Shown piece by piece: positions 1 to 64,000 of a stretch of DNA of 64,000 nucleotides (positions are counted from its first letter, which is position 1; each line of letters opens with the position of its first letter). A program made the position numbers and the translations under genes. Below the pieces are notes generated by a model that saw only the letters and a list, made by a program, of their open reading frames with translations, searched no databases and had not been told where the DNA came from. The stretch covers positions 124,001 through 188,000 of the forward strand of contig NZ_CANMRL010000004.1 in NCBI RefSeq assembly GCF_947500255.1. Reading direction: 5' to 3'. Source of the stretch: an uncultured Psychroserpens sp. Lineage in GTDB: Bacteria > Bacteroidota > Bacteroidia > Flavobacteriales > Flavobacteriaceae.

Positions 1-1741
1 ATGTATTAATATTGGGAAGCGGTTTTACTCTCAAAACAACTTCATTAATACTATAACAAGCATCACCACTATTAATTCTTGCATAAATGACCTGTTCATT
101 TGCAATAGTATTGAAATAAGAATTAGGCAAGCTATTCACTTCTAAAGAAGCATCATCATAAGTAGCATAATAACTAACCGAAGCATTTATAGGCGCTCCA
201 GATAAGACTTGCACGTCTGCCTCCGATAAATCGAAAAACACAAACCCATCTTCGACTAGATCATCACAAGTTTCGATAAGTGCAGAATTACCATTAGACG
301 ATAACACAATCTCTAGAGTAATCTCTGCGATGTTAGTACAACCATCCAGTGTATTGGTTACTAGTGCATAGATGACTTGCGGATTAGACATATTCGTATA
401 GTCGCTACCATTGATTTCATTATTTAGATTGGCATCTTCAAAATAATTTATAGCTCTGTTATCTATTACTCCACCAGTAATCAACTCAAAAGAATTATTA
501 ATATTAAACGATGTGATACCATCTTGAGTTGCATCATCACACTGTGTAATTGTGATGTTATTTGCCTCTGTTGAATCTGGTACTGTGATTGTAATAGGTG
601 TTCGTGGCCCTCCAGTACAACCATTAAACAAAGGCAACACCCAATATGTAGTAGTGGTCGTTATAAACTCATTGTAGGTAAACCCGTCATTTAATACTGT
701 TGTTGAGGACGGTGTTTCATACCATAGAACCGTATCTGTATTAGAATTTACGGTTACACTTGCTTCACCTTCATTACATATAACTATAGCATCATCAAAA
801 GTCATCTTTGGAGTAATAATTACCGAGCTAGCTGATAAATTCACTTCAGGATCACCAGGCATCCCTCCAAATTCTACAAAAAAGCCTCTTGGATAATAAG
901 GGTTTCCTGGGCCAGATGGGTCGCCTGCATTGGGTAAATCATTCCATGAGCCAATATTTCCAATACTAGGATCGGTTATATGTGCATAATCTTCATTTCC
1001 GAAGTTATTAGGTTCGCCATCATTCCAAAACGAGTATTCACCATTTACAGGTTCTCCATTTGCAGTACCCATCCAAAACACAGTACCAGCTTCTGGACCT
1101 GTTTCCCAACGCCATGTATTTTCGGCACCTACATCACTTGCTCCAATCCATCCTGTTCCTAGGCTTTGTTCTCCAGCAAATATCGATTCTTCTTCTGATG
1201 TCAAGGTTGCTAAATATCCTTGCAGTCCAAAATACTCTAAATTTTCGGCAGCATTACGAGAGGCAGTCCATGTAATTCCGTCGCTAGACACGTACAAATA
1301 ATAATGTCCAGTTGACGGTAAATAATTAGCGCCTCCTAAGTTTATAGAAAACGATTTGTCTTGCGTAAAATTAGTCTGTGTTGTTTGAAACGTCACATTA
1401 CTTATAGCATCGATAAATTCGGTAAAATTCGCAGGACCTTCTAAAGTGAGTTTCCCTTCTTGAGCAGACCAACTTGAGACAATATTTGGGTAGGTCCCGT
1501 TTAAAACTAAAAGGTCTTGATTTATGGTATAGCCTTCAGAAATTTGAATAAACACATTATCTAACGTATCATCACCAGCATCAGGATCTGTAATACTTAC
1601 ACTTGTAACAATATTCATTGGAGCGCTTCCGCAGAACTCCTGATTTCCTTCAACTGTAATCGCAGGAGGTACATTTTGCGCATGATTATATTTGGAAAAT
1701 CCAAACACAAATGCTAACACAAAAAACACCTTTAATTTCAT
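1..1741 (-). CDS. Large secreted C-type lectin / Ig-like repeat protein, 3' part outside window
   Basis: The frame stays open on the minus strand from an ATG at 1739-1741 through the left edge, at least 580 residues, so the C terminus is missing. The N terminus is a signal peptide (MKLKVFFVLAFVFGF then HAQ). Residues about 140-275 look like a C-type lectin fold: YLATLTSEEE, GWIGASD, a WRWETGP loop, FWNDGEPNN and a late SWND. The rest is made of Ig-like modules of the kind found in long flavobacterial adhesins, with repeated TQCDD/ETCDD and VIYA(L/R) motifs. Such proteins usually end in a type IX sorting domain; that part is not visible. The start lies 8 bases after the der stop, so the two may be cotranscribed. 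Adhesion or polysaccharide binding at the surface is inferred. Confidence 0.8.
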   Translation of the reverse strand, partial: MKLKVFFVLAFVFGFSKYNHAQNVPPAITVEGNQEFCGSAPMNIVTSVSITDPDAGDDTLDNVFIQISEGYTINQDLLVLNGTYPNIVSSWSAQEGKLTLEGPANFTEFIDAISNVTFQTTQTNFTQDKSFSINLGGANYLPSTGHYYLYVSSDGITWTASRNAAENLEYFGLQGYLATLTSEEESIFAGEQSLGTGWIGASDVGAENTWRWETGPEAGTVFWMGTANGEPVNGEYSFWNDGEPNNFGNEDYAHITDPSIGNIGSWNDLPNAGDPSGPGNPYYPRGFFVEFGGMPGDPEVNLSASSVIITPKMTFDDAIVICNEGEASVTVNSNTDTVLWYETPSSTTVLNDGFTYNEFITTTTTYWVLPLFNGCTGGPRTPITITVPDSTEANNITITQCDDATQDGITSFNINNSFELITGGVIDNRAINYFEDANLNNEINGSDYTNMSNPQVIYALVTNTLDGCTNIAEITLEIVLSSNGNSALIETCDDLVEDGFVFFDLSEADVQVLSGAPINASVSYYATYDDASLEVNSLPNSYFNTIANEQVIYARINSGDACYSINEVVLRVKPLPNINT

Positions 1742-1749
1742 TTTTTTAT

Positions 1750-3060
1750 TTATTTTTTCCGCATGTATACACTTATAGGAACACCATTAAAATTGAAATG
1801 TTCACGTAAATTATTCTCTAAAAATCGCTTGTATGGATCGCGCACATATTGAGGCAAGTTACAGAAAAAAGCAAATTGTGGCTGTGGCGTAGGTAATTGC
1901 ATGATATACTTAATCTTAACAAATTTACCTTTATAAGCTGGAGGCGGATAATTTTCTATAATAGGAAGCAACACTTCGTTGAGTTTGCTTGTTTTAATCT
2001 TTTTTGATCTGTTTTGATATACTTCAACAGCAGTTTCTATAGCTTTAAAAATACGTTGCTTGTTCAATACAGAAATAAAAACGATAGGTACATCAGTAAA
2101 TGGTTCGATTTCTTTTCTAATCACACGTTCAAAATCTCTTGTAGATTGTGTGTTCTTTTCGATTAGATCCCATTTATTAACGAGAATCACAATACCTTTT
2201 CGGTTACGCTCTGCTAACCAAAATATATTTTGAACCTGACCATCAAAACCTCGTGTTGCATCTAGAACTAACAAACATACATCACAATGCTCAATAGCTC
2301 TTACACTTCGCATTACAGAATAAAACTCTAAATCTTCTTTCACTTTAGATTTACGTCTAATTCCGGCTGTATCTACTAAATTGAATTCAAATCCAAATCT
2401 GTTGTACTTGGTATCAATAGAGTCTCTAGTTGTTCCTGCGATATCAGTTACAATGTAGCGATCTTCACCAATTAGCGCATTAATGAATGATGACTTACCA
2501 GCGTTAGGTCTTCCAACAACAGCAAATCTTGGTAGTTGATCTTCTTCTTCCTCTTCATCATCTTTTTCTGGGAGTGCTTCTACTAAAGCATCTAACAAAT
2601 CACCTGTCCCACTACCATTTATACTAGCAATGGTATAGTATTCTCCTAAGCCGAGTGAATAGAATTCTACGGCATCTTCGGCGCGTTTGTTATTATCAAC
2701 TTTATTAACAGCTAAGAAAACAGGTTTATCAACTTTTCGAAGTAATCTAGCGACATCTTCATCCATTCCTGTTACACCTGTTTCGACATCCACCATAAAA
2801 ATTATAGCATCTGCTTCGTCAATAGCCAACTCTACTTGCTTATCTATTTCGGCTTCAAAAACATCGTCGCTTCCTTTCACATATCCACCAGTATCAATGA
2901 GAGAAAACTCTTTTCCATTCCAATCACTTTTTCCGTAGTGTCGATCTCTAGTCACACCACTAACGGCATCAACAATAGCTTCTCGACGCTGTATCAAGCG
3001 ATTAAAAAAAGTAGACTTCCCTACATTTGGTCTTCCTACAATAGCAACAATATTACCCAT
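1750..3060 (-). CDS. der: Ribosome biogenesis GTPase Der (EngA)
   Basis: A 436-residue protein with the diagnostic tandem G domains of Der. The first has GRPNVGKS (about residues 8-15), DTGGY and NKVD. The second has [13 protein letters not shown] and NKWD. An acidic linker (EEEEED) joins them, and a KH-like C-terminal domain ends in [10 protein letters not shown]. Length and order match the family. Der acts in 50S subunit maturation. It probably leads the transcript that continues into the lectin-like gene downstream. The separate era gene lies about 2.3 kb away on the same strand. Confidence 0.97.
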
Positions 3061-3103
3061 AACTTTTATATTTTATCTGCATTACATATCCTGTAAGCGG
3101 CTG

Positions 3104-3130
3104 CAAAGATACTAAATATCTAAGTTGCAA
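3104..3130 (-). promoter_or_regulatory. Putative der promoter
   Basis: On the minus strand TATCTTTG (3111-3104) matches the Bacteroidota -7 box TAnnTTTG. A TTG (3130-3128) stands 16 bases upstream, somewhat closer than the usual 19-21. It is about 45 bases before the der start. Confidence 0.5.
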
Positions 3131-3210
3131 TGTGTTTTTTAGGTTAAAGAATACATCTTTTCGTTGTTTGATTAAAAAATAGTACTTTGAGTTACTATTT
3201 CAAAATTAAA

Positions 3211-3747
3211 ATGTCAACAGCCAACGAAATTATTTTAAGACCGCGTTTTAAGTTTAATGTGGCCCAAAATAATGAGATGCTTTTAGAATTATTTGAGGAG
3301 ACTAAGACTGCTCAATCTGATTTTATTGTAACTCGTATTGACGACCATGTATTTATTAAAATCCCTAAAGCAAAGCAGCACTTTTGGTCGCCACAATTAC
3401 ATTTAGAAATCAATGAAAATGACACTACCAAAGGCAGCACGATTTATGGACTTTTTGGACCTAATCCAACCGTTTGGACTATGTTCATGTTTTTACACTT
3501 TATTATTGCTGGTTTGTTTATTGGTTTTGGCATCTGGGCTTACGTGAATTGGACTTTAGGTAATGACTTTGCCATTCAGTTATTTGTTACGCTATTTATG
3601 GTCATCATTTGGTTTGCATTGTATTTTGGCGGACGTCTAGGCAAAAAAACAGGCACGAATGAAATGCACCAATTGCATCATTTTATGAGAGATACTTTAA
3701 GGCATGCTGGTATTCATTCTGATACAGAGCACATAAAAAAGCCCTAG
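3211..3747 (+). CDS. Hypothetical membrane protein
   Basis: A protein of about 178 residues from the ATG at 3211; an in-frame TTG at 3187 gives a less likely longer form. The soluble N-terminal half (to about residue 75) has no motif I recognise. Two hydrophobic segments follow, around FMFLHFIIAGLFIGFGIW and LFVTLFMVIIWFALYFGG, and then a short His-rich cytoplasmic tail (MHQLHHFMRD). It diverges from der and converges with the gene ending at 3790. A hairpin covers its stop codon. I cannot assign a function. Confidence 0.75.
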   Translation: MSTANEIILRPRFKFNVAQNNEMLLELFEETKTAQSDFIVTRIDDHVFIKIPKAKQHFWSPQLHLEINENDTTKGSTIYGLFGPNPTVWTMFMFLHFIIAGLFIGFGIWAYVNWTLGNDFAIQLFVTLFMVIIWFALYFGGRLGKKTGTNEMHQLHHFMRDTLRHAGIHSDTEHIKKP

Positions 3748-3767
3748 TATTACTACTAAGGCTTTTG
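3737..3767 (+). terminator. Intrinsic terminator overlapping the stop codon
   Basis: Inverted repeat AAAGCC-C-TAGTA / TACTA-A-GGCTTT with a four-base loop, flanked by A and T runs. It sits between convergent genes and could end transcription in both directions. Confidence 0.7.
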
Positions 3768-3789
3768 TTATTGGGATTATCTATATCAT

Positions 3790-5319
3790 TTACTCTTCAT
3801 TTTCATAGATAGAAATCGTTCCGCTATCTTCATTGGAAATAACTACCAAAGATTTTCCTGTCGGACTATCGCTTGCTGAAATAGCAAGAACACCCTCTGG
3901 AGCATAATCGGTAGCACGTTGTAATAGCTGTATATATTGCGGAGATGTTGGGTTGCTAATATCGAATACCATCACTTGACTATTACGTTCTAAACCAACA
4001 AATAGAATCGTTTTTTCATTGATTGTTAACACTTCAACTGCTTCAGGTTCGGCTCCTTTATCATCACTACGCTTATCTGTTTCATTATCTTCCCAGTCCC
4101 AGTTAAAACGATCTGGTGTTTCACTTAATACAATTTCAGAAATATCATTACCGCTGTCATAAACCAAGTTCCCATCTGTTGACCAAATACTAAACGAACG
4201 TGCACCATAATTATAAATGACATCTGTATCACCATCGTTATCTGTATCTCCTAATGTTGTTGTAATCTTTAAACGCCCTAAATTTATTTCATTTTGGAAA
4301 TCTTCAGAACTTGGAAAAGTGGTATCATCTAAAACTAAATCCTCTACACGCTCCTCTTCACTAAATCCGTCATAATCCCTTGCATCTCCTTCATTTGCTG
4401 AAATAACATAGCCCGTTCCATTTATATTGGCATACGTAATAGCATCTGGTTGGTACATTCCAAAAACTGGCCAATTTCTAAGCTCAGTTGTTAGGTCTTT
4501 ATCTGAGGCATCTATTGAATTATTTGGATCATTATAATCTTTAAATCCTAAAGGGTATATCGCTTCAATAGTTTTTGTTAGTAAATTAATTTTTGCAATT
4601 CCATTGTTTTCTTGAAGTGATACCCATGCTGTTTGTGAGTCATCAGCTATAGCTATGTATTCTGGTTCAACATCTGTTGCTAAATCTGCATTAGGACCAA
4701 ATACTCGAAATCCTTGATTTTCTAATACGGTCTCTTGGCTATTGAATGCCGTAAAATCTAAAGTAACAACTGTATTATTGCTCAGGTCAATAATACTTAC
4801 GCTTCCCATAGGATCAACTGTATAATCATCATTTGGTTCTCCCTCATTTGCAGACAATAATAGGTTTCCGTCTTTAGAAAAGGTGACCATATCTGGTAGT
4901 GCTCCAACCGTATATTGGTTTTGTAGTGTTCCATCTGTTGTATTGAAAACTAAAATTTGTCCAGGGTTTTGTTTTACTGATGCTTCAACTGCAACAGCTA
5001 ATTGACCATTATAAACCGACACGCTATTTGGCTTCCCAAAAGCACTTATTGAAATTGGAGTTTCTAAGCTAGGCGTATTTATGTTTGAAATGTTATGCAC
5101 AGAAATCTCGTCATTTTCAACATTGACAGTAAACAACTTGTTAGTTGATGGATCAAAGGCTGAAATCTCAGAAGCGCCTTCGCCTCCAACATTTATGGAT
5201 GATTTAAACTGAAAGTTAATTGTAGTTGGCAACGGCGTTGAAGCAGAATCGTCATCGTCTGCGCAACCGAATATTAAGGCAACTAAAAATAAGGCAATAA
5301 TTTTACTAGAATGTGTCAT
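3790..5319 (-). CDS. Choice-of-anchor I family lipoprotein
   Basis: The chosen start is the ATG at 5317-5319, which gives a clean lipoprotein signal (MTHSSKIIALFLVALIFGC, Cys as lipid anchor, then an Asp-rich spacer); an upstream in-frame ATG at 5358 adds 13 unlikely residues. The roughly 500-residue mature part is a beta-propeller-like protein with repeated FDPSTNKLFTV / VSIIDLSNN style blades. It has the family signatures LSANEGEPNDDY and ISANEGDARDY and a late GAEPEAVEV segment, as in the choice-of-anchor I (alkaline-phosphatase-like) family. Its substrate is unknown; an outer-surface or periplasmic location is inferred. Confidence 0.85.
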   Translation of the reverse strand: MTHSSKIIALFLVALIFGCADDDDSASTPLPTTINFQFKSSINVGGEGASEISAFDPSTNKLFTVNVENDEISVHNISNINTPSLETPISISAFGKPNSVSVYNGQLAVAVEASVKQNPGQILVFNTTDGTLQNQYTVGALPDMVTFSKDGNLLLSANEGEPNDDYTVDPMGSVSIIDLSNNTVVTLDFTAFNSQETVLENQGFRVFGPNADLATDVEPEYIAIADDSQTAWVSLQENNGIAKINLLTKTIEAIYPLGFKDYNDPNNSIDASDKDLTTELRNWPVFGMYQPDAITYANINGTGYVISANEGDARDYDGFSEEERVEDLVLDDTTFPSSEDFQNEINLGRLKITTTLGDTDNDGDTDVIYNYGARSFSIWSTDGNLVYDSGNDISEIVLSETPDRFNWDWEDNETDKRSDDKGAEPEAVEVLTINEKTILFVGLERNSQVMVFDISNPTSPQYIQLLQRATDYAPEGVLAISASDSPTGKSLVVISNEDSGTISIYENEE

Positions 5320-5403
5320 CTTTTTTGGTTTGTTTGTTAAACCGTAAAGTTGAAACACGGGTTTTAAATAAAGGTTAATTTAAATAGACTAAACCTTTAC
5401 GAT

Positions 5404-6288
5404 TTACTTCTGATTGTAACCAAAACGTTTCAGTTGGCGTTGATCACTTCTCCAATTTTTATTCACTTTTACATATAATTCGAGATGCACTTGCTTTCCA
5501 AAAAATTGCTCTAAATCTTTTCTAGCCTCTATACCAACACGCTTTAAAGCACTTCCTTTGTGACCAATGATAATTCCTTTTTGAGTATCACGTTCAACCA
5601 TAATTACAGAACGCATTCTAATGATTTTCTCTTCTTCAAAAAACTCTTCAGTATCAATTTCAACAGCATAAGGAATTTCCTTTTTATAATGCATTAAAAT
5701 TTTCTCTCTTATGGTTTCATTTACAAAGAAACGTTCTGGTTTATCTGTTAATTGGTCTTTAGGATAAAAGGCAGGAGACTCTGGTAATAGCTCAATAATT
5801 CTATTAAATACTTCGGTAACATTAAAACCTTCTAATGCTGAAATTGGAAAGATCTCTGCATTAGGCACCTTTTCAGACCACAGTTGCACCTGAGTTTCTA
5901 ATTGGTCTTGATCTGATTTATCAATTTTATTTAATAATAGTAATACTGGAATTTTAGAATTAGTAATCTTTTTAAAGAATGCTTCGTCTTTGAGCTCTTT
6001 TTCTCCAATTTCAACCATGTAAATGAGCACATCGGCATCTTCGAAAGCCGATTTTACAAAATCCATCATAGATTCTTGTAATTCGTAAGCGGGTTTAATA
6101 ATACCAGGTGTATCACTTAAGATAACTTGGAAATTATCGCCATTTACAATTCCTAAAATACGATGTCTTGTCGTTTGTGCTTTAGAGGTAATAATTGATA
6201 ACTTTTCTCCAATAAAAGCATTCATCAAGGTAGATTTTCCAACATTTGGATTACCTATTATATTTACAAAACCTGCTTTATGACTCAT
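5404..6288 (-). CDS. era: GTPase Era
   Basis: A 294-residue protein. The N-terminal G domain has GNPNVGKS (about residues 12-19), the switch region TTRHR, DTPGI and NKID. The C-terminal KH domain contains the Era motif GHKGSALKRVGIEARKDLE. Era binds the 3' end of 16S rRNA in 30S maturation. Length and motif spacing are normal. A -7-like element (TAACTTTG, minus strand, 6318-6311) lies about 25 bases upstream. Confidence 0.97.
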   Translation of the reverse strand: MSHKAGFVNIIGNPNVGKSTLMNAFIGEKLSIITSKAQTTRHRILGIVNGDNFQVILSDTPGIIKPAYELQESMMDFVKSAFEDADVLIYMVEIGEKELKDEAFFKKITNSKIPVLLLLNKIDKSDQDQLETQVQLWSEKVPNAEIFPISALEGFNVTEVFNRIIELLPESPAFYPKDQLTDKPERFFVNETIREKILMHYKKEIPYAVEIDTEEFFEEEKIIRMRSVIMVERDTQKGIIIGHKGSALKRVGIEARKDLEQFFGKQVHLELYVKVNKNWRSDQRQLKRFGYNQK

Positions 6289-6430
6289 TGTATTCTTATT
6301 AAATAGGCTACAAAGTTACGACCTTTAATACTTAATTTATTATAAGATCGCAATTAACCTTTAGAATGGCCTGTAAATTAATGCAAGATTTGTCATACAG
6401 TCTAAAACTACATTTTTTTACATTTGATTT

Positions 6431-7045
6431 ATGGACAGGCGCATACAAAAAGCTTTAGACTATATAGAAAGTAACTTATCATTACAACTTACACTAAGTG
6501 ATTTGGCAAACGTATCATGTATGTCTACTAGTAATTTTCATCGTGTTTTTAAAAAAGAAACTGGTAGAACCCCTTTTAAATTTACTGAAGAGATCAAAAT
6601 GAAAAAAGCATATACTATGCTCATTTCAGGGTCTTACAAGATTCATGAACTAACCGAAACTTTTGGTTATCAAGATTATGAAACATTTACAAGAGCGTTT
6701 AAAAAATATTACGCTTTGGCGCCAGACGATTTAAAAGCGATTGCTCAAAAAATTAAATCTGAAATGCAGGTTGGACCTGATGGTTTTATCATTAAAATAT
6801 TTGAAGTTGACAGTATTGAAGATATTAAAGAAAACATAGAGCGTATTATTCTTAATTTAAAGCACTACATCAAAGACAAAGGCTATTCAGACGAAGATAT
6901 TGCCAAGGCTAAAGTTATGTCTATCATGCCGAAAATTGAAAATAGTACACCAAATGAAAAAACCATAAAAAACAAGTTTGTTATTACTGAAAATCAAAAA
7001 ATTTGGAAAACCCTCTTAAACTTAGATCTGCATGGAAAGCACTAA
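6431..7045 (+). CDS. AraC-family transcriptional regulator
   Basis: A 204-residue protein with the AraC double helix-turn-helix at the N terminus (residues 1-100): LQLTLSDLANVSCMSTSNFHRVFKKETG followed in the second helix pair by FGYQDYETFTRAFKKYY. The C-terminal 100 residues are Lys/Glu-rich and match no domain I recognise; sensing by this part is inferred. It overlaps the next gene by 14 bases, so the two are translationally coupled and the regulator may control or be controlled with the membrane protease. Confidence 0.88.
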   Translation: MDRRIQKALDYIESNLSLQLTLSDLANVSCMSTSNFHRVFKKETGRTPFKFTEEIKMKKAYTMLISGSYKIHELTETFGYQDYETFTRAFKKYYALAPDDLKAIAQKIKSEMQVGPDGFIIKIFEVDSIEDIKENIERIILNLKHYIKDKGYSDEDIAKAKVMSIMPKIENSTPNEKTIKNKFVITENQKIWKTLLNLDLHGKH

Positions 7046-7736
7046 TTTATATCATGTTGCTGCGGCGATAGTTGGAGTTATATTTCCATTATATGCCATT
7101 TTGAACGGAAAGAAAGCAAGACAACTACTTATTGAAGATCCGAATGCTAAAATTCTTGTCTTTCGTCAGACTGGTATCATTCTTATCGTCTTGGCAACTA
7201 TATCTCTTCTTCCATTTCTATTAAACAATAAAAGTTTAGATGGTATTGGATTAAATTTCATCAATACACCTTTATGGCTTATTGGATTATTTGGACTATC
7301 ATTTTTGATTTTATTTGTTCTTAAGTCTGTAAAACTAAATGAAACTACAGCAAAGAAATTCTATAAGACCAATAAGGAGATCTCTTTTTTGATGCCAAAT
7401 ACAAAACCTGAACTTAACATCACTATTATTGTGTCATTTATTGCTGGCATTTGTGAAGAAATTATATACAGAGGATTTCTATTTTGGTATTTGCACCAGT
7501 ACATGTCATTAATTCCTGCGATGATATTTGCCAATCTTCCTTTTGCTCTAGGTCACTTAACTACTACTGGGAAGAAGAATACATTTGGAGCATTTATTCT
7601 TGCATTTATTTTTTCTGGTGCTTACTTTTTAACCAACTCACTATGGTTACCTATTTTACTTCACATTATCGTCGATTTATATTCGATGGTTTTTGCTTAT
7701 AAATCGTACCAGGTTATAAATACAACCGACAATTAA
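7032..7736 (+). CDS. CPBP-family intramembrane metalloprotease
   Basis: A 234-residue polytopic membrane protein with the CPBP/CAAX-protease signature: EEIIYRG (tandem Glu and Arg of motif 1, about residue 142), FALGH (motif 2 His) and HIIVDLYS (final His/Asp motif). At least six hydrophobic stretches are visible. It starts inside the end of the AraC gene. The family includes prenyl-protein and bacteriocin-immunity proteases; the substrate here is unknown. Confidence 0.88.
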   Translation: MESTNLYHVAAAIVGVIFPLYAILNGKKARQLLIEDPNAKILVFRQTGIILIVLATISLLPFLLNNKSLDGIGLNFINTPLWLIGLFGLSFLILFVLKSVKLNETTAKKFYKTNKEISFLMPNTKPELNITIIVSFIAGICEEIIYRGFLFWYLHQYMSLIPAMIFANLPFALGHLTTTGKKNTFGAFILAFIFSGAYFLTNSLWLPILLHIIVDLYSMVFAYKSYQVINTTDN

Positions 7737-7745
7737 TTGCAGATA

Positions 7746-8204
7746 TTAGGAACGTGGTTTAGCCAATTGCCTATCATACATCACAATACTTCCAGCCACA
7801 GATACATTAAGACTTAATTGTGATTTAAATTTCACCAAAAAATGGCTTTTCTCAATGGCCTTATGCGATAGCCCATGATCTTCTGCACCTAACAAATATA
7901 CGCAGCGTCTTGGATGATTAAAGGCCTCTAGATCTTCGGCATCATTAGTAAGTTCTACACCAACAATACGAGCACCTTTTGGTAAGTTTTTATAGAATTC
8001 ATCAAAATTCTCATAATGGAAATATGGCATAGATTTTACGGCATTATGCGTATCACTAGATTGCTTAGCATAACGATTTCCGATGGTAAAAATAAAACTA
8101 GCACCTAGATTTTGAGCAGAACGCCAAAGCACTCCAAGATTCTCAGGTGTTTTTCCATTTTGAATACCGATTCCGAAGAATTCATTTTCGAAGTTGTTAA
8201 TCAT
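7746..8204 (-). CDS. TrmH-family (SpoU/SPOUT) RNA methyltransferase
   Basis: Start chosen at the ATG 8202-8204 (MINNFENEFFGIGI); a longer in-frame start at 8237 would run into a terminator hairpin. The protein of about 152 residues carries the SPOUT knot motifs: the N-terminal NLGVLWRSAQNLG (motif 1 Arg), LLGAEDHGLS (motif 2) and LNVSVAGSIVMYD (motif 3). It should be a 2'-O-ribose methyltransferase of tRNA or rRNA using SAM. It is short for TrmH, resembling the compact single-domain members, so the target nucleotide cannot be named. Confidence 0.85.
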   Translation of the reverse strand: MINNFENEFFGIGIQNGKTPENLGVLWRSAQNLGASFIFTIGNRYAKQSSDTHNAVKSMPYFHYENFDEFYKNLPKGARIVGVELTNDAEDLEAFNHPRRCVYLLGAEDHGLSHKAIEKSHFLVKFKSQLSLNVSVAGSIVMYDRQLAKPRS

Positions 8205-8215
8205 GGCACAAAAAT

Positions 8216-8245
8216 AAAAAACCTCATGAAAAATCAAGAGGTTTT
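8216..8245 (-). terminator. Rho-independent terminator upstream of the methyltransferase gene
   Basis: On the minus strand AAAACCTC and GAGGTTTT pair across a short loop and run into a T tract. It would end a minus-strand transcript arriving from the right, that is, from the truncated glyoxalase-like gene at 8339-8419. Confidence 0.7.
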
Positions 8246-8338
8246 CTTTGCATGGGAACTGGATTCAATGATATACTATATTTCACAATCGACTCTCATT
8301 TTAACTATTCGTTTGAAAGACATACTTCATCGCTATTC

Positions 8339-8419
8339 TTAAAACTCTAACATATATCCATTTGGATCTTTTACAAAGAATGATAAGTGTTCTCTTGGTT
8401 TATTTTTTAAAACATAACA
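8339..8419 (-). pseudogene. 3' fragment of a glyoxalase/VOC-family gene
   Basis: On the minus strand one frame reads FFVKDPNGYMLEF and stops at 8341-8339. This is the typical C-terminal strand of glyoxalase/bleomycin-resistance (VOC) proteins. About 27 codons are left; upstream the frame meets a stop near 8420 and no start or remaining body is present. The terminator at 8216-8245 is the expected end of this gene. The missing 5' part lies toward the isolated cassette at 8531, so the cassette or an associated deletion may have destroyed it. Confidence 0.6.
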
Positions 8420-8565
8420 TTACTCGGTCCATACGATTTATTAGTATAAGACATTTGTTATCAAGAACAAAACTTCCTGATTAAAGGAGTATAGGCACTA
8501 AAAACGCGTATATTTATCTTCATATAACGAGTTGTATGCCATTTGAAAAGATCTCTACCTAAATT

Positions 8566-9267
8566 ATGATAATGCCTTCCGACAAAGACTATAAGTCAAC
8601 CAAAAAAATAAAGCAAAATATTTCAAATATAAAAGAGGAATTCGAGCCTCTTGCTAAATGGATTGACAAAAAATATGATGTCAAAACATTAAACCTAATT
8701 TTCGATTATATAGATAATGACAAATCTCATCCTCGACTACAAGTTTGTTTAGAGTATGCAAAGGACAAAGGGAAGTTTATGGATAACAAGACTTATAACT
8801 TTGACAAAAGAAAACAAAACGAAATTGCCGAAAAGTTTGCAGAAATAACTTCGGATTATGAGCTAAAAAACAAACCGAATTGGATTAAAATAATACTCAA
8901 GCTGACTTACAAGTCAAACAATCTATATGTTTATTTCACCGACTTTGAATCCATAGCCAAAATTGAGGCTAATGAAAAGATTACGGAAAAAGAAATTAAA
9001 AAATTACAAGCGGAAATAAAAAACAAAGAGCTCTGGACAATTTCTAGAGCTTTTTCTGGAGTGACCTACTTTTTGTACACTGACGAACAATTAAAAAAAT
9101 ATCAAGATTCTGAAACTCAAAAAGACTGGAAAAATCAATATTATGAATTACTCAAACAGTATGATGAATTTGAATATTTCAAAAATGATTATTTCTACTT
9201 TGATTTAGACAGTAAAGAGAACTTTGATAATAATTATGAAAGTAATTGGTATTATTATTATAAATAA
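8566..9267 (+). CDS. Hypothetical protein in isolated cassette
   Basis: A 233-residue, highly charged protein (Lys/Glu/Asp/Tyr rich) without signal peptide or membrane segment. Residues about 145-165 form a Lys/Glu-rich helix (EKITEKEIKKLQAEIKNKE). The C terminus is very aromatic (YFKNDYFYFDLD, NWYYYYK). I recognise no family. It is the only gene between the cassette ends at 8531 and 9281. Its lower GC and character resemble the cassette cargo downstream rather than its housekeeping neighbours. Confidence 0.7.
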   Translation: MIMPSDKDYKSTKKIKQNISNIKEEFEPLAKWIDKKYDVKTLNLIFDYIDNDKSHPRLQVCLEYAKDKGKFMDNKTYNFDKRKQNEIAEKFAEITSDYELKNKPNWIKIILKLTYKSNNLYVYFTDFESIAKIEANEKITEKEIKKLQAEIKNKELWTISRAFSGVTYFLYTDEQLKKYQDSETQKDWKNQYYELLKQYDEFEYFKNDYFYFDLDSKENFDNNYESNWYYYYK

Positions 9268-9271
9268 AAAC

Positions 9272-9300
9272 GGCATACAACAACGTGTATAATCCATAGC
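9272..9300 (+). repeat. Half attC-like site of the isolated cassette
   Basis: GGCATACAAC then AACGTGTATAAT and CATAGC, matching the left arm of the type-A attC sites in the main array. No matching right arm (ATACACGAACACGTT) follows before the sigma factor gene; 9301-9533 holds no other feature I can support. Confidence 0.65.
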
Positions 9301-9533
9301 TCATTTTAATTGTTTAAGCGAAACTTTGTACTTTAGTGATGTATCGATTCCTACTTGGAATAATGAGTACTTCAACATATCAAAATCGCAACTAAAATCA
9401 GGCAACTTAACTCTATCATTAGTATTCGTATTTTTCACCAAATACTGGATAACTTTTAAAATTGTAACAACTTTTTGTGACATTTTTTTAAATACTCCGT
9501 TATTATATAAACCAATCAAAGAAAAAGTAATTT

Positions 9534-10070
9534 TTGGAACGTCCAGAATTAATAAAAGCATGCAAGCAAAATAATCTAAAAGCGCAGATGCAAGTGTATC
9601 AGATGTACAAGGATATGCTATATAATGTGAGCTACAGGATTGTTAAAAATGAGCACGATGCTCAGGACACTGTTCATGATACTTTTATAAAAGCGTTTCA
9701 GAATATTTCTAAGTTAGAAAACGATCTTAACCTTGGGCCTTGGTTAAAACGTATTGTAGTTAATAGCTCACTAGACTTTTTGAGAAAAAAAAAGAAATTG
9801 GGCTGGCTACAAGAATCGTATGAATTTACTGAATCTATAGAAGAAGATGACACCTATGAAGATATTACACTTAAAGTAGACGAAGTAAAAAAAGCTATAT
9901 ACAATCTAAAAGACAAATACCGAATTATTATGATCCTGTACCTCATTGAAGACTATTCACATAAAGAAATAGCAGAGCAATTAGGACTCAAAGAGGGTAC
10001 AGTGCGTAACCAATATATAAGAGGAAAACGTCTTTTAAAACAACAATTACAAAACAGCATAGCATTATGA
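9534..10070 (+). CDS. ECF-type RNA polymerase sigma factor
   Basis: A sigma-70-family protein of 178 residues. Region 2 holds YRIVKNEHDAQDTVHDTFIKAFQ; region 4 is KYRIIMILYLIEDYSHKEIAEQLGLKEGTVRNQ, an intact helix-turn-helix. The start is taken as TTG at 9534 because a stop codon lies two codons upstream and the next ATG (codon 19) would remove the conserved ELIKACKQNN start of flavobacterial ECF factors. The stop overlaps the next gene by 4 bases (ATGA), so they are translationally coupled. The downstream protein probably acts as its regulator. Confidence 0.9.
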   Translation: MERPELIKACKQNNLKAQMQVYQMYKDMLYNVSYRIVKNEHDAQDTVHDTFIKAFQNISKLENDLNLGPWLKRIVVNSSLDFLRKKKKLGWLQESYEFTESIEEDDTYEDITLKVDEVKKAIYNLKDKYRIIMILYLIEDYSHKEIAEQLGLKEGTVRNQYIRGKRLLKQQLQNSIAL

Positions 10071-10693
10071 GTTTAGAGAAATTTGTTAAGAAACATCAAG
10101 ATGTGTTTGATGATAAAAAAATGCCTGAAGCTGCTAGCATCGACTTTGAAAGAAGGCTTAAAAAAGAACTTCATCAGGATAGTAGTAAAGTAAGGCGTTT
10201 ACCAATCATAACATATTTATCTGTTGCAGCAAGTGTAGCACTACTAATCACTATTGGGTTTTGGTATCAGAATTGGCAAGAGCGTATAGATATAAGAGAC
10301 AATCTAGTTTCTGCTTTAGATGAAAGTGAAACTAATAGCTCACGCCTAGAAGCTATTTATGAGATCGAAGATACCTACGCAAACGAAAAAGAAGATGAAA
10401 AAATACTAAAAGCTTACTTTAAAATCTTGCATGATGATTCTGATGCAAATTCTAAATCAGCAGTGATTGATGCTCTTTTAAAATTTCCAAATAATGCACT
10501 CGTACGTAATGAACTTATCGAAGCCTTAGGAAATGAAAAAGAACCTTTAATTCAGTTAAAACTCATAAAATCTGTTGCTAGACTTAGAGAACAGCGTGCA
10601 AAAGCACCACTTAAAAAAATCATTGAGGATGAAGAATCGTTACCATTAGTAAAAGGAAATGCTTCAGCCTTATTGGCAATGTTAAATCAATAA
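10067..10693 (+). CDS. Single-pass membrane protein, probable anti-sigma factor with HEAT-like repeats
   Basis: A 208-residue protein that begins within the stop of the sigma factor gene. A cytoplasmic N terminus of about 45 residues is followed by one membrane segment (ITYLSVAASVALLITIGFWY). The outer part has helical pairs such as DANSKSAVIDALLKFPNNALVRNELIEAL, resembling HEAT repeats. Gene order and topology suggest anti-sigma activity, though I see no canonical zinc anti-sigma (HxxxCxxC) motif. The role is inferred from context. Confidence 0.7.
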   Translation: MSLEKFVKKHQDVFDDKKMPEAASIDFERRLKKELHQDSSKVRRLPIITYLSVAASVALLITIGFWYQNWQERIDIRDNLVSALDESETNSSRLEAIYEIEDTYANEKEDEKILKAYFKILHDDSDANSKSAVIDALLKFPNNALVRNELIEALGNEKEPLIQLKLIKSVARLREQRAKAPLKKIIEDEESLPLVKGNASALLAMLNQ

Positions 10694-10706
10694 AAAACGA
10701 ACAAAA

Positions 10707-11717
10707 ATGAAACATATTATAACCACAATTGCACTGCTTTTAATAGTTAGTGTTGGTAATTCGCAAGAGAAAGAAAAACGTATTAAATTTAATAAAGGAA
10801 CACTTAAAATATGTTCAAATTCACACATGACCATAAAAGGTTATGATGGTGATGAAGTGATCATAAAGAGTCTAAATGAATCCCGTTTTTCCTATTATTA
10901 TGATTTTGGTGACAAGGATGACAGCTTATTAGACTCATTAGAAGAGTCAACAGAGGGGTCATTGGCGAAGAGTTACTATCTGCTATCCTCAAAATACAAG
11001 GATTCAGAATTAGAAAAAGGCTTAAAGCCTTTAGGAAATAAATCTGCAAAACCAGAAGACAATTTATATCTTGATATTATAGAAAAACCTGGAGAATTAA
11101 TTATTAAAGATTATCAGTATAATCAATCAGGTCAAAACAGGTTAACAGGATACATTAACCAATCTTCTCGTGACAATAATAAAAAATCTGATAAGAATAA
11201 TTTTTCGAGCTTAGCTAATTTTGCAGCCTTAAATAATAAATATGAAATTTTAATTCCTAATTCCATTAAACTATCATGGAATGTGGAAGATTGTTCTAAG
11301 AAAAATTCTAATACTTTTTTTATAAGAACAAATTCCACACCATGGGAATTAAACAATTTTAAAGGTGAAGTGGAGATTTCTACATCGTATAATTCCATTA
11401 GCTTAACTAATGTTAGCGGCCCTGTTATTGCCAATACTATTGGTGGTAATATAACCGTAGTTTTTGATAAAATAACACCAACAAAACTGTATTCTTTGGT
11501 TAGTAATGATGGTTATATAGACATGAGTTTACCAGATAACGCTAGTTTGAATGTTGATGTTAATGGAGAACGCGTACTAAGTAATATAAATTTTACCGTA
11601 TTAGATGAATCGATAGAAGAAGGTATAAAGAAAATGAAGCTTCAATTAAACTCTGGAAAAACAAAAATGAAACTTGATGCTGGGTCAGGAAGTGTTTACT
11701 TACGAAAACTAAAGTAA
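10707..11717 (+). CDS. Secreted beta-strand protein, DUF4097-like
   Basis: A 336-residue protein with a signal peptide (MKHIITTIALLLIVSVGNSQ). The body has alternating beta-strand patterns ending in a right-handed-helix-like run (GEVEISTSYNSISLTNVSGPV, GNITVVFD, GYIDMSLPDNA, SGKTKMKLDAGSGSVYLRKLK), as in DUF4097 adhesin-like proteins that often lie in ECF sigma/anti-sigma operons. It is 13 bases after the putative anti-sigma gene and surely in the same operon. An envelope stress role is inferred. Confidence 0.72.
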   Translation: MKHIITTIALLLIVSVGNSQEKEKRIKFNKGTLKICSNSHMTIKGYDGDEVIIKSLNESRFSYYYDFGDKDDSLLDSLEESTEGSLAKSYYLLSSKYKDSELEKGLKPLGNKSAKPEDNLYLDIIEKPGELIIKDYQYNQSGQNRLTGYINQSSRDNNKKSDKNNFSSLANFAALNNKYEILIPNSIKLSWNVEDCSKKNSNTFFIRTNSTPWELNNFKGEVEISTSYNSISLTNVSGPVIANTIGGNITVVFDKITPTKLYSLVSNDGYIDMSLPDNASLNVDVNGERVLSNINFTVLDESIEEGIKKMKLQLNSGKTKMKLDAGSGSVYLRKLK

Positions 11718-11863
11718 GTTTTAAATAGTTTAGTCCATCGAGTTAGACCCTTTGATACTCATAGATGCTCATAAATTAAGTTCCTGATAACTACGAGACA
11801 GGCAATTCAGTTATACTATGGCGTAGCATTTAAAATTCTGTAAAATCATTAAAAAATTCAATT

Positions 11864-13303
11864 ATGCGTTTGTTATGTATTATCATGACCCTGTGCTTTA
11901 TTGCTCAATGTGAGGGTCAGAATAAAAGTAAAAATAGTTCTTTAGAAGCTCGAATTTCTAGAATAGAAAATGGTCTTCAATCTAATTTACAAATCCAATA
12001 TGACGATAGTATTTCTATTAAATTTTACAATATAGAAAAACGAATGAAAGAGCTAAATATTCCTGGTCTTAGCATAGCTATCATGGACAACGGTGAGATT
12101 GAATGGGCAAAGGGTTATGGAATGGCCGATACAAGTGAAAACCGAAAAGTAACCACACAAACACTATTTCAAGCAGGCTCTGTTAGCAAGCCAATTGCAG
12201 CCACCAGAGCACTTCAACTTGTAGAAAAAGGTAAGCTAAGTTTAGATCGTAATGTCAACGACTACTCAAAAAGTTGGAAAGTACCCGAAAATGAATTTAC
12301 AACTAAAGAGAAAGTCACTTTAAGGCGATTGTTAAATCATTCGGCTGGACTAACTGTTCATGGATTTCCTGGCTATTCGGTTAATGACACTATTCCGAGT
12401 GTTTTGGATGTGCTAGAGGGAAAAGGTAATACAAGTGCTGTGCGTGTTTTTAGAGAGCCTGGAGAAAAAGTAGGCTATTCTGGTGGTGGTTATACCGTTA
12501 TGCAACTAATGTTATCAGATCTGGAGGAAAAACCTTTTTCAGACATAATGCAAGATAATGTTCTTAATCCGCTTGGTATGACGTCAAGTACCTATAAAAA
12601 TCCTCTTCCGAAGAAATACCATACTATTGCCGCTGCTGGTTATAAACCAGATGGCTCTCAAGTACCTGGAAAGTGGCACACTTATCCGGAAATGGCTGCA
12701 GCTGGACTATGGACAACACCTTCTCAGCTTTTACTTTGGGCAAAGGATATCCAAAACACCTTTCAGAACCAAAAAGATGGTCTTTTAAAAGCAACAACAG
12801 TTAATGAAATGGTTACAGATTATGGTAATAACCAAGGTATGGGACCTTACGTTGTAGAACATTTATTTGGTCATGGTGGCTCTGATGAAGGATTTGTATC
12901 TGACCTTAGAATTTGGAAAGACCATTCTATTTCGGTAGCCATTATGGTAAATTCGGATAATGGGAATGCTATTATCCAGGAACTATTTTTAAGTATTGCA
13001 AAAGAATACAACTTACCAGGAATTTACAATAGATTAAGAACTTATAATGAGCAATCCAAAGAACAGCGATCACGATATGTTGGAGCTTATCAATTTTCTG
13101 AGGATGCTATCACTAAAGTAGTTATGAAGGATAATGGTTTAGAATTTTCAGAAGGCATTGTAAAGAACCCTATCTTTCTCTTGCCAGAATCGGATTCCTT
13201 GTTTTTTAGTGCCGAAACTGGATTGTATTTTGAATTTGTTTTTGAAAACGAATTCGTAACAAATTTGAAAGTTGCTGGTTATAATGGTAAAAAAATTGAG
13301 TGA
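11864..13303 (+). CDS. Serine hydrolase of the beta-lactamase / penicillin-binding family
   Basis: A 479-residue exported protein; the N terminus (MRLLCIIMTLCFIAQC) looks like a lipoprotein signal. Active-site motifs are SVSK (S106, K109), YSG (Y205) and HGGSDEG (about 340), the layout of class C beta-lactamase/AmpH/esterase proteins. A lipocalin-like C-terminal extension of about 100 residues follows, common in flavobacterial members. The substrate may be a peptide or ester; true beta-lactamase activity is not implied. A second relative lies in the cassette array at 25063. Confidence 0.85.
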   Translation: MRLLCIIMTLCFIAQCEGQNKSKNSSLEARISRIENGLQSNLQIQYDDSISIKFYNIEKRMKELNIPGLSIAIMDNGEIEWAKGYGMADTSENRKVTTQTLFQAGSVSKPIAATRALQLVEKGKLSLDRNVNDYSKSWKVPENEFTTKEKVTLRRLLNHSAGLTVHGFPGYSVNDTIPSVLDVLEGKGNTSAVRVFREPGEKVGYSGGGYTVMQLMLSDLEEKPFSDIMQDNVLNPLGMTSSTYKNPLPKKYHTIAAAGYKPDGSQVPGKWHTYPEMAAAGLWTTPSQLLLWAKDIQNTFQNQKDGLLKATTVNEMVTDYGNNQGMGPYVVEHLFGHGGSDEGFVSDLRIWKDHSISVAIMVNSDNGNAIIQELFLSIAKEYNLPGIYNRLRTYNEQSKEQRSRYVGAYQFSEDAITKVVMKDNGLEFSEGIVKNPIFLLPESDSLFFSAETGLYFEFVFENEFVTNLKVAGYNGKKIE

Positions 13304-13375
13304 TGAGATTTGTACTAAACCAAATTTAGGCATGTATGAACTTTAGAATAGAAATGTTGTATACTAGGTTCATAA

Positions 13376-13753
13376 TTAATTTTCCATATAGTCCTGCCAT
13401 TTTACTAATACATATTTAGCTACACTTCCTTCTTCTTTTTTTAAAAAACCATATTCGTATACAAATAGATAAACATCTTTTTTACTGTTTTTCCAAAAAT
13501 GAGTAAAGAAACTAGAGTTGAACCCTTCTTTGTGTAAAACAGAAGCTCTTACTGTAGCTTTCCCTGCTCTATTATATTGCTTTAATATTTTACGATTCAG
13601 TTTAAGTTGATTATCCACCTTATTGTAAAACCTTGGAGCTTCAGTTTTCGATTTTTGGTACTGATAAAGGCTTTTGCAGTGTACATCACAATATTTTTTA
13701 TCTGACCTACCTACTATGATTTTTGAACAATGTAAACAAAACCTATCATTCAT
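13376..13753 (-). CDS. Small zinc-ribbon protein divergent from the recombinase
   Basis: A 125-residue basic protein. The N terminus has a zinc-binding pattern C-x2-C (FCLHCSK) and C-x3-C (YCDVHCKS). A helical middle follows (LKLNRKILKQYNRAG), then a C-terminal FFTHFWKN...YLFVYEYGFLKK segment. I recognise it as a widespread Bacteroidota hypothetical family but know no function. It starts 73 bases from the recombinase gene in the opposite direction, with a perfect palindrome between them. It could regulate or assist the recombinase, but it could equally be an unrelated flanking gene. Confidence 0.75.
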   Translation of the reverse strand: MNDRFCLHCSKIIVGRSDKKYCDVHCKSLYQYQKSKTEAPRFYNKVDNQLKLNRKILKQYNRAGKATVRASVLHKEGFNSSFFTHFWKNSKKDVYLFVYEYGFLKKEEGSVAKYVLVKWQDYMEN

Positions 13754-13759
13754 ACTATA

Positions 13760-13783
13760 CGTATATTATTCGAATAATATACG
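13760..13783. promoter_or_regulatory. 24 bp perfect palindrome between zinc-ribbon and recombinase genes
   Basis: Each half is CGTATATTATTC and its complement, with no spacer and no mismatch. It lies 7 bases from the start of the minus-strand gene and 42 bases from the recombinase start, the place for an operator controlling both. An 11 bp half-site (TCGAATAATAT) recurs at 14955-14965, just after the recombinase stop. Confidence 0.6.
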
Positions 13784-13825
13784 CATAATATCCTTTTATA
13801 TAAAACCATTAACATAAATTACAAT

Positions 13826-14953
13826 ATGAAACCTAATAAACATATTACTCTAAAGCATTTATTAATAGATAATAAAAAGTGTATTGGTTTACAATTTAAT
13901 TCTGATGAAGTGTTGAATAGTTTAATTAAAAACTTAAAGAATTTAGAGTGGAGCAATAATCATGGTATGTTTTATTTACCAAATAGCAAGTACAATCTAG
14001 ACTCTATTTTTTCATTATTCAAAGGTGTCGCATGGGTAAATACTAACTACTTTTTTGATAAATCCAATTCTAAAAATCTTGATGAAAAATTTGATTTGCA
14101 ATGGTTCAGAAAGAGAAAAAAATCTAATAACTATAAAACTTGCCCAGAATCGTTCTTAAATAAACTCGAAATAAAACGCTATGCCAATAATACGGTTAGA
14201 ACATATGTATCCTGTTTTGAACGATTTATAAATTATTATCATGATAAAAATATTGAAAGCTTAAACGAAACAGATGTTCGTGCATATATAAGAACTTTAA
14301 TTCAAAACAATTGGTCTAATTCATACATTAATCAGAGTATCAATAGTATAAAATTTTACTACGAAATAGTGTTAGGTATGCCAAATAGGTTCTATAAGAT
14401 TGAGCGTCCTAGAAAAGAGAAAAAATTGCCAACTGTATTATCACCTTCTGAAGCAAAAGCACTTATTAATGCTACAAACAATATAAAACATAGATGCATA
14501 GTTTCTCTCTTATATTCTGCAGGATTAAGACGAAGTGAACTTATAAATCTTAAACCTACTGACATTGATAGTAAACGAATGCTTATTAAGATAAATGATG
14601 CTAAGGGGAAGAAAGATAGATTAACGCTTTTAGCACAATCTACCTTAAAGGATCTTAGGGCATACTACAAAGAATTTAGACCAAAAAACTATTTATTTGA
14701 GGGCCAAAAAAACGAAAAATATAGTGCAACTAGTATTGCAAAAATTATCGCAAATGCAGTTATAAAAACACGAATTAAAAAGCACGTTACTGCTCATACT
14801 CTTAGACATAGTTTTGCTACACACCTTTTAGAAAACGGCACTGACTTGAGACACATACAATTATTATTGGGGCACAGTTCTACGAAAACAACAGAAATTT
14901 ACACTCATGTTGCATCAAACAATTTTATTTCTATTAAAAATCCATTAGATTAG
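13826..14953 (+). CDS. Tyrosine recombinase of the integron-like cassette system
   Basis: A 375-residue protein. Residues 1-110 are an unusual N-terminal region. The SAM-like core-binding domain follows (about 115-195, YANNTVRTYVSCFERFINYY), then the catalytic domain. Catalytic residues visible are Arg in SAGLRRSELI, Lys in GKKDR, HTLRHS (H-x-x-R), LGHSS (His) and the nucleophile in YTHV. The end, KNPLD, is XerC/IntI-like. Between KKDR and HTLRHS I see no extra roughly 20-residue helix of the kind that defines classical IntI. The gene is followed within 67 bases by the first cassette junction and points toward the array, unlike most integrons. Cassette excision/insertion activity is inferred from position. 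Confidence 0.85.
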   Translation: MKPNKHITLKHLLIDNKKCIGLQFNSDEVLNSLIKNLKNLEWSNNHGMFYLPNSKYNLDSIFSLFKGVAWVNTNYFFDKSNSKNLDEKFDLQWFRKRKKSNNYKTCPESFLNKLEIKRYANNTVRTYVSCFERFINYYHDKNIESLNETDVRAYIRTLIQNNWSNSYINQSINSIKFYYEIVLGMPNRFYKIERPRKEKKLPTVLSPSEAKALINATNNIKHRCIVSLLYSAGLRRSELINLKPTDIDSKRMLIKINDAKGKKDRLTLLAQSTLKDLRAYYKEFRPKNYLFEGQKNEKYSATSIAKIIANAVIKTRIKKHVTAHTLRHSFATHLLENGTDLRHIQLLLGHSSTKTTEIYTHVASNNFISIKNPLD

Positions 14954-15026
14954 CTCGAATAATATGTACATTTAGTGATACAAATATAGTGGGTATAAAA
15001 ACAATACGTTTATCCATTTGTTGTGC
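14954..15026 (+). other. attI-like recombination region
   Basis: A non-coding stretch between the recombinase stop and the first cassette. The junction GTTGTGC (15020-15026) fits GTTRRRY with one deviation, and what follows (GTTGTGCTT) is the reverse complement of the start of the first cassette's attC (AAGCACAAC at 15831). It contains the half-palindrome TCGAATAATAT (14955-14965). TACATTTA at 14967 is one base from a Bacteroidota -7 box and is a candidate array promoter. No ATACACG arm is present, so it differs from the attC sites, as expected of attI. Confidence 0.6.
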
Positions 15027-15089
15027 TTCATTATTCCTCACTCAATCGGAATTAAATAATTATACTAACTTTCGGGAAACAACTAACCA

Positions 15090-15824
15090 ATGATTAAATT
15101 CTATAGAAAAATCAGACAAAACTTACTAATGGAAAATAAAACTGGAAAGTATTTTAAATATGCAATTGGTGAAATTGTTCTTGTTGTTATAGGAATTCTC
15201 ATTGCATTACAGATTAATAATTGGAATGAAAACAGAAAAAAAGAAACTCTAAAAAACGAATATAAAACAGCCTTGATTAACGATTACACAAAAGATACGA
15301 TTCAAATTAATGCTCGTCTTTTAAGAAATAATCTCAGAATTGAAAGGATTAACTCAATTGGTGATAGTATTGAAAATGGGCATTTTAATAATCTAGAAAG
15401 TTATTATAAACTCTATAATAATGAATTTGTTGGAATTAGAGTCACCAATGTTTACAATACCAATAGTTTTAATTTACTCATATCTAGTGGAAAAATAGAT
15501 TTGTTCGATAAAGACCTAAGAAAAGAACTTATGGAATTAAATCGACTTCAAACAACTGAAAAAACTGTACAAAATGGCAATAAAGGTCTCCTCTTAGACT
15601 TTATGCTAAACCTTGGAAGTAAATATCCAACCATTGGAAATCCTTTAGATAATAATGCTACATACCAACTCTTGTGGAAAAATGCAAAAGTAAATGATCT
15701 GCCAAAAGATATAGTGAATCATTTGATACAAGAGCGTTACACCATTTCAAGGTATATAGAATTAACAGAGAATGTTTTGCAACAAACCGAATTGGTTTTG
15801 AATCTTTTGGATTCTAACAACTAA
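15090..15824 (+). CDS. Cassette 1: DUF6090-like single-pass membrane protein
   Basis: A 244-residue protein. The start region MIKFYRKIRQNLL, then GKYFKYAIGEIVLVVIGILIALQINNWNENRK, is the conserved N terminus of a Bacteroidota family (DUF6090) with one membrane helix at residues about 27-45. The rest is a helical extracytoplasmic domain. An internal Met at residue 14 is a possible alternative start. It is the only gene of the first cassette (15020-15956), directly after the attI-like region. Function is unknown; related genes are common as orphans in this phylum. Confidence 0.75.
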   Translation: MIKFYRKIRQNLLMENKTGKYFKYAIGEIVLVVIGILIALQINNWNENRKKETLKNEYKTALINDYTKDTIQINARLLRNNLRIERINSIGDSIENGHFNNLESYYKLYNNEFVGIRVTNVYNTNSFNLLISSGKIDLFDKDLRKELMELNRLQTTEKTVQNGNKGLLLDFMLNLGSKYPTIGNPLDNNATYQLLWKNAKVNDLPKDIVNHLIQERYTISRYIELTENVLQQTELVLNLLDSNN

Positions 15825-15831
15825 TAACGAA

Positions 15832-15965
15832 AGCACAACAACGTGTATAATCAATGCTAACCTTCTACTCCAATTAAAATTTATATCTTTAAACAACTGA
15901 TTTGCTACAACCTTAAATCCTGCGGATTCTAGGTCGCACAAATCATACACGAACACGTTGTGCTT
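15832..15965 (+). repeat. attC-like site 1 (type A)
   Basis: Left boxes AGCACAAC + AACGTGTAT, right boxes ATACACGAACAC + GTTGTGCTT, about 134 bp, with a central hairpin AATCCTGCGGATT. The left/right outer stems pair with unequal spacers (AA versus AACAC), giving the extrahelical bases expected of attC. Confidence 0.8.
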
Positions 15966-15988
15966 AATGCAAAAAAAACCGAACTGAA

Positions 15989-16741
15989 TTGATATTTAGA
16001 CCATTGAAATACGAAAAATATGCTCAAAAAGCGGTTGATAAACTTCAAGAAAGTCAACCTGAATTTCGGACAAAATTTGACACGGATAATTACGATAATT
16101 GGTTTTATAATCAATCCAGCGAAACATTAAGATTATATAATAATGACAAAGAAATTTATTTCAAATATATTCCAGTTGGAACATTTTCGCTGAATACTAA
16201 TAGCTGGATGTGGGCTTGGGCGAATGAAGACTCTGTTGAACCAAGAAAATTTCGGACTTTAAAAATTAAAGAATTTGGAGAAAAAAAGAATTATGAAAAT
16301 CTAACCAAATCGCACTTTTGCGGAGATAAATATACAGGTTGGGAATTAACAGCAATTGTTTTCGATATAATTGGCGGAATTGGAACTTATCGAGTGATTT
16401 CTGAACATTTAGAAAAGTATTTTCTACTGACCGAACAAATAACAAAAGAAGAAGCTGAAAAAATTGAGAGTGAATTAATTGAGTGTAGTGTTCACGGAAA
16501 AATAAGGAAAGCATTTATTTGCCAGCATTTGAATACTAAACAAAAAACTGGATTTGAAGAAGCTTTTGAGACTTATCGAGGAATGGAATTGGGCGAAGAA
16601 GATGATTTCCAAGCTTGGTGTTCCGAATGCGAAAAAGAGCGAATAAAAACTGATGGTTGGAATGAAGAATCTATGGAGTTCGCAAAAATAAAATTAGTAT
16701 GCGAAAGATGCTATTTTGAAATTAAGGAAATAAACGTATGA
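15989..16741 (+). CDS. Cassette 2: hypothetical protein, DUF6882-like with Cys-rich C terminus
   Basis: A protein of 250 residues from a TTG start at 15989, preceded by a stop 3 codons upstream; no ATG fits without losing the conserved N terminus. The middle reads VGTFSLNTNSWMWAWAN, a pattern I associate with DUF6882. The C-terminal part has SVHGKIRKAFICQHL and two CxxC pairs (CSEC, CERC), a likely zinc ribbon. No signal or membrane segment. Function unknown. Its cassette spans 15957-16876. Confidence 0.65.
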   Translation: MIFRPLKYEKYAQKAVDKLQESQPEFRTKFDTDNYDNWFYNQSSETLRLYNNDKEIYFKYIPVGTFSLNTNSWMWAWANEDSVEPRKFRTLKIKEFGEKKNYENLTKSHFCGDKYTGWELTAIVFDIIGGIGTYRVISEHLEKYFLLTEQITKEEAEKIESELIECSVHGKIRKAFICQHLNTKQKTGFEEAFETYRGMELGEEDDFQAWCSECEKERIKTDGWNEESMEFAKIKLVCERCYFEIKEINV

Positions 16742-16753
16742 ATAAAGCACTAA

Positions 16754-16884
16754 AGCACAACAACGTGTATAGTTCATTGCTTCTGATTTTCCTTTCGGAA
16801 AATCCTCGCTACTGAACAATGGGTTCGCTCCTATTTGCTATCTTAGTGCTAACGCAACGAAGCCATACACGAACACGTTAGCCA
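16754..16884 (+). repeat. attC-like site 2 (type A)
   Basis: AGCACAAC + AACGTGTAT at the left, ATACACGAACAC + GTTAGCC at the right. The central hairpin is ATTTTCCTTTCGGAAAAT. The right outer box belongs to the next cassette and accordingly differs from the left one. Confidence 0.8.
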
Positions 16885-16893
16885 CCATAAAAT

Positions 16894-17385
16894 ATGCTAC
16901 TCATTCACTGGACAAAACATAATAACACAAAGGATATCCTGAAAAACGGGATTCATCCAGTTAGAAGAAAGTCTATGTCTTCCGAAGGCGATGATATTAA
17001 AGGAATATGGTGCTATCCCTTTACCAGGAACAAAACGCTGAATAACACATGGAAATCAAATCTCAAAGTTTGGCGTCAAGACCTGACCAATTTCAACGGC
17101 TTCGTTTTTAGACTGGAAGAATCTGATTTTCCAATATATGCTGGTTCCTTTGTGGGAATTGCAATGTTTCCCGAACAGTCAACTTTTAATTCTTACGAGG
17201 AATTCTTAAAAATCTTTGGGGAAGAGTTTTCTCCTGTAAGCATCGCATTTGAAAGAAATAAAGTAACTCTTGAAACGGGTACAATAGATTATGGTGATTT
17301 CGAAATAATTATTCCGAATCGCATCGAACCAAAAAGGATAAAAAAGGTAATTAAGGACAGAAACACGTTGGCTAACAAAAGCTAA
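16894..17385 (+). CDS. Cassette 3: hypothetical protein ending inside its attC
   Basis: A 163-residue soluble protein. It starts MLLIHWTKHNNTKDILKNGI, a pattern (His near the N terminus, then a helix ending in NGI.P) that resembles ADP-ribosyltransferase-fold proteins, but the remaining ART residues are not evident, so I do not assign it. The region KGIWCYPFTRNKTLNNTWKSNL is distinctive. The last codons (RNTLANKS) are read from the attC itself. Its cassette runs 16877-17431. Confidence 0.65.
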   Translation: MLLIHWTKHNNTKDILKNGIHPVRRKSMSSEGDDIKGIWCYPFTRNKTLNNTWKSNLKVWRQDLTNFNGFVFRLEESDFPIYAGSFVGIAMFPEQSTFNSYEEFLKIFGEEFSPVSIAFERNKVTLETGTIDYGDFEIIIPNRIEPKRIKKVIKDRNTLANKS

Positions 17386-17438
17386 AAAATCATAGCCACC
17401 TCACGGGATGGCAACGCATTTTAGCCAAACCGTTGTAA
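17369..17438 (+). repeat. attC-like site 3 (short type)
   Basis: Only about 70 bp: TGGCTAAC + AAAA + GCTAAAA at the left and TTTTAGC + CAAACC + GTTGTAA at the right. The GCTAAAA/TTTTAGC boxes replace the CGTGTAT/ATACACG boxes of the long sites. Size and spacers are close to a short classical attC. Confidence 0.7.
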
Positions 17439-18143
17439 CACATTTGACCAAATCAAGAAAATGCAGGAATTCAAACATTGGAAAGAGTTTATTAACCGAG
17501 TTTTAATCGACAGCGGAAAATTTGAAAATCCAAAAACTGAATTTAAAGGAGATGCGGAAACAGAAACTTTCAAATCAATTGTGGAAAATTCTCTGACTGA
17601 AATTCGAGTTGGATATTTAAAGGACAATTTACTTATCTATTTACATATTTTCAATCCGACAGTTCCAGGATATAATAAGTATGTGGAAGGAGAATATTTT
17701 TATAAACACGATTTTAGTGAAGATGGAGAAACTTACGGAAGTCCATCATTAGAATTTAATGAACAGAATCGGAATGGAATTCTCTCAATTCTTGAAAGTG
17801 GATTAAAAGGAAAAGAAGTTCAATTCGTGAAAAACAACATAATTCTGAAATCGAAACTTTACATTTCACAATATGACACGAACTTTAACTATTCTTATGA
17901 CTTTACAAAGAGAGGTTTTTGGAACAAAATATTCGGACAGAAAATTGACAAAATGGACGGAATTGAAAAGAGAGAAATAGAGTTGAGTACAATATTTAGT
18001 GGAATAAAAAACGTGTTACAACAACGTGTATAATTAATTGCTTTGGCAAGTGCTTATTTGGAAAATTCCTTCGGAATTTTCTCGGGTTCGTTTTTGTTTA
18101 CTAAATTAGTTGCTTAAACACGCAACTAACCATACACAACAAC
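17432..18143 (+). repeat. Cassette 4, first copy of a 712 bp tandem duplicate
   Basis: By eye the segment is identical to 18144-18855, including the gene and the whole attC. Both copies start GTTGTAACAC and end with the attC that opens GTGTTACAAC. Confidence 0.9.
17461..18033 (+). CDS. Cassette 4: hypothetical protein, copy 1
   Basis: A soluble 190-residue protein of no family I recognise. It begins MQEFKHWKEFINRVL; the middle is rich in beta-prone stretches (TEIRVGYLKDNLLIYLHIF, VQFVKNNIILKSKLYISQYD); the end is helical. The final residues NVLQQRV and the TAA stop are read from the left arm of the attC. The next cassette encodes the identical protein. Cassette limits are 17432-18143. Confidence 0.7.
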   Translation: MQEFKHWKEFINRVLIDSGKFENPKTEFKGDAETETFKSIVENSLTEIRVGYLKDNLLIYLHIFNPTVPGYNKYVEGEYFYKHDFSEDGETYGSPSLEFNEQNRNGILSILESGLKGKEVQFVKNNIILKSKLYISQYDTNFNYSYDFTKRGFWNKIFGQKIDKMDGIEKREIELSTIFSGIKNVLQQRV

Positions 18144-18153
18144 GTTGTAACAC
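18014..18153 (+). repeat. attC-like site 4 (type A)
   Basis: GTTACAAC + AACGTGTAT left, ATACACAACAAC + GTTGTAAC right, with hairpin GAAAATTCCTTCGGAATTTTC. It is one of two sites whose right spacer reads ACAACAAC rather than ACGAACAC, a variant repeated in the duplicate. Confidence 0.8.
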
Positions 18154-18855
18154 ATTTGACCAAATCAAGAAAATGCAGGAATTCAAACATTGGAAAGAGT
18201 TTATTAACCGAGTTTTAATCGACAGCGGAAAATTTGAAAATCCAAAAACTGAATTTAAAGGAGATGCGGAAACAGAAACTTTCAAATCAATTGTGGAAAA
18301 TTCTCTGACTGAAATTCGAGTTGGATATTTAAAGGACAATTTACTTATCTATTTACATATTTTCAATCCGACAGTTCCAGGATATAATAAGTATGTGGAA
18401 GGAGAATATTTTTATAAACACGATTTTAGTGAAGATGGAGAAACTTACGGAAGTCCATCATTAGAATTTAATGAACAGAATCGGAATGGAATTCTCTCAA
18501 TTCTTGAAAGTGGATTAAAAGGAAAAGAAGTTCAATTCGTGAAAAACAACATAATTCTGAAATCGAAACTTTACATTTCACAATATGACACGAACTTTAA
18601 CTATTCTTATGACTTTACAAAGAGAGGTTTTTGGAACAAAATATTCGGACAGAAAATTGACAAAATGGACGGAATTGAAAAGAGAGAAATAGAGTTGAGT
18701 ACAATATTTAGTGGAATAAAAAACGTGTTACAACAACGTGTATAATTAATTGCTTTGGCAAGTGCTTATTTGGAAAATTCCTTCGGAATTTTCTCGGGTT
18801 CGTTTTTGTTTACTAAATTAGTTGCTTAAACACGCAACTAACCATACACAACAAC
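18144..18855 (+). repeat. Cassette 5, second copy of the 712 bp tandem duplicate
   Basis: Same sequence as 17432-18143 shifted by exactly 712 bases. The junction falls at G of GTTGTAA, the predicted recombination point, which favours cassette insertion over a random duplication. Confidence 0.9.
18173..18745 (+). CDS. Cassette 5: hypothetical protein, copy 2
   Basis: The 190-residue product is identical to that of 17461-18033. I chose the ATG at 18173, matching copy 1. A longer in-frame start at 18110 begins inside the preceding attC and would add 21 residues translated from repeat sequence. The lack of any visible difference between the copies implies a recent event. Function unknown. Confidence 0.7.
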   Translation: MQEFKHWKEFINRVLIDSGKFENPKTEFKGDAETETFKSIVENSLTEIRVGYLKDNLLIYLHIFNPTVPGYNKYVEGEYFYKHDFSEDGETYGSPSLEFNEQNRNGILSILESGLKGKEVQFVKNNIILKSKLYISQYDTNFNYSYDFTKRGFWNKIFGQKIDKMDGIEKREIELSTIFSGIKNVLQQRV

Positions 18856-18862
18856 GTTGGGC
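18726..18862 (+). repeat. attC-like site 5 (type A)
   Basis: Same as site 4 through 18855, but the right outer box is GTTGGGC from the following cassette instead of GTTGTAA. The switch of sequence exactly at the G is direct evidence for the junction point. Confidence 0.8.
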
Positions 18863-18883
18863 ATAATTTAACGAAATCGAAAT

Positions 18884-19633
18884 ATGGGATGGAAATCATC
18901 TTTAATAATAATTGAAAATAAAGAAAACTTTGCGGACGAAAGCGCAATATTAAAAGCTATCGGAAAATCGGAATATGAATTTGACCGTGAATCGACTCTT
19001 GATGAATGTATCTATCCGAACGACAAGTCTATAAATATTGGATATTTTAATGGTAATATAATTATTTGCGATGATTATCAGCTGACAACAAACAGTCTTG
19101 AAAGAGCAGACGAACTAATCTTAACAAAAGAGGAACAGAAACTTGTTGACTTATTTCCGACATCTGAAATTGTAACTGTCGCTTGTCATAGTGCTGTTAA
19201 TTATCACGGATATTCCCTAATAGAAAGTGGAGTTAAAAAAAGACTTAAAATAATCACTTCCGATACACCAAGAATTGAGTTTGGAGAGAGAATAGAGGAA
19301 GAAATTAAAATCTATCAAAAATCTTATTCTAAAGACAATCAGAATTTCTGGAAAGATGATTATGACCCGGAAGAAGACCTTACAGAAGACCAATTAATGG
19401 AAGACTTTACTTTTGGTGTTGCCAAAAGAAGATTAGGAGTATTACTTGACCATTCGGACGGAGATGAATTAATGGAACAGATAATATTTAAGAAATTTAA
19501 GAATCCAAATCAAACGTCTGAAGTAACGGAATCAATAAAAGTTGAGAAAAAAGCTAAATGGATTAAATATGGAATAATTATTCTGATTTTAATAATTTGG
19601 CAAATATTGAAACGAACAGTTTTTAAGAATTAA
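18884..19633 (+). CDS. Cassette 6: hypothetical C-tail-anchored protein
   Basis: A 249-residue protein that starts MGWKSSLIIIENKENF. A soluble domain contains NIGYFNGNIIICDDYQL and a TVACHSAVNYHGYSLIE segment. After an acidic region (DDYDPEEDLTEDQLMED) it ends in one membrane helix (WIKYGIIILILIIWQIL) and a basic tail. I recognise no function. The cassette spans 18856-19768 and its ends agree over ten bases (GTTGGGCATA / TATGCCCAAC). Confidence 0.65.
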   Translation: MGWKSSLIIIENKENFADESAILKAIGKSEYEFDRESTLDECIYPNDKSINIGYFNGNIIICDDYQLTTNSLERADELILTKEEQKLVDLFPTSEIVTVACHSAVNYHGYSLIESGVKKRLKIITSDTPRIEFGERIEEEIKIYQKSYSKDNQNFWKDDYDPEEDLTEDQLMEDFTFGVAKRRLGVLLDHSDGDELMEQIIFKKFKNPNQTSEVTESIKVEKKAKWIKYGIIILILIIWQILKRTVFKN

Positions 19634-19638
19634 AAAAC

Positions 19639-19775
19639 TATGCCCAACACCGTGTATAATTAATTGCTCGAGTTTTTCTGTGCCAATCGGAAAATTCTCC
19701 GAATTTCCCTCAGATTCGTCCCTCTTTTGCTATCTTTAGTCGCAGAGCAACTAACCATACACAAACACGTTAGGC
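19639..19775 (+). repeat. attC-like site 6 (type A)
   Basis: TGCCCAAC + ACCGTGTAT left, ATACACAAACAC + GTTAGGC right. Hairpin TCGGAAAATTCTCCGA in the middle. GTTAGGC fits the classical GTTRRRY core exactly. Confidence 0.8.
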
Positions 19776-19788
19776 ACAATACCCAAAA

Positions 19789-20598
19789 ATGACAACAGAA
19801 CATAATTTATATAAGTGTTTAAGTGATGCTTTTAATGAAGCTGGTTACAAAACAATATCGGACGAGCAATCCTTTAATTTTCTACCATTAAATCTTAATA
19901 TTGAACCAGAAGTTATTGATATTAAAAGTTTTGAAAGTCAACAATATTCTTGTAGTGTAACATTAACTTTTAACAACCCTGTTAAATTTGAAAATAGCAT
20001 AACTGAATATTCTATGGGAATAGGTAGTTCCGAATACGATGCTATCAAAAGTGCTTTTCAAAGGTGGATAGACTGCGATTTTCCACCTATTCACGACTAT
20101 ATCGGCTCTGGACACTCTGAATTAGGAAAAAAAATAGAAAGTGCTAGCTATTCTGGGGAGTTGAATAAATATTTAGGTTGGGATATCTATTTTGGTCCAT
20201 TATTATAGTGTAAAGAAGTAAACAACACTCTTGAAACCAAAATCAACGAAAAAAATAGTAGTTTAATTCTTCAAAAATTATTTCAAGCTCTGACAGATAA
20301 TATTCTAGGGAGACCTGGAACATATTTCATAAGGAATTTTATGTCTATTTCATCCGATAATAAAATTGATATTGACTGTAGACTGAATGGAGTAGATTGG
20401 ACTCTTGGCAAACAATATCTGACTGAATATATTAAGAGCTTGCCCAAACAAAATCAAATATTTTTTTTAAAACAAAGTATACTTCTGAGTTCAAAACCTA
20501 TTGAAGAGATAAAATCAGATACAATACTAAAAAAACTAGATGGAGAATTAGCAAAGATAAATAACAATAAAAAGTGGTGGGAAATATGGAAAAAGTAA
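19789..20598 (+). pseudogene. Cassette 7: gene split by an in-frame TAG (DUF6348-like)
   Basis: One frame runs from ATG 19789 to TAA 20596-20598 and is broken only by TAG at 20206-20208. The first part (139 residues) contains YSCSVTLTFNNP and EYSMGIGSSEYDAIKSAF, which resembles DUF6348. The second part continues with 44 codons lacking any stop before an internal ATG at 20341 and contains IDCRLNGVDWTLGKQYL, a plausible rest of the same fold. It is either a recent nonsense mutation, a readthrough, or two adjacent products (19789-20208 and 20341-20598). I favour a broken gene. Confidence 0.6.
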
Positions 20599-20599
20599 A

Positions 20600-20792
20600 G
20601 TGCCTAACAATGGCTATAATTAATACGGGGTGTGGTACTTACTAAACTTAGTACTTTTAACAAAGTCCGCCAAATCTTTTGATTTGGCTTTAAAATGAAA
20701 AGATAAAACAAAATAAAAAGTTTTGGCAAAGTGCTTAATCGAAAGTTTGCTACTTTTAATTCCCGTACTAACCATAGCCTGAACATTGTACC
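20600..20792 (+). repeat. attC-like site 7 (type B, long)
   Basis: GTGCCTAAC + AATGGCTATA at the left pairs with CATAGCC + TGAAC + ATTGTACC at the right, about 190 bp. The inner boxes (GGCTATA/TATAGCC) differ from type A. The right core reads ATT rather than GTT. The middle holds an inverted repeat AGCCAAATC... around 20670-20690. Confidence 0.7.
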
Positions 20793-20819
20793 TAATACAA
20801 GAAAACCTTCGCTACTAAA

Positions 20820-21404
20820 TTGAAAAAACGGATTTTTATCATATTTGGAATACTGATTTTAATTGTAATCGGTTTTTTTGCGTCTAAAAAAATAAATCTA
20901 AATCCGAATTACGATGTTGGGCAAAAAATTGATAGTTTAAACGGAGTTGTGGTATATTTCAATGGTGGAGTTGGAAATGTTGATGGGCGAGAACTGACCA
21001 AAGATGGATATAATCTCGGATTGAAATATCAATGTGTAGAATTTGTAAAACGATATTATTTTGAAAAACTGAATCATAAAATGCCAGATAGTTATGGACA
21101 CGCAAAAGACTTTTTTGATTCTAATGTAAAAGATGGAAAAACAAATAAACAGCGGAATTTAACTCAATATACTAATCCAAGCAGATCTAAACCAAAGGCA
21201 GACGATTTAATCATTTATTCAGGAACGACTCTTAATAAATATGGACACGTTTCAATCGTTTCAAAAGTGGACGAAAAAGAAGTTGAAATTATACAGCAGA
21301 ATCCAGGTCCATTTGGGAATTCAAGAGAAAAATATGAACTAATAAATGAAGATGGAAAGTGGCGAATTAATAATGACCGAATTTTAGGTTGGTTAAGAAA
21401 GTAA
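20820..21404 (+). CDS. Cassette 8: membrane-anchored CHAP-domain amidase
   Basis: A 194-residue protein from a TTG start at 20820 (no ATG available). One N-terminal membrane helix (IFIIFGILILIVIGFFA) is followed by a CHAP domain: catalytic Cys72 in YQCVEFVKRYY, His143 in GHVSIVSKV, and QQNPG after it. CHAP enzymes cut peptidoglycan or glutathionylspermidine amide bonds. A periplasmic wall hydrolase or an interbacterial effector are both possible. The cassette spans 20785-21542. Confidence 0.8.
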   Translation: MKKRIFIIFGILILIVIGFFASKKINLNPNYDVGQKIDSLNGVVVYFNGGVGNVDGRELTKDGYNLGLKYQCVEFVKRYYFEKLNHKMPDSYGHAKDFFDSNVKDGKTNKQRNLTQYTNPSRSKPKADDLIIYSGTTLNKYGHVSIVSKVDEKEVEIIQQNPGPFGNSREKYELINEDGKWRINNDRILGWLRK

Positions 21405-21414
21405 CCAAAAAGTA

Positions 21415-21549
21415 CTAGGTACAACAACGTGTATAATCAATGCTTACCTCCTGCTTCATTTTAAATTTATATCTTTAAGCAACTGATTTGCAACACCTGA
21501 AAATCCTGCGGATTCTCAGTCGCACAAATCATACACGAACACGTTGTAC
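21415..21549 (+). repeat. attC-like site 8 (type A)
   Basis: TAGGTACAAC + AACGTGTAT left, ATACACGAACAC + GTTGTAC right, hairpin AATCCTGCGGATT. The middle is closely similar to attC site 1, so these two cassettes share an attC subtype. Confidence 0.8.
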
Positions 21550-21638
21550 GCAAGCTAAAAGTGAACCAAATTGACAACAAAATGAACCAATTGAAAAACC
21601 CTAAATAACTGGTAAAAGTTACCTTTACAAAAAAAGAA

Positions 21639-22496
21639 ATGGTACAAGACTATAAAACTATAGACTTATTTGGGAAGTTACTATTTGAAACAATTATTTT
21701 AAAGCCACCTTACAAAAAGCCAAATTTGATGCCTAATGAGGCTTGCTTTTTGTATATACTTAAAGGTGAGTACGATTCAATTTCTGAAACTGAACGACTT
21801 AGGATTGAAGCCGAAGAGTCACTTTTAATGAAATGCGGAAACTACACTTGCAATATGCATCCATCAAAGGTTTCAGACACATATCAAGCGCTTGCTGTAC
21901 ATTTTTACCCTGACATTTTGATGAAAATCTATGAAAACAATCTTCCCGATTTTCTTACACAAAAAACACCTTTAGATATTGGAATGTCTAAACTTAACAG
22001 TGATATTCTAATTCGGAAATATATTGAAGACATATTGTTTTATTTTCAAAACCCAAAATTAGTAACAGAAGAAATCCTGATTTTAAAACTAAAGGAAATT
22101 ATTCTGTTGTTAAATCAGACTAAAAATGCTCCTGCAATACGTTCTATACTTTCTAATTTATTTAGCCCAAATTCACATTCATTTAGAGAAATTGTTAAAG
22201 CTCATTACTATGAAAATATTACTTTAGATGAATTAGCTATCTTAAACAATCAAAGTTTATCTACTTTTAAAAGAGAATTTAAGAAGCTATACAACTCATC
22301 TCCAGCCGCTTTTTTGCGTGAAAGAAAACTAGAAAAATCTGAAAAATTACTTATTTCTACAGATTTAAGAACTACAGATATAGCATATGAGTGTGGATTT
22401 ACAAATGTTTCTCATTTTTCAAAAACATTTAAAAATAAACATGGAATTTCTCCAACAATATTCAAGTTGACCCATTTAGACAAATCTTTGAACTAA
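21639..22496 (+). CDS. Cassette 9: AraC-family regulator
   Basis: A 285-residue protein. The N-terminal half is a cupin-like sensor region. The C-terminal HTH domain (about 180-280) has ITLDELAILNNQSLSTFKREFKKLY and TTDIAYECGFTNVSHFSKTFKNKHGISPT. It starts 96 bases after the cassette start and is followed by an SDR gene, so it probably controls that gene. A regulator with its target inside one cassette is unusual for promoterless integron cassettes and suggests autonomous expression. Confidence 0.85.
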   Translation: MVQDYKTIDLFGKLLFETIILKPPYKKPNLMPNEACFLYILKGEYDSISETERLRIEAEESLLMKCGNYTCNMHPSKVSDTYQALAVHFYPDILMKIYENNLPDFLTQKTPLDIGMSKLNSDILIRKYIEDILFYFQNPKLVTEEILILKLKEIILLLNQTKNAPAIRSILSNLFSPNSHSFREIVKAHYYENITLDELAILNNQSLSTFKREFKKLYNSSPAAFLRERKLEKSEKLLISTDLRTTDIAYECGFTNVSHFSKTFKNKHGISPTIFKLTHLDKSLN

Positions 22497-22559
22497 TCTT
22501 AAAACACTTCCTACTACTCTGTTCTCATCTTTGCATCATTAACAAAAAAACATGTAAAT

Positions 22560-23432
22560 ATGAAAACAGCACTTATTACAGGATCTAGCAACGGATTTGG
22601 TTATTTATCTACATTAACATTGGCCAGAAAAGGCTATAACGTTTGGGCAACAATGCGTGATACCCATGGAAAAAACAAAGCGAAAAAAGAAGAGCTTGAA
22701 AATATTGCATTAGAAGAAAACATTGCAATTACAGTAGCTGAATTAGATGTGACTAGTGATAAATCTACCAATGATTTGGTAGATAGAATTCTTATTGAAG
22801 AAGAAAACGGACTTGATGTTCTAGTAAATAATGCAGGTATAATGTATGTTGGCATTACAGAGGCATATAGTATAGAGCAAGCACAAGAACAATTTGACAC
22901 GAACTTCTTTGGTGTTATTAGAGCATCAAAAGCATTTCTTCCTCTCTTAAAAAATTCTTCTGATGGACTAATTATCAATATCTCCTCATTAGCTGGACGA
23001 TTAGTGTTTCCATATTTTGGAATCTATTGTGCAAGTAAATTTGCACTTGAAGCCTATTCACAAGCATTGAAATACGAATTAAAGCCTCTTGGTGTTGATG
23101 TTTCCATTATAGAGCCAGGTCCTTATCCATCAGGTCTATTATATAGTGGACCTAAAGAAGAAGATGCAAAAACTCTAGAAAGTTATGGAGAAATGGCTGA
23201 TGTTCCAAAAGCAATGCTCCAAAACTTTGACCAATTCTATAAAAGTGATGCATCCCCAAATCCACAAGAAATTCCAGATGCTATTTTAAAAGTAATCGAA
23301 TTGCAAAAAGGAGATAGACCCATTAGGCAAGCGATAGGAATAGATTACAGCACAAATGAGTTGAATAGTAAAACTAACTCAATTCAAGAAAATTTGATAA
23401 AAGAGGCTTTACAAATGGAACATTTAATTTAA
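22560..23432 (+). CDS. Cassette 9: short-chain dehydrogenase/reductase
   Basis: A 290-residue classical SDR. The NAD(P)-binding motif is TGSSNGFGYL (about 8-17), then NNAGIMYVG, the catalytic Ser in ISSLAGR and YCASK (Tyr and Lys). The substrate is unknown. It follows the AraC gene by 63 bases and precedes the next gene by 10 bases. Gene order suggests a small inducible oxidation/reduction module. Confidence 0.9.
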   Translation: MKTALITGSSNGFGYLSTLTLARKGYNVWATMRDTHGKNKAKKEELENIALEENIAITVAELDVTSDKSTNDLVDRILIEEENGLDVLVNNAGIMYVGITEAYSIEQAQEQFDTNFFGVIRASKAFLPLLKNSSDGLIINISSLAGRLVFPYFGIYCASKFALEAYSQALKYELKPLGVDVSIIEPGPYPSGLLYSGPKEEDAKTLESYGEMADVPKAMLQNFDQFYKSDASPNPQEIPDAILKVIELQKGDRPIRQAIGIDYSTNELNSKTNSIQENLIKEALQMEHLI

Positions 23433-23442
23433 ATCATTAATA

Positions 23443-24204
23443 ATGAAATATTTAAAAACAATAACAAATTTTGCTTTACTAGTATCATTACTATTATCGT
23501 GTACTACAAAAGCACAAAATTCAAATAATAACACAAAAAAAACAGATAAAATGAATGCGAAAAATCAAGAAATAGTAAACGTTGCTTTAATGTATATAAA
23601 AAATGGAGAGGAAGCACGTTTTGAAGAATACAAAAAGAAAGGTGGTGCCATTTTAGAAAAATACGGAGGAAAAATTGAACGCATTATCAAGCCAAAAATG
23701 TTAGCTGAAGGAGAAATGGAAATGCCAGATGAAATTCACTTCGCCAGCTATCCAAGCATTGAAGTATTTAACAAATTTAATGAAGATCCTGAGTTTATAA
23801 AAATTAGAAATGAATACGCGATTCCTGCACTTAAAGACATTTATGTTTTTACAAGTATGAATACTAACTTTGAATTTAAAAAAGAGGTTGGTGACAAAAG
23901 TAAGACTTATGGTGTTGCACTAATTTATTTTAATGAAGGTGAAAAATATGAAAAGCAATTTGAGGATTACCATGAAGAAGTTTGTGAAATTATGCCAGAA
24001 TTTGGGACTCACTTTGAAAGATTTATAACTCCTTTTCAATCAAAAGGAAGTTTAGAACAACCTAATGAAATTCATCGCTTCTATTTTGATTCTATAGAAG
24101 GATTACAACAAATGGGAACAGATGAACGAATGAAAGCATTATTTCCAAAAAGAGACGCTTCATTAAAGAATCTATACTTTTTTATTGGAGAGGCTAGTTT
24201 ATAA
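23443..24204 (+). CDS. Cassette 9: lipoprotein with two DUF1330/NIPSNAP-like domains
   Basis: A 253-residue protein with a lipoprotein signal (LLVSLLLSC, Cys anchor) and two tandem copies of a ferredoxin-like fold: VNVALMYIKNGEEARFEEY...EIHFASYPS and YGVALIYFNEGEKYEKQFEDY...EIHRFYFDS. Both resemble DUF1330 dimeric alpha-beta barrel domains. An internal Met at residue 37 is unlikely to be the start because it would lose the signal. Probably cotranscribed with the SDR. Role unknown. Confidence 0.75.
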   Translation: MKYLKTITNFALLVSLLLSCTTKAQNSNNNTKKTDKMNAKNQEIVNVALMYIKNGEEARFEEYKKKGGAILEKYGGKIERIIKPKMLAEGEMEMPDEIHFASYPSIEVFNKFNEDPEFIKIRNEYAIPALKDIYVFTSMNTNFEFKKEVGDKSKTYGVALIYFNEGEKYEKQFEDYHEEVCEIMPEFGTHFERFITPFQSKGSLEQPNEIHRFYFDSIEGLQQMGTDERMKALFPKRDASLKNLYFFIGEASL

Positions 24205-24233
24205 TAACATATGGTTTAATATGGAGATAAGCC

Positions 24234-24367
24234 AACCTACAACAACGTGTATAAGTAATAGCGATTTGAGTTTTAATTCAAATCGCTATTCTATTTTATT
24301 TTGTAAATTACTTTGTGAAAAGTAGTGCACTAAAACTCGCTAATACTCATACACGAACACGTTGGCA
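24234..24367 (+). repeat. attC-like site 9 (type A)
   Basis: AACCTACAAC + AACGTGTAT left, ATACACGAACAC + GTTGGCA right. The middle forms a perfect arm pair ATAGCGATTTGA / TCAAATCGCTAT. The left outer box agrees with the cassette start at 21543 only over GTTGTA/TACAAC, so this cassette may be a fusion of two. Confidence 0.75.
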
Positions 24368-24394
24368 TTCATTAACCAGACTTCCAAAATAAAA

Positions 24395-24961
24395 ATGAAA
24401 GAACTGAATACACTGAAAGAATTTAGGAAAGCAAAGAATTATACCCAAGAAGAATTAGCCAAACAATCTGGTATATCTATTAGAACCATTCAGCGTATTG
24501 AAAAAGGATTGACCAAAGGCAGTCCTCATACTTTAAAGGCATTAGCAAAAACACTAGATGTTGAAAGTTCAGATATTATAGTTTTAGCAGATGAAAATAA
24601 CACTGCTAATAATGATTCCCGTAAATTAAAACTGATGAATTTCAGTATTCTATCTGTCTTACTTATCCCTTTTGGTAATATTATTCTTCCAACCATTTTT
24701 TTTCTTCTTCATAAATCGAATACACATGTAAATAGTATAGGACGAAGAATACTTAGTATTCAAATAATAAGTACTTTTCTTCTATGTGGTATAGCAATCA
24801 GCTTATTTTTTATTATTGGTCGCGGAGGTGGAGCTATTCCATTACCTGTACCCATAATTTACTTTATGTATACATCTGTAAATATCATTATTGTAATTCA
24901 TACATCTATAGCCATAGACAAGAATGAACAAATCTTAAAATTCTTTCCAAACATAGTATAG
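24395..24961 (+). CDS. Cassette 10: XRE-family regulator with membrane domain
   Basis: Start placed at the ATG 24395; an in-frame TTG at 24362 lies in the cassette core box. An N-terminal helix-turn-helix of the HTH_3 type (RKAKNYTQEELAKQSGISIRTIQRIEKG) is followed by a three- or four-helix membrane domain (about residues 85-175) resembling DUF4870-like tails. Such membrane-bound XRE proteins are frequent in flavobacteria. The next gene starts 101 bases later in the same cassette. Confidence 0.82.
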   Translation: MKELNTLKEFRKAKNYTQEELAKQSGISIRTIQRIEKGLTKGSPHTLKALAKTLDVESSDIIVLADENNTANNDSRKLKLMNFSILSVLLIPFGNIILPTIFFLLHKSNTHVNSIGRRILSIQIISTFLLCGIAISLFFIIGRGGGAIPLPVPIIYFMYTSVNIIIVIHTSIAIDKNEQILKFFPNIV

Positions 24962-25062
24962 CAAGGCAATTGTCATAAAAATGTCATAAAAACTGCTTAT
25001 GACTTTTTCGCCAATAAAATCCTTATTCGAATATTTTTGAGGTCAATCAAAACAAATCGAAT

Positions 25063-26832
25063 ATGAAATTAAAAACAATCATTTTTGCAACACTAGTTTT
25101 AATATCTAGTCTTAGTTTTTCTCAAAATTTAGAAAAAAGCAAGCTTGATGAATTTTTTAATTCGCTCGAAAAGCGAAATGAAGCTATGGGCAGTATTTCA
25201 ATTTCCAAAAACGGAAAACTTATCTATTCTAAAGCCATAGGCTATAAAACTATAGAAGGCAAAAACAGAATTAATGCTAATACTGATACACATTATAGAA
25301 TTTGGTCTATTACAAAAACATATACTGCGGTAATGATTTTTCAATTGATAGAAGAAGGTAGATTGTCGTTAGAAACCACCTTAGATACGTTCTATCCTCT
25401 ACTACCAAATGCAGAAAGCATAACCATAGAGCATATGCTTTCTCATAAAAGTGGTTTATTCGATTATGTGAACGATACAGATGAGGAAATAAGCTTGCAT
25501 GGTATATCTAGCAAGGATACCGTTGCCGCCATTATTGCCAAACTCAAACCTAATTTTAAACCAGGCGAACAATTTAGTTATAGTAATACAAACTATCTAT
25601 TTTTAGGATATATCATTGAACTATTAGATAAATCAACTTATGAAATAGCATTGTCAAAAAGAATTTCGGCTAAAGCAAATCTCAACAACACATATTTTGG
25701 CACACAAACAATAAGCAAAATCAATAATGTTGCTGAAACGTACCAGTACGACAATGATTGGAAAACCGTATCTGAAGAAGCAAATTATACTAATCATCTT
25801 GCTACTGCCGATGGTGGTATTGTATCTACTATAGAAGATATGACTTTATTCATTGATGCATTGTTTGATGGAAGGCTAGTTTCGAAAAAAAGTCTCAATA
25901 AAATGCTAGAAGGTGAAGGTTTTTATAGGCTTGGACTCATGAAAACTCAGTTCGAAAGCAGTGAAGGTTTTGGTCATACTGGTGGTTGGATATCCGAGTC
26001 TAGTCTATTTCATTACCCAAAAGATAACTTGTCAATTGCTTATGCAACCAATGGTATAGTGCTTAGAAAAGAAGATATATTAAATGATGTATTAAAAATT
26101 ATTCATGGTAAACCGTTTACAATTTCTATGAATAGAAATTTGCAAGCACTTCTAATTTTTGGAATTGGATTGCTATTCTTTCTACTTGGTAAGTTAAAAT
26201 TCAATGATTATGTAAATACAAAATATTCACTTTATGTAGGATACCTAATCGCTGTGCTATTTTGGTTAGGAACAATGTTCTCTGGGTTTTTATATGGTAA
26301 TGATTATAGCCATATCAGAGATGGTATCCCACTATTAGATTCTTTTTACTCAGGTTCGGGTACTTTTAATGCAGGTATACAATTCACAATTGCTATGCTT
26401 TTTATTCCTTTTATCTATAGCATTTATAAAATTTGCAAGCAACAAAGCATTAATATACTTCCATTAATACCATTGGTTTTTATTCCTATTAATATGATAG
26501 GATCGTCACTATTCCCTTTCCCAAATCAGCTATTCCCTATTTTTGCCAACAGTATTATATTAAGCTTTCTAGGACCATTATTAGCTATTATTTTTTGGAG
26601 AGCAAAAAGATTATCTAAAATTAGAATACAGGCTGTAATTAGTTTCTTTTTGATGATGGTTTCCATAGGTTTTATGATTAGTAGATCTTCTATTCCAGAA
26701 TTTGTCCATATGTATTGGGGTATCATTCAGAGGTTATTGTTTTTAGGATGGACCTCTTGGATTGTATTCATGAGTATACATTTTACAAAAGTCGTAAAAC
26801 TTGGTAATGAAAGTAATCAGATAAACAAATAA
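25063..26832 (+). CDS. Cassette 10: serine hydrolase with C-terminal membrane domain
   Basis: A 589-residue protein. Signal peptide (ends SFSQ), then a beta-lactamase-related domain with SITK (S82, K85), YSN (about 173) and GHTGGW (about 307). From about residue 362 six hydrophobic segments follow. Proteins with this build are listed as serine hydrolases or penicillin-binding-like esterases. At 2.6 kb for two genes, the cassette (24361-26962) is far larger than typical integron cassettes. Confidence 0.85.
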   Translation: MKLKTIIFATLVLISSLSFSQNLEKSKLDEFFNSLEKRNEAMGSISISKNGKLIYSKAIGYKTIEGKNRINANTDTHYRIWSITKTYTAVMIFQLIEEGRLSLETTLDTFYPLLPNAESITIEHMLSHKSGLFDYVNDTDEEISLHGISSKDTVAAIIAKLKPNFKPGEQFSYSNTNYLFLGYIIELLDKSTYEIALSKRISAKANLNNTYFGTQTISKINNVAETYQYDNDWKTVSEEANYTNHLATADGGIVSTIEDMTLFIDALFDGRLVSKKSLNKMLEGEGFYRLGLMKTQFESSEGFGHTGGWISESSLFHYPKDNLSIAYATNGIVLRKEDILNDVLKIIHGKPFTISMNRNLQALLIFGIGLLFFLLGKLKFNDYVNTKYSLYVGYLIAVLFWLGTMFSGFLYGNDYSHIRDGIPLLDSFYSGSGTFNAGIQFTIAMLFIPFIYSIYKICKQQSINILPLIPLVFIPINMIGSSLFPFPNQLFPIFANSIILSFLGPLLAIIFWRAKRLSKIRIQAVISFFLMMVSIGFMISRSSIPEFVHMYWGIIQRLLFLGWTSWIVFMSIHFTKVVKLGNESNQINK

Positions 26833-26835
26833 CGA

Positions 26836-26970
26836 AATGCCAACAACGTGTATAGTTAATAGCTCATTCTGTGTATACTCGGAAAATCCTACGGATTTTC
26901 CTCTGGGTCGTTTTCTTTTACTAACTTAGTCCTAGCCTACGCAACTAACCATACACGAACACGTTGTAGC
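26836..26970 (+). repeat. attC-like site 10 (type A)
   Basis: AATGCCAAC + AACGTGTAT left, ATACACGAACAC + GTTGTAGC right, with hairpin GGAAAATCCTACGGATTTTCC in the middle; the left box mirrors the cassette start GTTGGCATT. Confidence 0.8.
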
Positions 26971-27069
26971 CAATTTGAGGATGAGCTATCATGGTAACTC
27001 AAAAATATTTTGAAAAGACATTGTATGCAATCTCTATCACTTAATACAATCAGAGAAATAACATTTTAG

Positions 27070-27909
27070 TCATTTAGTATCATGAAAAAAATAATTAACA
27101 CCAATACCAGCCGTTAAATAATGGTTCGTTTGATGTGTTGCTTTTGGCATATAATATGATTTCCAAATTAGGTTAGCAGGCGCTTTTTCATCTAATAGAT
27201 TAATTGATAAATCAAACGCTATTTTCATTTTATCAACTTCATCTTCTCCCATACTCATAAATAGATTAGAACTTAAAGTAGGGTTATCTTTTAGAAAATC
27301 ATCTAATTTCTTTACAAAAGCATTTTCTTCTCTCCAAAGAGCTGGGCTCAATGCAATTCTAGTATTAAAAAGATTAGGTTTTACAGTTAGCGAATAAAGT
27401 ACCAATAACCCTTCACGAGAATGTCCTACAATAGTTCTTTGATTATTTGTGTTATAGTTTTTCTCAACTAATGATATTACTTCACTTTCTAGATACTCTA
27501 AAAAACTATCTGCTTTACCTAGTGGAGAATTAGTTTCATCTAAATCTTGCTTTAAGAAAGGTGGTGTTAAATCGCGTTGCCTTGTCTTTTGGTCAATACT
27601 TGGTATTCCAACGACTATGACTTCAGGAATATTGCCAACACGAGAAAGTAAATCAGCGTCTGCTGCAATAGTATAGGTTAGAGAATTACCTCCTAATACG
27701 TACACTACTGGATATTGTTTCTCATTTGTATAGTTTCTAGGTTTTTTCACAATTAACTCTCTCGTCTCTTGAAGTACTATTGATTCTATCTCATAGGTGT
27801 CATATGTTGATGGTGTTTCTGATGTATCTAGAATAATGAATGTAGCAAAAACTGACATTAATGATGCTATACACGCAATCAGTATCGTATAAATTGTTCT
27901 TTTTTTCAT
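27070..27909 (-). CDS. Cassette 11: esterase-fold alpha/beta hydrolase, antisense to the array
   Basis: A 279-residue protein with an N-terminal membrane anchor (TILIACIASLMSVFATFII) and an esterase D/Fes-like alpha/beta hydrolase domain. The nucleophile elbow is GHSREG (Ser164), with Glu in place of the usual second Gly region; HQTNHY near the end may supply the His. It is the only clearly antisense gene in the array and needs its own promoter to the right of 27909. The cassette limits are 26963-28169. Confidence 0.8.
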   Translation of the reverse strand: MKKRTIYTILIACIASLMSVFATFIILDTSETPSTYDTYEIESIVLQETRELIVKKPRNYTNEKQYPVVYVLGGNSLTYTIAADADLLSRVGNIPEVIVVGIPSIDQKTRQRDLTPPFLKQDLDETNSPLGKADSFLEYLESEVISLVEKNYNTNNQRTIVGHSREGLLVLYSLTVKPNLFNTRIALSPALWREENAFVKKLDDFLKDNPTLSSNLFMSMGEDEVDKMKIAFDLSINLLDEKAPANLIWKSYYMPKATHQTNHYLTAGIGVNYFFHDTK

Positions 27910-28045
27910 TTTTATTCATTTCTAATTACTTGTTAGAAGAATCAAATAACAAAAAGGTTACAATTAATAGTACTTTTATTTAATGAATGGCATTTTTAGT
28001 ATAAAACAATATCTTACATAAGGACAAGATTTAATGTAAAAAAAC

Positions 28046-28178
28046 TGGCAACAACAACGTGTATAGTTAATAGTGTTTAAAGATGGTTCGGGAAATTCTA
28101 CCGAATTTCCGCACTCTTCGTTCTTTTTTGCTAACTTACCTCCTAACACTAATAACCATACACGAACACGTTGTAGCC
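28046..28178 (+). repeat. attC-like site 11 (type A)
   Basis: TGGCAACAAC + AACGTGTAT left, ATACACGAACAC + GTTGTAGCC right, hairpin GGGAAATTCTACCGAATTTCC. The outer match to its cassette start (GTTGTAGCCAATT against GTTGTTGCCAGTT) has two mismatches. Confidence 0.8.
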
Positions 28179-28206
28179 AATTGACAATCAAGACTTAAAA
28201 ATCATA

Positions 28207-28250
28207 TTCTACATTTGTAGAAGTTAAATAAAACCTCTACGTTTGTAGAG
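28207..28250 (+). promoter_or_regulatory. Pair of BlaI/MecI-like operators before the cassette 12 gene
   Basis: Two palindromes, TTCTACATTTGTAGAA (28207-28222) and CTCTACGTTTGTAGAG (28235-28250), share the TAC...GTA core of BlaI/MecI/CopY operators. Their centres are 28 bases apart and end 17 bases before the ATG. No blaI-like gene is present in the window. Confidence 0.5.
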
Positions 28251-28267
28251 TTAAAATATCATTATAA

Positions 28268-29173
28268 ATGAAAAAAGTCTTACTTCTATTTATTATTCTG
28301 CTTGGATTAACTTCTTGTAAAGAAAATACAGAAAAACAAACAACATCTGATGAAACATCAAATACTATTGAAAATTCTGCAGAAATGACAGAAGAGCAAA
28401 AGGATTTGAAAAAGAGCGCGATACCAATTAATAGCTTATCAAAGTTAAGCAACAAGATATATGATGAAATTGCAAATTTTGAAATATTAATGGTTGGAGA
28501 AATGCATGGGACAAAAGAGCCCGCCGAATTTGTCTATGGTCTATGTGACCTTATAACTGAATCTGAGAAAAAAGTTGTCTTAGCCTTAGAAATCCGTGCT
28601 TCACAGATGGAAAACTTATCAAATGACATGTCAATTGCCCAATTAAAAGAATTGGATTTCTTTCGCAGAGAAAATTTTGATGGTAGAAATGGTGTATCAA
28701 TGCTTGATTTAATCTACAATAGCATCCAAAATGAAAAAATCATTCTAAAATTTATTGATAATTCTTACCCGTCTTCAACCAGAGATTCATCCATGTACAT
28801 GGAAATACGTAACATCCATAGTAAACATCCAAACACCAAAATAGTTACTCTAACTGGAAATGTACATAATTCTTTTACACCCCTTTTTGACAAAGTAAGG
28901 ATTGGAGGTTACTTGTTAAATGATTCTGTTAATTTTGATTCTAAAAAAATCATGTCCATTAATCATGTATTTAGTGAAGGCAGCATGTTAAATAATGACG
29001 GTACAGGGTTAAAAATTAGCACTATTGAAAGAAAGGAAAATATTTATAATACTACCTTATCCCATGAAATGTTTTTATATAAGAAATTTCCTGAAGAACA
29101 AAATCGATGTACACATATCCTATATACTGATAAAGTAACGGCTTCAGGAATAGTTGAAAAAGATGATAGGTAA
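28268..29173 (+). CDS. Cassette 12: ChaN/erythromycin-esterase-like lipoprotein
   Basis: A 301-residue lipoprotein (LLGLTSC anchor). Motifs VGEMHGTKE (about 76-84), LALEIR and LTGNVHNSF have the Glu/His arrangement of the ChaN/TraB/EreA clan of haem-binding or metal-dependent hydrolases. Length fits ChaN-like proteins. The paired operators just upstream suggest it is inducible by a BlaI-type repressor encoded elsewhere. The cassette runs 28170-29403. Exact activity is not known. Confidence 0.7.
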   Translation: MKKVLLLFIILLGLTSCKENTEKQTTSDETSNTIENSAEMTEEQKDLKKSAIPINSLSKLSNKIYDEIANFEILMVGEMHGTKEPAEFVYGLCDLITESEKKVVLALEIRASQMENLSNDMSIAQLKELDFFRRENFDGRNGVSMLDLIYNSIQNEKIILKFIDNSYPSSTRDSSMYMEIRNIHSKHPNTKIVTLTGNVHNSFTPLFDKVRIGGYLLNDSVNFDSKKIMSINHVFSEGSMLNNDGTGLKISTIERKENIYNTTLSHEMFLYKKFPEEQNRCTHILYTDKVTASGIVEKDDR

Positions 29174-29271
29174 TGATAATAAATCTATCTTTTACATAAA
29201 AATGGACTTGGCAAAACTAACTCAAGAACATAGAATTACAAACAGAAAATCTAATAAATCAAATAAAATAA

Positions 29272-29412
29272 CTGGCCACAACAACGTGTATAATTAATTG
29301 CTTAATGGTGTTTAAAGATTATCACGGAAATTCTGCCGAATTTCCTTCACGCAGTTTCTTTTTGCTAACTTAGCGCTAACAGCAACTAACCATACACGAA
29401 CACGTTAGCAAC
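29272..29412 (+). repeat. attC-like site 12 (type A)
   Basis: CTGGCCACAAC + AACGTGTAT left, ATACACGAACAC + GTTAGCAAC right, hairpin GGAAATTCTGCCGAATTTCC. Left box mirrors the cassette start GTTGTAGCCAATT with two transitions. Confidence 0.8.
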
Positions 29413-29423
29413 AATATAAAAAA

Positions 29424-30263
29424 ATGAAGATAACCACATTGACACTTCTGTTACTTCTATGTTTCTCTTGTAAAGACAGAAGTCAAATTGCAAAGACTGA
29501 AACACAAAAAACTGATAATAATAAAATAGTAAAACCTGAATTTCAGTCAATTATTGATTCTTCTGATGTTAAAGGTTCAATATTAATTTACGATTTAAAC
29601 AAGGACAAATACTATTCAAATGACTTTGAATGGTCAAACACGGGGAATTTACCAGCATCTACATTCAAAATCGCAAATTCAATTATCGGACTTGAAACTG
29701 GCGTAATTGAAAATGATAGTGCCATATTTAAATGGGATGGGGAAAAGAAATGGTTAAAAAATTGGGAACAAGACCTAATACTTAGAGATGCTTTTCAATT
29801 TTCTTGTGTTCATTGTTATCAAGAGGTTGCAAGAAAAATTGGTTCAAAAACAATGAACGGTTATATATCAAAACTTAACTATGGAAATCTAGAAATTGAC
29901 TCTACTAACATCGATAAATTTTGGTTAGAAGGAGACTCCAGAATAAGTCAAATGCAACAAATCGACTTCCTGAAAAGGTTTTACAATTTTGAACTTCCTA
30001 TTTCCAAAAGAACTGAGAGTATAATGCGAAATATTATGCTCATTGAAGAAACTGACCAATATAAACTTAGTGGAAAATCTGGTTTATCAAATAATAACGG
30101 AAAATACAATGGTTGGTTTGTTGGGTTTGTTGAATTTAAAAACGATACATACTTATTTGCCACAAATCTGGAGCCTAAAAAAGAGTTTGATTTCAATTCT
30201 TTTATTAAAAAAAGGTTGGATTTAACTCTTCTCGGTCTTAGAAAATTGAATGTTCTGAAATAA
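29424..30263 (+). CDS. Cassette 13: class D (OXA-type) beta-lactamase family protein
   Basis: A 279-residue lipoprotein (LLLLLCFSC anchor) with the full class D motif set: STFK (79-82), S-C-V at 127-129, YGN (153-155), FWLEG near 166-170, KSG (218-220) and GWFVGF after it. The order and spacing are those of OXA enzymes that acylate beta-lactams; Lys82 would be the carboxylated base. It starts 20 bases after the cassette start at 29404, as in resistance integrons. Whether it confers resistance or acts as a BlaR-like sensor cannot be told, though no sensor membrane part is present. Confidence 0.88.
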   Translation: MKITTLTLLLLLCFSCKDRSQIAKTETQKTDNNKIVKPEFQSIIDSSDVKGSILIYDLNKDKYYSNDFEWSNTGNLPASTFKIANSIIGLETGVIENDSAIFKWDGEKKWLKNWEQDLILRDAFQFSCVHCYQEVARKIGSKTMNGYISKLNYGNLEIDSTNIDKFWLEGDSRISQMQQIDFLKRFYNFELPISKRTESIMRNIMLIEETDQYKLSGKSGLSNNNGKYNGWFVGFVEFKNDTYLFATNLEPKKEFDFNSFIKKRLDLTLLGLRKLNVLK

Positions 30264-30267
30264 ATAC

Positions 30268-30294
30268 TGGTGCTAACAATGGCTATAGTTAATT
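30268..30294 (+). repeat. Half attC-like site 13 (type B)
   Basis: TGGTGCTAAC + AATGGCTATA, the left arm of a type-B site, mirroring the cassette start GTTAGCAACA. It runs directly into the ATG at 30295, so its right arm has been lost. Confidence 0.65.
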
Positions 30295-30687
30295 ATGAAA
30301 AAATTCTTAATCTATTTTATATTATTTAATTCATTATTTGCAATTGCGCAAACTGAAAGAGATGTACTAATAAATGACATTCAAAATTCTATTAAAGCGT
30401 ATAACGAATCTGACTTTGAAACCTTATTAAAATATTTTCCAAAGTTTGTTTTTGACAATATTTCAAAAGAAGAATTATTGAAAGAATTATCAAAAAATCA
30501 TAAAATAAAAACTATAGATATCTCTGAAATCAAAATTGATACAATTATGACAATTGATTCTGTAAAATATGCAAAATTTCAAATAGGATCCAATACGCCA
30601 TCATATGGTATAAAAAATAATAGCAATTGGACTTTTATTGACGCAAACGAGAAAACAAAAAAGTATATCCCAATAGAAATTAGATAA
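30295..30687 (+). CDS. Cassette 14: small secreted hypothetical protein
   Basis: A 130-residue protein with a signal peptide (MKKFLIYFILFNSLFAIAQ). The mature part has NDIQNSIKAYNESDFETLLKYFP, reminiscent of NTF2-like snoaL folds, but without diagnostic residues. Its ATG abuts the truncated attC, and a decayed attC follows, so it is probably the last, partly eroded cassette. Function unknown. Confidence 0.6.
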   Translation: MKKFLIYFILFNSLFAIAQTERDVLINDIQNSIKAYNESDFETLLKYFPKFVFDNISKEELLKELSKNHKIKTIDISEIKIDTIMTIDSVKYAKFQIGSNTPSYGIKNNSNWTFIDANEKTKKYIPIEIR

Positions 30688-30708
30688 TCTTTTAATATAA
30701 TTAACTAC

Positions 30709-30820
30709 ACACAACAACATGAATCATTAATAGTGTTATTGATGGCTTAGGAAATTCTACCGAATTCCTACACTCTTGGTTCTTTTTTGCTAACCTATTG
30801 CCTCAACACAACACACCAAG
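30709..30820 (+). repeat. Decayed attC-like site at the end of the array
   Basis: The stretch CACAACAACATG, GGAAATTCTACCGAATTCC and TTCTTTTTTGCTAAC follows attC site 11 closely, but the CGTGTAT and ATACACG arms are mutated. It marks the distal end of the array. Confidence 0.65.
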
Positions 30821-30846
30821 CCTTCTAAAATTTCATTCACAAAAAA

Positions 30847-30889
30847 CAATTGCTTTCACAATTGGTTTTCCTTGTAGCGGGAACAGGAT
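30847..30889 (-). repeat. Fragment of tRNA 3' end with terminator
   Basis: GTAGCGGGAAC-A-GGA (30874-30889) matches most of the island core repeat. On the minus strand it is followed by CCAATTG/CAATTG and a T run, i.e. a terminator. It looks like a relic of an earlier integration at a tRNA gene. The rest of 30820-31040 shows nothing else I can support. Confidence 0.5.
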
Positions 30890-31011
30890 TAACTCGCTTC
30901 GCTCGTTGGACCATAAAAGAAAGCTTCCACAACAACCCAACTTTTAATTAAAATTTACTTTTTTGACATTTCAATTTTAAAAAGTAAACTTTCTAAAACC
31001 TTATTTACAAA

Positions 31012-31060
31012 AAAAGCCAAACACTTTCGTATTTGGCTTGTTGTAGCGGGAACTGGACTC
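31012..31060 (-). repeat. attL: tRNA-fMet 3' end with its original terminator
   Basis: GTAGCGGGAACTGGACTC (31043-31060) equals the 3' end of tRNA-fMet at 45940-45957. On the minus strand it is followed by AAGCCAAATAC-GAAA-GTGTTTGGCTT and a T run, most likely the original terminator of the tRNA before integration. Confidence 0.8.
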
Positions 31061-31183
31061 TTATTTCACATTTCAGGTTATTTCAAAAGTATTCTAATCG
31101 AATCTAAATTACTTAAAAGCCTATTAAAACCTTTGTTTATAACATATTTGAAATTATCTGAAATATCAATTAATGTAGAAATA

Positions 31184-31204
31184 TTCGGGAAGATTTCGGG
31201 AAGA
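31184..31204 (+). repeat. Left arm-type repeats of the island
   Basis: TTCGGGAAGA occurs twice with an 11-base period. The same arrangement (TTCGGGCAAA, ATCGGGAAGA) is found at 45874-45894 near the right end, as expected for integrase arm-binding sites. Confidence 0.6.
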
Positions 31205-31208
31205 TTTA

Positions 31209-31216
31209 TATATTTG
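31209..31216 (+). promoter_or_regulatory. Putative -7 box of the island integrase
   Basis: TATATTTG fits TAnnTTTG, 19 bases before the ATG. There is no TTG at the right distance; the arm repeats occupy that place, so integrase binding could repress its own gene. Confidence 0.4.
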
Positions 31217-31235
31217 CCATATAAATACTTAACTC

Positions 31236-32534
31236 ATGGCATCAATCAAGTACTTAGTGAAAGGAAAAAAGAATCCTTCACATCTATATATCAGGTTTTA
31301 TCATAGTAAAGATTTTGACCTAACTGTTAAAACAGGCATATTAATAAACCCTAGCCACTGGAATAACAAACTACAAAGGTTTAAGACAATTGCAGGAGAA
31401 ATACCCGACCAAGCTAAAACAATTAAGTACACAGAAGAATTAAGAGCATTTATCGTTTCAGAGTACAACAAAAGTTATTCTAGCGGAGAAATAATGGCTA
31501 CTCAATGGCTATCAAATACAGTAGACAGGTTTAACAATAGACCTAAAGACGGTGCAGATTATGAAACCTATTTTGTAACATTTGTTGAGAGATGGATAGA
31601 AGAATCAAAAAGTAGAGTTAACATGTCTTCTGGAAAAGTTATTAGTACCAGAACAATTCGCAAATACAATACCACTTTAGATAGGCTAAAAGAGTATGAA
31701 AAATTAAATAATATTCGTTTAAGACATTCAGATATAAGCTTAAAATTTCATCAAAAATTCATCAGTTATTTGGTCAGTAAAAAATATGGCAACAGTACAA
31801 TTGAAAAATACATTAGTCAAATTAAAATGTTCTCTAGAGAAGCTGAGGTAAACGGATATAAAATCAATCCAGAGTACAAAAGTAGACGATTCTCATACAG
31901 AAGAAACAAACCTCTTGACCCCTATTTGTCAATTGAAGAAATCCAAAAGATTTTCGACCTAGAGATAACGGATTCAAGACTAGACAAAATAAGAGACCTT
32001 TTTATTGTTGGGTTATGGACGGGTTTAAGAATTAGCGATTTTAAAGAGCAAAGCCGACTTCAAATTGTCAATAACAACATATTGATTAGTCAAACTCAGA
32101 AAACACTAGCTCCAGTAACAATTCCAATTCATCCTCAAGTGCAATTTGTATTAGATAAAAGAAAAGGAAAACTACCTTCATTCAATCTATCTTCAACAGC
32201 ATTAGAGGTTCTTTTTAATAAAGAAATAAAGAGGATTTGCAAAGAAGCTGGAATCATTCAAAAAATCATAGGAGACAAGCGAGACAAAGAGACCAATAGA
32301 AATGTAAGAGGTATTTACCCTAAACATGAATTAGTAAGCAGCCATATTTGCAGAAGGTCTTTCGTCACCAATCATTATGGAAAATTACCTAGCTTAGCAA
32401 TCATGGCTATAACAACCCATTCATCAGAAAAACAACTAATGGATTACGTCAAAATATCTCAAGACCAATATATAGAGATGGTTAGGGAACATTGGGAAAA
32501 AGAAGAGTCAAAAAAAACTTTAAAAGTCGTATAA
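31236..32534 (+). CDS. Island integrase (tyrosine recombinase)
   Basis: A 432-residue protein of the Bacteroidota phage-integrase type. An arm-binding N-terminal domain (to about 90) and a SAM-like core-binding domain (about 110-220) precede the catalytic domain, with Arg in GLWTGLRISDF, H-x-x-R in SHICRRSFV, His in ITTHSSEKQL and the Tyr nucleophile near MDYVKIS. It is unlike the recombinase at 13826 in length and sequence. The stop is directly followed by the ATG of the next gene, so the two are cotranscribed. It should act on the tRNA core. Confidence 0.92.
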   Translation: MASIKYLVKGKKNPSHLYIRFYHSKDFDLTVKTGILINPSHWNNKLQRFKTIAGEIPDQAKTIKYTEELRAFIVSEYNKSYSSGEIMATQWLSNTVDRFNNRPKDGADYETYFVTFVERWIEESKSRVNMSSGKVISTRTIRKYNTTLDRLKEYEKLNNIRLRHSDISLKFHQKFISYLVSKKYGNSTIEKYISQIKMFSREAEVNGYKINPEYKSRRFSYRRNKPLDPYLSIEEIQKIFDLEITDSRLDKIRDLFIVGLWTGLRISDFKEQSRLQIVNNNILISQTQKTLAPVTIPIHPQVQFVLDKRKGKLPSFNLSSTALEVLFNKEIKRICKEAGIIQKIIGDKRDKETNRNVRGIYPKHELVSSHICRRSFVTNHYGKLPSLAIMAITTHSSEKQLMDYVKISQDQYIEMVREHWEKEESKKTLKVV

Positions 32535-33437
32535 ATGAATTATCTCCTCCATAGTATAAAAGATATTAATACAGCCTTTATAATCAAGCCCTACGATCCA
32601 CACATTCATATTTCCTTTAATGACGACGAGAGGTTATTAATAGAAATAAATTCAAGTGTTTATAACCCCCATTTACCAAAATCAAAGGAAGCAATAATTG
32701 CTTCTTGGGCATTATTCGAATTAGATAGCTTTGGAGATGATTTTGAGAAAATCCCTATAAGCCTAAAAAAATATGACCCAAAGAAACATTTTGCAAAGTT
32801 TAAGTTTAACACATTAGAAGAAACTTTAGATTATAATGTCTTTAAAGCTGAAATGAGACACTGCATACAAGCAGATGAGGAAAGGTATAGGGAAGATGTT
32901 AGTAAAGGGCTATTGAGGGCTAACACAAGCTTAAAAATAAGGCATTTATTATCCAATAGGCTAGAGGGAATAAACAATTCCATAATATCCATAAGTCAGC
33001 TTGAATTAAACAAAACTCAAAATATTGTTAGAAACCTTTATTTGGATAGCTACAGATCTACTATAATCTATTTAAGTGACAAATACCAAGAATACTTGCC
33101 TAATAAAAACGAAGATAATGAGCTAGGCAAATTAATTACTCATGATAAAGTAAGTACTTTTCTAGCATTAGAAACCCAGCTTATTCATAAAGAATATATT
33201 CAAAAATCTGCTGGTCAATTATATTGGAACAATAAACGAGGCTTTAAAGTTAAACTAGTCAACTTTTGTAGACTTTTATATTCTAAAAATTATATAATCA
33301 AATACGTATCTATAGACAGAGTAATAGATTTCTTCGAGAAAAGATACAATATTCATACTGGAGATCAAGCAAAGCCGAGTAAGTTTAAAGGTTCAGAGAA
33401 ACTTTTAGAAGTTAGCTTTTACTTTTTAAAGTTTTGA
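32535..33437 (+). CDS. Hypothetical protein coupled to the island integrase
   Basis: A 300-residue soluble protein beginning on the base after the integrase stop. The N-terminal third contains HIHISFNDDERLLIEINSS; the middle is helical with KTQNIVRNLYLDSYRSTIIYLSDKYQEYL; the C terminus is basic. I recognise no domain. Tight coupling suggests a role in integration, excision or maintenance of the island. Confidence 0.65.
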   Translation: MNYLLHSIKDINTAFIIKPYDPHIHISFNDDERLLIEINSSVYNPHLPKSKEAIIASWALFELDSFGDDFEKIPISLKKYDPKKHFAKFKFNTLEETLDYNVFKAEMRHCIQADEERYREDVSKGLLRANTSLKIRHLLSNRLEGINNSIISISQLELNKTQNIVRNLYLDSYRSTIIYLSDKYQEYLPNKNEDNELGKLITHDKVSTFLALETQLIHKEYIQKSAGQLYWNNKRGFKVKLVNFCRLLYSKNYIIKYVSIDRVIDFFEKRYNIHTGDQAKPSKFKGSEKLLEVSFYFLKF

Positions 33438-33545
33438 TCTCTTCCAGTTCCCCTTAAATTCCCTTCAAAAAAAACACTTCTCAGCAATACTAAGGCATAA
33501 GTTGCTTCTGAATTCCCAATATTTAGCAACCTCTTTTATACCCGA

Positions 33546-33553
33546 TATATTTG
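33546..33553 (+). promoter_or_regulatory. Putative -7 box before the HTH gene
   Basis: TATATTTG fits TAnnTTTG and lies 23 bases before the ATG at 33577; the expected -33 region reads TTTA. Confidence 0.35.
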
Positions 33554-33576
33554 CCTCATAACATTAAAATAAAACT

Positions 33577-33888
33577 ATGAGTGAACAAGTATTAATGTCT
33601 CAAATTACACCTGCTGAATTAGCAAGACTCATCACAGAAGGTGTGAGAGACGAAGTAGCAAAATTGATGAGTATAAATCGTGCCGAACAAACTCAAGAAA
33701 GCGAAGAAGAGTTTTTAACAATCAAAGAAGCCTGTAATTATTTAAAATGCTCTACAGCCAAACTTTGGAGGTTGAGAAGAGATGGTGAAATTCCATATAT
33801 AACTAGCGGAAGAACCATTCTTATTTCTAAATCGGACTTGGATTCTTTTATTAAATCTAATAGAAAGAAAGGAGGTCAAGATGATTAG
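33577..33888 (+). CDS. Excisionase-like helix-turn-helix protein
   Basis: A 103-residue protein with a MerR-type HTH_17 domain at about residues 47-98: FLTIKEACNYLKCSTAKLWRLRRDGEIPYI, then ILISKSDLDSFI. This is the common Bacteroidota element protein that binds DNA as excisionase or regulator. It overlaps the next gene by 8 bases. Confidence 0.85.
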   Translation: MSEQVLMSQITPAELARLITEGVRDEVAKLMSINRAEQTQESEEEFLTIKEACNYLKCSTAKLWRLRRDGEIPYITSGRTILISKSDLDSFIKSNRKKGGQDD

Positions 33889-35077
33889 TTGTTATAGAAA
33901 TTGTGTTTCCCCGAAAGTGATTAACGAAATAGATGTGTATCATGCCCTAAACTTAATTAAATCGCCTGAAGAACCTATAAAACATTTAATTGAAGAAGCT
34001 AGGCAGGCTTATACAAATGGTAGATTAACAGAATATAATAGAATTAAAAAAAGCCTTCCATGTGTAACCTTCAATTTTACATTTGATAAATGGAAGAAAG
34101 ACAGAAATATAATTGAATCATCTGGTTTCATTTATCTAGATATTGACGGAACAACAGAAATTGACTTAAATCATCCATTGATTTTTGCTAGTTGGATATC
34201 ACTATCAGGCTCTGGAAGAGGAGTATTAGTTAAAGTGGACAATCTCTCCAAAGCAAACTTTAAAAGCACTTATAAAGCAATAAGCAAGGAACTGAAAATA
34301 GAATCTGACACAAGAGCTAGAAAAGCAACTCAGTTCACCGTCTTAAGTCATGATTCTAAAATACATATCAATAATGATTCTATAACGTGGTTAGCCAGAA
34401 AAGAAAGTAAAATTAAAACCGCCCCCAGCACGCTAACATATATAAAAAAAGAGGAAGAGGATATAACCGAAATGGGGGCAAAATATGAAGTTAATTACGA
34501 TAACATCGGTGACATTGACTTTGGTGGTAAAGACTATATATTCTTTCCAGATGAAAAAGAACTAATTGCTAAAGCATGGATACCAAAATTAATTGCAGTA
34601 GGCTCAAGAAACGAAATTTTATCTTCAATTGCGTTTCAATTTAGAGCTCTAAACCCAGACCTTACATTCGAAAATTTTGAAAACTTCATATATCGCATAA
34701 ACAAATCAAGATGTGAAGTCCCATTAGAAGATGCAGAAGTTTTTAAAATAGTTTGCAAAATCGAAAAAACAGATATTCTAATTCCAATGCTAAATACACC
34801 AAGAAGAATAGTATTCAATCCTGAGAGCAACCTTACTAGAAAAGAAAAAATTGAAATAACCAATAAATATCTTGGCAAGTTAAGGAGTCAAAAAACATTA
34901 AAAGAGCTTGAGGGCTTTGTTAATAAATGGGACTATGAAGAAAACGGAAAAGTAAGCCAAAGAAAACTCGCCAAGGTATCTGGCAAAAACATAAAGACAA
35001 TCGAAAGACATTATAAAGAAATACAAAGAATAACTAAAAAAAAGGAAAAAGAATTATCATTAAATATCCCGCCGTAA
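33881..35077 (+). CDS. BT4734/BF3469-type (VirE N-terminal-like) protein
   Basis: A 398-residue protein. The N-terminal 170 residues contain CVTFNFTF, GFIYLDIDGT and SLSGSGRGVLVKV, the pattern of the BT4734/BF3469 domain (VirE_N, primase-like fold) often found next to HTH_17 genes in Bacteroidota elements. The middle is helical. The C-terminal SQRKLAKVSGKNIKTIERHYKEI looks like a second helix-turn-helix. It may prime or regulate element replication. It converges with the HNH gene, 2 bases apart. Confidence 0.8.
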   Translation: MISCYRNCVSPKVINEIDVYHALNLIKSPEEPIKHLIEEARQAYTNGRLTEYNRIKKSLPCVTFNFTFDKWKKDRNIIESSGFIYLDIDGTTEIDLNHPLIFASWISLSGSGRGVLVKVDNLSKANFKSTYKAISKELKIESDTRARKATQFTVLSHDSKIHINNDSITWLARKESKIKTAPSTLTYIKKEEEDITEMGAKYEVNYDNIGDIDFGGKDYIFFPDEKELIAKAWIPKLIAVGSRNEILSSIAFQFRALNPDLTFENFENFIYRINKSRCEVPLEDAEVFKIVCKIEKTDILIPMLNTPRRIVFNPESNLTRKEKIEITNKYLGKLRSQKTLKELEGFVNKWDYEENGKVSQRKLAKVSGKNIKTIERHYKEIQRITKKKEKELSLNIPP

Positions 35078-35079
35078 TA

Positions 35080-35721
35080 TCATCCTATTATAGCATCTAT
35101 AGAATTCATAATTGTCATATAATTATTACTATTTGGGTTGACTTCGTAAGCTAATTTTGCAGCTTTTTTAGCCAATGATTCTTTATTTATCCTTTTAAAC
35201 TTTGAATGATGATGAATAACATCTGATCTTGTTAACTTATACACCTCTATTGTCTTTAGTCCTTTTACTGTTTTAGCAATGAAAAAGAGTCCTTTTTTTA
35301 GCTTCAAATGGTGATTCCAATCTTCCAAATGAGGATTAAGAGTCACAAAGTACTGTGGCTGAATTGGAAATACGTTAAGACTACAACCATTAACTAATGA
35401 ATTAAATTTACTTTTCTTCCCATTACACGGGTCACATGATACAACAAGATTTTTAGGGTGAAACATCCATTGTGGATATCTATCTTTATATAGTATATGC
35501 TCTAAAGGCTCTGTATATCCTTCAAAGTTAATTATCTTCCTACAGAACGCACATCTTTCATTCTGATCGTTGTAGTAAAGTGTTTTAATGTTCTTCTTAA
35601 AGTCGTCAAATGCCCCATCCTTCCAATCTCCTTTTTGAGGCTCATACCCATCCAATAAATCTAAATCATCATTATCATAAACGTAGGTCTTCCCTAGTAA
35701 AGAATACTTAATATCACCCAT
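35080..35721 (-). CDS. HNH endonuclease, PtuB-like
   Basis: A 213-residue protein with a zinc-stabilised HNH domain: CAFC (57-60), LEH (His75), the HPKN stretch and CDPCNGKKS (96-104). It starts within the last 8 bases of the AAA ATPase gene. The AAA-ATPase + HNH order is that of Septu (PtuA/PtuB) and of retron-linked PtuAB effectors; no reverse transcriptase is present here. It probably cleaves nucleic acid when released or activated by its ATPase partner. Confidence 0.8.
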   Translation of the reverse strand: MGDIKYSLLGKTYVYDNDDLDLLDGYEPQKGDWKDGAFDDFKKNIKTLYYNDQNERCAFCRKIINFEGYTEPLEHILYKDRYPQWMFHPKNLVVSCDPCNGKKSKFNSLVNGCSLNVFPIQPQYFVTLNPHLEDWNHHLKLKKGLFFIAKTVKGLKTIEVYKLTRSDVIHHHSKFKRINKESLAKKAAKLAYEVNPNSNNYMTIMNSIDAIIG

Positions 35722-37288
35722 ATTTTTGAATCAGCTTATCTATAACTTCTTTTAATGGGTCTTCTTTCGGAAGTTCATCAATATTAAGTTCTATCAACTC
35801 TTGAACTCTTTTCCTAATTTCGGGCGTATTATCTCTAAGTTCATTCTTGGAGATTAGCTCTAAAATTTCTCCAATTTTGTCTGCAACGTAATAATTTCTC
35901 GTAGTAGGTGTTTGGAACACCTCTAAAAGAATTTGTTCTGCCGACCAGCCAAATGTATTTTCAGGAATCGGATATGTTACTTTGACACCACTTTTATCAT
36001 TCATAAGACCTACTACTTTTGAACCATTAGGTCTTACATCCGAAACTAAGAAATGAGAATGAGTAGATATTACAAAATGACAATCAGAGTAATCTTCAAA
36101 AGTTTTTACTATGAAATCATTTATATATCTCATTTGCCAATTAGGATGCAAACTAACCTCTGGTTCATCTAAAAGAACTAATGTATTGGGTTTTATTTGC
36201 GCCATTACCCCAATCAAAGTAGTTACTATATTCTGTTCTCCTGAACTGCTTTCTTTATAATTTAAAGGATTACCATTTTTAAAAAACACAATTTCAGGAG
36301 CTCTAATTATATCTAGTAAAGAAAGTTCTTTAAGTAAATCTGAATACTCTGTAATAGCACTTCCACTAATTATTTCAAAAGATAAAATTCTAGATTTAGA
36401 ATTAGGTGGGCTTGTTAAAATATCATTCTTTGTCCAATCATTACAGGCATCTACTATCTTTCTAATAAGCTTAGTATCACTTTTAATTTTTTCATACCTC
36501 TTGAAACCCCAAGGAGGAGTTTTTCGATTTGTGTATTTTTCATACTCTTCAAAAAAACCTCTAAATCTATTTTCTGTCAAAGGCTTATCAATATTAAAAA
36601 AATGTTTTTGGTATATAGGTTTATATTGAATAAGTAACCTATCCTTAAATCCTATATTTTTTAGAAGCTCACCAAGTTTAAACCTTGTTAATATCTCATT
36701 AGAAGTTTCTAACGCATCGATAAGCATATCAACGGTTTTCCTAATATAAGTTTTTGTACCTGCTTGATTTGAAGATGTTCTGACCCCCAAGTATTTATAA
36801 TAAGGTAAAACACCTTTAACATCATTAAAAAACTTATCAGTAATCATTAAAGATGAAACCAATAAAGCGTTAGGCATAGGAGCATCTTTAATATCTAGAG
36901 AATACCCATCTTTTTGAATCTTTGGAAACGGATAAGGCTTTTTAGATGTCAAAGATTTAAAATTAGGGCTCTTCTTATCATCATTGTAATTACCGAATGA
37001 ATAGAAATGACCATCACACTCGTATTTAATCAAGAAGAAACCCGTAATAGAGTTAGAACGTTTATCTGTAGTTTTTATCGAATAAAGCTCTCTAAAAATA
37101 TCTGATATCGCACGTAATAAATTACTCTTTCCAGTCCCATTGGAACCTATTAATAGTGATATATAAGGTTGTTTGTCAAATTGATCTTCGACATCAGAAA
37201 ACTCGATTGACAGGTCTTTAAAAATTTTATGCTCTTTAAGCACAAGACTAATTATTCTAAAGCCTTTATTTCTTCCTCCTATAAACAT
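35714..37288 (-). CDS. AAA ATPase, PtuA-like (Septu-type)
   Basis: A 524-residue OLD/SMC-like ATPase. The Walker A motif is GSNGTGKS (48-55), the ABC signature region SSGEQNIVTTLIGVM, and the Walker B TLVLLDEPEVSLHPNW with a following HFVISTHSHFLVSDV (H loop). No TOPRIM domain is evident, so the nuclease activity is presumably the HNH partner. It is 2 bases after hsdR and belongs to the same operon. Septu defence is the closest described arrangement. Confidence 0.82.
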   Translation of the reverse strand: MFIGGRNKGFRIISLVLKEHKIFKDLSIEFSDVEDQFDKQPYISLLIGSNGTGKSNLLRAISDIFRELYSIKTTDKRSNSITGFFLIKYECDGHFYSFGNYNDDKKSPNFKSLTSKKPYPFPKIQKDGYSLDIKDAPMPNALLVSSLMITDKFFNDVKGVLPYYKYLGVRTSSNQAGTKTYIRKTVDMLIDALETSNEILTRFKLGELLKNIGFKDRLLIQYKPIYQKHFFNIDKPLTENRFRGFFEEYEKYTNRKTPPWGFKRYEKIKSDTKLIRKIVDACNDWTKNDILTSPPNSKSRILSFEIISGSAITEYSDLLKELSLLDIIRAPEIVFFKNGNPLNYKESSSGEQNIVTTLIGVMAQIKPNTLVLLDEPEVSLHPNWQMRYINDFIVKTFEDYSDCHFVISTHSHFLVSDVRPNGSKVVGLMNDKSGVKVTYPIPENTFGWSAEQILLEVFQTPTTRNYYVADKIGEILELISKNELRDNTPEIRKRVQELIELNIDELPKEDPLKEVIDKLIQKYG

Positions 37289-37290
37289 AT

Positions 37291-40200
37291 TTAAGCAGCT
37301 ACCCAGCCATTACCTTTTGAGGCTTGAACAAACACATGTTCAAACACTCGATTACACACATTAGAAAAGTCTTTACGGTCATAGCTATTCGGAAGGTCAT
37401 CATCTAAAACTTCTTCTATAGCACTTTTAACCTTCAATTGACTTTGAGTATCTCTATACCAATCCTGAATTAATACTGTAGGTTTTTCATCCTTTAACCT
37501 TTGTAGTAGATGCTTAGCAGCATTCTTAACATCTTGCTCTTCCTTTTTAGTGAGCTTCGCTTTTTGAAGCAAATCAAACAATTCCAATTCACTTTCAGTT
37601 AAACCATTTCTAATACCACGTTCTTCTTCCTCTCGAAGCTGTTCTGCAAACTTTATAAGGTCTTCAAAATAATCTTCAGTAAGACTACCTCCTGAATTAT
37701 ATCTATCAATAATAGCTTGAAATCTTTCAAGGAAGGAGGAACGAGTAACGTTCTCAGACAACATCAGTTCTAACTTGTTTTCAAGAAATGCTCTTAAATC
37801 TGATATCTCAATATTTTTATATTGCTTTTGAGGAAACTCCTCTCTTAGTTTCTCAAAATTTAAAGATGATAAGTTTAACTCCTTTTTATAACCTGTAATT
37901 TTATATTTAGCAGTTGGGTCTCCTGCTAAGCTTTCTTTAGCATCATCTGTAGTTAACACACTCTGGTCGAGTAAATCAGATATTCTATTTTCAGCCTTTT
38001 CAATATTTGCTGTTCCAATATGAGAATCTACTACACCTCTTAAATAATGAATAACCTCAACAATGGTATATTTCTCTTTATGCTTAAATATATCTGGACG
38101 ACAAGCTTCATACAAACCAAAAGCTGTGTTGTCGTAAACATTAAATTCTTTTCTAACAGAATCATTCGCTAGAAGTATATCTGCATACTCATTGAACAAT
38201 TCTAGCTTAGAAAAAGTTTCTCCACTAGAAACTATTTTTTGTAAATCAATCTCTTGAGACGAACAAAATGCAGAACAGGCTTCTATAGTTTCATCTAGCA
38301 AAACATACAATTGTGAAGCATCTTGTACTGGGTCTTCTCCTTCTGGATTCTGGTCTTTATCTGAGTCCTCACCATTTCCATAATCTGCGAGAGCTCTCTT
38401 GATATTTCTAAAAACATTATAATAATCTACAATAAGTCCATTATGTTTTTCAACTCCATTTATTGTAGGAGCAACACGGTTGGCTCTAGCAATTGTCTGC
38501 ATAAGCGTATGATTACGCATAGGCTTATCTAAGTACAAAGTTGATACTGTAGGAGCATCAAAACCTGTAAGCCACATAGCACAAACAAAAACCAGTTGTA
38601 ATGGGCTATCTTCATCTTTGAAATTATCCTCAACTGTCTTTTGATTTTCGTCTAAAGAGTTCAATTTATCTCTATGGTATTGGATGTTCAATCCTTTAGC
38701 TTCAAAGGTTTCTTTTTCATTAGCATCTTCGCTAATTACAACAGCCATTTCTAGCCTGTTTAAGAAATCAATGACTCTTCTTAACTCTTGTTTCTTTTCG
38801 TTCGTTAGAGCCTCTTTATGTTCTTTTCTGAGGGTTTTAAGCTGTTCTTTTACGTGCTTATTAACCTTCTCATACATCTTTACAGCAGTATACTTATCTA
38901 CACAAATTACCATCCCTTTTCCTAAATAACCTCTTCTTGGAAAATGAAATGCAATATCCTCAGCAATAGTCTCTAATCGGTCATCCCTTTTGATGACTTC
39001 CATTTCTTTAGAATACTTATTTTCTAACTTCTGTTGTTGCTGTTCGTCTAAATTTTCTTCTTCTAAAATAGTAGCTAAATCCTCATTAAGGTCGTCATTT
39101 GCAATGAGCATTTCAGGAAGTCGCTTATCATAAAATAATGGAACTGTTGCACCATCTTCAATAGCTTGAGCAAAATTATACTCAGATACATATTTCCCGA
39201 ACCAAGCATTAGTTTTCTTCTCTTTTCCTAATAATGGTGTTCCTGTAAATGCCACAAACTGTGCATTCGGCAAACCTGCTCTCATATTTTCAGCCAATGA
39301 AGCATATTGAGTTCTATGAGCCTCATCCACTATAACAACTATATCATCTCTTTCAGAAAGAACAGGATATTTTTTTCCTTTATCATATCTAAACTTATGA
39401 ATCAGGGTAAAGATGTATTTCTTATTAGTTGTAAGTACTTCTCTTAATTCTGAACTATTACTTGGCAAAGAAGTATCAGCTGCTGCACAAGCACCCATAT
39501 CTAAAAAATTTCTATAGATTTGAGTATTCAGGTCTGTTCTATCAGTTATGACTAAGAAAGTAAAATTGCCTTTGAATTTTCTAAACACTTTACGAGTAAA
39601 GAAAACCATCGAATAAGACTTACCACTTCCTTGCGTATGCCAAAAAACACCCAGTTTTCCATTTAGCTCTTCTCTATTATCAAAGGAATCAACAACTTTA
39701 TTAACTCCTATAAATTGGTGGTTTTTTGCACATATTTTATATGCTGAATTATGGTACATTATAAAGCTCTCAACATAATCTAAAAGCTTATTATGTTCAC
39801 ATAATCCATTAACGGTATACTTTAAACTAATACCACTCTTAGCAATACTTTTTTTATCTGGTCGTTCCTTCTCATCTTCAACACGAAGCCATTCTCCAAA
39901 GTGACCCCAAGGAGCTGTAAATGAACCAACACGGGTTTCTTTCCCATTTGAAAGAATAGTTACAGCATTATACCAAAACAACTGAGGCAATTCCTTTTTG
40001 TAAGTAGACAAGTTATCCTTATAGGCATTCTTAACTGAAACTGTATTATTTTTCAGTTCAATAAAAACCAATGGAAGTCCATTGACATATAGAATAACGT
40101 CTGGTCGTCTGTAACCTATTTCTCCTTTAATCCATAGTTGCTGAACCGCTAAAAAATCATTCTCATCTGGAGCATTGAAATCTATTACTTTAACAGTACC

Positions 40201-40548
40201 AAACGTTTCTTTTCCTGAAACATCATCATAATTAACTTGAATACCATTCCGCAAATCGTTATAGACTTCTATATTAGCATTGATTAGGCTCATTGCACGT
40301 CTACCTTTGACAAGTTTTGAAAGTGCTTGGTCTATTCCTTCTTTAGGAATATTAGGATTCAAACGAATGAGACGGTCTTTGAGAATATCTTCAAAAACAA
40401 CTTTACTTTTATCTGAACGATGCGAACCATCATTTAGGTCATCAGCATTGGCTGTATAACAGTTTAATTTACGCCAAGGCAATACTTGATTTCCTAAAAC
40501 TTGCATTACTGCTATCTCTATGTCGTCTTCAGATAAAAAGTTCTTCAT
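37291..40548 (-). CDS. hsdR: Type I restriction enzyme R subunit
   Basis: A 1085-residue protein. The nuclease domain has D150 and E-x-K (E164, K166) in the RPDV...FIELKNN stretch. The helicase has GSGKS (307-311), DEAH (408-411), AFTGTPLL and later ARANRVAP (motif VI). The C-terminal coiled part contacts the MTase. It cuts DNA after ATP-driven translocation when target sites are unmethylated. It follows hsdS by 6 bases. All key residues are present, so it looks functional. Confidence 0.95.
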   Translation of the reverse strand: MKNFLSEDDIEIAVMQVLGNQVLPWRKLNCYTANADDLNDGSHRSDKSKVVFEDILKDRLIRLNPNIPKEGIDQALSKLVKGRRAMSLINANIEVYNDLRNGIQVNYDDVSGKETFGTVKVIDFNAPDENDFLAVQQLWIKGEIGYRRPDVILYVNGLPLVFIELKNNTVSVKNAYKDNLSTYKKELPQLFWYNAVTILSNGKETRVGSFTAPWGHFGEWLRVEDEKERPDKKSIAKSGISLKYTVNGLCEHNKLLDYVESFIMYHNSAYKICAKNHQFIGVNKVVDSFDNREELNGKLGVFWHTQGSGKSYSMVFFTRKVFRKFKGNFTFLVITDRTDLNTQIYRNFLDMGACAAADTSLPSNSSELREVLTTNKKYIFTLIHKFRYDKGKKYPVLSERDDIVVIVDEAHRTQYASLAENMRAGLPNAQFVAFTGTPLLGKEKKTNAWFGKYVSEYNFAQAIEDGATVPLFYDKRLPEMLIANDDLNEDLATILEEENLDEQQQQKLENKYSKEMEVIKRDDRLETIAEDIAFHFPRRGYLGKGMVICVDKYTAVKMYEKVNKHVKEQLKTLRKEHKEALTNEKKQELRRVIDFLNRLEMAVVISEDANEKETFEAKGLNIQYHRDKLNSLDENQKTVEDNFKDEDSPLQLVFVCAMWLTGFDAPTVSTLYLDKPMRNHTLMQTIARANRVAPTINGVEKHNGLIVDYYNVFRNIKRALADYGNGEDSDKDQNPEGEDPVQDASQLYVLLDETIEACSAFCSSQEIDLQKIVSSGETFSKLELFNEYADILLANDSVRKEFNVYDNTAFGLYEACRPDIFKHKEKYTIVEVIHYLRGVVDSHIGTANIEKAENRISDLLDQSVLTTDDAKESLAGDPTAKYKITGYKKELNLSSLNFEKLREEFPQKQYKNIEISDLRAFLENKLELMLSENVTRSSFLERFQAIIDRYNSGGSLTEDYFEDLIKFAEQLREEEERGIRNGLTESELELFDLLQKAKLTKKEEQDVKNAAKHLLQRLKDEKPTVLIQDWYRDTQSQLKVKSAIEEVLDDDLPNSYDRKDFSNVCNRVFEHVFVQASKGNGWVAA

Positions 40549-40554
40549 ACACGG

Positions 40555-42396
40555 TTAGCTAGTTATTAGTTTTTTATGCCACTCTTTAGAAATAATGAAC
40601 TTCATACATTTCTTAATCTCAGTAGTATTAAATTTTTGAGCTTTTGTATCAAACTTTGCTTTAGGTGTTTTCCAATTTTCAAAAGCCTCTCTAATGGCTT
40701 TATAATCTAAATTTTGGGTGTCAGCGATAGCTTTACAGGTTGTATTCAAAAGTTCAATTTTATGGCTTCTTTCGTCTTTTGAATATTTAGAATAAATAGC
40801 CAATAACTCATCCATTGCACTATCTACTTTATCTAGTGTCGAATGATGATACTTAGCATCCATAATTTTGTCTTTATTTTCTCCAAGCACTAATACTTTG
40901 TAACCACTACTTCCAACTTCTTTTTTGGCAAAGAACCTATCTCGACCATTAATAAGCTTACGAATATTACCGTCATACGTACCATAGTGCCAGTTTTTCC
41001 ATTGAAAACCAGTATTAATACCGTAGATTTTATCTATTAAGTAAGTGTTTTTAGCCAAGACCATTTCACCTTGAGGCATTTTGTGCTCTTCTTGCTTTTT
41101 AATAATGTGAGCAAGGATTTGTTTTTGATAGAAAACAGTAATTTGTTTTTGAGCTTCTACTTGTTTTTTATCTTCGGTCTGAATTTTAAGTTTTCCACTA
41201 ATTAGCCTAGGCAGAAGTAAATCTCTTGTTTTTTGAAGATTTTGATTCTGAATGATGAGGTTATTTATTTCATTATTAATAGGATTGACAAAATCATCAA
41301 ACTTAATTAGAAGTTCTTCTTTAGGGATTAGCAGATTGAACTTCCTTATAGAATCTAGCGTAATACTAGCTTGGCTAGCAGCTCCTTGAGCGCAACCTTC
41401 GATATACTCCTTGAAGGAATTATATTTTAATGTATGGTAAAGGTAATTATCACTTAAAGTATTTGAATTTACTATAACTGCATTTTGATTAAGTAAAGCT
41501 CCATTTACAAAAGAAGGTACTTTAATTACTTTTCCAACTACAGACTCTGGATTACTTGGCCAAGAACCAACTGTCTGTATAACGACAGCTCCAGTATTAA
41601 GTTTATGCTTTTTATATATCTCTCGATATTCTTCTGTCAAATAGGCAAGATTACTTGAGTCTATTGAATCTATGGTAAAATCACTAACCTTAACAACTGC
41701 CACGTCACCTGTTTCTTTAAACCAATCACTTTTAAAGGCATAACCTTTAGTTGTTTCTATTACATTACCTAGCTTATCAACTTTCCACCCTTCAGGGATA
41801 CCTTTTGTAAAATTAGTATTTTGATAATTTGGAAATCGCATACGCACAAACCATTCTTTATAAGTTTGTTCCGCAATTTCTTCTAAAATGGCAATGCGTT
41901 TGGTGTTGTTTTTAATTAAGATATCATAATTCGCAAGAATATTTCCTATTTTGATTCTTTCCTCTAAGTCAGGAAGCACCCATTTTGTCTTTGCTAAAAC
42001 TTTCCATTTAGCTCTAGGCATTTTAGTCCCGTTTGCAGTCACAGAAGCGTAATCAATAAATGGCTGAGAAGCAATTAAATAAAATAGGAAATTCTTCTCT
42101 TTTTCATTTTTTGGTCTTAGAACAGCAATATCTGTTGAACAAATACCATCGAAAGAAGGTTTAACCACTTTTCTAAAATAAGGTCTTAGTGTTCCTAGCA
42201 GGATGTCTTTTGAAGTGAATCTTCTTTTGTTGCTTTCAGCTTCACTAGATTTTCCGATTGCCTTAAAAGTAAGCAGTTGCTTCTCTATATGTTCTAATCC
42301 AATGTATGGGATATCTTCATTGTCATTAGGACTGAAACCTTCTTTGACTTCATCTATTAAATCTTTAAGAACTATTTCCTTACCGCTTCTAATCAT
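40555..42396 (-). CDS. hsdS: Type I restriction specificity subunit with C-terminal extension
   Basis: A 613-residue protein. Two target-recognition modules (about 1-190 and 195-400) each end in a conserved helix (EEIAEQTYKEWFVRMRFPN, and KTRDLLLPRLISGKL), as in HsdS. After residue 405 there is an extra region of about 200 residues: a coiled link, then FQWKNWHYGTYDGNIRKLIN and a helical end. HsdS proteins normally stop near 400-450 residues, so this is an unusual fusion. It overlaps hsdM by 8 bases. Confidence 0.92.
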   Translation of the reverse strand: MIRSGKEIVLKDLIDEVKEGFSPNDNEDIPYIGLEHIEKQLLTFKAIGKSSEAESNKRRFTSKDILLGTLRPYFRKVVKPSFDGICSTDIAVLRPKNEKEKNFLFYLIASQPFIDYASVTANGTKMPRAKWKVLAKTKWVLPDLEERIKIGNILANYDILIKNNTKRIAILEEIAEQTYKEWFVRMRFPNYQNTNFTKGIPEGWKVDKLGNVIETTKGYAFKSDWFKETGDVAVVKVSDFTIDSIDSSNLAYLTEEYREIYKKHKLNTGAVVIQTVGSWPSNPESVVGKVIKVPSFVNGALLNQNAVIVNSNTLSDNYLYHTLKYNSFKEYIEGCAQGAASQASITLDSIRKFNLLIPKEELLIKFDDFVNPINNEINNLIIQNQNLQKTRDLLLPRLISGKLKIQTEDKKQVEAQKQITVFYQKQILAHIIKKQEEHKMPQGEMVLAKNTYLIDKIYGINTGFQWKNWHYGTYDGNIRKLINGRDRFFAKKEVGSSGYKVLVLGENKDKIMDAKYHHSTLDKVDSAMDELLAIYSKYSKDERSHKIELLNTTCKAIADTQNLDYKAIREAFENWKTPKAKFDTKAQKFNTTEIKKCMKFIISKEWHKKLITS

Positions 42397-44605
42397 TCCT
42401 TAGTAGTTCTTTAATATTCAAAGTGATTTTTTCAGTTGTCCGAACTGATGAATCGTATAATTCATTCAATTCCTTTGTTAAATCTGAAATCTTATCACTA
42501 AATTCTTCTTCAGTCATTCCATCTTCCTCAATAACTACCCCTACATAACGACCCGCATTTAATGAGAAATCCTGTTCTTCTATTTCAGAATAGTTAGCCA
42601 CTTTACAAAGCCCGATAACATCGCCGTACTTAGCTTCAGGAAAGCGTTCTTGTAACCATTGTATTTGCTTAATAAAATAAATTGCAGATTTACCTTCCGT
42701 TTCATCCGTTACTAAAGGCTCTCTATTTACTTGCTCGTTGTTGTGTTCAATAAAAGCATCTAACAGCTTTCTTAAGGCTTTTAAGCTAGGTAAAGCTTTC
42801 CATACTTTATCATCTTTAGAACGTAGTTCCTTTTCTGCAAACTTGTATAACTTTTCTAATATTCTAGAGCGTTTGTCAAAGTCTTTTTTGGTTGTTTTCT
42901 TTTCGATTTCAAAAGCGGTTAATACCTCTACAAGCTTTCGTTGTGAATCATTATCACTATTACTTGTTCTTATGTATTTCTTTAAGATTGTTTCTGCTTT
43001 CGCGAAAGCGGAAGTAAAAGATTTATTTTGCTCAAATTTTTTACAATTGATTACGAAATCTGATAACTGTTCTTCATCAGCTCGTTTTTTCTGCGCATCA
43101 GTTATCTCTGCCTGTAAATACCATTTTGAGAAGGCTTCAGCAAGCTCATCGTAAGCCTCTGTAAACGCCTCGTAACTGAGTTTGCAATGTGAGAATAGAG
43201 TTTCGGTGCTTTCAATATATTGATGTACCAATTCTGTAAAGCGATGTTCTTTTTTCTGGTAAAGACTTGTGATAACGCCTAAATTCCAGATTTGCTCTTG
43301 GGTAAATTCTCTATGTGCTCTGTCTATCTGTCGGTATACATTACGAGCATCCACAAAGAGGATTTTAATATTGTCCTTTTCTGTTTCAAAATCTAATACT
43401 TCTTTGCTCTTATCAAAGAACCAAAGTGAAGCAGGAAGCGTTACCGTACTAAACATATTAGAGGATAAAGTGACCATTTGAGAAATCAAACCTTTTTTAA
43501 TTAAGGTCTCTCTAATATCTCTTTCAGAATGTCTTGCATCTGAAGCTGAGTTAGGCATTACTAAAGCAGCCTTACCATTTGGTTTTAATGAAGTAGCAAA
43601 TAGGTTAATCCAAAGATAGTTTCCATTTGGCACTAGATTTACCTCACCTTCTTTCTTTTTCTTAGTTTTAGCACCTTTGTTTTGTGGGATACCATAAGTA
43701 TTAAAACGTATATCGTCTTTAATACGGTCATAATTTACATCCTTTACATTAAAAGGAGGATTAGCCATAATGTAATCGAACTTACCAAAGGATTCGTGAG
43801 CATCTTCATAATAAGCATTAGCTTGCTTTATACTACCACGCAAACCATTTACAACAATGTTCATTTTAGCTAGCTTAACCGTTGCTAGTGTTTTTTCTGC
43901 ACCATAAACAAAAAGGTCTTTTTCTTTGGTGTCAGATGTTCTCCTATTAACAAAGTTGGAGCACTGCACAAACATTCCTCCAGAACCACAAGCTGGGTCA
44001 AACACTGTTCCTTGGTAAGGCTCTATAACCTCAACCATATATTTTACTACAGAAGTAGGAGTGTAAAATTCTCCACCACCTTGTCCTTCTGACATAGCAA
44101 ATTTCCCAAGGAAGAATTCATATATTTTTCCAAAAATGTCTCCTGAAGCTGTTACTGGTATATCAGAAAAATTCTTGAGTAACGTTTTAAGTAAAGAGCT
44201 ATCTATTCGAGCTAAAGCAAAATATTCATCTTGAGGTAATACATCTTTAAGCTCGGGCTTATAGCTTTCAATCTCATCCATTGCCTCTTTAATAGCTTTT
44301 GCTATATCAGCTTCTTCAGGAAGATTTAAAAGGTATTTATATCTAGCTATACGAGGTAAATAGAACCCACACTTTTCAATAGCTATTTCGTGAATTTCTC
44401 TTTGTCTTCGGCTATTCTCTTGGGCTTTTAATTCATCCTCAATATCCTTTTCAACAATGGTATATTTATTATCAGCAAACTTTAAAAATATTAACCCTAG
44501 AATTGGAGTATCTATTTCGTTAAGTTTTAAATCTGAGTCAGACCTCATTTTCTTTGCAGCACTCCAAAGGTCTTCATTCAGTTTTTTAAGTTCTTGATTG
44601 GTCAT
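42389..44605 (-). CDS. hsdM: Type I restriction DNA methyltransferase subunit, long form
   Basis: A 738-residue N6-adenine methyltransferase. The HsdM N-terminal helical domain is followed by motif I DPACGSGG (203-210) and catalytic motif IV NPPF (282-285). Usual HsdM proteins have about 490-550 residues. Here the C-terminal 250 residues are helical and charged (KTTKKDFDKRSRILEKLYKFAE) and end in a GRYVGV segment that pairs with HsdS. It is the first gene of the operon hsdM-hsdS-hsdR-AAA-HNH. Confidence 0.95.
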   Translation of the reverse strand: MTNQELKKLNEDLWSAAKKMRSDSDLKLNEIDTPILGLIFLKFADNKYTIVEKDIEDELKAQENSRRQREIHEIAIEKCGFYLPRIARYKYLLNLPEEADIAKAIKEAMDEIESYKPELKDVLPQDEYFALARIDSSLLKTLLKNFSDIPVTASGDIFGKIYEFFLGKFAMSEGQGGGEFYTPTSVVKYMVEVIEPYQGTVFDPACGSGGMFVQCSNFVNRRTSDTKEKDLFVYGAEKTLATVKLAKMNIVVNGLRGSIKQANAYYEDAHESFGKFDYIMANPPFNVKDVNYDRIKDDIRFNTYGIPQNKGAKTKKKKEGEVNLVPNGNYLWINLFATSLKPNGKAALVMPNSASDARHSERDIRETLIKKGLISQMVTLSSNMFSTVTLPASLWFFDKSKEVLDFETEKDNIKILFVDARNVYRQIDRAHREFTQEQIWNLGVITSLYQKKEHRFTELVHQYIESTETLFSHCKLSYEAFTEAYDELAEAFSKWYLQAEITDAQKKRADEEQLSDFVINCKKFEQNKSFTSAFAKAETILKKYIRTSNSDNDSQRKLVEVLTAFEIEKKTTKKDFDKRSRILEKLYKFAEKELRSKDDKVWKALPSLKALRKLLDAFIEHNNEQVNREPLVTDETEGKSAIYFIKQIQWLQERFPEAKYGDVIGLCKVANYSEIEEQDFSLNAGRYVGVVIEEDGMTEEEFSDKISDLTKELNELYDSSVRTTEKITLNIKELLRND

Positions 44606-44613
44606 TAATTAAA

Positions 44614-44674
44614 TTGCTAACTATCTTAGTAAATTAGATTAGCAATTTATCATTTTGCTAATTAACATGCTAAT
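44614..44674. promoter_or_regulatory. Alternating TTGCTAA/TTAGCAA repeats upstream of hsdM
   Basis: TTGCTAA (44614-44620), TTAGCAA (44639-44645), TTGCTAA (44655-44661) and TGCTAA (44669-44674) alternate in orientation directly before hsdM. They could bind a controller of the restriction operon; no such gene is adjacent. Confidence 0.4.
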
Positions 44675-44780
44675 AGTTTTCTTAAAATTTCAAATAAGAA
44701 TAAGTACATTTACACAGTAATTAAACCATTAAGTATAAGATTAAATAGAGTTTAAAATAATAGGAAAGCGTTAAGCTGTT

Positions 44781-44930
44781 GTTCTGTAAAGAAATCGCCA
44801 AATTTTTAAAACAGTAAGAATAACAAGTCTGATGCTCTCGTCCGTTCTGGGCGATGAGTTAGTACTTGTTTACTGTGGGTTTTGGCGAACCTCTTTACTA
44901 CAAGGCTTGAAACCTCATCGCTTTTTTTGT
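44781..44930 (+). ncRNA. Candidate structured RNA, long imperfect hairpin
   Basis: Nested complementary segments: GTAAAGA (44786-44792) with TCTTTAC (44892-44898); TCGCCAAA with TTTGGCGA (44881-44888); ACAGTA (44811) with TACTGT (44871-44876); AACAAGT (44822) with ACTTGTT (44864-44870). An alternative pairing joins GCGATGAG (44851-44858) to CTCATCGC (44914-44921), which is followed by seven T, a terminator-like end. It lies between hsdM and the small gene at 44970. Shape recalls 6S-like long hairpins, but I cannot assign a family. Confidence 0.5.
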
Positions 44931-44969
44931 TGAATAAAATTTCATTAGAGGTTTGTGATTTACTTTATC

Positions 44970-45167
44970 ATGAAAAAAATATTTAATGCTATAATTGGGC
45001 TATACATTTTCTTCGCCTTATTTTCTCCTATATTCTATATAGGTATTGACTTGAAAAACCCTAAAGCCTTTGATATGATAATTTTCTTTTTAATTATCAT
45101 TTTGGCAATAAGTAGTGTGATTACCATACACGAAAACTGGAAAGACACTGATAATTATGAAGAATAG
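44970..45167 (+). CDS. Small two-helix membrane protein
   Basis: A 65-residue protein from ATG 44970 (a GTG at 44955 is in frame). Two hydrophobic helices, AIIGLYIFFALFSPIFYIG and FDMIIFFLIIILAISSVI, then an acidic tail. Overlaps the next gene by 11 bases. No family recognised. Confidence 0.55.
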   Translation: MKKIFNAIIGLYIFFALFSPIFYIGIDLKNPKAFDMIIFFLIIILAISSVITIHENWKDTDNYEE

Positions 45168-45510
45168 AAATTCAATGAATTGGCTAGATAAGTTTCAACA
45201 AAACAAATATTGGAAAGACTACAGGTTTAAAAAATTAAAGTTAGGCTATCCAAAATTTGATTTTCCCGTTGAGTTAATTGATACCGTTGGCACAAAAGAG
45301 TTTCTAAAGGTTGAAATAGAAAGAATTCCATTATTCATTGGTACACAATTTGGTATTTACCCTAATCCAAAAGAAACTTACAAGAATATCCAGCAACCTA
45401 TTTTAGTAGCTAAGCTTGACAAGTCCCTAATATCTGGTTGCGTATCAGGGTTAAGCATTTGCAGCTATAAAGATGATAAGTTTCAAGAAATAGAATATTT
45501 CAAGAACTAA
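45157..45510 (+). CDS. Small hypothetical protein
   Basis: A 117-residue soluble protein with a basic N-terminal half (WLDKFQQNKYWKDYRFKKLKL) and a beta-rich rest. It is coupled to the small membrane protein before it. I recognise no domain. The 430 bases to the tRNA hold no further gene that I can support, only the island's right end. Confidence 0.55.
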   Translation: MKNRNSMNWLDKFQQNKYWKDYRFKKLKLGYPKFDFPVELIDTVGTKEFLKVEIERIPLFIGTQFGIYPNPKETYKNIQQPILVAKLDKSLISGCVSGLSICSYKDDKFQEIEYFKN

Positions 45511-45873
45511 AAAATTTTAGAAAAATAGGGAGATAAAGGACTGTATATAATGACACCCCTATAGCCCTAAAAGCAAAATCACTTTTGAATTGGGGTATGG
45601 GGTTAACAAATTTAGTTCTATATAAAAACTTTTCAACTTTTAAATTCACTATCACTGGGCGGGAGAAAATGTACCGTAGAACTTAGGTTTATAAACTCAT
45701 AGTAATATATCAGTCATTTCAATCTAAATCATCACTTAAATCTTCTCCTATCACCTCGAATAGTCAACAACTAAGTGACCATATCAAATTGTCACTTCCC
45801 TATATACAATAAGTTTAAAGACTCATGAATTAACATGAAAGGAATTGAAACAATCTAAGCTATTTTAATACTA

Positions 45874-45894
45874 TTCGGGCAAATATCGGGAAGA
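45874..45894 (+). repeat. Right arm-type repeats of the island
   Basis: TTCGGGCAAA and ATCGGGAAGA, 11 bases apart, same orientation as the left copies at 31184-31204. Confidence 0.55.
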
Positions 45895-45940
45895 AAAAAA
45901 GCCAATCATCTGATTTACAAATAATTGACTTTTAATTTAG

Positions 45941-45957
<17 letters not shown>
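45893..45957 (-). repeat. attR: core repeat and replacement terminator
   Basis: GTAGCGGGAACTGGACTC at 45940-45957 completes the tRNA. On the minus strand the element supplies AAGTCAAT ... ATTGGCTT with a T run, a replacement terminator for the tRNA transcript. Confidence 0.75.
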
Positions 45958-46013
<56 letters not shown>

Positions 46014-46024
46014 ATATTGGACAG

Positions 46025-46054
46025 CAAATATACAACCCTTTTTCATTTCTACAA
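46025..46054 (-). promoter_or_regulatory. tRNA-fMet promoter
   Basis: TTG (46054-46052), 19 bases, then TATATTTG (46032-46025), a full Bacteroidota consensus, 12 bases before the tRNA 5' end. Confidence 0.75.
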
Positions 46055-46127
46055 TAATAATATTAAAAAAATAACTCCCAACACCTAAATGCTGAGAGCT
46101 ATCATCTAATATAAAACTCTATGTTAA

Positions 46128-47048
46128 TTAATTATCGTCTTCGTCGTCCTCATCGTCTAAAGTTACTATAACACCTTCTGAGGTCATATTTACAAAATCA
46201 TACTGCTTAAGGTTAGGCAATTGCTCTTTTAATTGAACTAATTCACCCTTGAAATCATTATTTCCTATCAACAATACTTTTAAGTTTGTTAAGCTGGCTA
46301 AATCTGTAGGTAAGTTTCCATAAAATGCATTATCAGATAACACCAACTCTTCTAAATTCTTTAAATCACAAATAGAATTGGGTAATGTTCCGAAGAAATT
46401 ATTATCAAAAACGCTCAATATTTTTAAGCCCTTTGCATTAGCAATACTTGCCGGTAACTTTCCTGATAGCTTATTACTGCTCAATAGCATCGTTTTCAAA
46501 TTGGTTAGACCTCCAACAGTTGAAGGTAACTCTCCTGTTAATTGATTACTATATAATTCTAAAGTATTCAAGTTAGCTAGTTGTCCTATTGTTGTTGGAA
46601 TTTCTCCATCAATAGCATTCATGAACAACTTTAAGTTTCTTAATGACTTTAAATCACCAATTTCATTTGGCAATGGCGCATTAAGCATATTAAAAGCAAT
46701 ATTTAATGTCTCCAAAGATTTTAAGTTTTTAATCGATGAAGGAATTGCTCCTGTTAATTTATTTCTAAAGAAATTAATATGTTTTAAGTGAACTAAATCA
46801 CCAATAGCTTCTGGAATTTCTCCTCTTAGACCATTAAACTCTAAGTTAAGCGCAATGACTTTATCATCTTTTACGACGACACCATGCCAATCTTTAACGG
46901 GAGTTTTTAAGTTCCAAGTGGTTTTCCAAAGTGGACCATTGGTAGACGTGTACAAAGCTTCGAGAGCTTCTTTTTCTTTTGTTGAAACGTTACCAAAGGA
47001 CAATAAGGTAACAAGACACATTAGTAATGTAATTTTAGCGGTTTTCAT
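46128..47048 (-). CDS. Secreted leucine-rich repeat protein
   Basis: Start at ATG 47046-47048 (MKTAKITLLMCLVTLLSFG, signal peptide); a longer frame from 47075 is unlikely. The roughly 306-residue protein has an LRRNT-like cap (ALEALYTSTNGPLWKTTW) and about eight plant-type 24-residue repeats, xLPxxIGxLxxLxxLxLxxNxLxG. The tail is acidic (DDEDDEDDN). A surface or periplasmic binding role is inferred. It is a single gene next to the tRNA. Confidence 0.85.
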   Translation of the reverse strand: MKTAKITLLMCLVTLLSFGNVSTKEKEALEALYTSTNGPLWKTTWNLKTPVKDWHGVVVKDDKVIALNLEFNGLRGEIPEAIGDLVHLKHINFFRNKLTGAIPSSIKNLKSLETLNIAFNMLNAPLPNEIGDLKSLRNLKLFMNAIDGEIPTTIGQLANLNTLELYSNQLTGELPSTVGGLTNLKTMLLSSNKLSGKLPASIANAKGLKILSVFDNNFFGTLPNSICDLKNLEELVLSDNAFYGNLPTDLASLTNLKVLLIGNNDFKGELVQLKEQLPNLKQYDFVNMTSEGVIVTLDDEDDEDDN

Positions 47049-47190
47049 AATAGTAGATTTGTTTAGGGACAACAATTTCTATTACGAAAATAGCCGAATA
47101 CCTGATGAAATACAATTATTTTCGATGAAATGCACGTTTCTTTAACGAGAATGTTACTAAACTACTGATACACAATCATTTAAATAATGG

Positions 47191-47373
47191 CTATTGTTCT
47201 ATGTTTTGGGCCTCAAAACTTGTTATTTCCTGGTTTTCAGTAGTTATTTGTAATTGAATTGGATTGCAGCACACTTCACAATCTTCAATATACTTTTGTC
47301 GAGATTGTGATATATCGATAAGCATTGAAATGGTTTCCCAACAATATGGACATTGAAAAAAATGTTCTTGCAT
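47191..47373 (-). CDS. CPXCG motif-containing cysteine-rich protein
   Basis: A 60-residue protein with CPYC near the N terminus and CEVCCNP in the middle, the zinc-ribbon pair of the small CPXCG family (the first motif here is CPYCWE). It lies 8 bases after the ABC-F gene stop. Function unknown. Confidence 0.8.
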   Translation of the reverse strand: MQEHFFQCPYCWETISMLIDISQSRQKYIEDCEVCCNPIQLQITTENQEITSFEAQNIEQ

Positions 47374-47381
47374 GCTTAAAT

Positions 47382-49289
47382 TTATGACAATTTTTCTAAG
47401 TCATATTGAATGGTCTCCCAATCCGTCATTAGTTTAGCCAACTTTTCTTTTTTAGCTTGATAGCGATCAAAAAATGTAGTGTCGGCAACAGTAGCATCAT
47501 AGTTAGTAGCCAATTCGACATCATCGTCTTTAATGTCCTTTTCTAACTGACTAATTTTAGACTCAATATTACTTAATCTATTATTGAGAGATTTAAGTTT
47601 TTTTTGATCTTCGTAAGATTGCTTATTAGTTTCCTTTGGTAATGATCTAACAACGGTTCGCTTTTCAACTTCACGAAGATTTTCAACATTTCGTTGTTCT
47701 AAATAAAAATCAATATCACCTAAATATTCCTTTATTTTTTGATCTTTAAATTCGTATACTACATTAGCCAAGCCTTGAAGAAAATCTCTATCATGAGACA
47801 CTAAAATTAAAGTGCCTTCAAACTTTTTAAGCGCTTCTTTAAGTACATTTTTAGATTTTATGTCCAAATGATTTGTAGGCTCATCCATCACCAAAACATT
47901 GAGTGGTTGAAGCATTAATTTAGCTAAGGCTAATCGATTTCGTTCTCCTCCTGACAGTACTCTAACATATTTTTCGACTTCATCACCTCTAAATAAAAAT
48001 GACCCTAAAATATCACGAACTTTGCTTCTATTGGTCTCATTGGCTGCATCAATCATAGTATCTAGAACCGTTTTACTCCCATCTAGATATTCGGCTTGAT
48101 TTTGAGCGAAGTAACCAATTTGCACATTATGACCTAATTTTAAATCGCCTTTATGTTTTATTTCGCCAACGATAATTTTGGCCAACGTTGACTTTCCTTG
48201 TCCGTTTTGTCCAACAAAAGCTGTTTTGCTATCACGTTCAATCATTAAAGTGATATTGGATAACACATGGTTATCATCATAACTCTTAGAGACATTTTCT
48301 GCTTCAATAACTACTTTTCCAGGTGTTACTGAAATAGGAAAATTAAGCGTCATTACACTATTATCATCTTCATCAACTTCAATACGCTCCATTCGATCCA
48401 ATTTCTTGATCAGCGACTGAGCCATTGTTGCTTTACTGGCCTTAGCTCTAAATTTCTCAATGAGTTTTTCGGTTTGCTCTATCTGTTTTTGCTGATTCTT
48501 TTGTGATGCTAATTGCTGGGTTTTAATCTCATTTCGCAAGATTAAGAATTTAGAATATGGTTTTGGGTAGTCATATATTCTTCCTAGAGAAATTTCTATA
48601 GTTCTGTTTGTTACATTATCAAGAAACATTTTATCATGAGATACAATAACCACTGCTCCAGAGTAACTCTTTAAGAAACTTTCAAGCCATATGATCGATT
48701 CAATATCTAGATGATTTGTTGGCTCATCGAGAAGCAATATATCGTTATTCTGCAATAGAAGTTTCGCTAATTCGATTCGCATTCGCCAACCACCAGAAAA
48801 CGTATCTGTAAGTTTATTAAAGTCATTACGTTTAAAACCTAAACCTTGTAAAATCTTCTCTGTTTCACCTTGGTAATTGTATCCACCAATGATTTCATAT
48901 TGATGCTGTATATCATTGAGGTCAATCATTAATTGATTGTAACTTTCACTTTCATAATCTGTACGTTCTGCCAATTGTGTATTGACATGCTCCATTTTAG
49001 CTTCAAGTGATTTGATCTCTTCAAAAGCCTCATAGGACTCTTCTAAGACAGTCCTTCCGAAGACAAAATCGATGTCTTGTTTAAGAAACCCAAAACTCAA
49101 ATTTTTATCGGCTGCAATTTGCCCTGAATCTGGTTCTAATTCTTTAGATAAGATTTTTAGCATGGTCGATTTACCAGCACCATTCTTTCCGATAAGACCA
49201 ATTCGGTCACCAGGACTAAGCTTAAAGGTGATATCTTCGAATAAATACTCGCCTTGAAAAGAGATAGATAGATTATGAATATTGAGCAT
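47382..49289 (-). CDS. ABC-F family ATPase
   Basis: Start at ATG 49287-49289 (MLNIHNLSISFQGEYL); the upstream in-frame extension to 49382 is hydrophobic and not typical. The 635-residue protein has two ABC domains: GKNGAGKS / LSF...TFSGGWRMR / LLLDEPTNHLD and GQNGQGKS / LSGGERNRLALAK / LVMDEPTNHLD. A linker of the ABC-F type and a C-terminal coiled coil (LKSLNNRLSNIESKISQLEKD) follow. No membrane part. It acts on ribosomes (Uup/YdiF-like); the exact subfamily is not decided. Confidence 0.92.
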   Translation of the reverse strand: MLNIHNLSISFQGEYLFEDITFKLSPGDRIGLIGKNGAGKSTMLKILSKELEPDSGQIAADKNLSFGFLKQDIDFVFGRTVLEESYEAFEEIKSLEAKMEHVNTQLAERTDYESESYNQLMIDLNDIQHQYEIIGGYNYQGETEKILQGLGFKRNDFNKLTDTFSGGWRMRIELAKLLLQNNDILLLDEPTNHLDIESIIWLESFLKSYSGAVVIVSHDKMFLDNVTNRTIEISLGRIYDYPKPYSKFLILRNEIKTQQLASQKNQQKQIEQTEKLIEKFRAKASKATMAQSLIKKLDRMERIEVDEDDNSVMTLNFPISVTPGKVVIEAENVSKSYDDNHVLSNITLMIERDSKTAFVGQNGQGKSTLAKIIVGEIKHKGDLKLGHNVQIGYFAQNQAEYLDGSKTVLDTMIDAANETNRSKVRDILGSFLFRGDEVEKYVRVLSGGERNRLALAKLMLQPLNVLVMDEPTNHLDIKSKNVLKEALKKFEGTLILVSHDRDFLQGLANVVYEFKDQKIKEYLGDIDFYLEQRNVENLREVEKRTVVRSLPKETNKQSYEDQKKLKSLNNRLSNIESKISQLEKDIKDDDVELATNYDATVADTTFFDRYQAKKEKLAKLMTDWETIQYDLEKLS

Positions 49290-49401
49290 AGTTTTTTCAA
49301 ATAATACAATTACAATAAACATTATAATTGTTAGACTTAATACCAGTAAATAAATTAATTTTGTAACCAGTAAAGACAACAAAAGTAAACAAATTTAAGT
49401 C

Positions 49402-49782
49402 ATGTTAAAAGGCACAAAAATATATAGTATTTTCACGGGATCTTGCCCTAAATGTCATAGTGAGTCTATGTACCAAAGAAAAAATCCTTATATACTGAAT
49501 GATGTTTTGAAAATTAATGATAATTGCTCGCATTGTGGTATAAAATACCGATTAGAACCTTCGTTTTTTTATGGCTCCATGTATGTCAGCTATGGCGTTG
49601 GAATTGCTTTTGCTGTAGCGGCTTTCTTAATTAGTTATCTGTTTTTAGAAACCAGTTTATTTACTGCCTTTTTAGCTATTGTTGGCACACTTATAATCTT
49701 GGGACCAATCATTATGAGGCTATCTCGAAATATTTGGATTAATTTATTTGTGAGTTATGACAAAAAAGCAACAAAAAAATAA
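49402..49782 (+). CDS. DUF983 family membrane protein
   Basis: A 126-residue protein with a zinc-ribbon start (SCPKCHSESMYQ, NCSHCGIKY) and two membrane helices, as in DUF983. Divergent from the ABC-F gene and converging on the FAD gene, whose stop is adjacent. Confidence 0.85.
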   Translation: MLKGTKIYSIFTGSCPKCHSESMYQRKNPYILNDVLKINDNCSHCGIKYRLEPSFFYGSMYVSYGVGIAFAVAAFLISYLFLETSLFTAFLAIVGTLIILGPIIMRLSRNIWINLFVSYDKKATKK

Positions 49783-50829
49783 CTAAGTATCAAATCTTTT
49801 GATATCAATTTCTAGGTCTAGATCACTTCCTTTTTCAATATGATTAAATAGTTGCTCTGCAACATATGGAGACATCATAACACCTCGTGTTCCTAATCCA
49901 TTAAGAACATGCAACCGATTATTGCGCGAATGTGTACCTACTAAAGGACGACGATCTTTTGTTGTTGGACGTATTCCAGCGACTTGATGTACCACTTCAA
50001 AATCGCAACTAATAACCTGTTTTACCTTTTTCAAGAGCTCCTCTTTAGCATTATTGGTAATCTCATAGGTTTTATCTTCCCATTCATATGTACCGCCAAC
50101 CCAATATAAATCATCTTCTAACGGCACTATAAACACTGAAGACTTTAAGATAAAATCCATATTCAAGTCAGGTGCTTTTATGGTGAGCATTTCCCCTTTA
50201 GTTCCGTTTAATGGTAAAAAATTAAAGAACGGGTTTTTAGATAAACCATAACCTTCGGCAAAAATGATATGCTTTGCTTTTATAGTTTCATATTGAATAA
50301 AGTCTGATTGAATATCCAGTGAATCATAGTGAAATTCATCTTCGGAAAGTTGATGATTACTTTTAAGATAGGCTCTATAAAATTCTACTAATCGTGTTGT
50401 ATTAATTCGTCCAGAATGTAATACCTCACCAAAACCATATTTAGCACTGATAGCGGCGTTGGTATTATTGACTAATTTGGTGGATAAGAAATCGCTTAAA
50501 ACAGGCTTATCAGAAGCGACAAACCATTCGTTTTGTTCTTCAATAGAGGCCAACTTTCTATAGACAGGGATTTCAAAATCTAATTTAATATCTAACAATT
50601 GTTCTAAGATTTTGTATTTAGGTAAAGCCAACTCTAATTGAGTTTTGGCTTTCCATACTTTAGTAAACCGTTTTAATACGACTGGATTATATAACCCAGC
50701 TGCAACTCTGGACGAGTGTTGAGAGTTATTATCAAATACCAAAAACGTTTTATTTGCAGCTCTTAATTGTTCAGAAAATGCAATTCCTGCCAACCCGCAA
50801 CCTACAATGATATAATCGATTGTCTTCAT
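49783..50829 (-). CDS. FAD-dependent oxidoreductase (DAO family)
   Basis: A 348-residue protein with the dinucleotide-binding N terminus IIVGCGLAGIAFSEQL and the C-terminal DAO pattern VAGIRPTTKDRRPLVG...VLNGLGTRGVMMSP. It resembles glycine/D-amino-acid oxidases or the MnmC oxidase domain. The substrate is not known. A terminator separates it from gldN. Confidence 0.85.
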   Translation of the reverse strand: MKTIDYIIVGCGLAGIAFSEQLRAANKTFLVFDNNSQHSSRVAAGLYNPVVLKRFTKVWKAKTQLELALPKYKILEQLLDIKLDFEIPVYRKLASIEEQNEWFVASDKPVLSDFLSTKLVNNTNAAISAKYGFGEVLHSGRINTTRLVEFYRAYLKSNHQLSEDEFHYDSLDIQSDFIQYETIKAKHIIFAEGYGLSKNPFFNFLPLNGTKGEMLTIKAPDLNMDFILKSSVFIVPLEDDLYWVGGTYEWEDKTYEITNNAKEELLKKVKQVISCDFEVVHQVAGIRPTTKDRRPLVGTHSRNNRLHVLNGLGTRGVMMSPYVAEQLFNHIEKGSDLDLEIDIKRFDT

Positions 50830-50852
50830 TTCTACAAAAGTAAGTCAAATAA

Positions 50853-50883
50853 AAAACGCTCACTAAAATTTAGTGAGCGTTTT
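50853..50883 (-). terminator. Terminator of the gld operon
   Basis: A perfect 15 bp inverted repeat (AAAACGCTCACTAAA and its complement) around one central base with T runs at both ends, 20 bases after the gldN stop. Confidence 0.85.
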
Positions 50884-50903
50884 CATATAATTTATGTCTT
50901 TAC

Positions 50904-51803
50904 TTAGTAAGACCACATATCTTGTTCGAAGTTACGAATCTTGTCTTTGATACGATCAGATTCTAACAATTGCATCAATGCATTATCTGCAATATAATCT
51001 TTAACTTCTCTATCACCATATACATTTTCTTCTTTGTACATATAGCCATTAAAACGTCTCGAGTTTAGTAAATGGTCAAAAGTGATAGGCATTGCGCTAT
51101 TTCTATTATTAAACGCTTTTCCTTCGTGTAATATTTCTCTAGCTTCTGGGAAAAATACCCAAAACAATGCATTAGGCACTTTATTAGATTCGTCTTCAGA
51201 ATCGATAAAGTTAATGTCTGGTGCTGCAGGAGCAATACCAAGAACTCTATACTTTAACTCTCCATGACGCTTATCAAAATACCAAAGTCCTTTGATTAAA
51301 TATGCACTAATATCGAATGCTTCAATATTTCTGGTTCTGATATATTCAGGATCTACATATCCATCAGCATTTAATTGGTCATAACCAATATCTAAAGTAT
51401 CTACTTTAGTTGTGATGTCACCTAGTTCCTTCATTGATCTCTTTTCAGTAAAATAAGAATCATTATAAACGTTCTTAATTTTTCCTTCTTTAACTGCTGC
51501 AATTAACGTATGATATAAAGATCTACGCTCTTTACCAATATTATTGGTATCAACAGGGAAATACATTGGAAAGTTGACACGTTCATCTAAAACAACTTTT
51601 TCCCAAGTCATTTTAGAAAACAGAATGTCTCTATCATCAACATAACCATATTCTAAAGGCTTGTCATTATCTAATGCTAACTGTGCTTCAGTTTTAACAC
51701 CAATTTCTTGGGGTGTTTTAGCATTTAACAGATTTGCCTGAGCACACACACTAGATGTGAATCCCACTGCGGCAACTATTGATAATATAAATTTATAATT
51801 CAT
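50904..51803 (-). CDS. gldN: Gliding motility / type IX secretion protein GldN
   Basis: A 299-residue protein with signal peptide (MNYKFILSIVAAVGFTSSVCAQ), position downstream of gldM, and typical segments (YGYVDDRDILFSKMTWE, YLIKGLWYFDKRHGELKYR, FWVFFPEARE, SRRFNGYMYKEENVY). GldN/PorN forms the periplasmic ring of the type IX secretion system with GldK. Length fits. Last gene of the gldKLMN operon. Confidence 0.95.
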   Translation of the reverse strand: MNYKFILSIVAAVGFTSSVCAQANLLNAKTPQEIGVKTEAQLALDNDKPLEYGYVDDRDILFSKMTWEKVVLDERVNFPMYFPVDTNNIGKERRSLYHTLIAAVKEGKIKNVYNDSYFTEKRSMKELGDITTKVDTLDIGYDQLNADGYVDPEYIRTRNIEAFDISAYLIKGLWYFDKRHGELKYRVLGIAPAAPDINFIDSEDESNKVPNALFWVFFPEAREILHEGKAFNNRNSAMPITFDHLLNSRRFNGYMYKEENVYGDREVKDYIADNALMQLLESDRIKDKIRNFEQDMWSY

Positions 51804-51845
51804 CTTTTTTAATTTTAATTTGGGTTAATCAATACAAAAGGTTGA

Positions 51846-53408
51846 TTAGTTTGCTAATTCAATAACAGCTGGTGTTGCAGGCTTAATTACTGGTCCAGTA
51901 CTTCTTGATTTGATATCAAAAATTTGAACTGTTGCACCACGCTTAGCTTTACGTAAGGCCGACTTAGCTGCACCATTAAGTCTGTTACCAGAACATGTTA
52001 CAGATGGTTGACCAGGTACTTTAAATTTAAAGCTAGTTACTGTTAAAGGTAAATCGAAATCAAAGTCTTCTAACTCTGCAGAAACTTTACCAATTTCAAC
52101 ATTGTTTCTAGGTAGTTTACCTTGACTTGTTCCAACGATTTTACCAGTTGGTTTTGGAATATCTTTAATTCTAAATACCGCTTTATCACTTACTTTAGAA
52201 CCGTCATCTAATGTAGCTGTAACATTAATCGTTACTTCTCTACCAGATGTTGGTACCATATTATATTTACCCATTCCAGAACCTCTTGATAAACCAGCTC
52301 CATTTGCTTGAACTTTATTATCTGGTACACCAGCAAACGAAATAGTCATCGGGTTAGTTACACCACGATAAACAACATTCATCTTATCTGCAGAAATTGT
52401 TGCAGAATTTGGACGTGGTACAACCACATAGTTTCCTTTAATTGGGATTTCTAATGGTTTACCATCTTCTAAGAAAGTAAATTTACCATCGATTTCATGT
52501 TCACCAACGCCACCAACACTAAAGTCAAGACGTGCAGCTCCTGTTGAATCGATTGCTTTTTCTAAATCTATTGCTTGGCCTCCTATACTTAAACCTGTTG
52601 GAGGTACTTTAGCATATTTACCAATTACTACTCTACCTTGGAATTTTTCACCAGCAAAGAATGCTGATTTATCAGCCAAAATAATAGCTTGATATTTGTT
52701 AAGTGAAACGGCATCTGTTAATACATTACCTAAGAAAAGGTTCATCATTCCAGCTTCAGTAACTTTAACATCATTTTGCATAGCTGTTAACTTTGTAAAA
52801 GATGCAATTGCTGGGAATCCTTGGAAATGATAATTTAACCATTCGATTTTTTTATCATCCTTATTAGGAACTTTATCAGTATTAAATAAATCATTAAAGC
52901 TTTCTAGAGCCTTTTTGTATTTAATATCTTCACCTAAGATTCTTCTTATTTCAGCTTTATAGCTTTCTATATTAGCCATTACTTCGTCACCTTTCTTCGT
53001 AAAACGATCTCCAGTAAACCAAGCCTCGTCTAAAATATCTGTCTTATCCATAGCTTCAAATGGTAATTTACCAGTTTCAGGATCGATTGTATACTTTCCC
53101 TTCTTTAATAAATCATTCTTTAAAGTTTCTAGATAATTATAGAATTTTTCAGATGCATTACTAACTTCCTTAGCTTTTGCAGCTGGAACTAAGAATTCTT
53201 CTGGTTTTTCTTCAGATTTTCTTTCTAAATCGGCTAATAACGTCTCATTTCTGTCTGTTGTTGCCAAGTTAGATGAAGCAAATTTTGCTTCCATCAAACC
53301 GAAAGCAGATAATACCTCTTTCGACATGTTCATAGCCATCATCGCGATGAAGACTAAGTACATTAAGTTAATCATTTTCTGCCTTGCAGATAATTTTCCT
53401 CCTGCCAT
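51846..53408 (-). CDS. gldM: Gliding motility / type IX secretion motor protein GldM
   Basis: A 520-residue protein beginning MAGGKLSARQKMINLMYL, with one N-terminal membrane helix (VFIAMMAMNMS) and long periplasmic domains (D1 helical, D2-D4 beta) that include KGNYVVVPRPNSATISADKMNVVYRG. GldL and GldM form the proton-driven motor of T9SS and gliding. It lies 42 bases before gldN. Confidence 0.96.
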   Translation of the reverse strand: MAGGKLSARQKMINLMYLVFIAMMAMNMSKEVLSAFGLMEAKFASSNLATTDRNETLLADLERKSEEKPEEFLVPAAKAKEVSNASEKFYNYLETLKNDLLKKGKYTIDPETGKLPFEAMDKTDILDEAWFTGDRFTKKGDEVMANIESYKAEIRRILGEDIKYKKALESFNDLFNTDKVPNKDDKKIEWLNYHFQGFPAIASFTKLTAMQNDVKVTEAGMMNLFLGNVLTDAVSLNKYQAIILADKSAFFAGEKFQGRVVIGKYAKVPPTGLSIGGQAIDLEKAIDSTGAARLDFSVGGVGEHEIDGKFTFLEDGKPLEIPIKGNYVVVPRPNSATISADKMNVVYRGVTNPMTISFAGVPDNKVQANGAGLSRGSGMGKYNMVPTSGREVTINVTATLDDGSKVSDKAVFRIKDIPKPTGKIVGTSQGKLPRNNVEIGKVSAELEDFDFDLPLTVTSFKFKVPGQPSVTCSGNRLNGAAKSALRKAKRGATVQIFDIKSRSTGPVIKPATPAVIELAN

Positions 53409-53455
53409 GTTTAATTAGTTTTTAGTTGTTAATTAATTATAGTTCAAAAAACCAA

Positions 53456-54091
53456 TTAGTTTTTGTTCATCGCAGATAACATTCCTCCGTAAACACCATT
53501 TAATGATGATAAGTTAGATGCTAGAGATTGCATTTGCTCTTTTAATTTAGTCGCATTTTCTACAGCTTCTTCATTAATTGCAGCTTGACGATTAGCACTT
53601 TCCATTTGTACTTTGTAAAGGCTATTTAATGATTCCATTTGAGCAGCAGCTAAAGACATTTCTTCGCTGTACTTCTTTTGTGCATTCATTGCATCAACCG
53701 TAGGGCTAATTCCCTTGGCAGCACCTTCAAAGTTCTTTATACTAGACCCTAAGCTTGCCATTAATTCACCATCAATTTTAGCTTCTTTTAATAAGTTGTC
53801 TAATTTTTTAGATAGTAATCCTTCAGCATCTTTAGGTTCTTCTTTCTTTGCTTTTTTAGCAGATCCCATTCCTCCAGCTAATTCTGGATATACTAGAGAC
53901 CAATCTAATTCTGATTGTTGTCTTTCGAATGCTGAATATGTAAATACCAAGGCTTCTACAATCATACCAACAGTTAAAATTTCAGATCCAAAAGGCCAGT
54001 GCTGAATTTTAAATAAAGCTCCAACAATTACGATTGCTGCTCCTAGTCCATAGACCATGTTAGTGAGTGTGATGTTTCCTTTCTGTGCCAT
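53456..54091 (-). CDS. gldL: Gliding motility / type IX secretion motor protein GldL
   Basis: A 211-residue protein with two N-terminal membrane helices (TLTNMVYGLGAAIVIVGALFKI, containing the family GALFKIQHWP stretch) and a cytoplasmic helical part. GldL with GldM converts proton flow into movement. A conserved Glu in the second helix (MIVEALVF) is visible. Confidence 0.95.
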   Translation of the reverse strand: MAQKGNITLTNMVYGLGAAIVIVGALFKIQHWPFGSEILTVGMIVEALVFTYSAFERQQSELDWSLVYPELAGGMGSAKKAKKEEPKDAEGLLSKKLDNLLKEAKIDGELMASLGSSIKNFEGAAKGISPTVDAMNAQKKYSEEMSLAAAQMESLNSLYKVQMESANRQAAINEEAVENATKLKEQMQSLASNLSSLNGVYGGMLSAMNKN

Positions 54092-54173
54092 AATTTTGTT
54101 TTTTTTTTAGTTTAAGTCGATAGTTAACTTAAGTAGATTAATAAATATTTAGTTGAGTTAATTATTTTAAATT

Positions 54174-55547
54174 TTAGTTGGTAGCTGCATTTTTAGTTAC
54201 TTCTGTTCCCATATAATCTTGAACAGTTCTAAATCCAATGTAGCTTCTTGCAGAATCTGCATATTCGTAATCTCTTGAACTTACTTGTAAGAAGTAAGCC
54301 ACATCTTTCCATGAACCTCCACGAACGACTTTACGTTCGTTACTAGCGTCATTTACAGTTGGATTAAACGATGCCATATATTCATATGAAGATGCCTCAT
54401 AAGATCCTTGTACCCATTCTGAAACATTACCAGCCATGTTGTATAAGTTGAAATCATTTGGCTCGTATGCATCTGCTTCTACAGTATACAATGCTTGATC
54501 TGCAGCGTAGTCACCTCGCAATGGTTTGAAGTTAGCCATAAAACAACCTCTGTCGTTTTTAGCATAAGGACCTCCCCAAGGGAATGTAGCTCCTTGTAAA
54601 CCACCTCTTGCAGCATATTCCCATTCTGCTTCAGAAGGTAATCTATATTTATTTACGAAATGTCTTCCTTTAGATTTTCTATAACTGTTGTGGTACAATG
54701 TTCTCCATTGACAAAACGCATTAGCTTGTTTCCAAGATACACCTACTACAGGATAATCTCCATAAGCATCATGCCAGAAATAATCATTGTGCATTGGTTC
54801 ATTGTATGAATAAGAGAAATCTCTAATCCAAGCAGTTGTATCTGGATACACTTCTACTTCTTCAGTGATGATAACATCCTTACGTTCAAGATTTCTGTTT
54901 TTCGCAGCTTTTTCAATGTCCATATATTTATACTGGAACTTGAATTTTTTCACATCCCAAGTACGTTGACCATTATATGATTCTTCGATTGGTAAGTACA
55001 TTGTATCCATAACCTCAGCATAGTATTCATCTGGATAATCGGCTGTATCAAAAATTAAATCAACATCGCTGTTTAATTTTCTACCTTCATAACCTGTTGG
55101 ACCTAAACCACTATAGTTATTGTACATATACTTTTCATAAACTGACATGTTTTCTGGATCTGAATCTTTAAATGCAAATTCACCAATACCTCCATTACCT
55201 GGAGTCTCACCAATTTCATCGGCTAGTATTGCCAGTTTTGTTCTAAGAGTAGAATCTCTTACCCATTCTACAAATTGACGATACTCACTATTTGTGATTT
55301 CTGTTTCGTCCATGTAAAAGGCTCTCACTGTGACTGTTCTTGTAGGAGCGTCTTGTACTCCAGCTAAATCGTCATCTGACTTACCCATTATAAATGCTCC
55401 ACCTGGAACAAGTACCATACCATAAGGCTTTTCTGGGTGCCATTTCTTTCCTTTAACGCCTACAAGTTGTCCTCTGTCACCAGAGTTACAACTACTAACC
55501 ATTAGGGCTAAAACGGCAGTTAATAAAGCAAACTTCTTAATATTCAT
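54174..55547 (-). CDS. gldK: Gliding motility / type IX secretion lipoprotein GldK
   Basis: A 457-residue lipoprotein (ALMVSSC anchor) with a formylglycine-generating-enzyme-like fold: VLVPGGAFIMGKSD at the start, LPSEAEWEYAARGG, NMAGNVSEWVQGSY and VVRGGSWKD near the end. GldK/PorK makes the outer-membrane-linked ring with GldN. First gene of the gld operon; 187 bases separate it from the arginase-like gene upstream. Confidence 0.96.
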   Translation of the reverse strand: MNIKKFALLTAVLALMVSSCNSGDRGQLVGVKGKKWHPEKPYGMVLVPGGAFIMGKSDDDLAGVQDAPTRTVTVRAFYMDETEITNSEYRQFVEWVRDSTLRTKLAILADEIGETPGNGGIGEFAFKDSDPENMSVYEKYMYNNYSGLGPTGYEGRKLNSDVDLIFDTADYPDEYYAEVMDTMYLPIEESYNGQRTWDVKKFKFQYKYMDIEKAAKNRNLERKDVIITEEVEVYPDTTAWIRDFSYSYNEPMHNDYFWHDAYGDYPVVGVSWKQANAFCQWRTLYHNSYRKSKGRHFVNKYRLPSEAEWEYAARGGLQGATFPWGGPYAKNDRGCFMANFKPLRGDYAADQALYTVEADAYEPNDFNLYNMAGNVSEWVQGSYEASSYEYMASFNPTVNDASNERKVVRGGSWKDVAYFLQVSSRDYEYADSARSYIGFRTVQDYMGTEVTKNAATN

Positions 55548-55734
55548 AGAAACTCGAGGTTAAATTATTTTAGTTGTAATTATGTGTTAAATAGTGTTCT
55601 TAATTATTTTAAGGCAGTAAACATATTTATATATTTTGTAAAAACCAATTTTTTTTCAATATTTTTTGCACTTAATCCCGAAAAGTTAACATTTCATCGA
55701 TTAAAAATTTGTTAATTAACAAAAGGTAAATATA

Positions 55735-56901
55735 CTAAAAACTGTTCTTTTTATACGCTTTATACCATCTTTCTGGTATTTTACCGTGACTTGCCTCTAT
55801 ATAATCTTCATGTGTGCAAGGTAATAACGTATGCTTTTTTAATTTATTATTAACATTTGGCAAAAAAGGTATTTCTATCCACCAACGACCCGTTTTGATA
55901 CTTTTATAGAAAATTAATTCTTCATCTTCAATCAATACATTGTACTTCTGATGATTAGCTTCGTTATCAAAATCGTCATCATTTATTCTACAATTAACAC
56001 CTTCGATGAAATACCAAATCATTTGCGACATAAGCATTGGTGTTGCTTCCAATTCATTCGATGGCTTATATTCATAAATTCCAAACGACGACACCTTATT
56101 ACTTATACCTGCATATCTTGCTATAGCACAAATCTCTTTTCCGTTGAAACCATTAGGAGAAAATTTTTGCTTTGTCCCTACTTCAGCTGCTCTTACCGAT
56201 TTTAAATCCATAGTCACAATATGTGCATCTCGCATTACAGGTTCTACCATATTTATATTATGCGTCACATCTCCTAATCGATAAGCCTCAAAATAGAGTT
56301 TCTCCATTAAATCGATTTCCTCCTGTGAATTAAAATAGGTTTGATATCCTACAACTGAGTAATTAAATAAATTGTATGGTTGTTCTAAGATAACTTTACC
56401 AAGAAAACTATTATTCTTCATTTCAACGGAAGCATCACCTAAATCAAAATTACTATCAACATTCACGATGTTGATCATTGGAGACATGGTATCGTATGCA
56501 CGATAGTTTGCATAGGTCAAATCTTGACTACCTCCTATAATAATAGGTATCACTTTGTTTTCAATTAAAACAGAAATAATTGTACGAACTGCATAATAGG
56601 TGTCTTCAACGGTAGCGCCTGCTGGTATATCACCTAAATCGGCAATCGCAGTATGCCAATTACCTGGAAACAATGCATATAAAGATGTTCTAATGGCATC
56701 GAAATTTAATTCTTCGCCCATATAGTTTACATCATTGCGATTTTCTTTAACGCCAATAATCGCTAATTTGACGCCATCTAAATCTGGAATACCTTGTTGT
56801 GAAGAATGAATTTTTATTTTTTTGCCCAGCGCTTGTTCAGACAATAGTTCGTTATGAGCTAATACTGTATCTGAAACAGGAGACAAAAAATTAAAATTCA
56901 T
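55735..56901 (-). CDS. Arginase/formiminoglutamase-fold protein with altered metal motifs
   Basis: A 388-residue ureohydrolase-fold protein. The places of the metal ligands read GGSQDL (usual GGDHS/GGxH) and NVDSNFD (usual DAHxD), and the third reads TMDLKSV (usual DxDxxDP). Key His/Asp ligands are thus replaced, so ureohydrolase activity is doubtful. It lies between topA and gldK in one direction, 5 bases after topA; I recall this order in other flavobacteria. Confidence 0.8.
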   Translation of the reverse strand: MNFNFLSPVSDTVLAHNELLSEQALGKKIKIHSSQQGIPDLDGVKLAIIGVKENRNDVNYMGEELNFDAIRTSLYALFPGNWHTAIADLGDIPAGATVEDTYYAVRTIISVLIENKVIPIIIGGSQDLTYANYRAYDTMSPMINIVNVDSNFDLGDASVEMKNNSFLGKVILEQPYNLFNYSVVGYQTYFNSQEEIDLMEKLYFEAYRLGDVTHNINMVEPVMRDAHIVTMDLKSVRAAEVGTKQKFSPNGFNGKEICAIARYAGISNKVSSFGIYEYKPSNELEATPMLMSQMIWYFIEGVNCRINDDDFDNEANHQKYNVLIEDEELIFYKSIKTGRWWIEIPFLPNVNNKLKKHTLLPCTHEDYIEASHGKIPERWYKAYKKNSF

Positions 56902-56906
56902 TTGTG

Positions 56907-59411
56907 CTATTTTTTAGTAGTTGTTTTTTTCTTGGTGGTTTTCTTTTTAGCTGTTGCTTTTTTCTTTGGCGCCTTTTTCTCAATATGTGCTTGAGCTTCT
57001 TCTAAGGTCATTTCTGAAACATCAACTGTCTTAGGTAACTCTACTTTTATTTTACCTTTAATAATATTGTGTCTTCCCCATCTTGCTTTTTCTACACGAA
57101 TTCCTTCTGCTTCCCAATGATGGATTAACTTATCTTTTTCTTTTTGAATTTTATCTTCAATCAATTCTACGATATCACTATCTGATAAATTATCCCAATC
57201 GTACTTTTTATTGACATTGATAAACATATTGTTCCATTTAATAAATGGACCAAAACGACCTTTACCTTTTTGAACTGGTAAATCCTGATACATATATATA
57301 GGAGCGTCTGCCTTTTGTTTTTCTTTTATAAGTTCAATAGCTAGATCCATTTCAACATCTAAAGGATTCATTCCTTTTGGAAGTGAGACAAACTTTTTAC
57401 CAAACTTAACATAGGGTCCAAATCGACCATTATTAACTTCAACAATTTCGCCTTCGTAAGTTCCTAGTTCTTTTGGCAACTTAAACAACTCCATAGCCTC
57501 ATCATAGGTAATGGTCGTTAATTGTTGATCTGGAGCTAAACTAGCAAATTGCGGTTTCTCTTCATCATCTACAGTTCCTATTTGAACCATTGGTCCAAAC
57601 TTACCTAGACGTACGCTAACTTGCTTTCCTGATTTTGGATCTGTTCCTAAAACACGCTCACCAGATTCACGTTCGGCATTTTCTTGAACATCTTCTACTC
57701 TAGGATGAAAACTCTTATAGAACTCTTTCATCATTTTAGTCCAGTCTTCTTTCCCTTCAGCAATTTCATCAAAATCAGCCTCAACTTTGGCAGTGAAGTT
57801 ATAATCTAAAATACTTCCGAAGTGATTGACTAGAAAATCAGTAACAATCATACCAATATCTGTTGGGACTAATTTGCCTTTGTCACTGTTCACCTTTTCT
57901 GTAAGTGTTTTATCTTTTACAGCACCTTGCTGAAGCAATAATTGAGAGTACTCACGCTCAACACCTTCATTAGATCCTTTTTCAACGTAATTTCTATTTT
58001 GAATTGTAGAAATTGTTGGCGCATATGTAGATGGTCTTCCAATACCCAACTCTTCAAGTTGTTTTACTAAAGAGGCTTCTGTATATCTATATGGAGCACG
58101 AGAGAAACGTTCGGTTGCAGTAATATAGCTGTTTAATAATGTCTCATTCACTTTCATCGCTGGCAACATTCCTTCTTGCTCGATATCTTCATCATCTGTT
58201 CCTTCAAGATATACTTTTAAAAACCCTTCAAACATGATAACTTCTCCATTCGCCGTAAATGTTTCATTGTGTGTAGAGGCTTCAATTTTCACATTTGTAC
58301 GTTCTAATTGCGCATCACTCATTTGAGATGCAATAGCACGCTTCCATATTAAATCATATAAACGCGCTTGATCTCTTTCTACATCTGCCGAATGCCTTTT
58401 AAAATCTGTTGGTCTAATTGCTTCGTGAGCTTCTTGAGCACCTTTAGATTTTCCTTTATAATTTCTAGGTTCACTAAATTTTGAACCATACGCATCTTCA
58501 ATTTCTGCTTGCGCGCCTTTACGAGCTTCATCAGATAAGTTAACACTATCTGTTCTCATGTAAGTAATCAAACCTGCTTCATACAAACGCTGAGCATTAC
58601 TCATCGTTCGGCTTACAGAAAATCCTAATTTTCTTGATGCTTCTTGTTGTAATGTAGAGGTTGTAAATGGTGCCGCTGGTGATTTTTTAGCAGGTTTCTT
58701 CTCTAAATCTGAAACCTTAAAACTTGCGTTTGCGTTAGATTCTAGAAATGTATATGCCTCTTCTTTAGATGAAAAATTCTTAGGAAGCTTTGCTTTAAAT
58801 GTTTGTCCATCTTCGTTTGAAAACTCGGCATCGATTCGATAGGAAGCTTTTGGTGTGAAATTTGTAATCTCACGTTCTCGTTCAACAATTAATCTTACTG
58901 AAACCGATTGAACACGACCAGCAGACAAGCCTCCTTTTACCTTTCTCCATAATACTGGAGATAATTCGTAACCAACAATTCTATCTAAAACACGACGTGC
59001 TTGTTGCGCATCTACCAAATCATAATCAATCCCTCTAGGGTTTTCGATAGCTTTTTTTATGGCAGACTTTGTGATTTCATGAAAAACGATTCGTTTTGTC
59101 TTTGCTTTATCAAGACCTAAAGTTTCAGCCAAGTGCCAAGCAATAGCTTCTCCTTCACGATCTTCATCACTTGCTAGCCAGACCATTTCAGCCTTTTTCG
59201 CTAAATCCTTAAGTTTTTTGACAACGTCTTTTTTATCTTTAGAAACTTGATATTTAGGTTTAAAATCCCCTTCAACGTCAACTCCTAATTCTTTTGACGG
59301 TAAATCGGCAATATGACCAAAACTAGATTCTACTTTGAAATCTTTTCCAAGAAATTTCTCTATGGTTTTGGCTTTTGCAGGTGACTCTACAATGACTAAA
59401 TTCTTCGGCAT
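56907..59411 (-). CDS. topA: DNA topoisomerase I
   Basis: An 834-residue type IA topoisomerase. TOPRIM domain starts NLVIVESPAKAKTIEKFLG, with ASDEDREGEAIAWHL; the active-site Tyr is in GLITYMRTDSVNLS. Four C-terminal repeats (GRFGPYVKFGKKFVSLPKG type) replace Cys4 zinc fingers, and a Lys-rich tail ends the protein. It relaxes negative supercoils. A TACATTTG box (minus strand, 59438-59431) lies 20 bases upstream. Confidence 0.97.
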   Translation of the reverse strand: MPKNLVIVESPAKAKTIEKFLGKDFKVESSFGHIADLPSKELGVDVEGDFKPKYQVSKDKKDVVKKLKDLAKKAEMVWLASDEDREGEAIAWHLAETLGLDKAKTKRIVFHEITKSAIKKAIENPRGIDYDLVDAQQARRVLDRIVGYELSPVLWRKVKGGLSAGRVQSVSVRLIVEREREITNFTPKASYRIDAEFSNEDGQTFKAKLPKNFSSKEEAYTFLESNANASFKVSDLEKKPAKKSPAAPFTTSTLQQEASRKLGFSVSRTMSNAQRLYEAGLITYMRTDSVNLSDEARKGAQAEIEDAYGSKFSEPRNYKGKSKGAQEAHEAIRPTDFKRHSADVERDQARLYDLIWKRAIASQMSDAQLERTNVKIEASTHNETFTANGEVIMFEGFLKVYLEGTDDEDIEQEGMLPAMKVNETLLNSYITATERFSRAPYRYTEASLVKQLEELGIGRPSTYAPTISTIQNRNYVEKGSNEGVEREYSQLLLQQGAVKDKTLTEKVNSDKGKLVPTDIGMIVTDFLVNHFGSILDYNFTAKVEADFDEIAEGKEDWTKMMKEFYKSFHPRVEDVQENAERESGERVLGTDPKSGKQVSVRLGKFGPMVQIGTVDDEEKPQFASLAPDQQLTTITYDEAMELFKLPKELGTYEGEIVEVNNGRFGPYVKFGKKFVSLPKGMNPLDVEMDLAIELIKEKQKADAPIYMYQDLPVQKGKGRFGPFIKWNNMFINVNKKYDWDNLSDSDIVELIEDKIQKEKDKLIHHWEAEGIRVEKARWGRHNIIKGKIKVELPKTVDVSEMTLEEAQAHIEKKAPKKKATAKKKTTKKKTTTKK

Positions 59412-59523
59412 ATATCAATTTTTGAGGCTACAAATGTATGTGAAAAAAAAGTTATCTTCCTAATTTTAGTGAACTTCGATTGTATTTTATCTAAAAAAAG
59501 TGGTTTTTATCTATTGTTCTTCT

Positions 59524-59551
59524 ATAAAAAAAGCCTGAATTTTTCAGGCTT
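59524..59551 (-). terminator. Terminator of the LVIVD lipoprotein gene
   Basis: Stem AAGCCTGAA/TTCAGGCTT with a short loop and seven T on the minus strand, 24 bases after the stop at 59575. Confidence 0.85.
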
Positions 59552-59574
59552 CTTTATGATATCAATTGACATTT

Positions 59575-60792
59575 TTAATTTAAAATAAATGTGCTAATTA
59601 ATTCTATAGAGTTTTCTGTACCATACTCATATTGATAGAGCGCATTATCAGAAATCATTAATAATTTATCCTGTAACGGAATAACATCTGTCGCCTGCAC
59701 ATTGGCAAACGTATTTACGATTTGCAGGTCTAAAGGATTGGTCTTATCAAAAACTTTTAATCCAGATGAGCCATCACACACAAATAAATTTTGATTCTTA
59801 AAACCTAAACCATAAGGATTATCCAAAATATGTTGTGCCACTAAAGTCGGGTTATATTTATCACTAACATCAATAACTTCTAGCACACTCTCTTGTAGAC
59901 CACAAGCATTACCGCCTCTTAAAGTGAGATAAGCATAATCACCGTCTACAACAACCGGATCACAACCTTCCCAATGTATAAACTCAGAAATAAACTCTGG
60001 AATTGCTGGATTTTCTATACTATGAATAAACATACCATTAGTTCCTCCTAAATATAAATAACCATCAGCGTGAAACATCGTTTCTATATTCCAGCCAGCA
60101 TAATAAGAATGTACTAAGTTAGGCTCAGCGAGATTAGCAATATTAAATACATTCATTTCGAACTGCTCTACAGTGTAAAGGTAATCGTCAACGATTTGAA
60201 ATCGAGCCAATGAACCACCAACACCTACGTCGTTAAATGTTTCAGCACCATCAAATGTAATAATATCTTCATCTATAAGCTCTCTACGCTCTTCAATTAA
60301 ATCCCAACCAACAATCACTTGAGTTTCCTCATTAAAATTGCTATAATCGGCGTATAAAACGTCATTCGGGATTTGATAATCATAAGCATTAAAAACATCC
60401 TCCAAGCGTTCAATTTCTGAAATTGCATTTAAATTGGAAATATCAAATACAGCCAGATCTACAGCACTATCTGCAAACAAGTAATCATTTTTTATTGAAA
60501 TATCTTCATTACCAGGAATGTTAATAAAAGCTACCATTTGAGGTGAGGACGGATTACTGTTATCAATAACATGAACACCTTTAAACTTTTCATTGATGAA
60601 AATATAATTCTGATAAGCATAAATTTTCCCAACATCTAAAATAGGCTTAGGTGCTTCTACTACAACTGATGCTCTAAACGCTGTTTTACTCATGGTTTGT
60701 GGCACTGCAATTGTTACTGTTTCGTATTGTGTATCATCATTATTACATGACCAACACAAGATAATAACTAAAATAAAAACTAGTTTTTTCAT
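59575..60792 (-). CDS. LVIVD-repeat lipoprotein
   Basis: A 405-residue lipoprotein (IILCWSC anchor, then NNDD). The repeated pattern (GVHVIDNSNPSSPQMVAFINIPG, DLAVFDISNLNAISEI, FMNVFNIANLAEPNLVHSY) is the LVIVD beta-propeller. It lies 20 bases after the small secreted protein gene. Surface role unknown. Confidence 0.85.
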   Translation of the reverse strand: MKKLVFILVIILCWSCNNDDTQYETVTIAVPQTMSKTAFRASVVVEAPKPILDVGKIYAYQNYIFINEKFKGVHVIDNSNPSSPQMVAFINIPGNEDISIKNDYLFADSAVDLAVFDISNLNAISEIERLEDVFNAYDYQIPNDVLYADYSNFNEETQVIVGWDLIEERRELIDEDIITFDGAETFNDVGVGGSLARFQIVDDYLYTVEQFEMNVFNIANLAEPNLVHSYYAGWNIETMFHADGYLYLGGTNGMFIHSIENPAIPEFISEFIHWEGCDPVVVDGDYAYLTLRGGNACGLQESVLEVIDVSDKYNPTLVAQHILDNPYGLGFKNQNLFVCDGSSGLKVFDKTNPLDLQIVNTFANVQATDVIPLQDKLLMISDNALYQYEYGTENSIELISTFILN

Positions 60793-60812
60793 TAGATCTA
60801 TATTTTGATTAA

Positions 60813-61250
60813 TTAATATGCATAGGTTATCGGTTCGGGAAAGTCTTCAATATTTAGAATGATTTCATTACTGCCTTCAACTTGTAATGGTCTAAGATCA
60901 AAAGAACGTTCTTGACCAAATACAGCTAGGCAAGTTTCAGTATTAGAAAACACAAATTTTAATGATCGCTGTTCTGGCAATGACTCTGAAACATCTCCAG
61001 AATCGACTAAGACCATGCTCCAAGTACTCCCATCACATCCGCTGGCGGATAAAGAAATAGTCAAACAATCTCCATTTAGCTCAACACCATTCAAAGTATA
61101 AACATTTGATTCTGCAGATTGATAAAATCCATTATCAATTACAGCAACTTGATCACAAGGTTCGGGAACGAAATCGTCTTCATCACATTGTGTATTCATT
61201 AAAAGTAATGCAAAGCATATACATAGAGTTAGGCATTTTACTGTTTTCAT
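60813..61250 (-). CDS. Small exported hypothetical protein
   Basis: A 145-residue protein with an N-terminal signal (MKTVKCLTLCICFALLLMNTQC), possibly a lipoprotein with the Cys before DEDD. The mature part is a small beta domain. Probably cotranscribed with the LVIVD lipoprotein after it. No family recognised. Confidence 0.7.
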   Translation of the reverse strand: MKTVKCLTLCICFALLLMNTQCDEDDFVPEPCDQVAVIDNGFYQSAESNVYTLNGVELNGDCLTISLSASGCDGSTWSMVLVDSGDVSESLPEQRSLKFVFSNTETCLAVFGQERSFDLRPLQVEGSNEIILNIEDFPEPITYAY

Positions 61251-61295
61251 AAAAAGACATTTCTTTTTAGATGCAAAAAACAGTAAAAGGTTGCG

Positions 61296-62069
61296 TTAAA
61301 ATTCTGGATTATCTCCAATTCTTTTAAGACCGCCTTCTTCATAGCCGTCAAAACCTATAACTTCTTTATAAATAAAATACAGTGGTATGGCTGCGAAAGA
61401 CGCTGTAAACAGCACACCTATACCACACATAAGAGCTCCAACCATTTGTGCTAACAATCCAGCAACTATAGTTAAACCAAAAGTGATAAACCACTTTTTG
61501 TTTCCCAAATCAAAACTCAACCTAATCAAATCAGAGCTTGACATTTCAGGATTAAATGCATAGATCACCACTAATAAGTTTAAAGGCACCATAACATATA
61601 TCACCGGAAAAAAGCATAAAAGAGTTGCTAATAAACTAATTCCAAAGGTCGCTAAAGAAAGGGTTATTGTTTTGCTCAAATGAGGCTTTCTTAAAAAGAA
61701 AAAATAATCATCTTTATCAACGATACCTTGATCTTTTTGACGCATGATCCTGTAGAGTCCAGCTTTTAGTCCGAAGGTAATAACCATCATAGCGAATACG
61801 AATAATAAATAAGCGACAATCATAATTAAGAAAGCAATTGGCGCCAAAGTATTATAGCCTCCCGGATTTGAAAAATCTGATATCCCTAAAACTATTAACG
61901 GGATATATACGATAAAAATAAAAGGGATCATAAAAGCAAACAGGATAAGAAACATTAAAAGCCCTTGAACCCATACTTTTTTGAATAGTTCTATACTGTC
62001 GTTAAAAATTTGGCCAAAGTCGAGCTCTTTAGCACTTAATATTCGTTGTTGAATTTCAGATAAACGCAT
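61296..62069 (-). CDS. Multi-pass membrane protein
   Basis: Start at ATG 62067-62069 (MRLSEIQQRILSAKELDFG); an in-frame longer start at 62117 overlaps the divergent miaB promoter zone. About 257 residues with five or six membrane helices; the N-terminal FGQIFNDSIELFKKVW pattern and the RLSFDLGNKKWFITFGL segment recall DUF975/beta-carotene 15,15'-monooxygenase-annotated flavobacterial proteins. Function unknown. Confidence 0.75.
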   Translation of the reverse strand: MRLSEIQQRILSAKELDFGQIFNDSIELFKKVWVQGLLMFLILFAFMIPFIFIVYIPLIVLGISDFSNPGGYNTLAPIAFLIMIVAYLLFVFAMMVITFGLKAGLYRIMRQKDQGIVDKDDYFFFLRKPHLSKTITLSLATFGISLLATLLCFFPVIYVMVPLNLLVVIYAFNPEMSSSDLIRLSFDLGNKKWFITFGLTIVAGLLAQMVGALMCGIGVLFTASFAAIPLYFIYKEVIGFDGYEEGGLKRIGDNPEF

Positions 62070-62143
62070 TATTGGTTGATTTAAATTACGCTTCAAATTA
62101 CGTGAAATAAAACACATCTACAAAAGAAATTCGATTATGACAC

Positions 62144-62176
62144 TTTGTCATATTACTTAATTTTATACTATCTTTG
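62144..62176 (+). promoter_or_regulatory. miaB promoter
   Basis: TTTG (62144-62147), 21 bases, then TATCTTTG (62169-62176), a full Bacteroidota consensus; predicted start about 30 bases before the ATG at 62212. Confidence 0.7.
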
Positions 62177-62211
62177 CATGCTTATTGACTGTACAATACT
62201 TTCAGAGATTT

Positions 62212-63645
62212 ATGGAGAAAACAATAGACGAAAGCAAACAAGGAGAACGCTTAATTTTAGAGCCTAAAGTAAATAATACACGTAAACTTTTTATTGAAAG
62301 TTATGGCTGTGCTATGAATTTTAGTGATAGTGAAATTGTAGCTTCTATACTTTCCGAACAAGGGTTTAACACTACACAAAGCCTAGAAGACGCTGATTTA
62401 GTACTAGTCAATACATGCTCTATTAGAGATAAGGCTGAGCAAACGGTAAGAAAACGTCTTGAAAAATACAATGCTGTAAAGCGCATTAATCCAAAAATGA
62501 AAGTTGGTGTTTTAGGTTGCATGGCAGAGCGTCTCAAAACAAAATTCTTAGAGGAAGAAAAAATTGTAGACCTTGTTGTTGGTCCTGATGCCTATAAAGA
62601 CTTACCGAATCTTTTAGCCGAAGTAGACGAAGGTAGAGATGCAATTAATGTTATTTTATCTAAGGAAGAGACCTATGGTGACATTGCTCCAGTAAGACTC
62701 AATACCAATGGCGTGACAGCTTTTGTTTCTATTACGCGTGGTTGTGATAACATGTGTACCTTTTGTGTTGTTCCTTTTACACGTGGTCGTGAACGTAGTC
62801 GTGACCCACAAAGTATTATTGAAGAAGTGAACGATTTATGGAACAAAGGCTACAAAGAAATTACACTTCTAGGTCAAAATGTAGATAGCTATTTATGGTA
62901 TGGCGGTGGACTCAAAAAAGACTTTATCAAAGCGAGTGATATACAAAAGGCCACAGCAGTAAATTTTGCACAATTATTAGAGTTATGTGCCAAAGCCCAA
63001 CCTAAAATGCGTATTCGCTTTTCCACGTCTAATCCACAAGATTTGACACTTGACGTAATTGAAACCATGGCGAAGTTTGATAATATTTGTAAGCATATTC
63101 ACTTACCTGTTCAAAGCGGAAGCAATCGTATTTTAAAAGAAATGAATCGTTTGCATACACGCGAAGAATATTTTGAACTCATTGACAATATTAGACGTAT
63201 TATCCCTAATTGTGCAATTAGTCAAGACCTCATTGCTGGTTTTCCTACGGAAACTGAACAAGACCATCAAGACACCTTAAGTCTCATGGACTATGTGAAG
63301 TATAATTTTGGTTATATGTTCACCTATTCTGAACGACCAGGAACACTTGCCGAACGCAAAATGGAAGATGATGTTCCAGAAGACACAAAAAAACGTCGAT
63401 TAGCAGAAATTGTACAACGCCAAAGGGAACATAGCGAAGTTAGAACTAAAGAATATCTAGATAGCATTGTAGAGGTTTTAATTGAGCGTCAATCGAAAAA
63501 ATCAGATGCGCAATGGTCTGGACGCACCTCTCAAAATATTGTCGCTGTTTTTCCAAAAGAACACTATAACATAGGAGATCTGGTAAAAGTGAAGGTCACA
63601 GATTGTACAAGTGCAACACTAATAGGTGTAGCCATCGAGAATTAA
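62212..63645 (+). CDS. miaB: tRNA-2-methylthio-N6-dimethylallyladenosine synthase
   Basis: A protein of 477 residues from ATG 62212; the in-frame TTG at 62185 is less likely because it would leave almost no leader after the promoter. N-terminal methylthiotransferase domain with three Cys (YGCAMNFSDSE, NTCSIRDKAE, GCMAERL), the radical-SAM motif CDNMCTFC, and a C-terminal TRAM domain. It adds the 2-methylthio group to A37 of tRNAs. Ends 15 bases before the sigma-54 activator gene. Confidence 0.96.
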   Translation: MEKTIDESKQGERLILEPKVNNTRKLFIESYGCAMNFSDSEIVASILSEQGFNTTQSLEDADLVLVNTCSIRDKAEQTVRKRLEKYNAVKRINPKMKVGVLGCMAERLKTKFLEEEKIVDLVVGPDAYKDLPNLLAEVDEGRDAINVILSKEETYGDIAPVRLNTNGVTAFVSITRGCDNMCTFCVVPFTRGRERSRDPQSIIEEVNDLWNKGYKEITLLGQNVDSYLWYGGGLKKDFIKASDIQKATAVNFAQLLELCAKAQPKMRIRFSTSNPQDLTLDVIETMAKFDNICKHIHLPVQSGSNRILKEMNRLHTREEYFELIDNIRRIIPNCAISQDLIAGFPTETEQDHQDTLSLMDYVKYNFGYMFTYSERPGTLAERKMEDDVPEDTKKRRLAEIVQRQREHSEVRTKEYLDSIVEVLIERQSKKSDAQWSGRTSQNIVAVFPKEHYNIGDLVKVKVTDCTSATLIGVAIEN

Positions 63646-63660
63646 AAATAAGACAAATTA

Positions 63661-64000
63661 ATGGAATCCATTCAAGCCATAAAACAACGTTTCGGAATTA
63701 TTGGAAACGATCCAAAACTTAACCGAGCTATCGAAAAAGCGATACAGGTTGCACCCACTGATATTTCAGTATTAGTGACTGGTGAAAGTGGTGTTGGAAA
63801 AGAAAGTATTCCGAAGATCATACACCAATTGTCTCATCGCAAACATGGTAAATACATCGCAGTAAACTGTGGTGCTATTCCCGAAGGCACTATAGACAGT
63901 GAATTATTTGGACACGAAAAAGGTGCCTTTACCGGAGCAACCTCAACACGATCTGGTTACTTTGAAGTAGCAGATGGCGGGACTATTTTTTTAGATGAAG
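63661..64000 (+). CDS. Sigma-54 interaction domain regulator, 5' part only
   Basis: The gene is cut by the right edge after 113 codons. It begins directly with the AAA+ domain: GESGVGKES (Walker A, about 42-50), FGHEKGAFTGA (GAFTGA loop that contacts sigma-54) and DGGTIFLDE (Walker B). No N-terminal receiver domain precedes it. It may be cotranscribed with miaB. Confidence 0.92.
   Translation, partial: MESIQAIKQRFGIIGNDPKLNRAIEKAIQVAPTDISVLVTGESGVGKESIPKIIHQLSHRKHGKYIAVNCGAIPEGTIDSELFGHEKGAFTGATSTRSGYFEVADGGTIFLDE

Follow-up and report, generated by a model that had tools for sequence, protein, structure and literature searches.

The stretch at 13376–30830 of the window, a 64,000-nucleotide segment of DNA from an uncultured Psychroserpens sp., very probably represents an integron-type gene-capture platform, for which a XerA/XerC-like tyrosine recombinase outside the IntI family is proposed as integrase. 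This reading is based on the closure of cassettes by their own boxes, the uniform strand of the sites, a break in homology at attI beyond which no cassette bodies are held in common, near-identical single cassettes in different genomes, the adjacency of recombinase and sites, and the absence of the IntI insertion. The first-pass annotation, which had read the region as an integron-like cassette system, is supported by closure, the break at attI, singly shared cassettes and the co-occurrence of recombinase and sites.

Organization of the array and its cassettes

The 13 cassettes of the array are bounded by attC sites, of which 12 are full, one is a half site and one, at the end, is decayed. The previously described order of a tyrosine recombinase, an attI-like junction and cassettes with attC-like palindromes is present. 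The array of about 14 cassettes was likewise recovered, but the count is 13, since the thirteenth ends in a half site. Moreover, the ORF from which the stretch had been taken to start is a conserved partner gene and not cargo. The following features were assigned:

13376–13753, minus strand: divergent partner gene, 125 aa, Zn-ribbon-like (CxxC...CxxxC), no Pfam family
13826–14953, plus strand: tyrosine recombinase, proposed cassette integrase, 375 aa (PF13495 and PF00589)
14954–15026, plus strand: attI region, crossover GTT at 15020–15022, from comparison with Psychroserpens luteolus
15021–15957, plus strand: cassette 1, DUF6090 protein (15090–15824), attC 15831–15965
15958–16877, plus strand: cassette 2, DUF6882 protein (15989–16741), attC 16753–16885
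16878–17432, plus strand: cassette 3, orphan of 163 aa (16894–17385), attC 17368–17440
17368–17440, plus strand: third-type attC, short, found by covariance model R1
17433–18144, plus strand: cassette 4, orphan of 190 aa (17461–18033), attC 18014–18152
18145–18856, plus strand: cassette 5, exact duplicate of cassette 4, attC 18726–18864
18857–19769, plus strand: cassette 6, DUF6928-like protein (18884–19633), under Pfam's cut-off, attC 19640–19777
19770–20785, plus strand: cassette 7, DUF6348 homology split over ORFs 19789–20208 and 20341–20598, attC 20600–20793
20600–20793, plus strand: second-type attC, read by eye, missed by model R1
20786–21543, plus strand: cassette 8, CHAP-domain protein (20820–21404), attC 21417–21551
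21544–24361, plus strand: cassette 9, AraC-type regulator, short-chain dehydrogenase and DUF1330 protein, attC 24235–24369
24362–26963, plus strand: cassette 10, HTH/DUF4870 protein and PF00144 serine hydrolase, attC 26836–26971
26964–28170, plus strand: cassette 11, esterase-like gene on the minus strand (27070–27909), attC 28047–28178
28171–29404, plus strand: cassette 12, protein of 301 aa without Pfam match (28268–29173), attC 29274–29412
29405–30295, plus strand: cassette 13, class D beta-lactamase homologue (29424–30263), attC half site 30268–30295
30707–30830, plus strand: decayed terminal attC (model R1, E=0.04)

Three attC subtypes were found, as had been described: type A, with the boxes CGTGTAT/ATACACG, in 10 full sites, and the second and third types in one site each. 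The single orientation noted earlier applies to the sites, all of which lie on one strand, but not to all genes, as the internal gene of cassette 11 runs against the array. The class D beta-lactamase in the cargo was confirmed by model NF012161 (263.9 bits, cut-off 250). Cassettes 4 and 5 form an exact 712-bp tandem duplication, which could have arisen by routes other than cassette movement. A search of the window against Rfam returned a tRNA as its sole match, and PADLOC found no defence model among ten window proteins.

The recombinase, its partner gene and attI

Within the recombinase, an N-terminal extension is followed by a SAM_4 domain and the catalytic domain, whose residues R235, K260, H324, R327, H350 and Y359 are intact in all 42 aligned relatives. 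Its top curated model is NF040815 XerA_Arch (226.1 bits, cut-off 220), and the XerA structures 4a8e and 5hxy each give a single unbroken alignment (residues 107–366 and 110–363); the predicted structure model reached a pLDDT of 82.4 and a pTM of 0.59. The enzyme resembles archaeal XerA and bacterial XerC/XerD, but differs from them by the N-terminal extension, of approximately 100 residues, the accompanying cassette arrays and attI, and the spacing between the Arg residues (92–93 residues versus 97–98 in three Xer rows).

Judged by its sequence, the recombinase is not an IntI, because the IntI-specific insertion is absent: the Arg-Arg spacing is 92–93 residues in the 82 flavobacterial rows, out of 84, that could be measured versus 134–135 in three IntI (measured to the GxR motif whose spacing came closest to 95; two flavobacterial recombinases in which no motif could be read were dropped). 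The IntI model TIGR02249 gave 202.8 bits, under its cut-off of 265. Its match to five array-side recombinases from four flavobacterial genomes was split into two segments, one running up to profile positions 176–193 and the other resuming at 238–240, whereas the positive controls (two copies of IntI1, one IntI2 and an IntI from Vibrio) matched over 1–315 at 410–522 bits. None of 249 sampled Flavobacteriaceae genomes exceeded the cut-off (controls within that search gave no match, separate positive controls did), and a canonical IntI acting in trans was rejected on this count. In a quick tree with long-branch warnings, flavobacterial recombinases and IntI occupied separate branches (SH-aLRT 99). 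A grouping with housekeeping XerC/XerD was not recovered there either, the three Xer-like rows forming their own branch (SH-aLRT 99). A PF00589 search of the genome listed three recombinases, of which the other two (302 and 296 aa) branch apart and appear to be Xer proteins by size and branching rather than by curated models. A further recombinase (31236–32534), not listed by that search, sits in a stretch missing from P. luteolus.

In 36 of the 42 orthologous loci, a divergent homologue of the partner gene lies 66–164 bp upstream of the recombinase, and in nine loci with more distant recombinases the gap is 83–182 bp. The protein is 88% identical in P. luteolus and had no match in Pfam or PADLOC; 803 homologues were found at E<=1e-5, some of which one source names DUF2116 family Zn-ribbon, and its structure model has a pLDDT of 82.3 and a pTM of 0.58. 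A role as regulator or recombination partner appears plausible, and the protein may bind the attI palindrome.

The attI stretch matches that of P. luteolus with few differences through GTTGT and is unrelated beyond this motif, so that homology stops at the crossover. Within the array, attC repeats alone are common to both genomes; the comparison of array content between relatives, proposed in the first-pass annotation, thus yielded no common cassette body. Homology resumes at the decayed end site (30776–30926, 84.5%). Because homology ends at GTTGT, attI beside the integrase is taken as the putative insertion point. A palindromic attI was found in 28 of 40 orthologues; in the window the palindrome is not intact, which was counted against the main reading.

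Circle closure, attC sites and distribution

In the window, the R'' boxes complement the start box of their own cassette at 66 of 72 bases versus 32 of 66 for the adjacent junction (hand-set anchors; cassette 5 left out as exact duplicate). The permutation mean was 30.3, and none of 200,000 permutations scored as high; cassette 9 reached a closure of only 4/6. Scripted analysis of the window and fetched loci (55 sources) gave perfect closure with the own start for 418 of 507 consecutive pairs, compared with 21 of 507 for the adjacent junction, and a sum of 2803 versus a within-locus shuffle maximum of 1400 (2000 shuffles). In a second locus set, at least five of six bases agreed in 98/114 pairs for the own start and in 7/114 for the adjacent one. 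Matches lacking AACA or GTT where these were expected were dropped (68/635 and 19/163 for the two counts), as were, in the 507-pair count, pairs more than 4 kb or less than 150 bp apart. In total, 553 closed cassette bodies were obtained from the loci examined.

Covariance model R1 recovered 11 of the 12 full window sites at E<=0.0005; nine of these had been used to train it, and a tenth duplicates one of the nine exactly. Outside the array, it gave one weak match in the window (9273–9393, E=0.01). An attC HMM replaced early relaxed pair finders, which called many false sites. When the same loci were reversed (1.615 Mb), it yielded no match, which argues against chance matches. No source carried sites on both strands, and two genomes contained arrays of at least 80 same-strand sites. 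In the attC arms, 97.4% of cells are paired versus 87.8% in shuffles, the structure being derived from the same alignment. Paired changes occur in 47 cells versus 17.3 in shuffles (0/500), 44 of them in the L-box helix; further pair types in the arms are not above shuffles (7 versus 7.3; 448/500), a point counted against the main reading.

Both strands of four folded sites are stable (z -3.2 to -6.1, eight folds); the bottom strand was the lower one each time, but by only 0.5–5.8 kcal/mol, a margin listed among the points against the main reading. Each of the three group II intron copies that turned up sits in the R'' box of an attC-type site, opposite to the cassettes (junctions read by hand), and the same placement is described for IIC-attC introns in the accessible part of PMC7923331. 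These bottom-strand insertions indirectly support bottom-strand use. In genome G071, the ORF at the array head encodes a group II intron maturase.

All 35 loci of the recombinase clade with at least 1.5 kb downstream have same-strand attC sites there, the first detected 0.4–8.6 kb past the recombinase stop, and none of these loci has sites on the other strand or upstream. Among more distant recombinases with at least 1.5 kb downstream, 10/31 lack a downstream site, one of these having a divergent array; this, too, was counted against the main reading. The orthologue counts exclude L126 (54%) and L130 (50%), whose match begins only at residue ~110 and which fall outside the clade in the tree; no attC site was found in the 5.7 and 8.0 kb downstream of them. 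Cassettes occur singly in different genomes: 25 between-genome pairs, up to 98.8% identical, were identified, none of which has a similar neighboring cassette, and the body of cassette 2 has a counterpart in genome G121, a cassette with 84.5% identity.

The attC model search across genomes that had been suggested gave matches in 219 of the 249 sampled Flavobacteriaceae genomes, many without a close recombinase. The supposition that genomes without a close recombinase have no arrays proved wrong, as at least five sites were counted in 42 of the 89 genomes in which no recombinase reached E<=1e-45. The genome of the window contains five further attC clusters with no recombinase found beside them, in which just 8/30 consecutive pairs close (partial-model matches dropped). 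Genomes with sites but no close recombinase and the weak closure in these clusters were also counted against the main reading. Since their neighbors are not fixed, the clusters look like the CALINs of known integrons.

The Polaribacter phage P12002L, a lytic phage, is listed among CALINs in the accessible part of PMC9892861, where one of two tested predicted attC sites was active with IntI1 and sites of divergent direction are reported. The flavobacterial site model gave nine matches at E<=0.02, all on one strand, and closure of at least five of six bases in 5/8 consecutive pairs versus 0/8 for the adjacent junction. The site active with IntI1 may or may not be one of these nine.

Mechanism, alternatives and relation to known integrons

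We infer that the recombinase moves the cassettes. Acting as catalyst, it would excise them at attC, with the folded bottom strand as probable substrate, in the form of circles that each cassette closes with its own R''/R' boxes; the circles would be inserted at attI, just downstream of its gene, and the cassettes would be expressed from upstream. That the array is of integron type but its cassettes are moved by another enzyme, either XerC/XerD or one in trans, while the adjacent recombinase does something else, is improbable. Many arrays lie away from any detected close recombinase, the genome encodes the further recombinase at 31236–32534, and the activity of a phage attC with IntI1 implies that attC can serve foreign enzymes; but the other two PF00589 recombinases are Xer-sized and branch apart, the further one is missing from the array-bearing P. 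luteolus, and the catalytically intact enzyme is upstream of and co-oriented with the sites in 35/35 clade loci.

A canonical IntI integron simply missed in Flavobacteriaceae is given slightly less credence still. Such an integron would share the cassette logic, GTTRRRY-like R' boxes and attI beside the integrase, and some homologues bear the NCBI name 'site-specific tyrosine recombinase/integron integrase'; however, the sizable TIGR02249 score misses the cut-off and stems from a two-piece match, no family genome exceeds it, and both Arg-Arg spacing and tree set the enzyme apart. Least credible of all is that the sites are ordinary intergenic palindromic repeats and the recombinase a bystander. 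Sites in genomes without a close recombinase and clusters elsewhere in the same genome would suit this explanation, but complementarity to the own start is unexpected of intergenic repeats, and the explanation is contradicted by the closure test; long one-strand arrays, the empty reversed control, the break at attI, singly shared cassettes and the consistent adjacency also speak against it. The first-pass annotation had held that genome-wide repeats with no link to recombinases and with fixed neighbors would be of this kind; clusters without a recombinase do exist, but the neighbors are not fixed.

Under the preferred reading of a capture platform with its own integrase, the functional features of an integron are present, namely self-closing cassettes, R''/L''/L'/R' boxes with paired arms, attI beside the integrase and variable array content. 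An IntI integrase with the extra domain near patch III, by which integrons are otherwise defined, is absent. Sedentary chromosomal integrons of the Vibrio type have one-orientation arrays, attC sites with R''/R' and L''/L' boxes, a GTT crossover, self-closing cassettes with orphan cargo, content that differs between relatives, attI beside IntI and decayed recombinase-less clusters. The flavobacterial arrays are likewise in one orientation, long in some relatives, of the same box layout and crossover, and variable in content. Unlike the Vibrio type, their integrase lacks the IntI insertion, bears the N-terminal extension and is co-oriented with the cassettes, and they have the divergent Zn-ribbon-like gene and, frequently, a palindromic attI. 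The flavobacterial site model found nothing significant on one Vibrio integron (best E=0.82); this and the non-IntI enzyme fit the earlier remark that no classical integron carries these repeats.

Spirochaetota IntIs are generally in reverse orientation according to the accessible part of PMC9668308; the flavobacterial integrase shares an unusual orientation but, unlike theirs, is not an IntI, the comparison covering the integrase. The complete integron of Salinibacter ruber M1, the sole one named in Bacteroidetes proper by a 2022 RefSeq survey (PMC9024848, accessible part), belongs to the same phylum by that paper's classification; as described there, it was found via integron-integrase profiles, whereas no sampled Flavobacteriaceae genome scored above the IntI cut-off. 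Among the matches listed in a literature search on integrons in Bacteroidota and Flavobacteriaceae (titles and abstract starts; bioRxiv and most subscription journals outside its scope), no paper on these arrays was found, and the accessible parts of PMC8565304, PMC3414803 and PMC7370490 do not mention them.

We lean, with considerable reservation, towards a second, independently assembled integron class. Its integrase would be XerA-like and lack the IntI insertion, its attC sites would form a family of their own, its attI would be palindromic, and a divergent Zn-ribbon-like protein would be its dedicated partner; the class would occur in most sampled Flavobacteriaceae genera, exchange cassettes across genera and ride on at least one phage. 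Should the reading hold, integron-type arrays are common in one large family and would be missed by IntI-based searches. A unique extra domain is regarded as the defining mark of IntI and as required for recombination by integrons (PMC9668308, accessible part); if the reading is true, a recombinase lacking this domain can support cassette capture, and the role of the IntI insertion would therefore be directly testable. Flavobacteriaceae would furthermore offer a large new stock of cassette genes, an uncharacterized conserved partner gene and a new attI design.

Cassette array and circle closure

The array lies on contig C4 of a 13-contig, 4.0-Mb genome, for which Psychroserpens luteolus (Flavobacteriaceae) was the nearest named relative found. 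As proposed in the first-pass annotation, a tyrosine recombinase precedes cassettes of a single orientation, and three attC subtypes were recovered; the proposed number of about 14 cassettes was corrected to thirteen, the last of which terminates with an attC half site. The following features were located in the window:

13376-13753, minus strand: partner ORF of 125 residues, divergent from the recombinase gene
13826-14953, plus strand: tyrosine recombinase of 375 residues
15020: attI crossover GTT
15021 to about 30295: thirteen cassettes, all in one orientation
near 30707-30830: decayed attC closing the array, located with the site model (a covariance model)

Type-A sites, featuring outer boxes NNNNAAC...GTTNNNN, inner boxes CGTGTAT/ATACACG and an AAC-to-GTT length of about 117-124 nt, account for 10 of the 12 full attC sites; the remaining two represent a second type and a short third type. 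Outside the array, the site model matched weakly at 9273-9393 (19.4 bits, E=0.01). Cassette 7 probably carries a broken gene, since DUF6348 homology is divided between two ORFs (19789-20598).

In integrons, the R'' box ending a cassette and the R' box starting the same cassette derive from one circle. Accordingly, in each site the hexamer preceding AAC was compared with that following GTT, either at the cassette's own start or at the adjacent junction. For the 12 distinct cassettes of the window, 66 of 72 bases matched the own start versus 32 of 66 at the adjacent junction; permutations, with anchors picked by hand, yielded a mean of 30.3 and reached 66 in none of 200,000 cases. For the scripted version of the test, an HMM trained on alignment A2 (47 sites) was applied to the window and the fetched loci, 55 sources in total, resulting in 635 matches, 567 anchored sites and 507 consecutive pairs. 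Closure was perfect with the own start in 418 pairs and with the adjacent junction in 21, and summed matches amounted to 2803 versus a within-locus shuffle mean of 1299 and maximum of 1400 (2000 shuffles), 47 of the tested sites being the training set of the HMM. The own start is absent from the HMM rows, which contain R'' and the R' next to it, so that closure was not built into the test. The HMM gave no matches in 1.615 Mb of reversed sequence, and none of the sources featured sites on both strands. In a second set of loci, at least five of six bases agreed with the own start in 98/114 pairs versus 7/114 for the adjacent junction.

Comparison with P. luteolus and sharing of cassettes between genomes

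Comparison of array content with a relative, as suggested in the first-pass annotation, revealed that homology to P. luteolus XSD401 ends right after the attI GTTGT; from there to position 30776, only attC-sized repeats are common to both. Over the compared 60-kb stretch, the two are collinear in pieces only.

Window stretches matched in P. luteolus XSD401 (nucleotide identity)
1-3701: 95.4%
5408-8221: 94.3%
13373-15024 (partner, recombinase, attI): 89.7%
30776-30926: 84.5%
45936-63639: 95.3%

Three further window stretches, namely 3702-5407 and 8222-13372 (both left of the partner gene) and 30927-45935, were unmatched in the compared P. luteolus stretch, and the array is therefore not the sole difference. 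The stretch 30927-45936 (about 15 kb) encodes its own SAM_5-type recombinase (31236-32534), ends next to a tRNA gene (45941-46013, minus strand) and probably represents a separate integrative element inserted directly past the array.

A palindrome ending no more than 9 nt ahead of a GTT closely 3' of the recombinase stop was present at attI in 28 of 40 orthologous loci (20 shuffles: mean 0.2, at most 1/40) and absent in 12, including the window and P. luteolus.

The 553 closed cassette bodies include 25 pairs that connect two different genomes, with at least 75% identity (up to 98.8%) across 60% or more of the longer body. These pairs are distributed over 18 of 49 genomes and are partly non-independent because some cassettes recur. 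None of these pairs was accompanied by a similar neighbouring cassette. Cassette 2 of the window pairs with a cassette of genome G121 (84.5%), the recombinase of which is only 38% identical. Two arrays of another genome (L099 and L100, G113) harbor numerous cassette bodies of nearly the same sequence, each about 330 bp long. Furthermore, the lytic Polaribacter phage P12002L (L162, 30003-39715) features nine site-model matches on one strand, with closure in 5/8 consecutive pairs; several matches lie beside DNA methyltransferase genes. P12002L is reported to carry a CALIN (attC cluster without nearby integrase); of its two attC sites tested, IntI1 recombined one, as the bottom strand, and failed to recombine the other (PMC9892861).

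A search of the loci with one group II intron maturase as query uncovered three intron copies, counting that of the query; the other two are 94% identical:

L110 8661-10700 and L158 5210-9824: group II introns in R'' boxes

As read by eye from the junctions, all three reside in the R'' box of an attC site, opposite to the cassettes, at TTGT/T in two cases and GTGT/T in one. Two abut model-found sites (L110 8535-8670, L158 6982-7107); the third site was recognised by its boxes only. In position, this matches the description of group IIC-attC introns in PMC7923331, which use the bottom-strand attC hairpin.

The recombinase, its clade and the partner gene

As judged from its sequence, the window recombinase is not an IntI: the curated IntI model yielded 202.8 bits, 265 being required. 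Five array-side recombinases matched this model in two pieces, up to profile position 176-193 and again from 238-240 of 315, whereas IntI1, IntI2 and a Vibrio IntI matched over its full length (410-522 bits). The first catalytic arginine and the HxxR arginine are 92-93 residues apart in all 82 flavobacterial rows that were measured (of 84); the distance is 134-135 for IntI and 97-98 for Xer-like recombinases (three rows each). XerA_Arch was the top curated model, barely above its cut-off. Judged by eye from secondary structure alone, the predicted model comprises a mixed alpha/beta domain (residues 1-77), a low-confidence linker, a core-binding domain and a catalytic domain. Over residues 143-375, the enzyme is 52.6% identical to recombinases on Acinetobacter plasmids and to one annotated as TnpF on an uncultured-bacterium plasmid.

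A protein search over 249 genomes of the family provided full-length homologues at 52% identity or more; the 40 included in the tree form a single branch (SH-aLRT 99, quick method). In all 35 clade loci with at least 1.5 kb downstream, sites follow on the same strand as the recombinase, with the nearest detected site 0.4-8.6 kb past the stop. No site was found on the opposite strand or upstream; upstream sequence is short in most loci, seven (three within the 35) offering 15.6-18.7 kb and P. luteolus 14 kb, all site-free. For more distant recombinases, 31 loci extend at least 1.5 kb downstream, and 21 of these feature sites there. Nine are without sites (L126, L130, L142, L145, L148, L153, L154, L156, L157); the recombinases of L126 and L130 are 50-54% identical over the last two thirds only and branch outside the clade. 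At the tenth, L101 (G085), the array diverges from the recombinase, which is the classical integron layout; this recombinase is without the N-terminal extension.

A partner homologue occupies the same divergent position, at a distance of 66-164 bp from the recombinase, in 36/42 orthologous loci; 9 other loci have one as well. The protein carries the motif CxxC...CxxxC and matched none of the Pfam families. To our knowledge, no known integron has such a gene; a role as regulator, attI-palindrome binder or recombination factor is a guess.

Sites without a recombinase and classification

The site model matched in 219 of 249 sampled family genomes (E<=1e-4, at most 13 matches scored per genome) and in 55 of 296 genomes across the phylum (E<=1e-6). 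The latter set includes 30 family members, of which 17 were positive; the 13 negatives all belong to one genus (4/17 positive). At least five sites were present in 141/160 genomes in which a recombinase was detected at E<=1e-45 versus 42/89 others (Fisher p 6e-12, with hand-tallied counts and non-independent species). Sites often occur where no close recombinase was detectable, which speaks against a strict one-to-one link. The window's own genome contains five further clusters on four contigs, each confined to one strand (E<=0.01):

C1 903-907 kb: attC-like cluster
C2 251-275 kb: attC-like cluster
C2 502-504 kb: attC-like cluster
C3 348-363 kb: attC-like cluster
C7 198-216 kb: attC-like cluster

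No homologue of the window recombinase was detected in their stretches. At least five of six bases agreed with the own start in 8/30 consecutive pairs and with the adjacent junction in 1/30, as expected of decaying arrays. A PF00589 search of this genome yielded three recombinases and missed that at 31236, so the list is not exhaustive. The first-pass annotation had named, as the alternative, ordinary intergenic repeats found genome-wide without link to recombinases and with fixed neighbours; clusters without a detected recombinase do exist, but neighbours are not fixed, and sites accompany the recombinase in all 35 clade loci with at least 1.5 kb downstream.

For Bacteroidetes proper, a 2022 survey reported one complete integron, that of Salinibacter ruber (PMC9024848); intI genes had been recorded from the Bacteroidetes/Chlorobi group by a 2008 survey (PMC2426708), and Bacteroidota are named among integron-bearing phyla without detail (PMC9668308). 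Literature on these flavobacterial arrays was not met among the matches listed. Given this picture, the window system is classed as an integron on functional grounds and not under the definition based on IntI. It is possibly of independent origin; the tree obtained here is compatible with the IntI insertion having been lost or never present.
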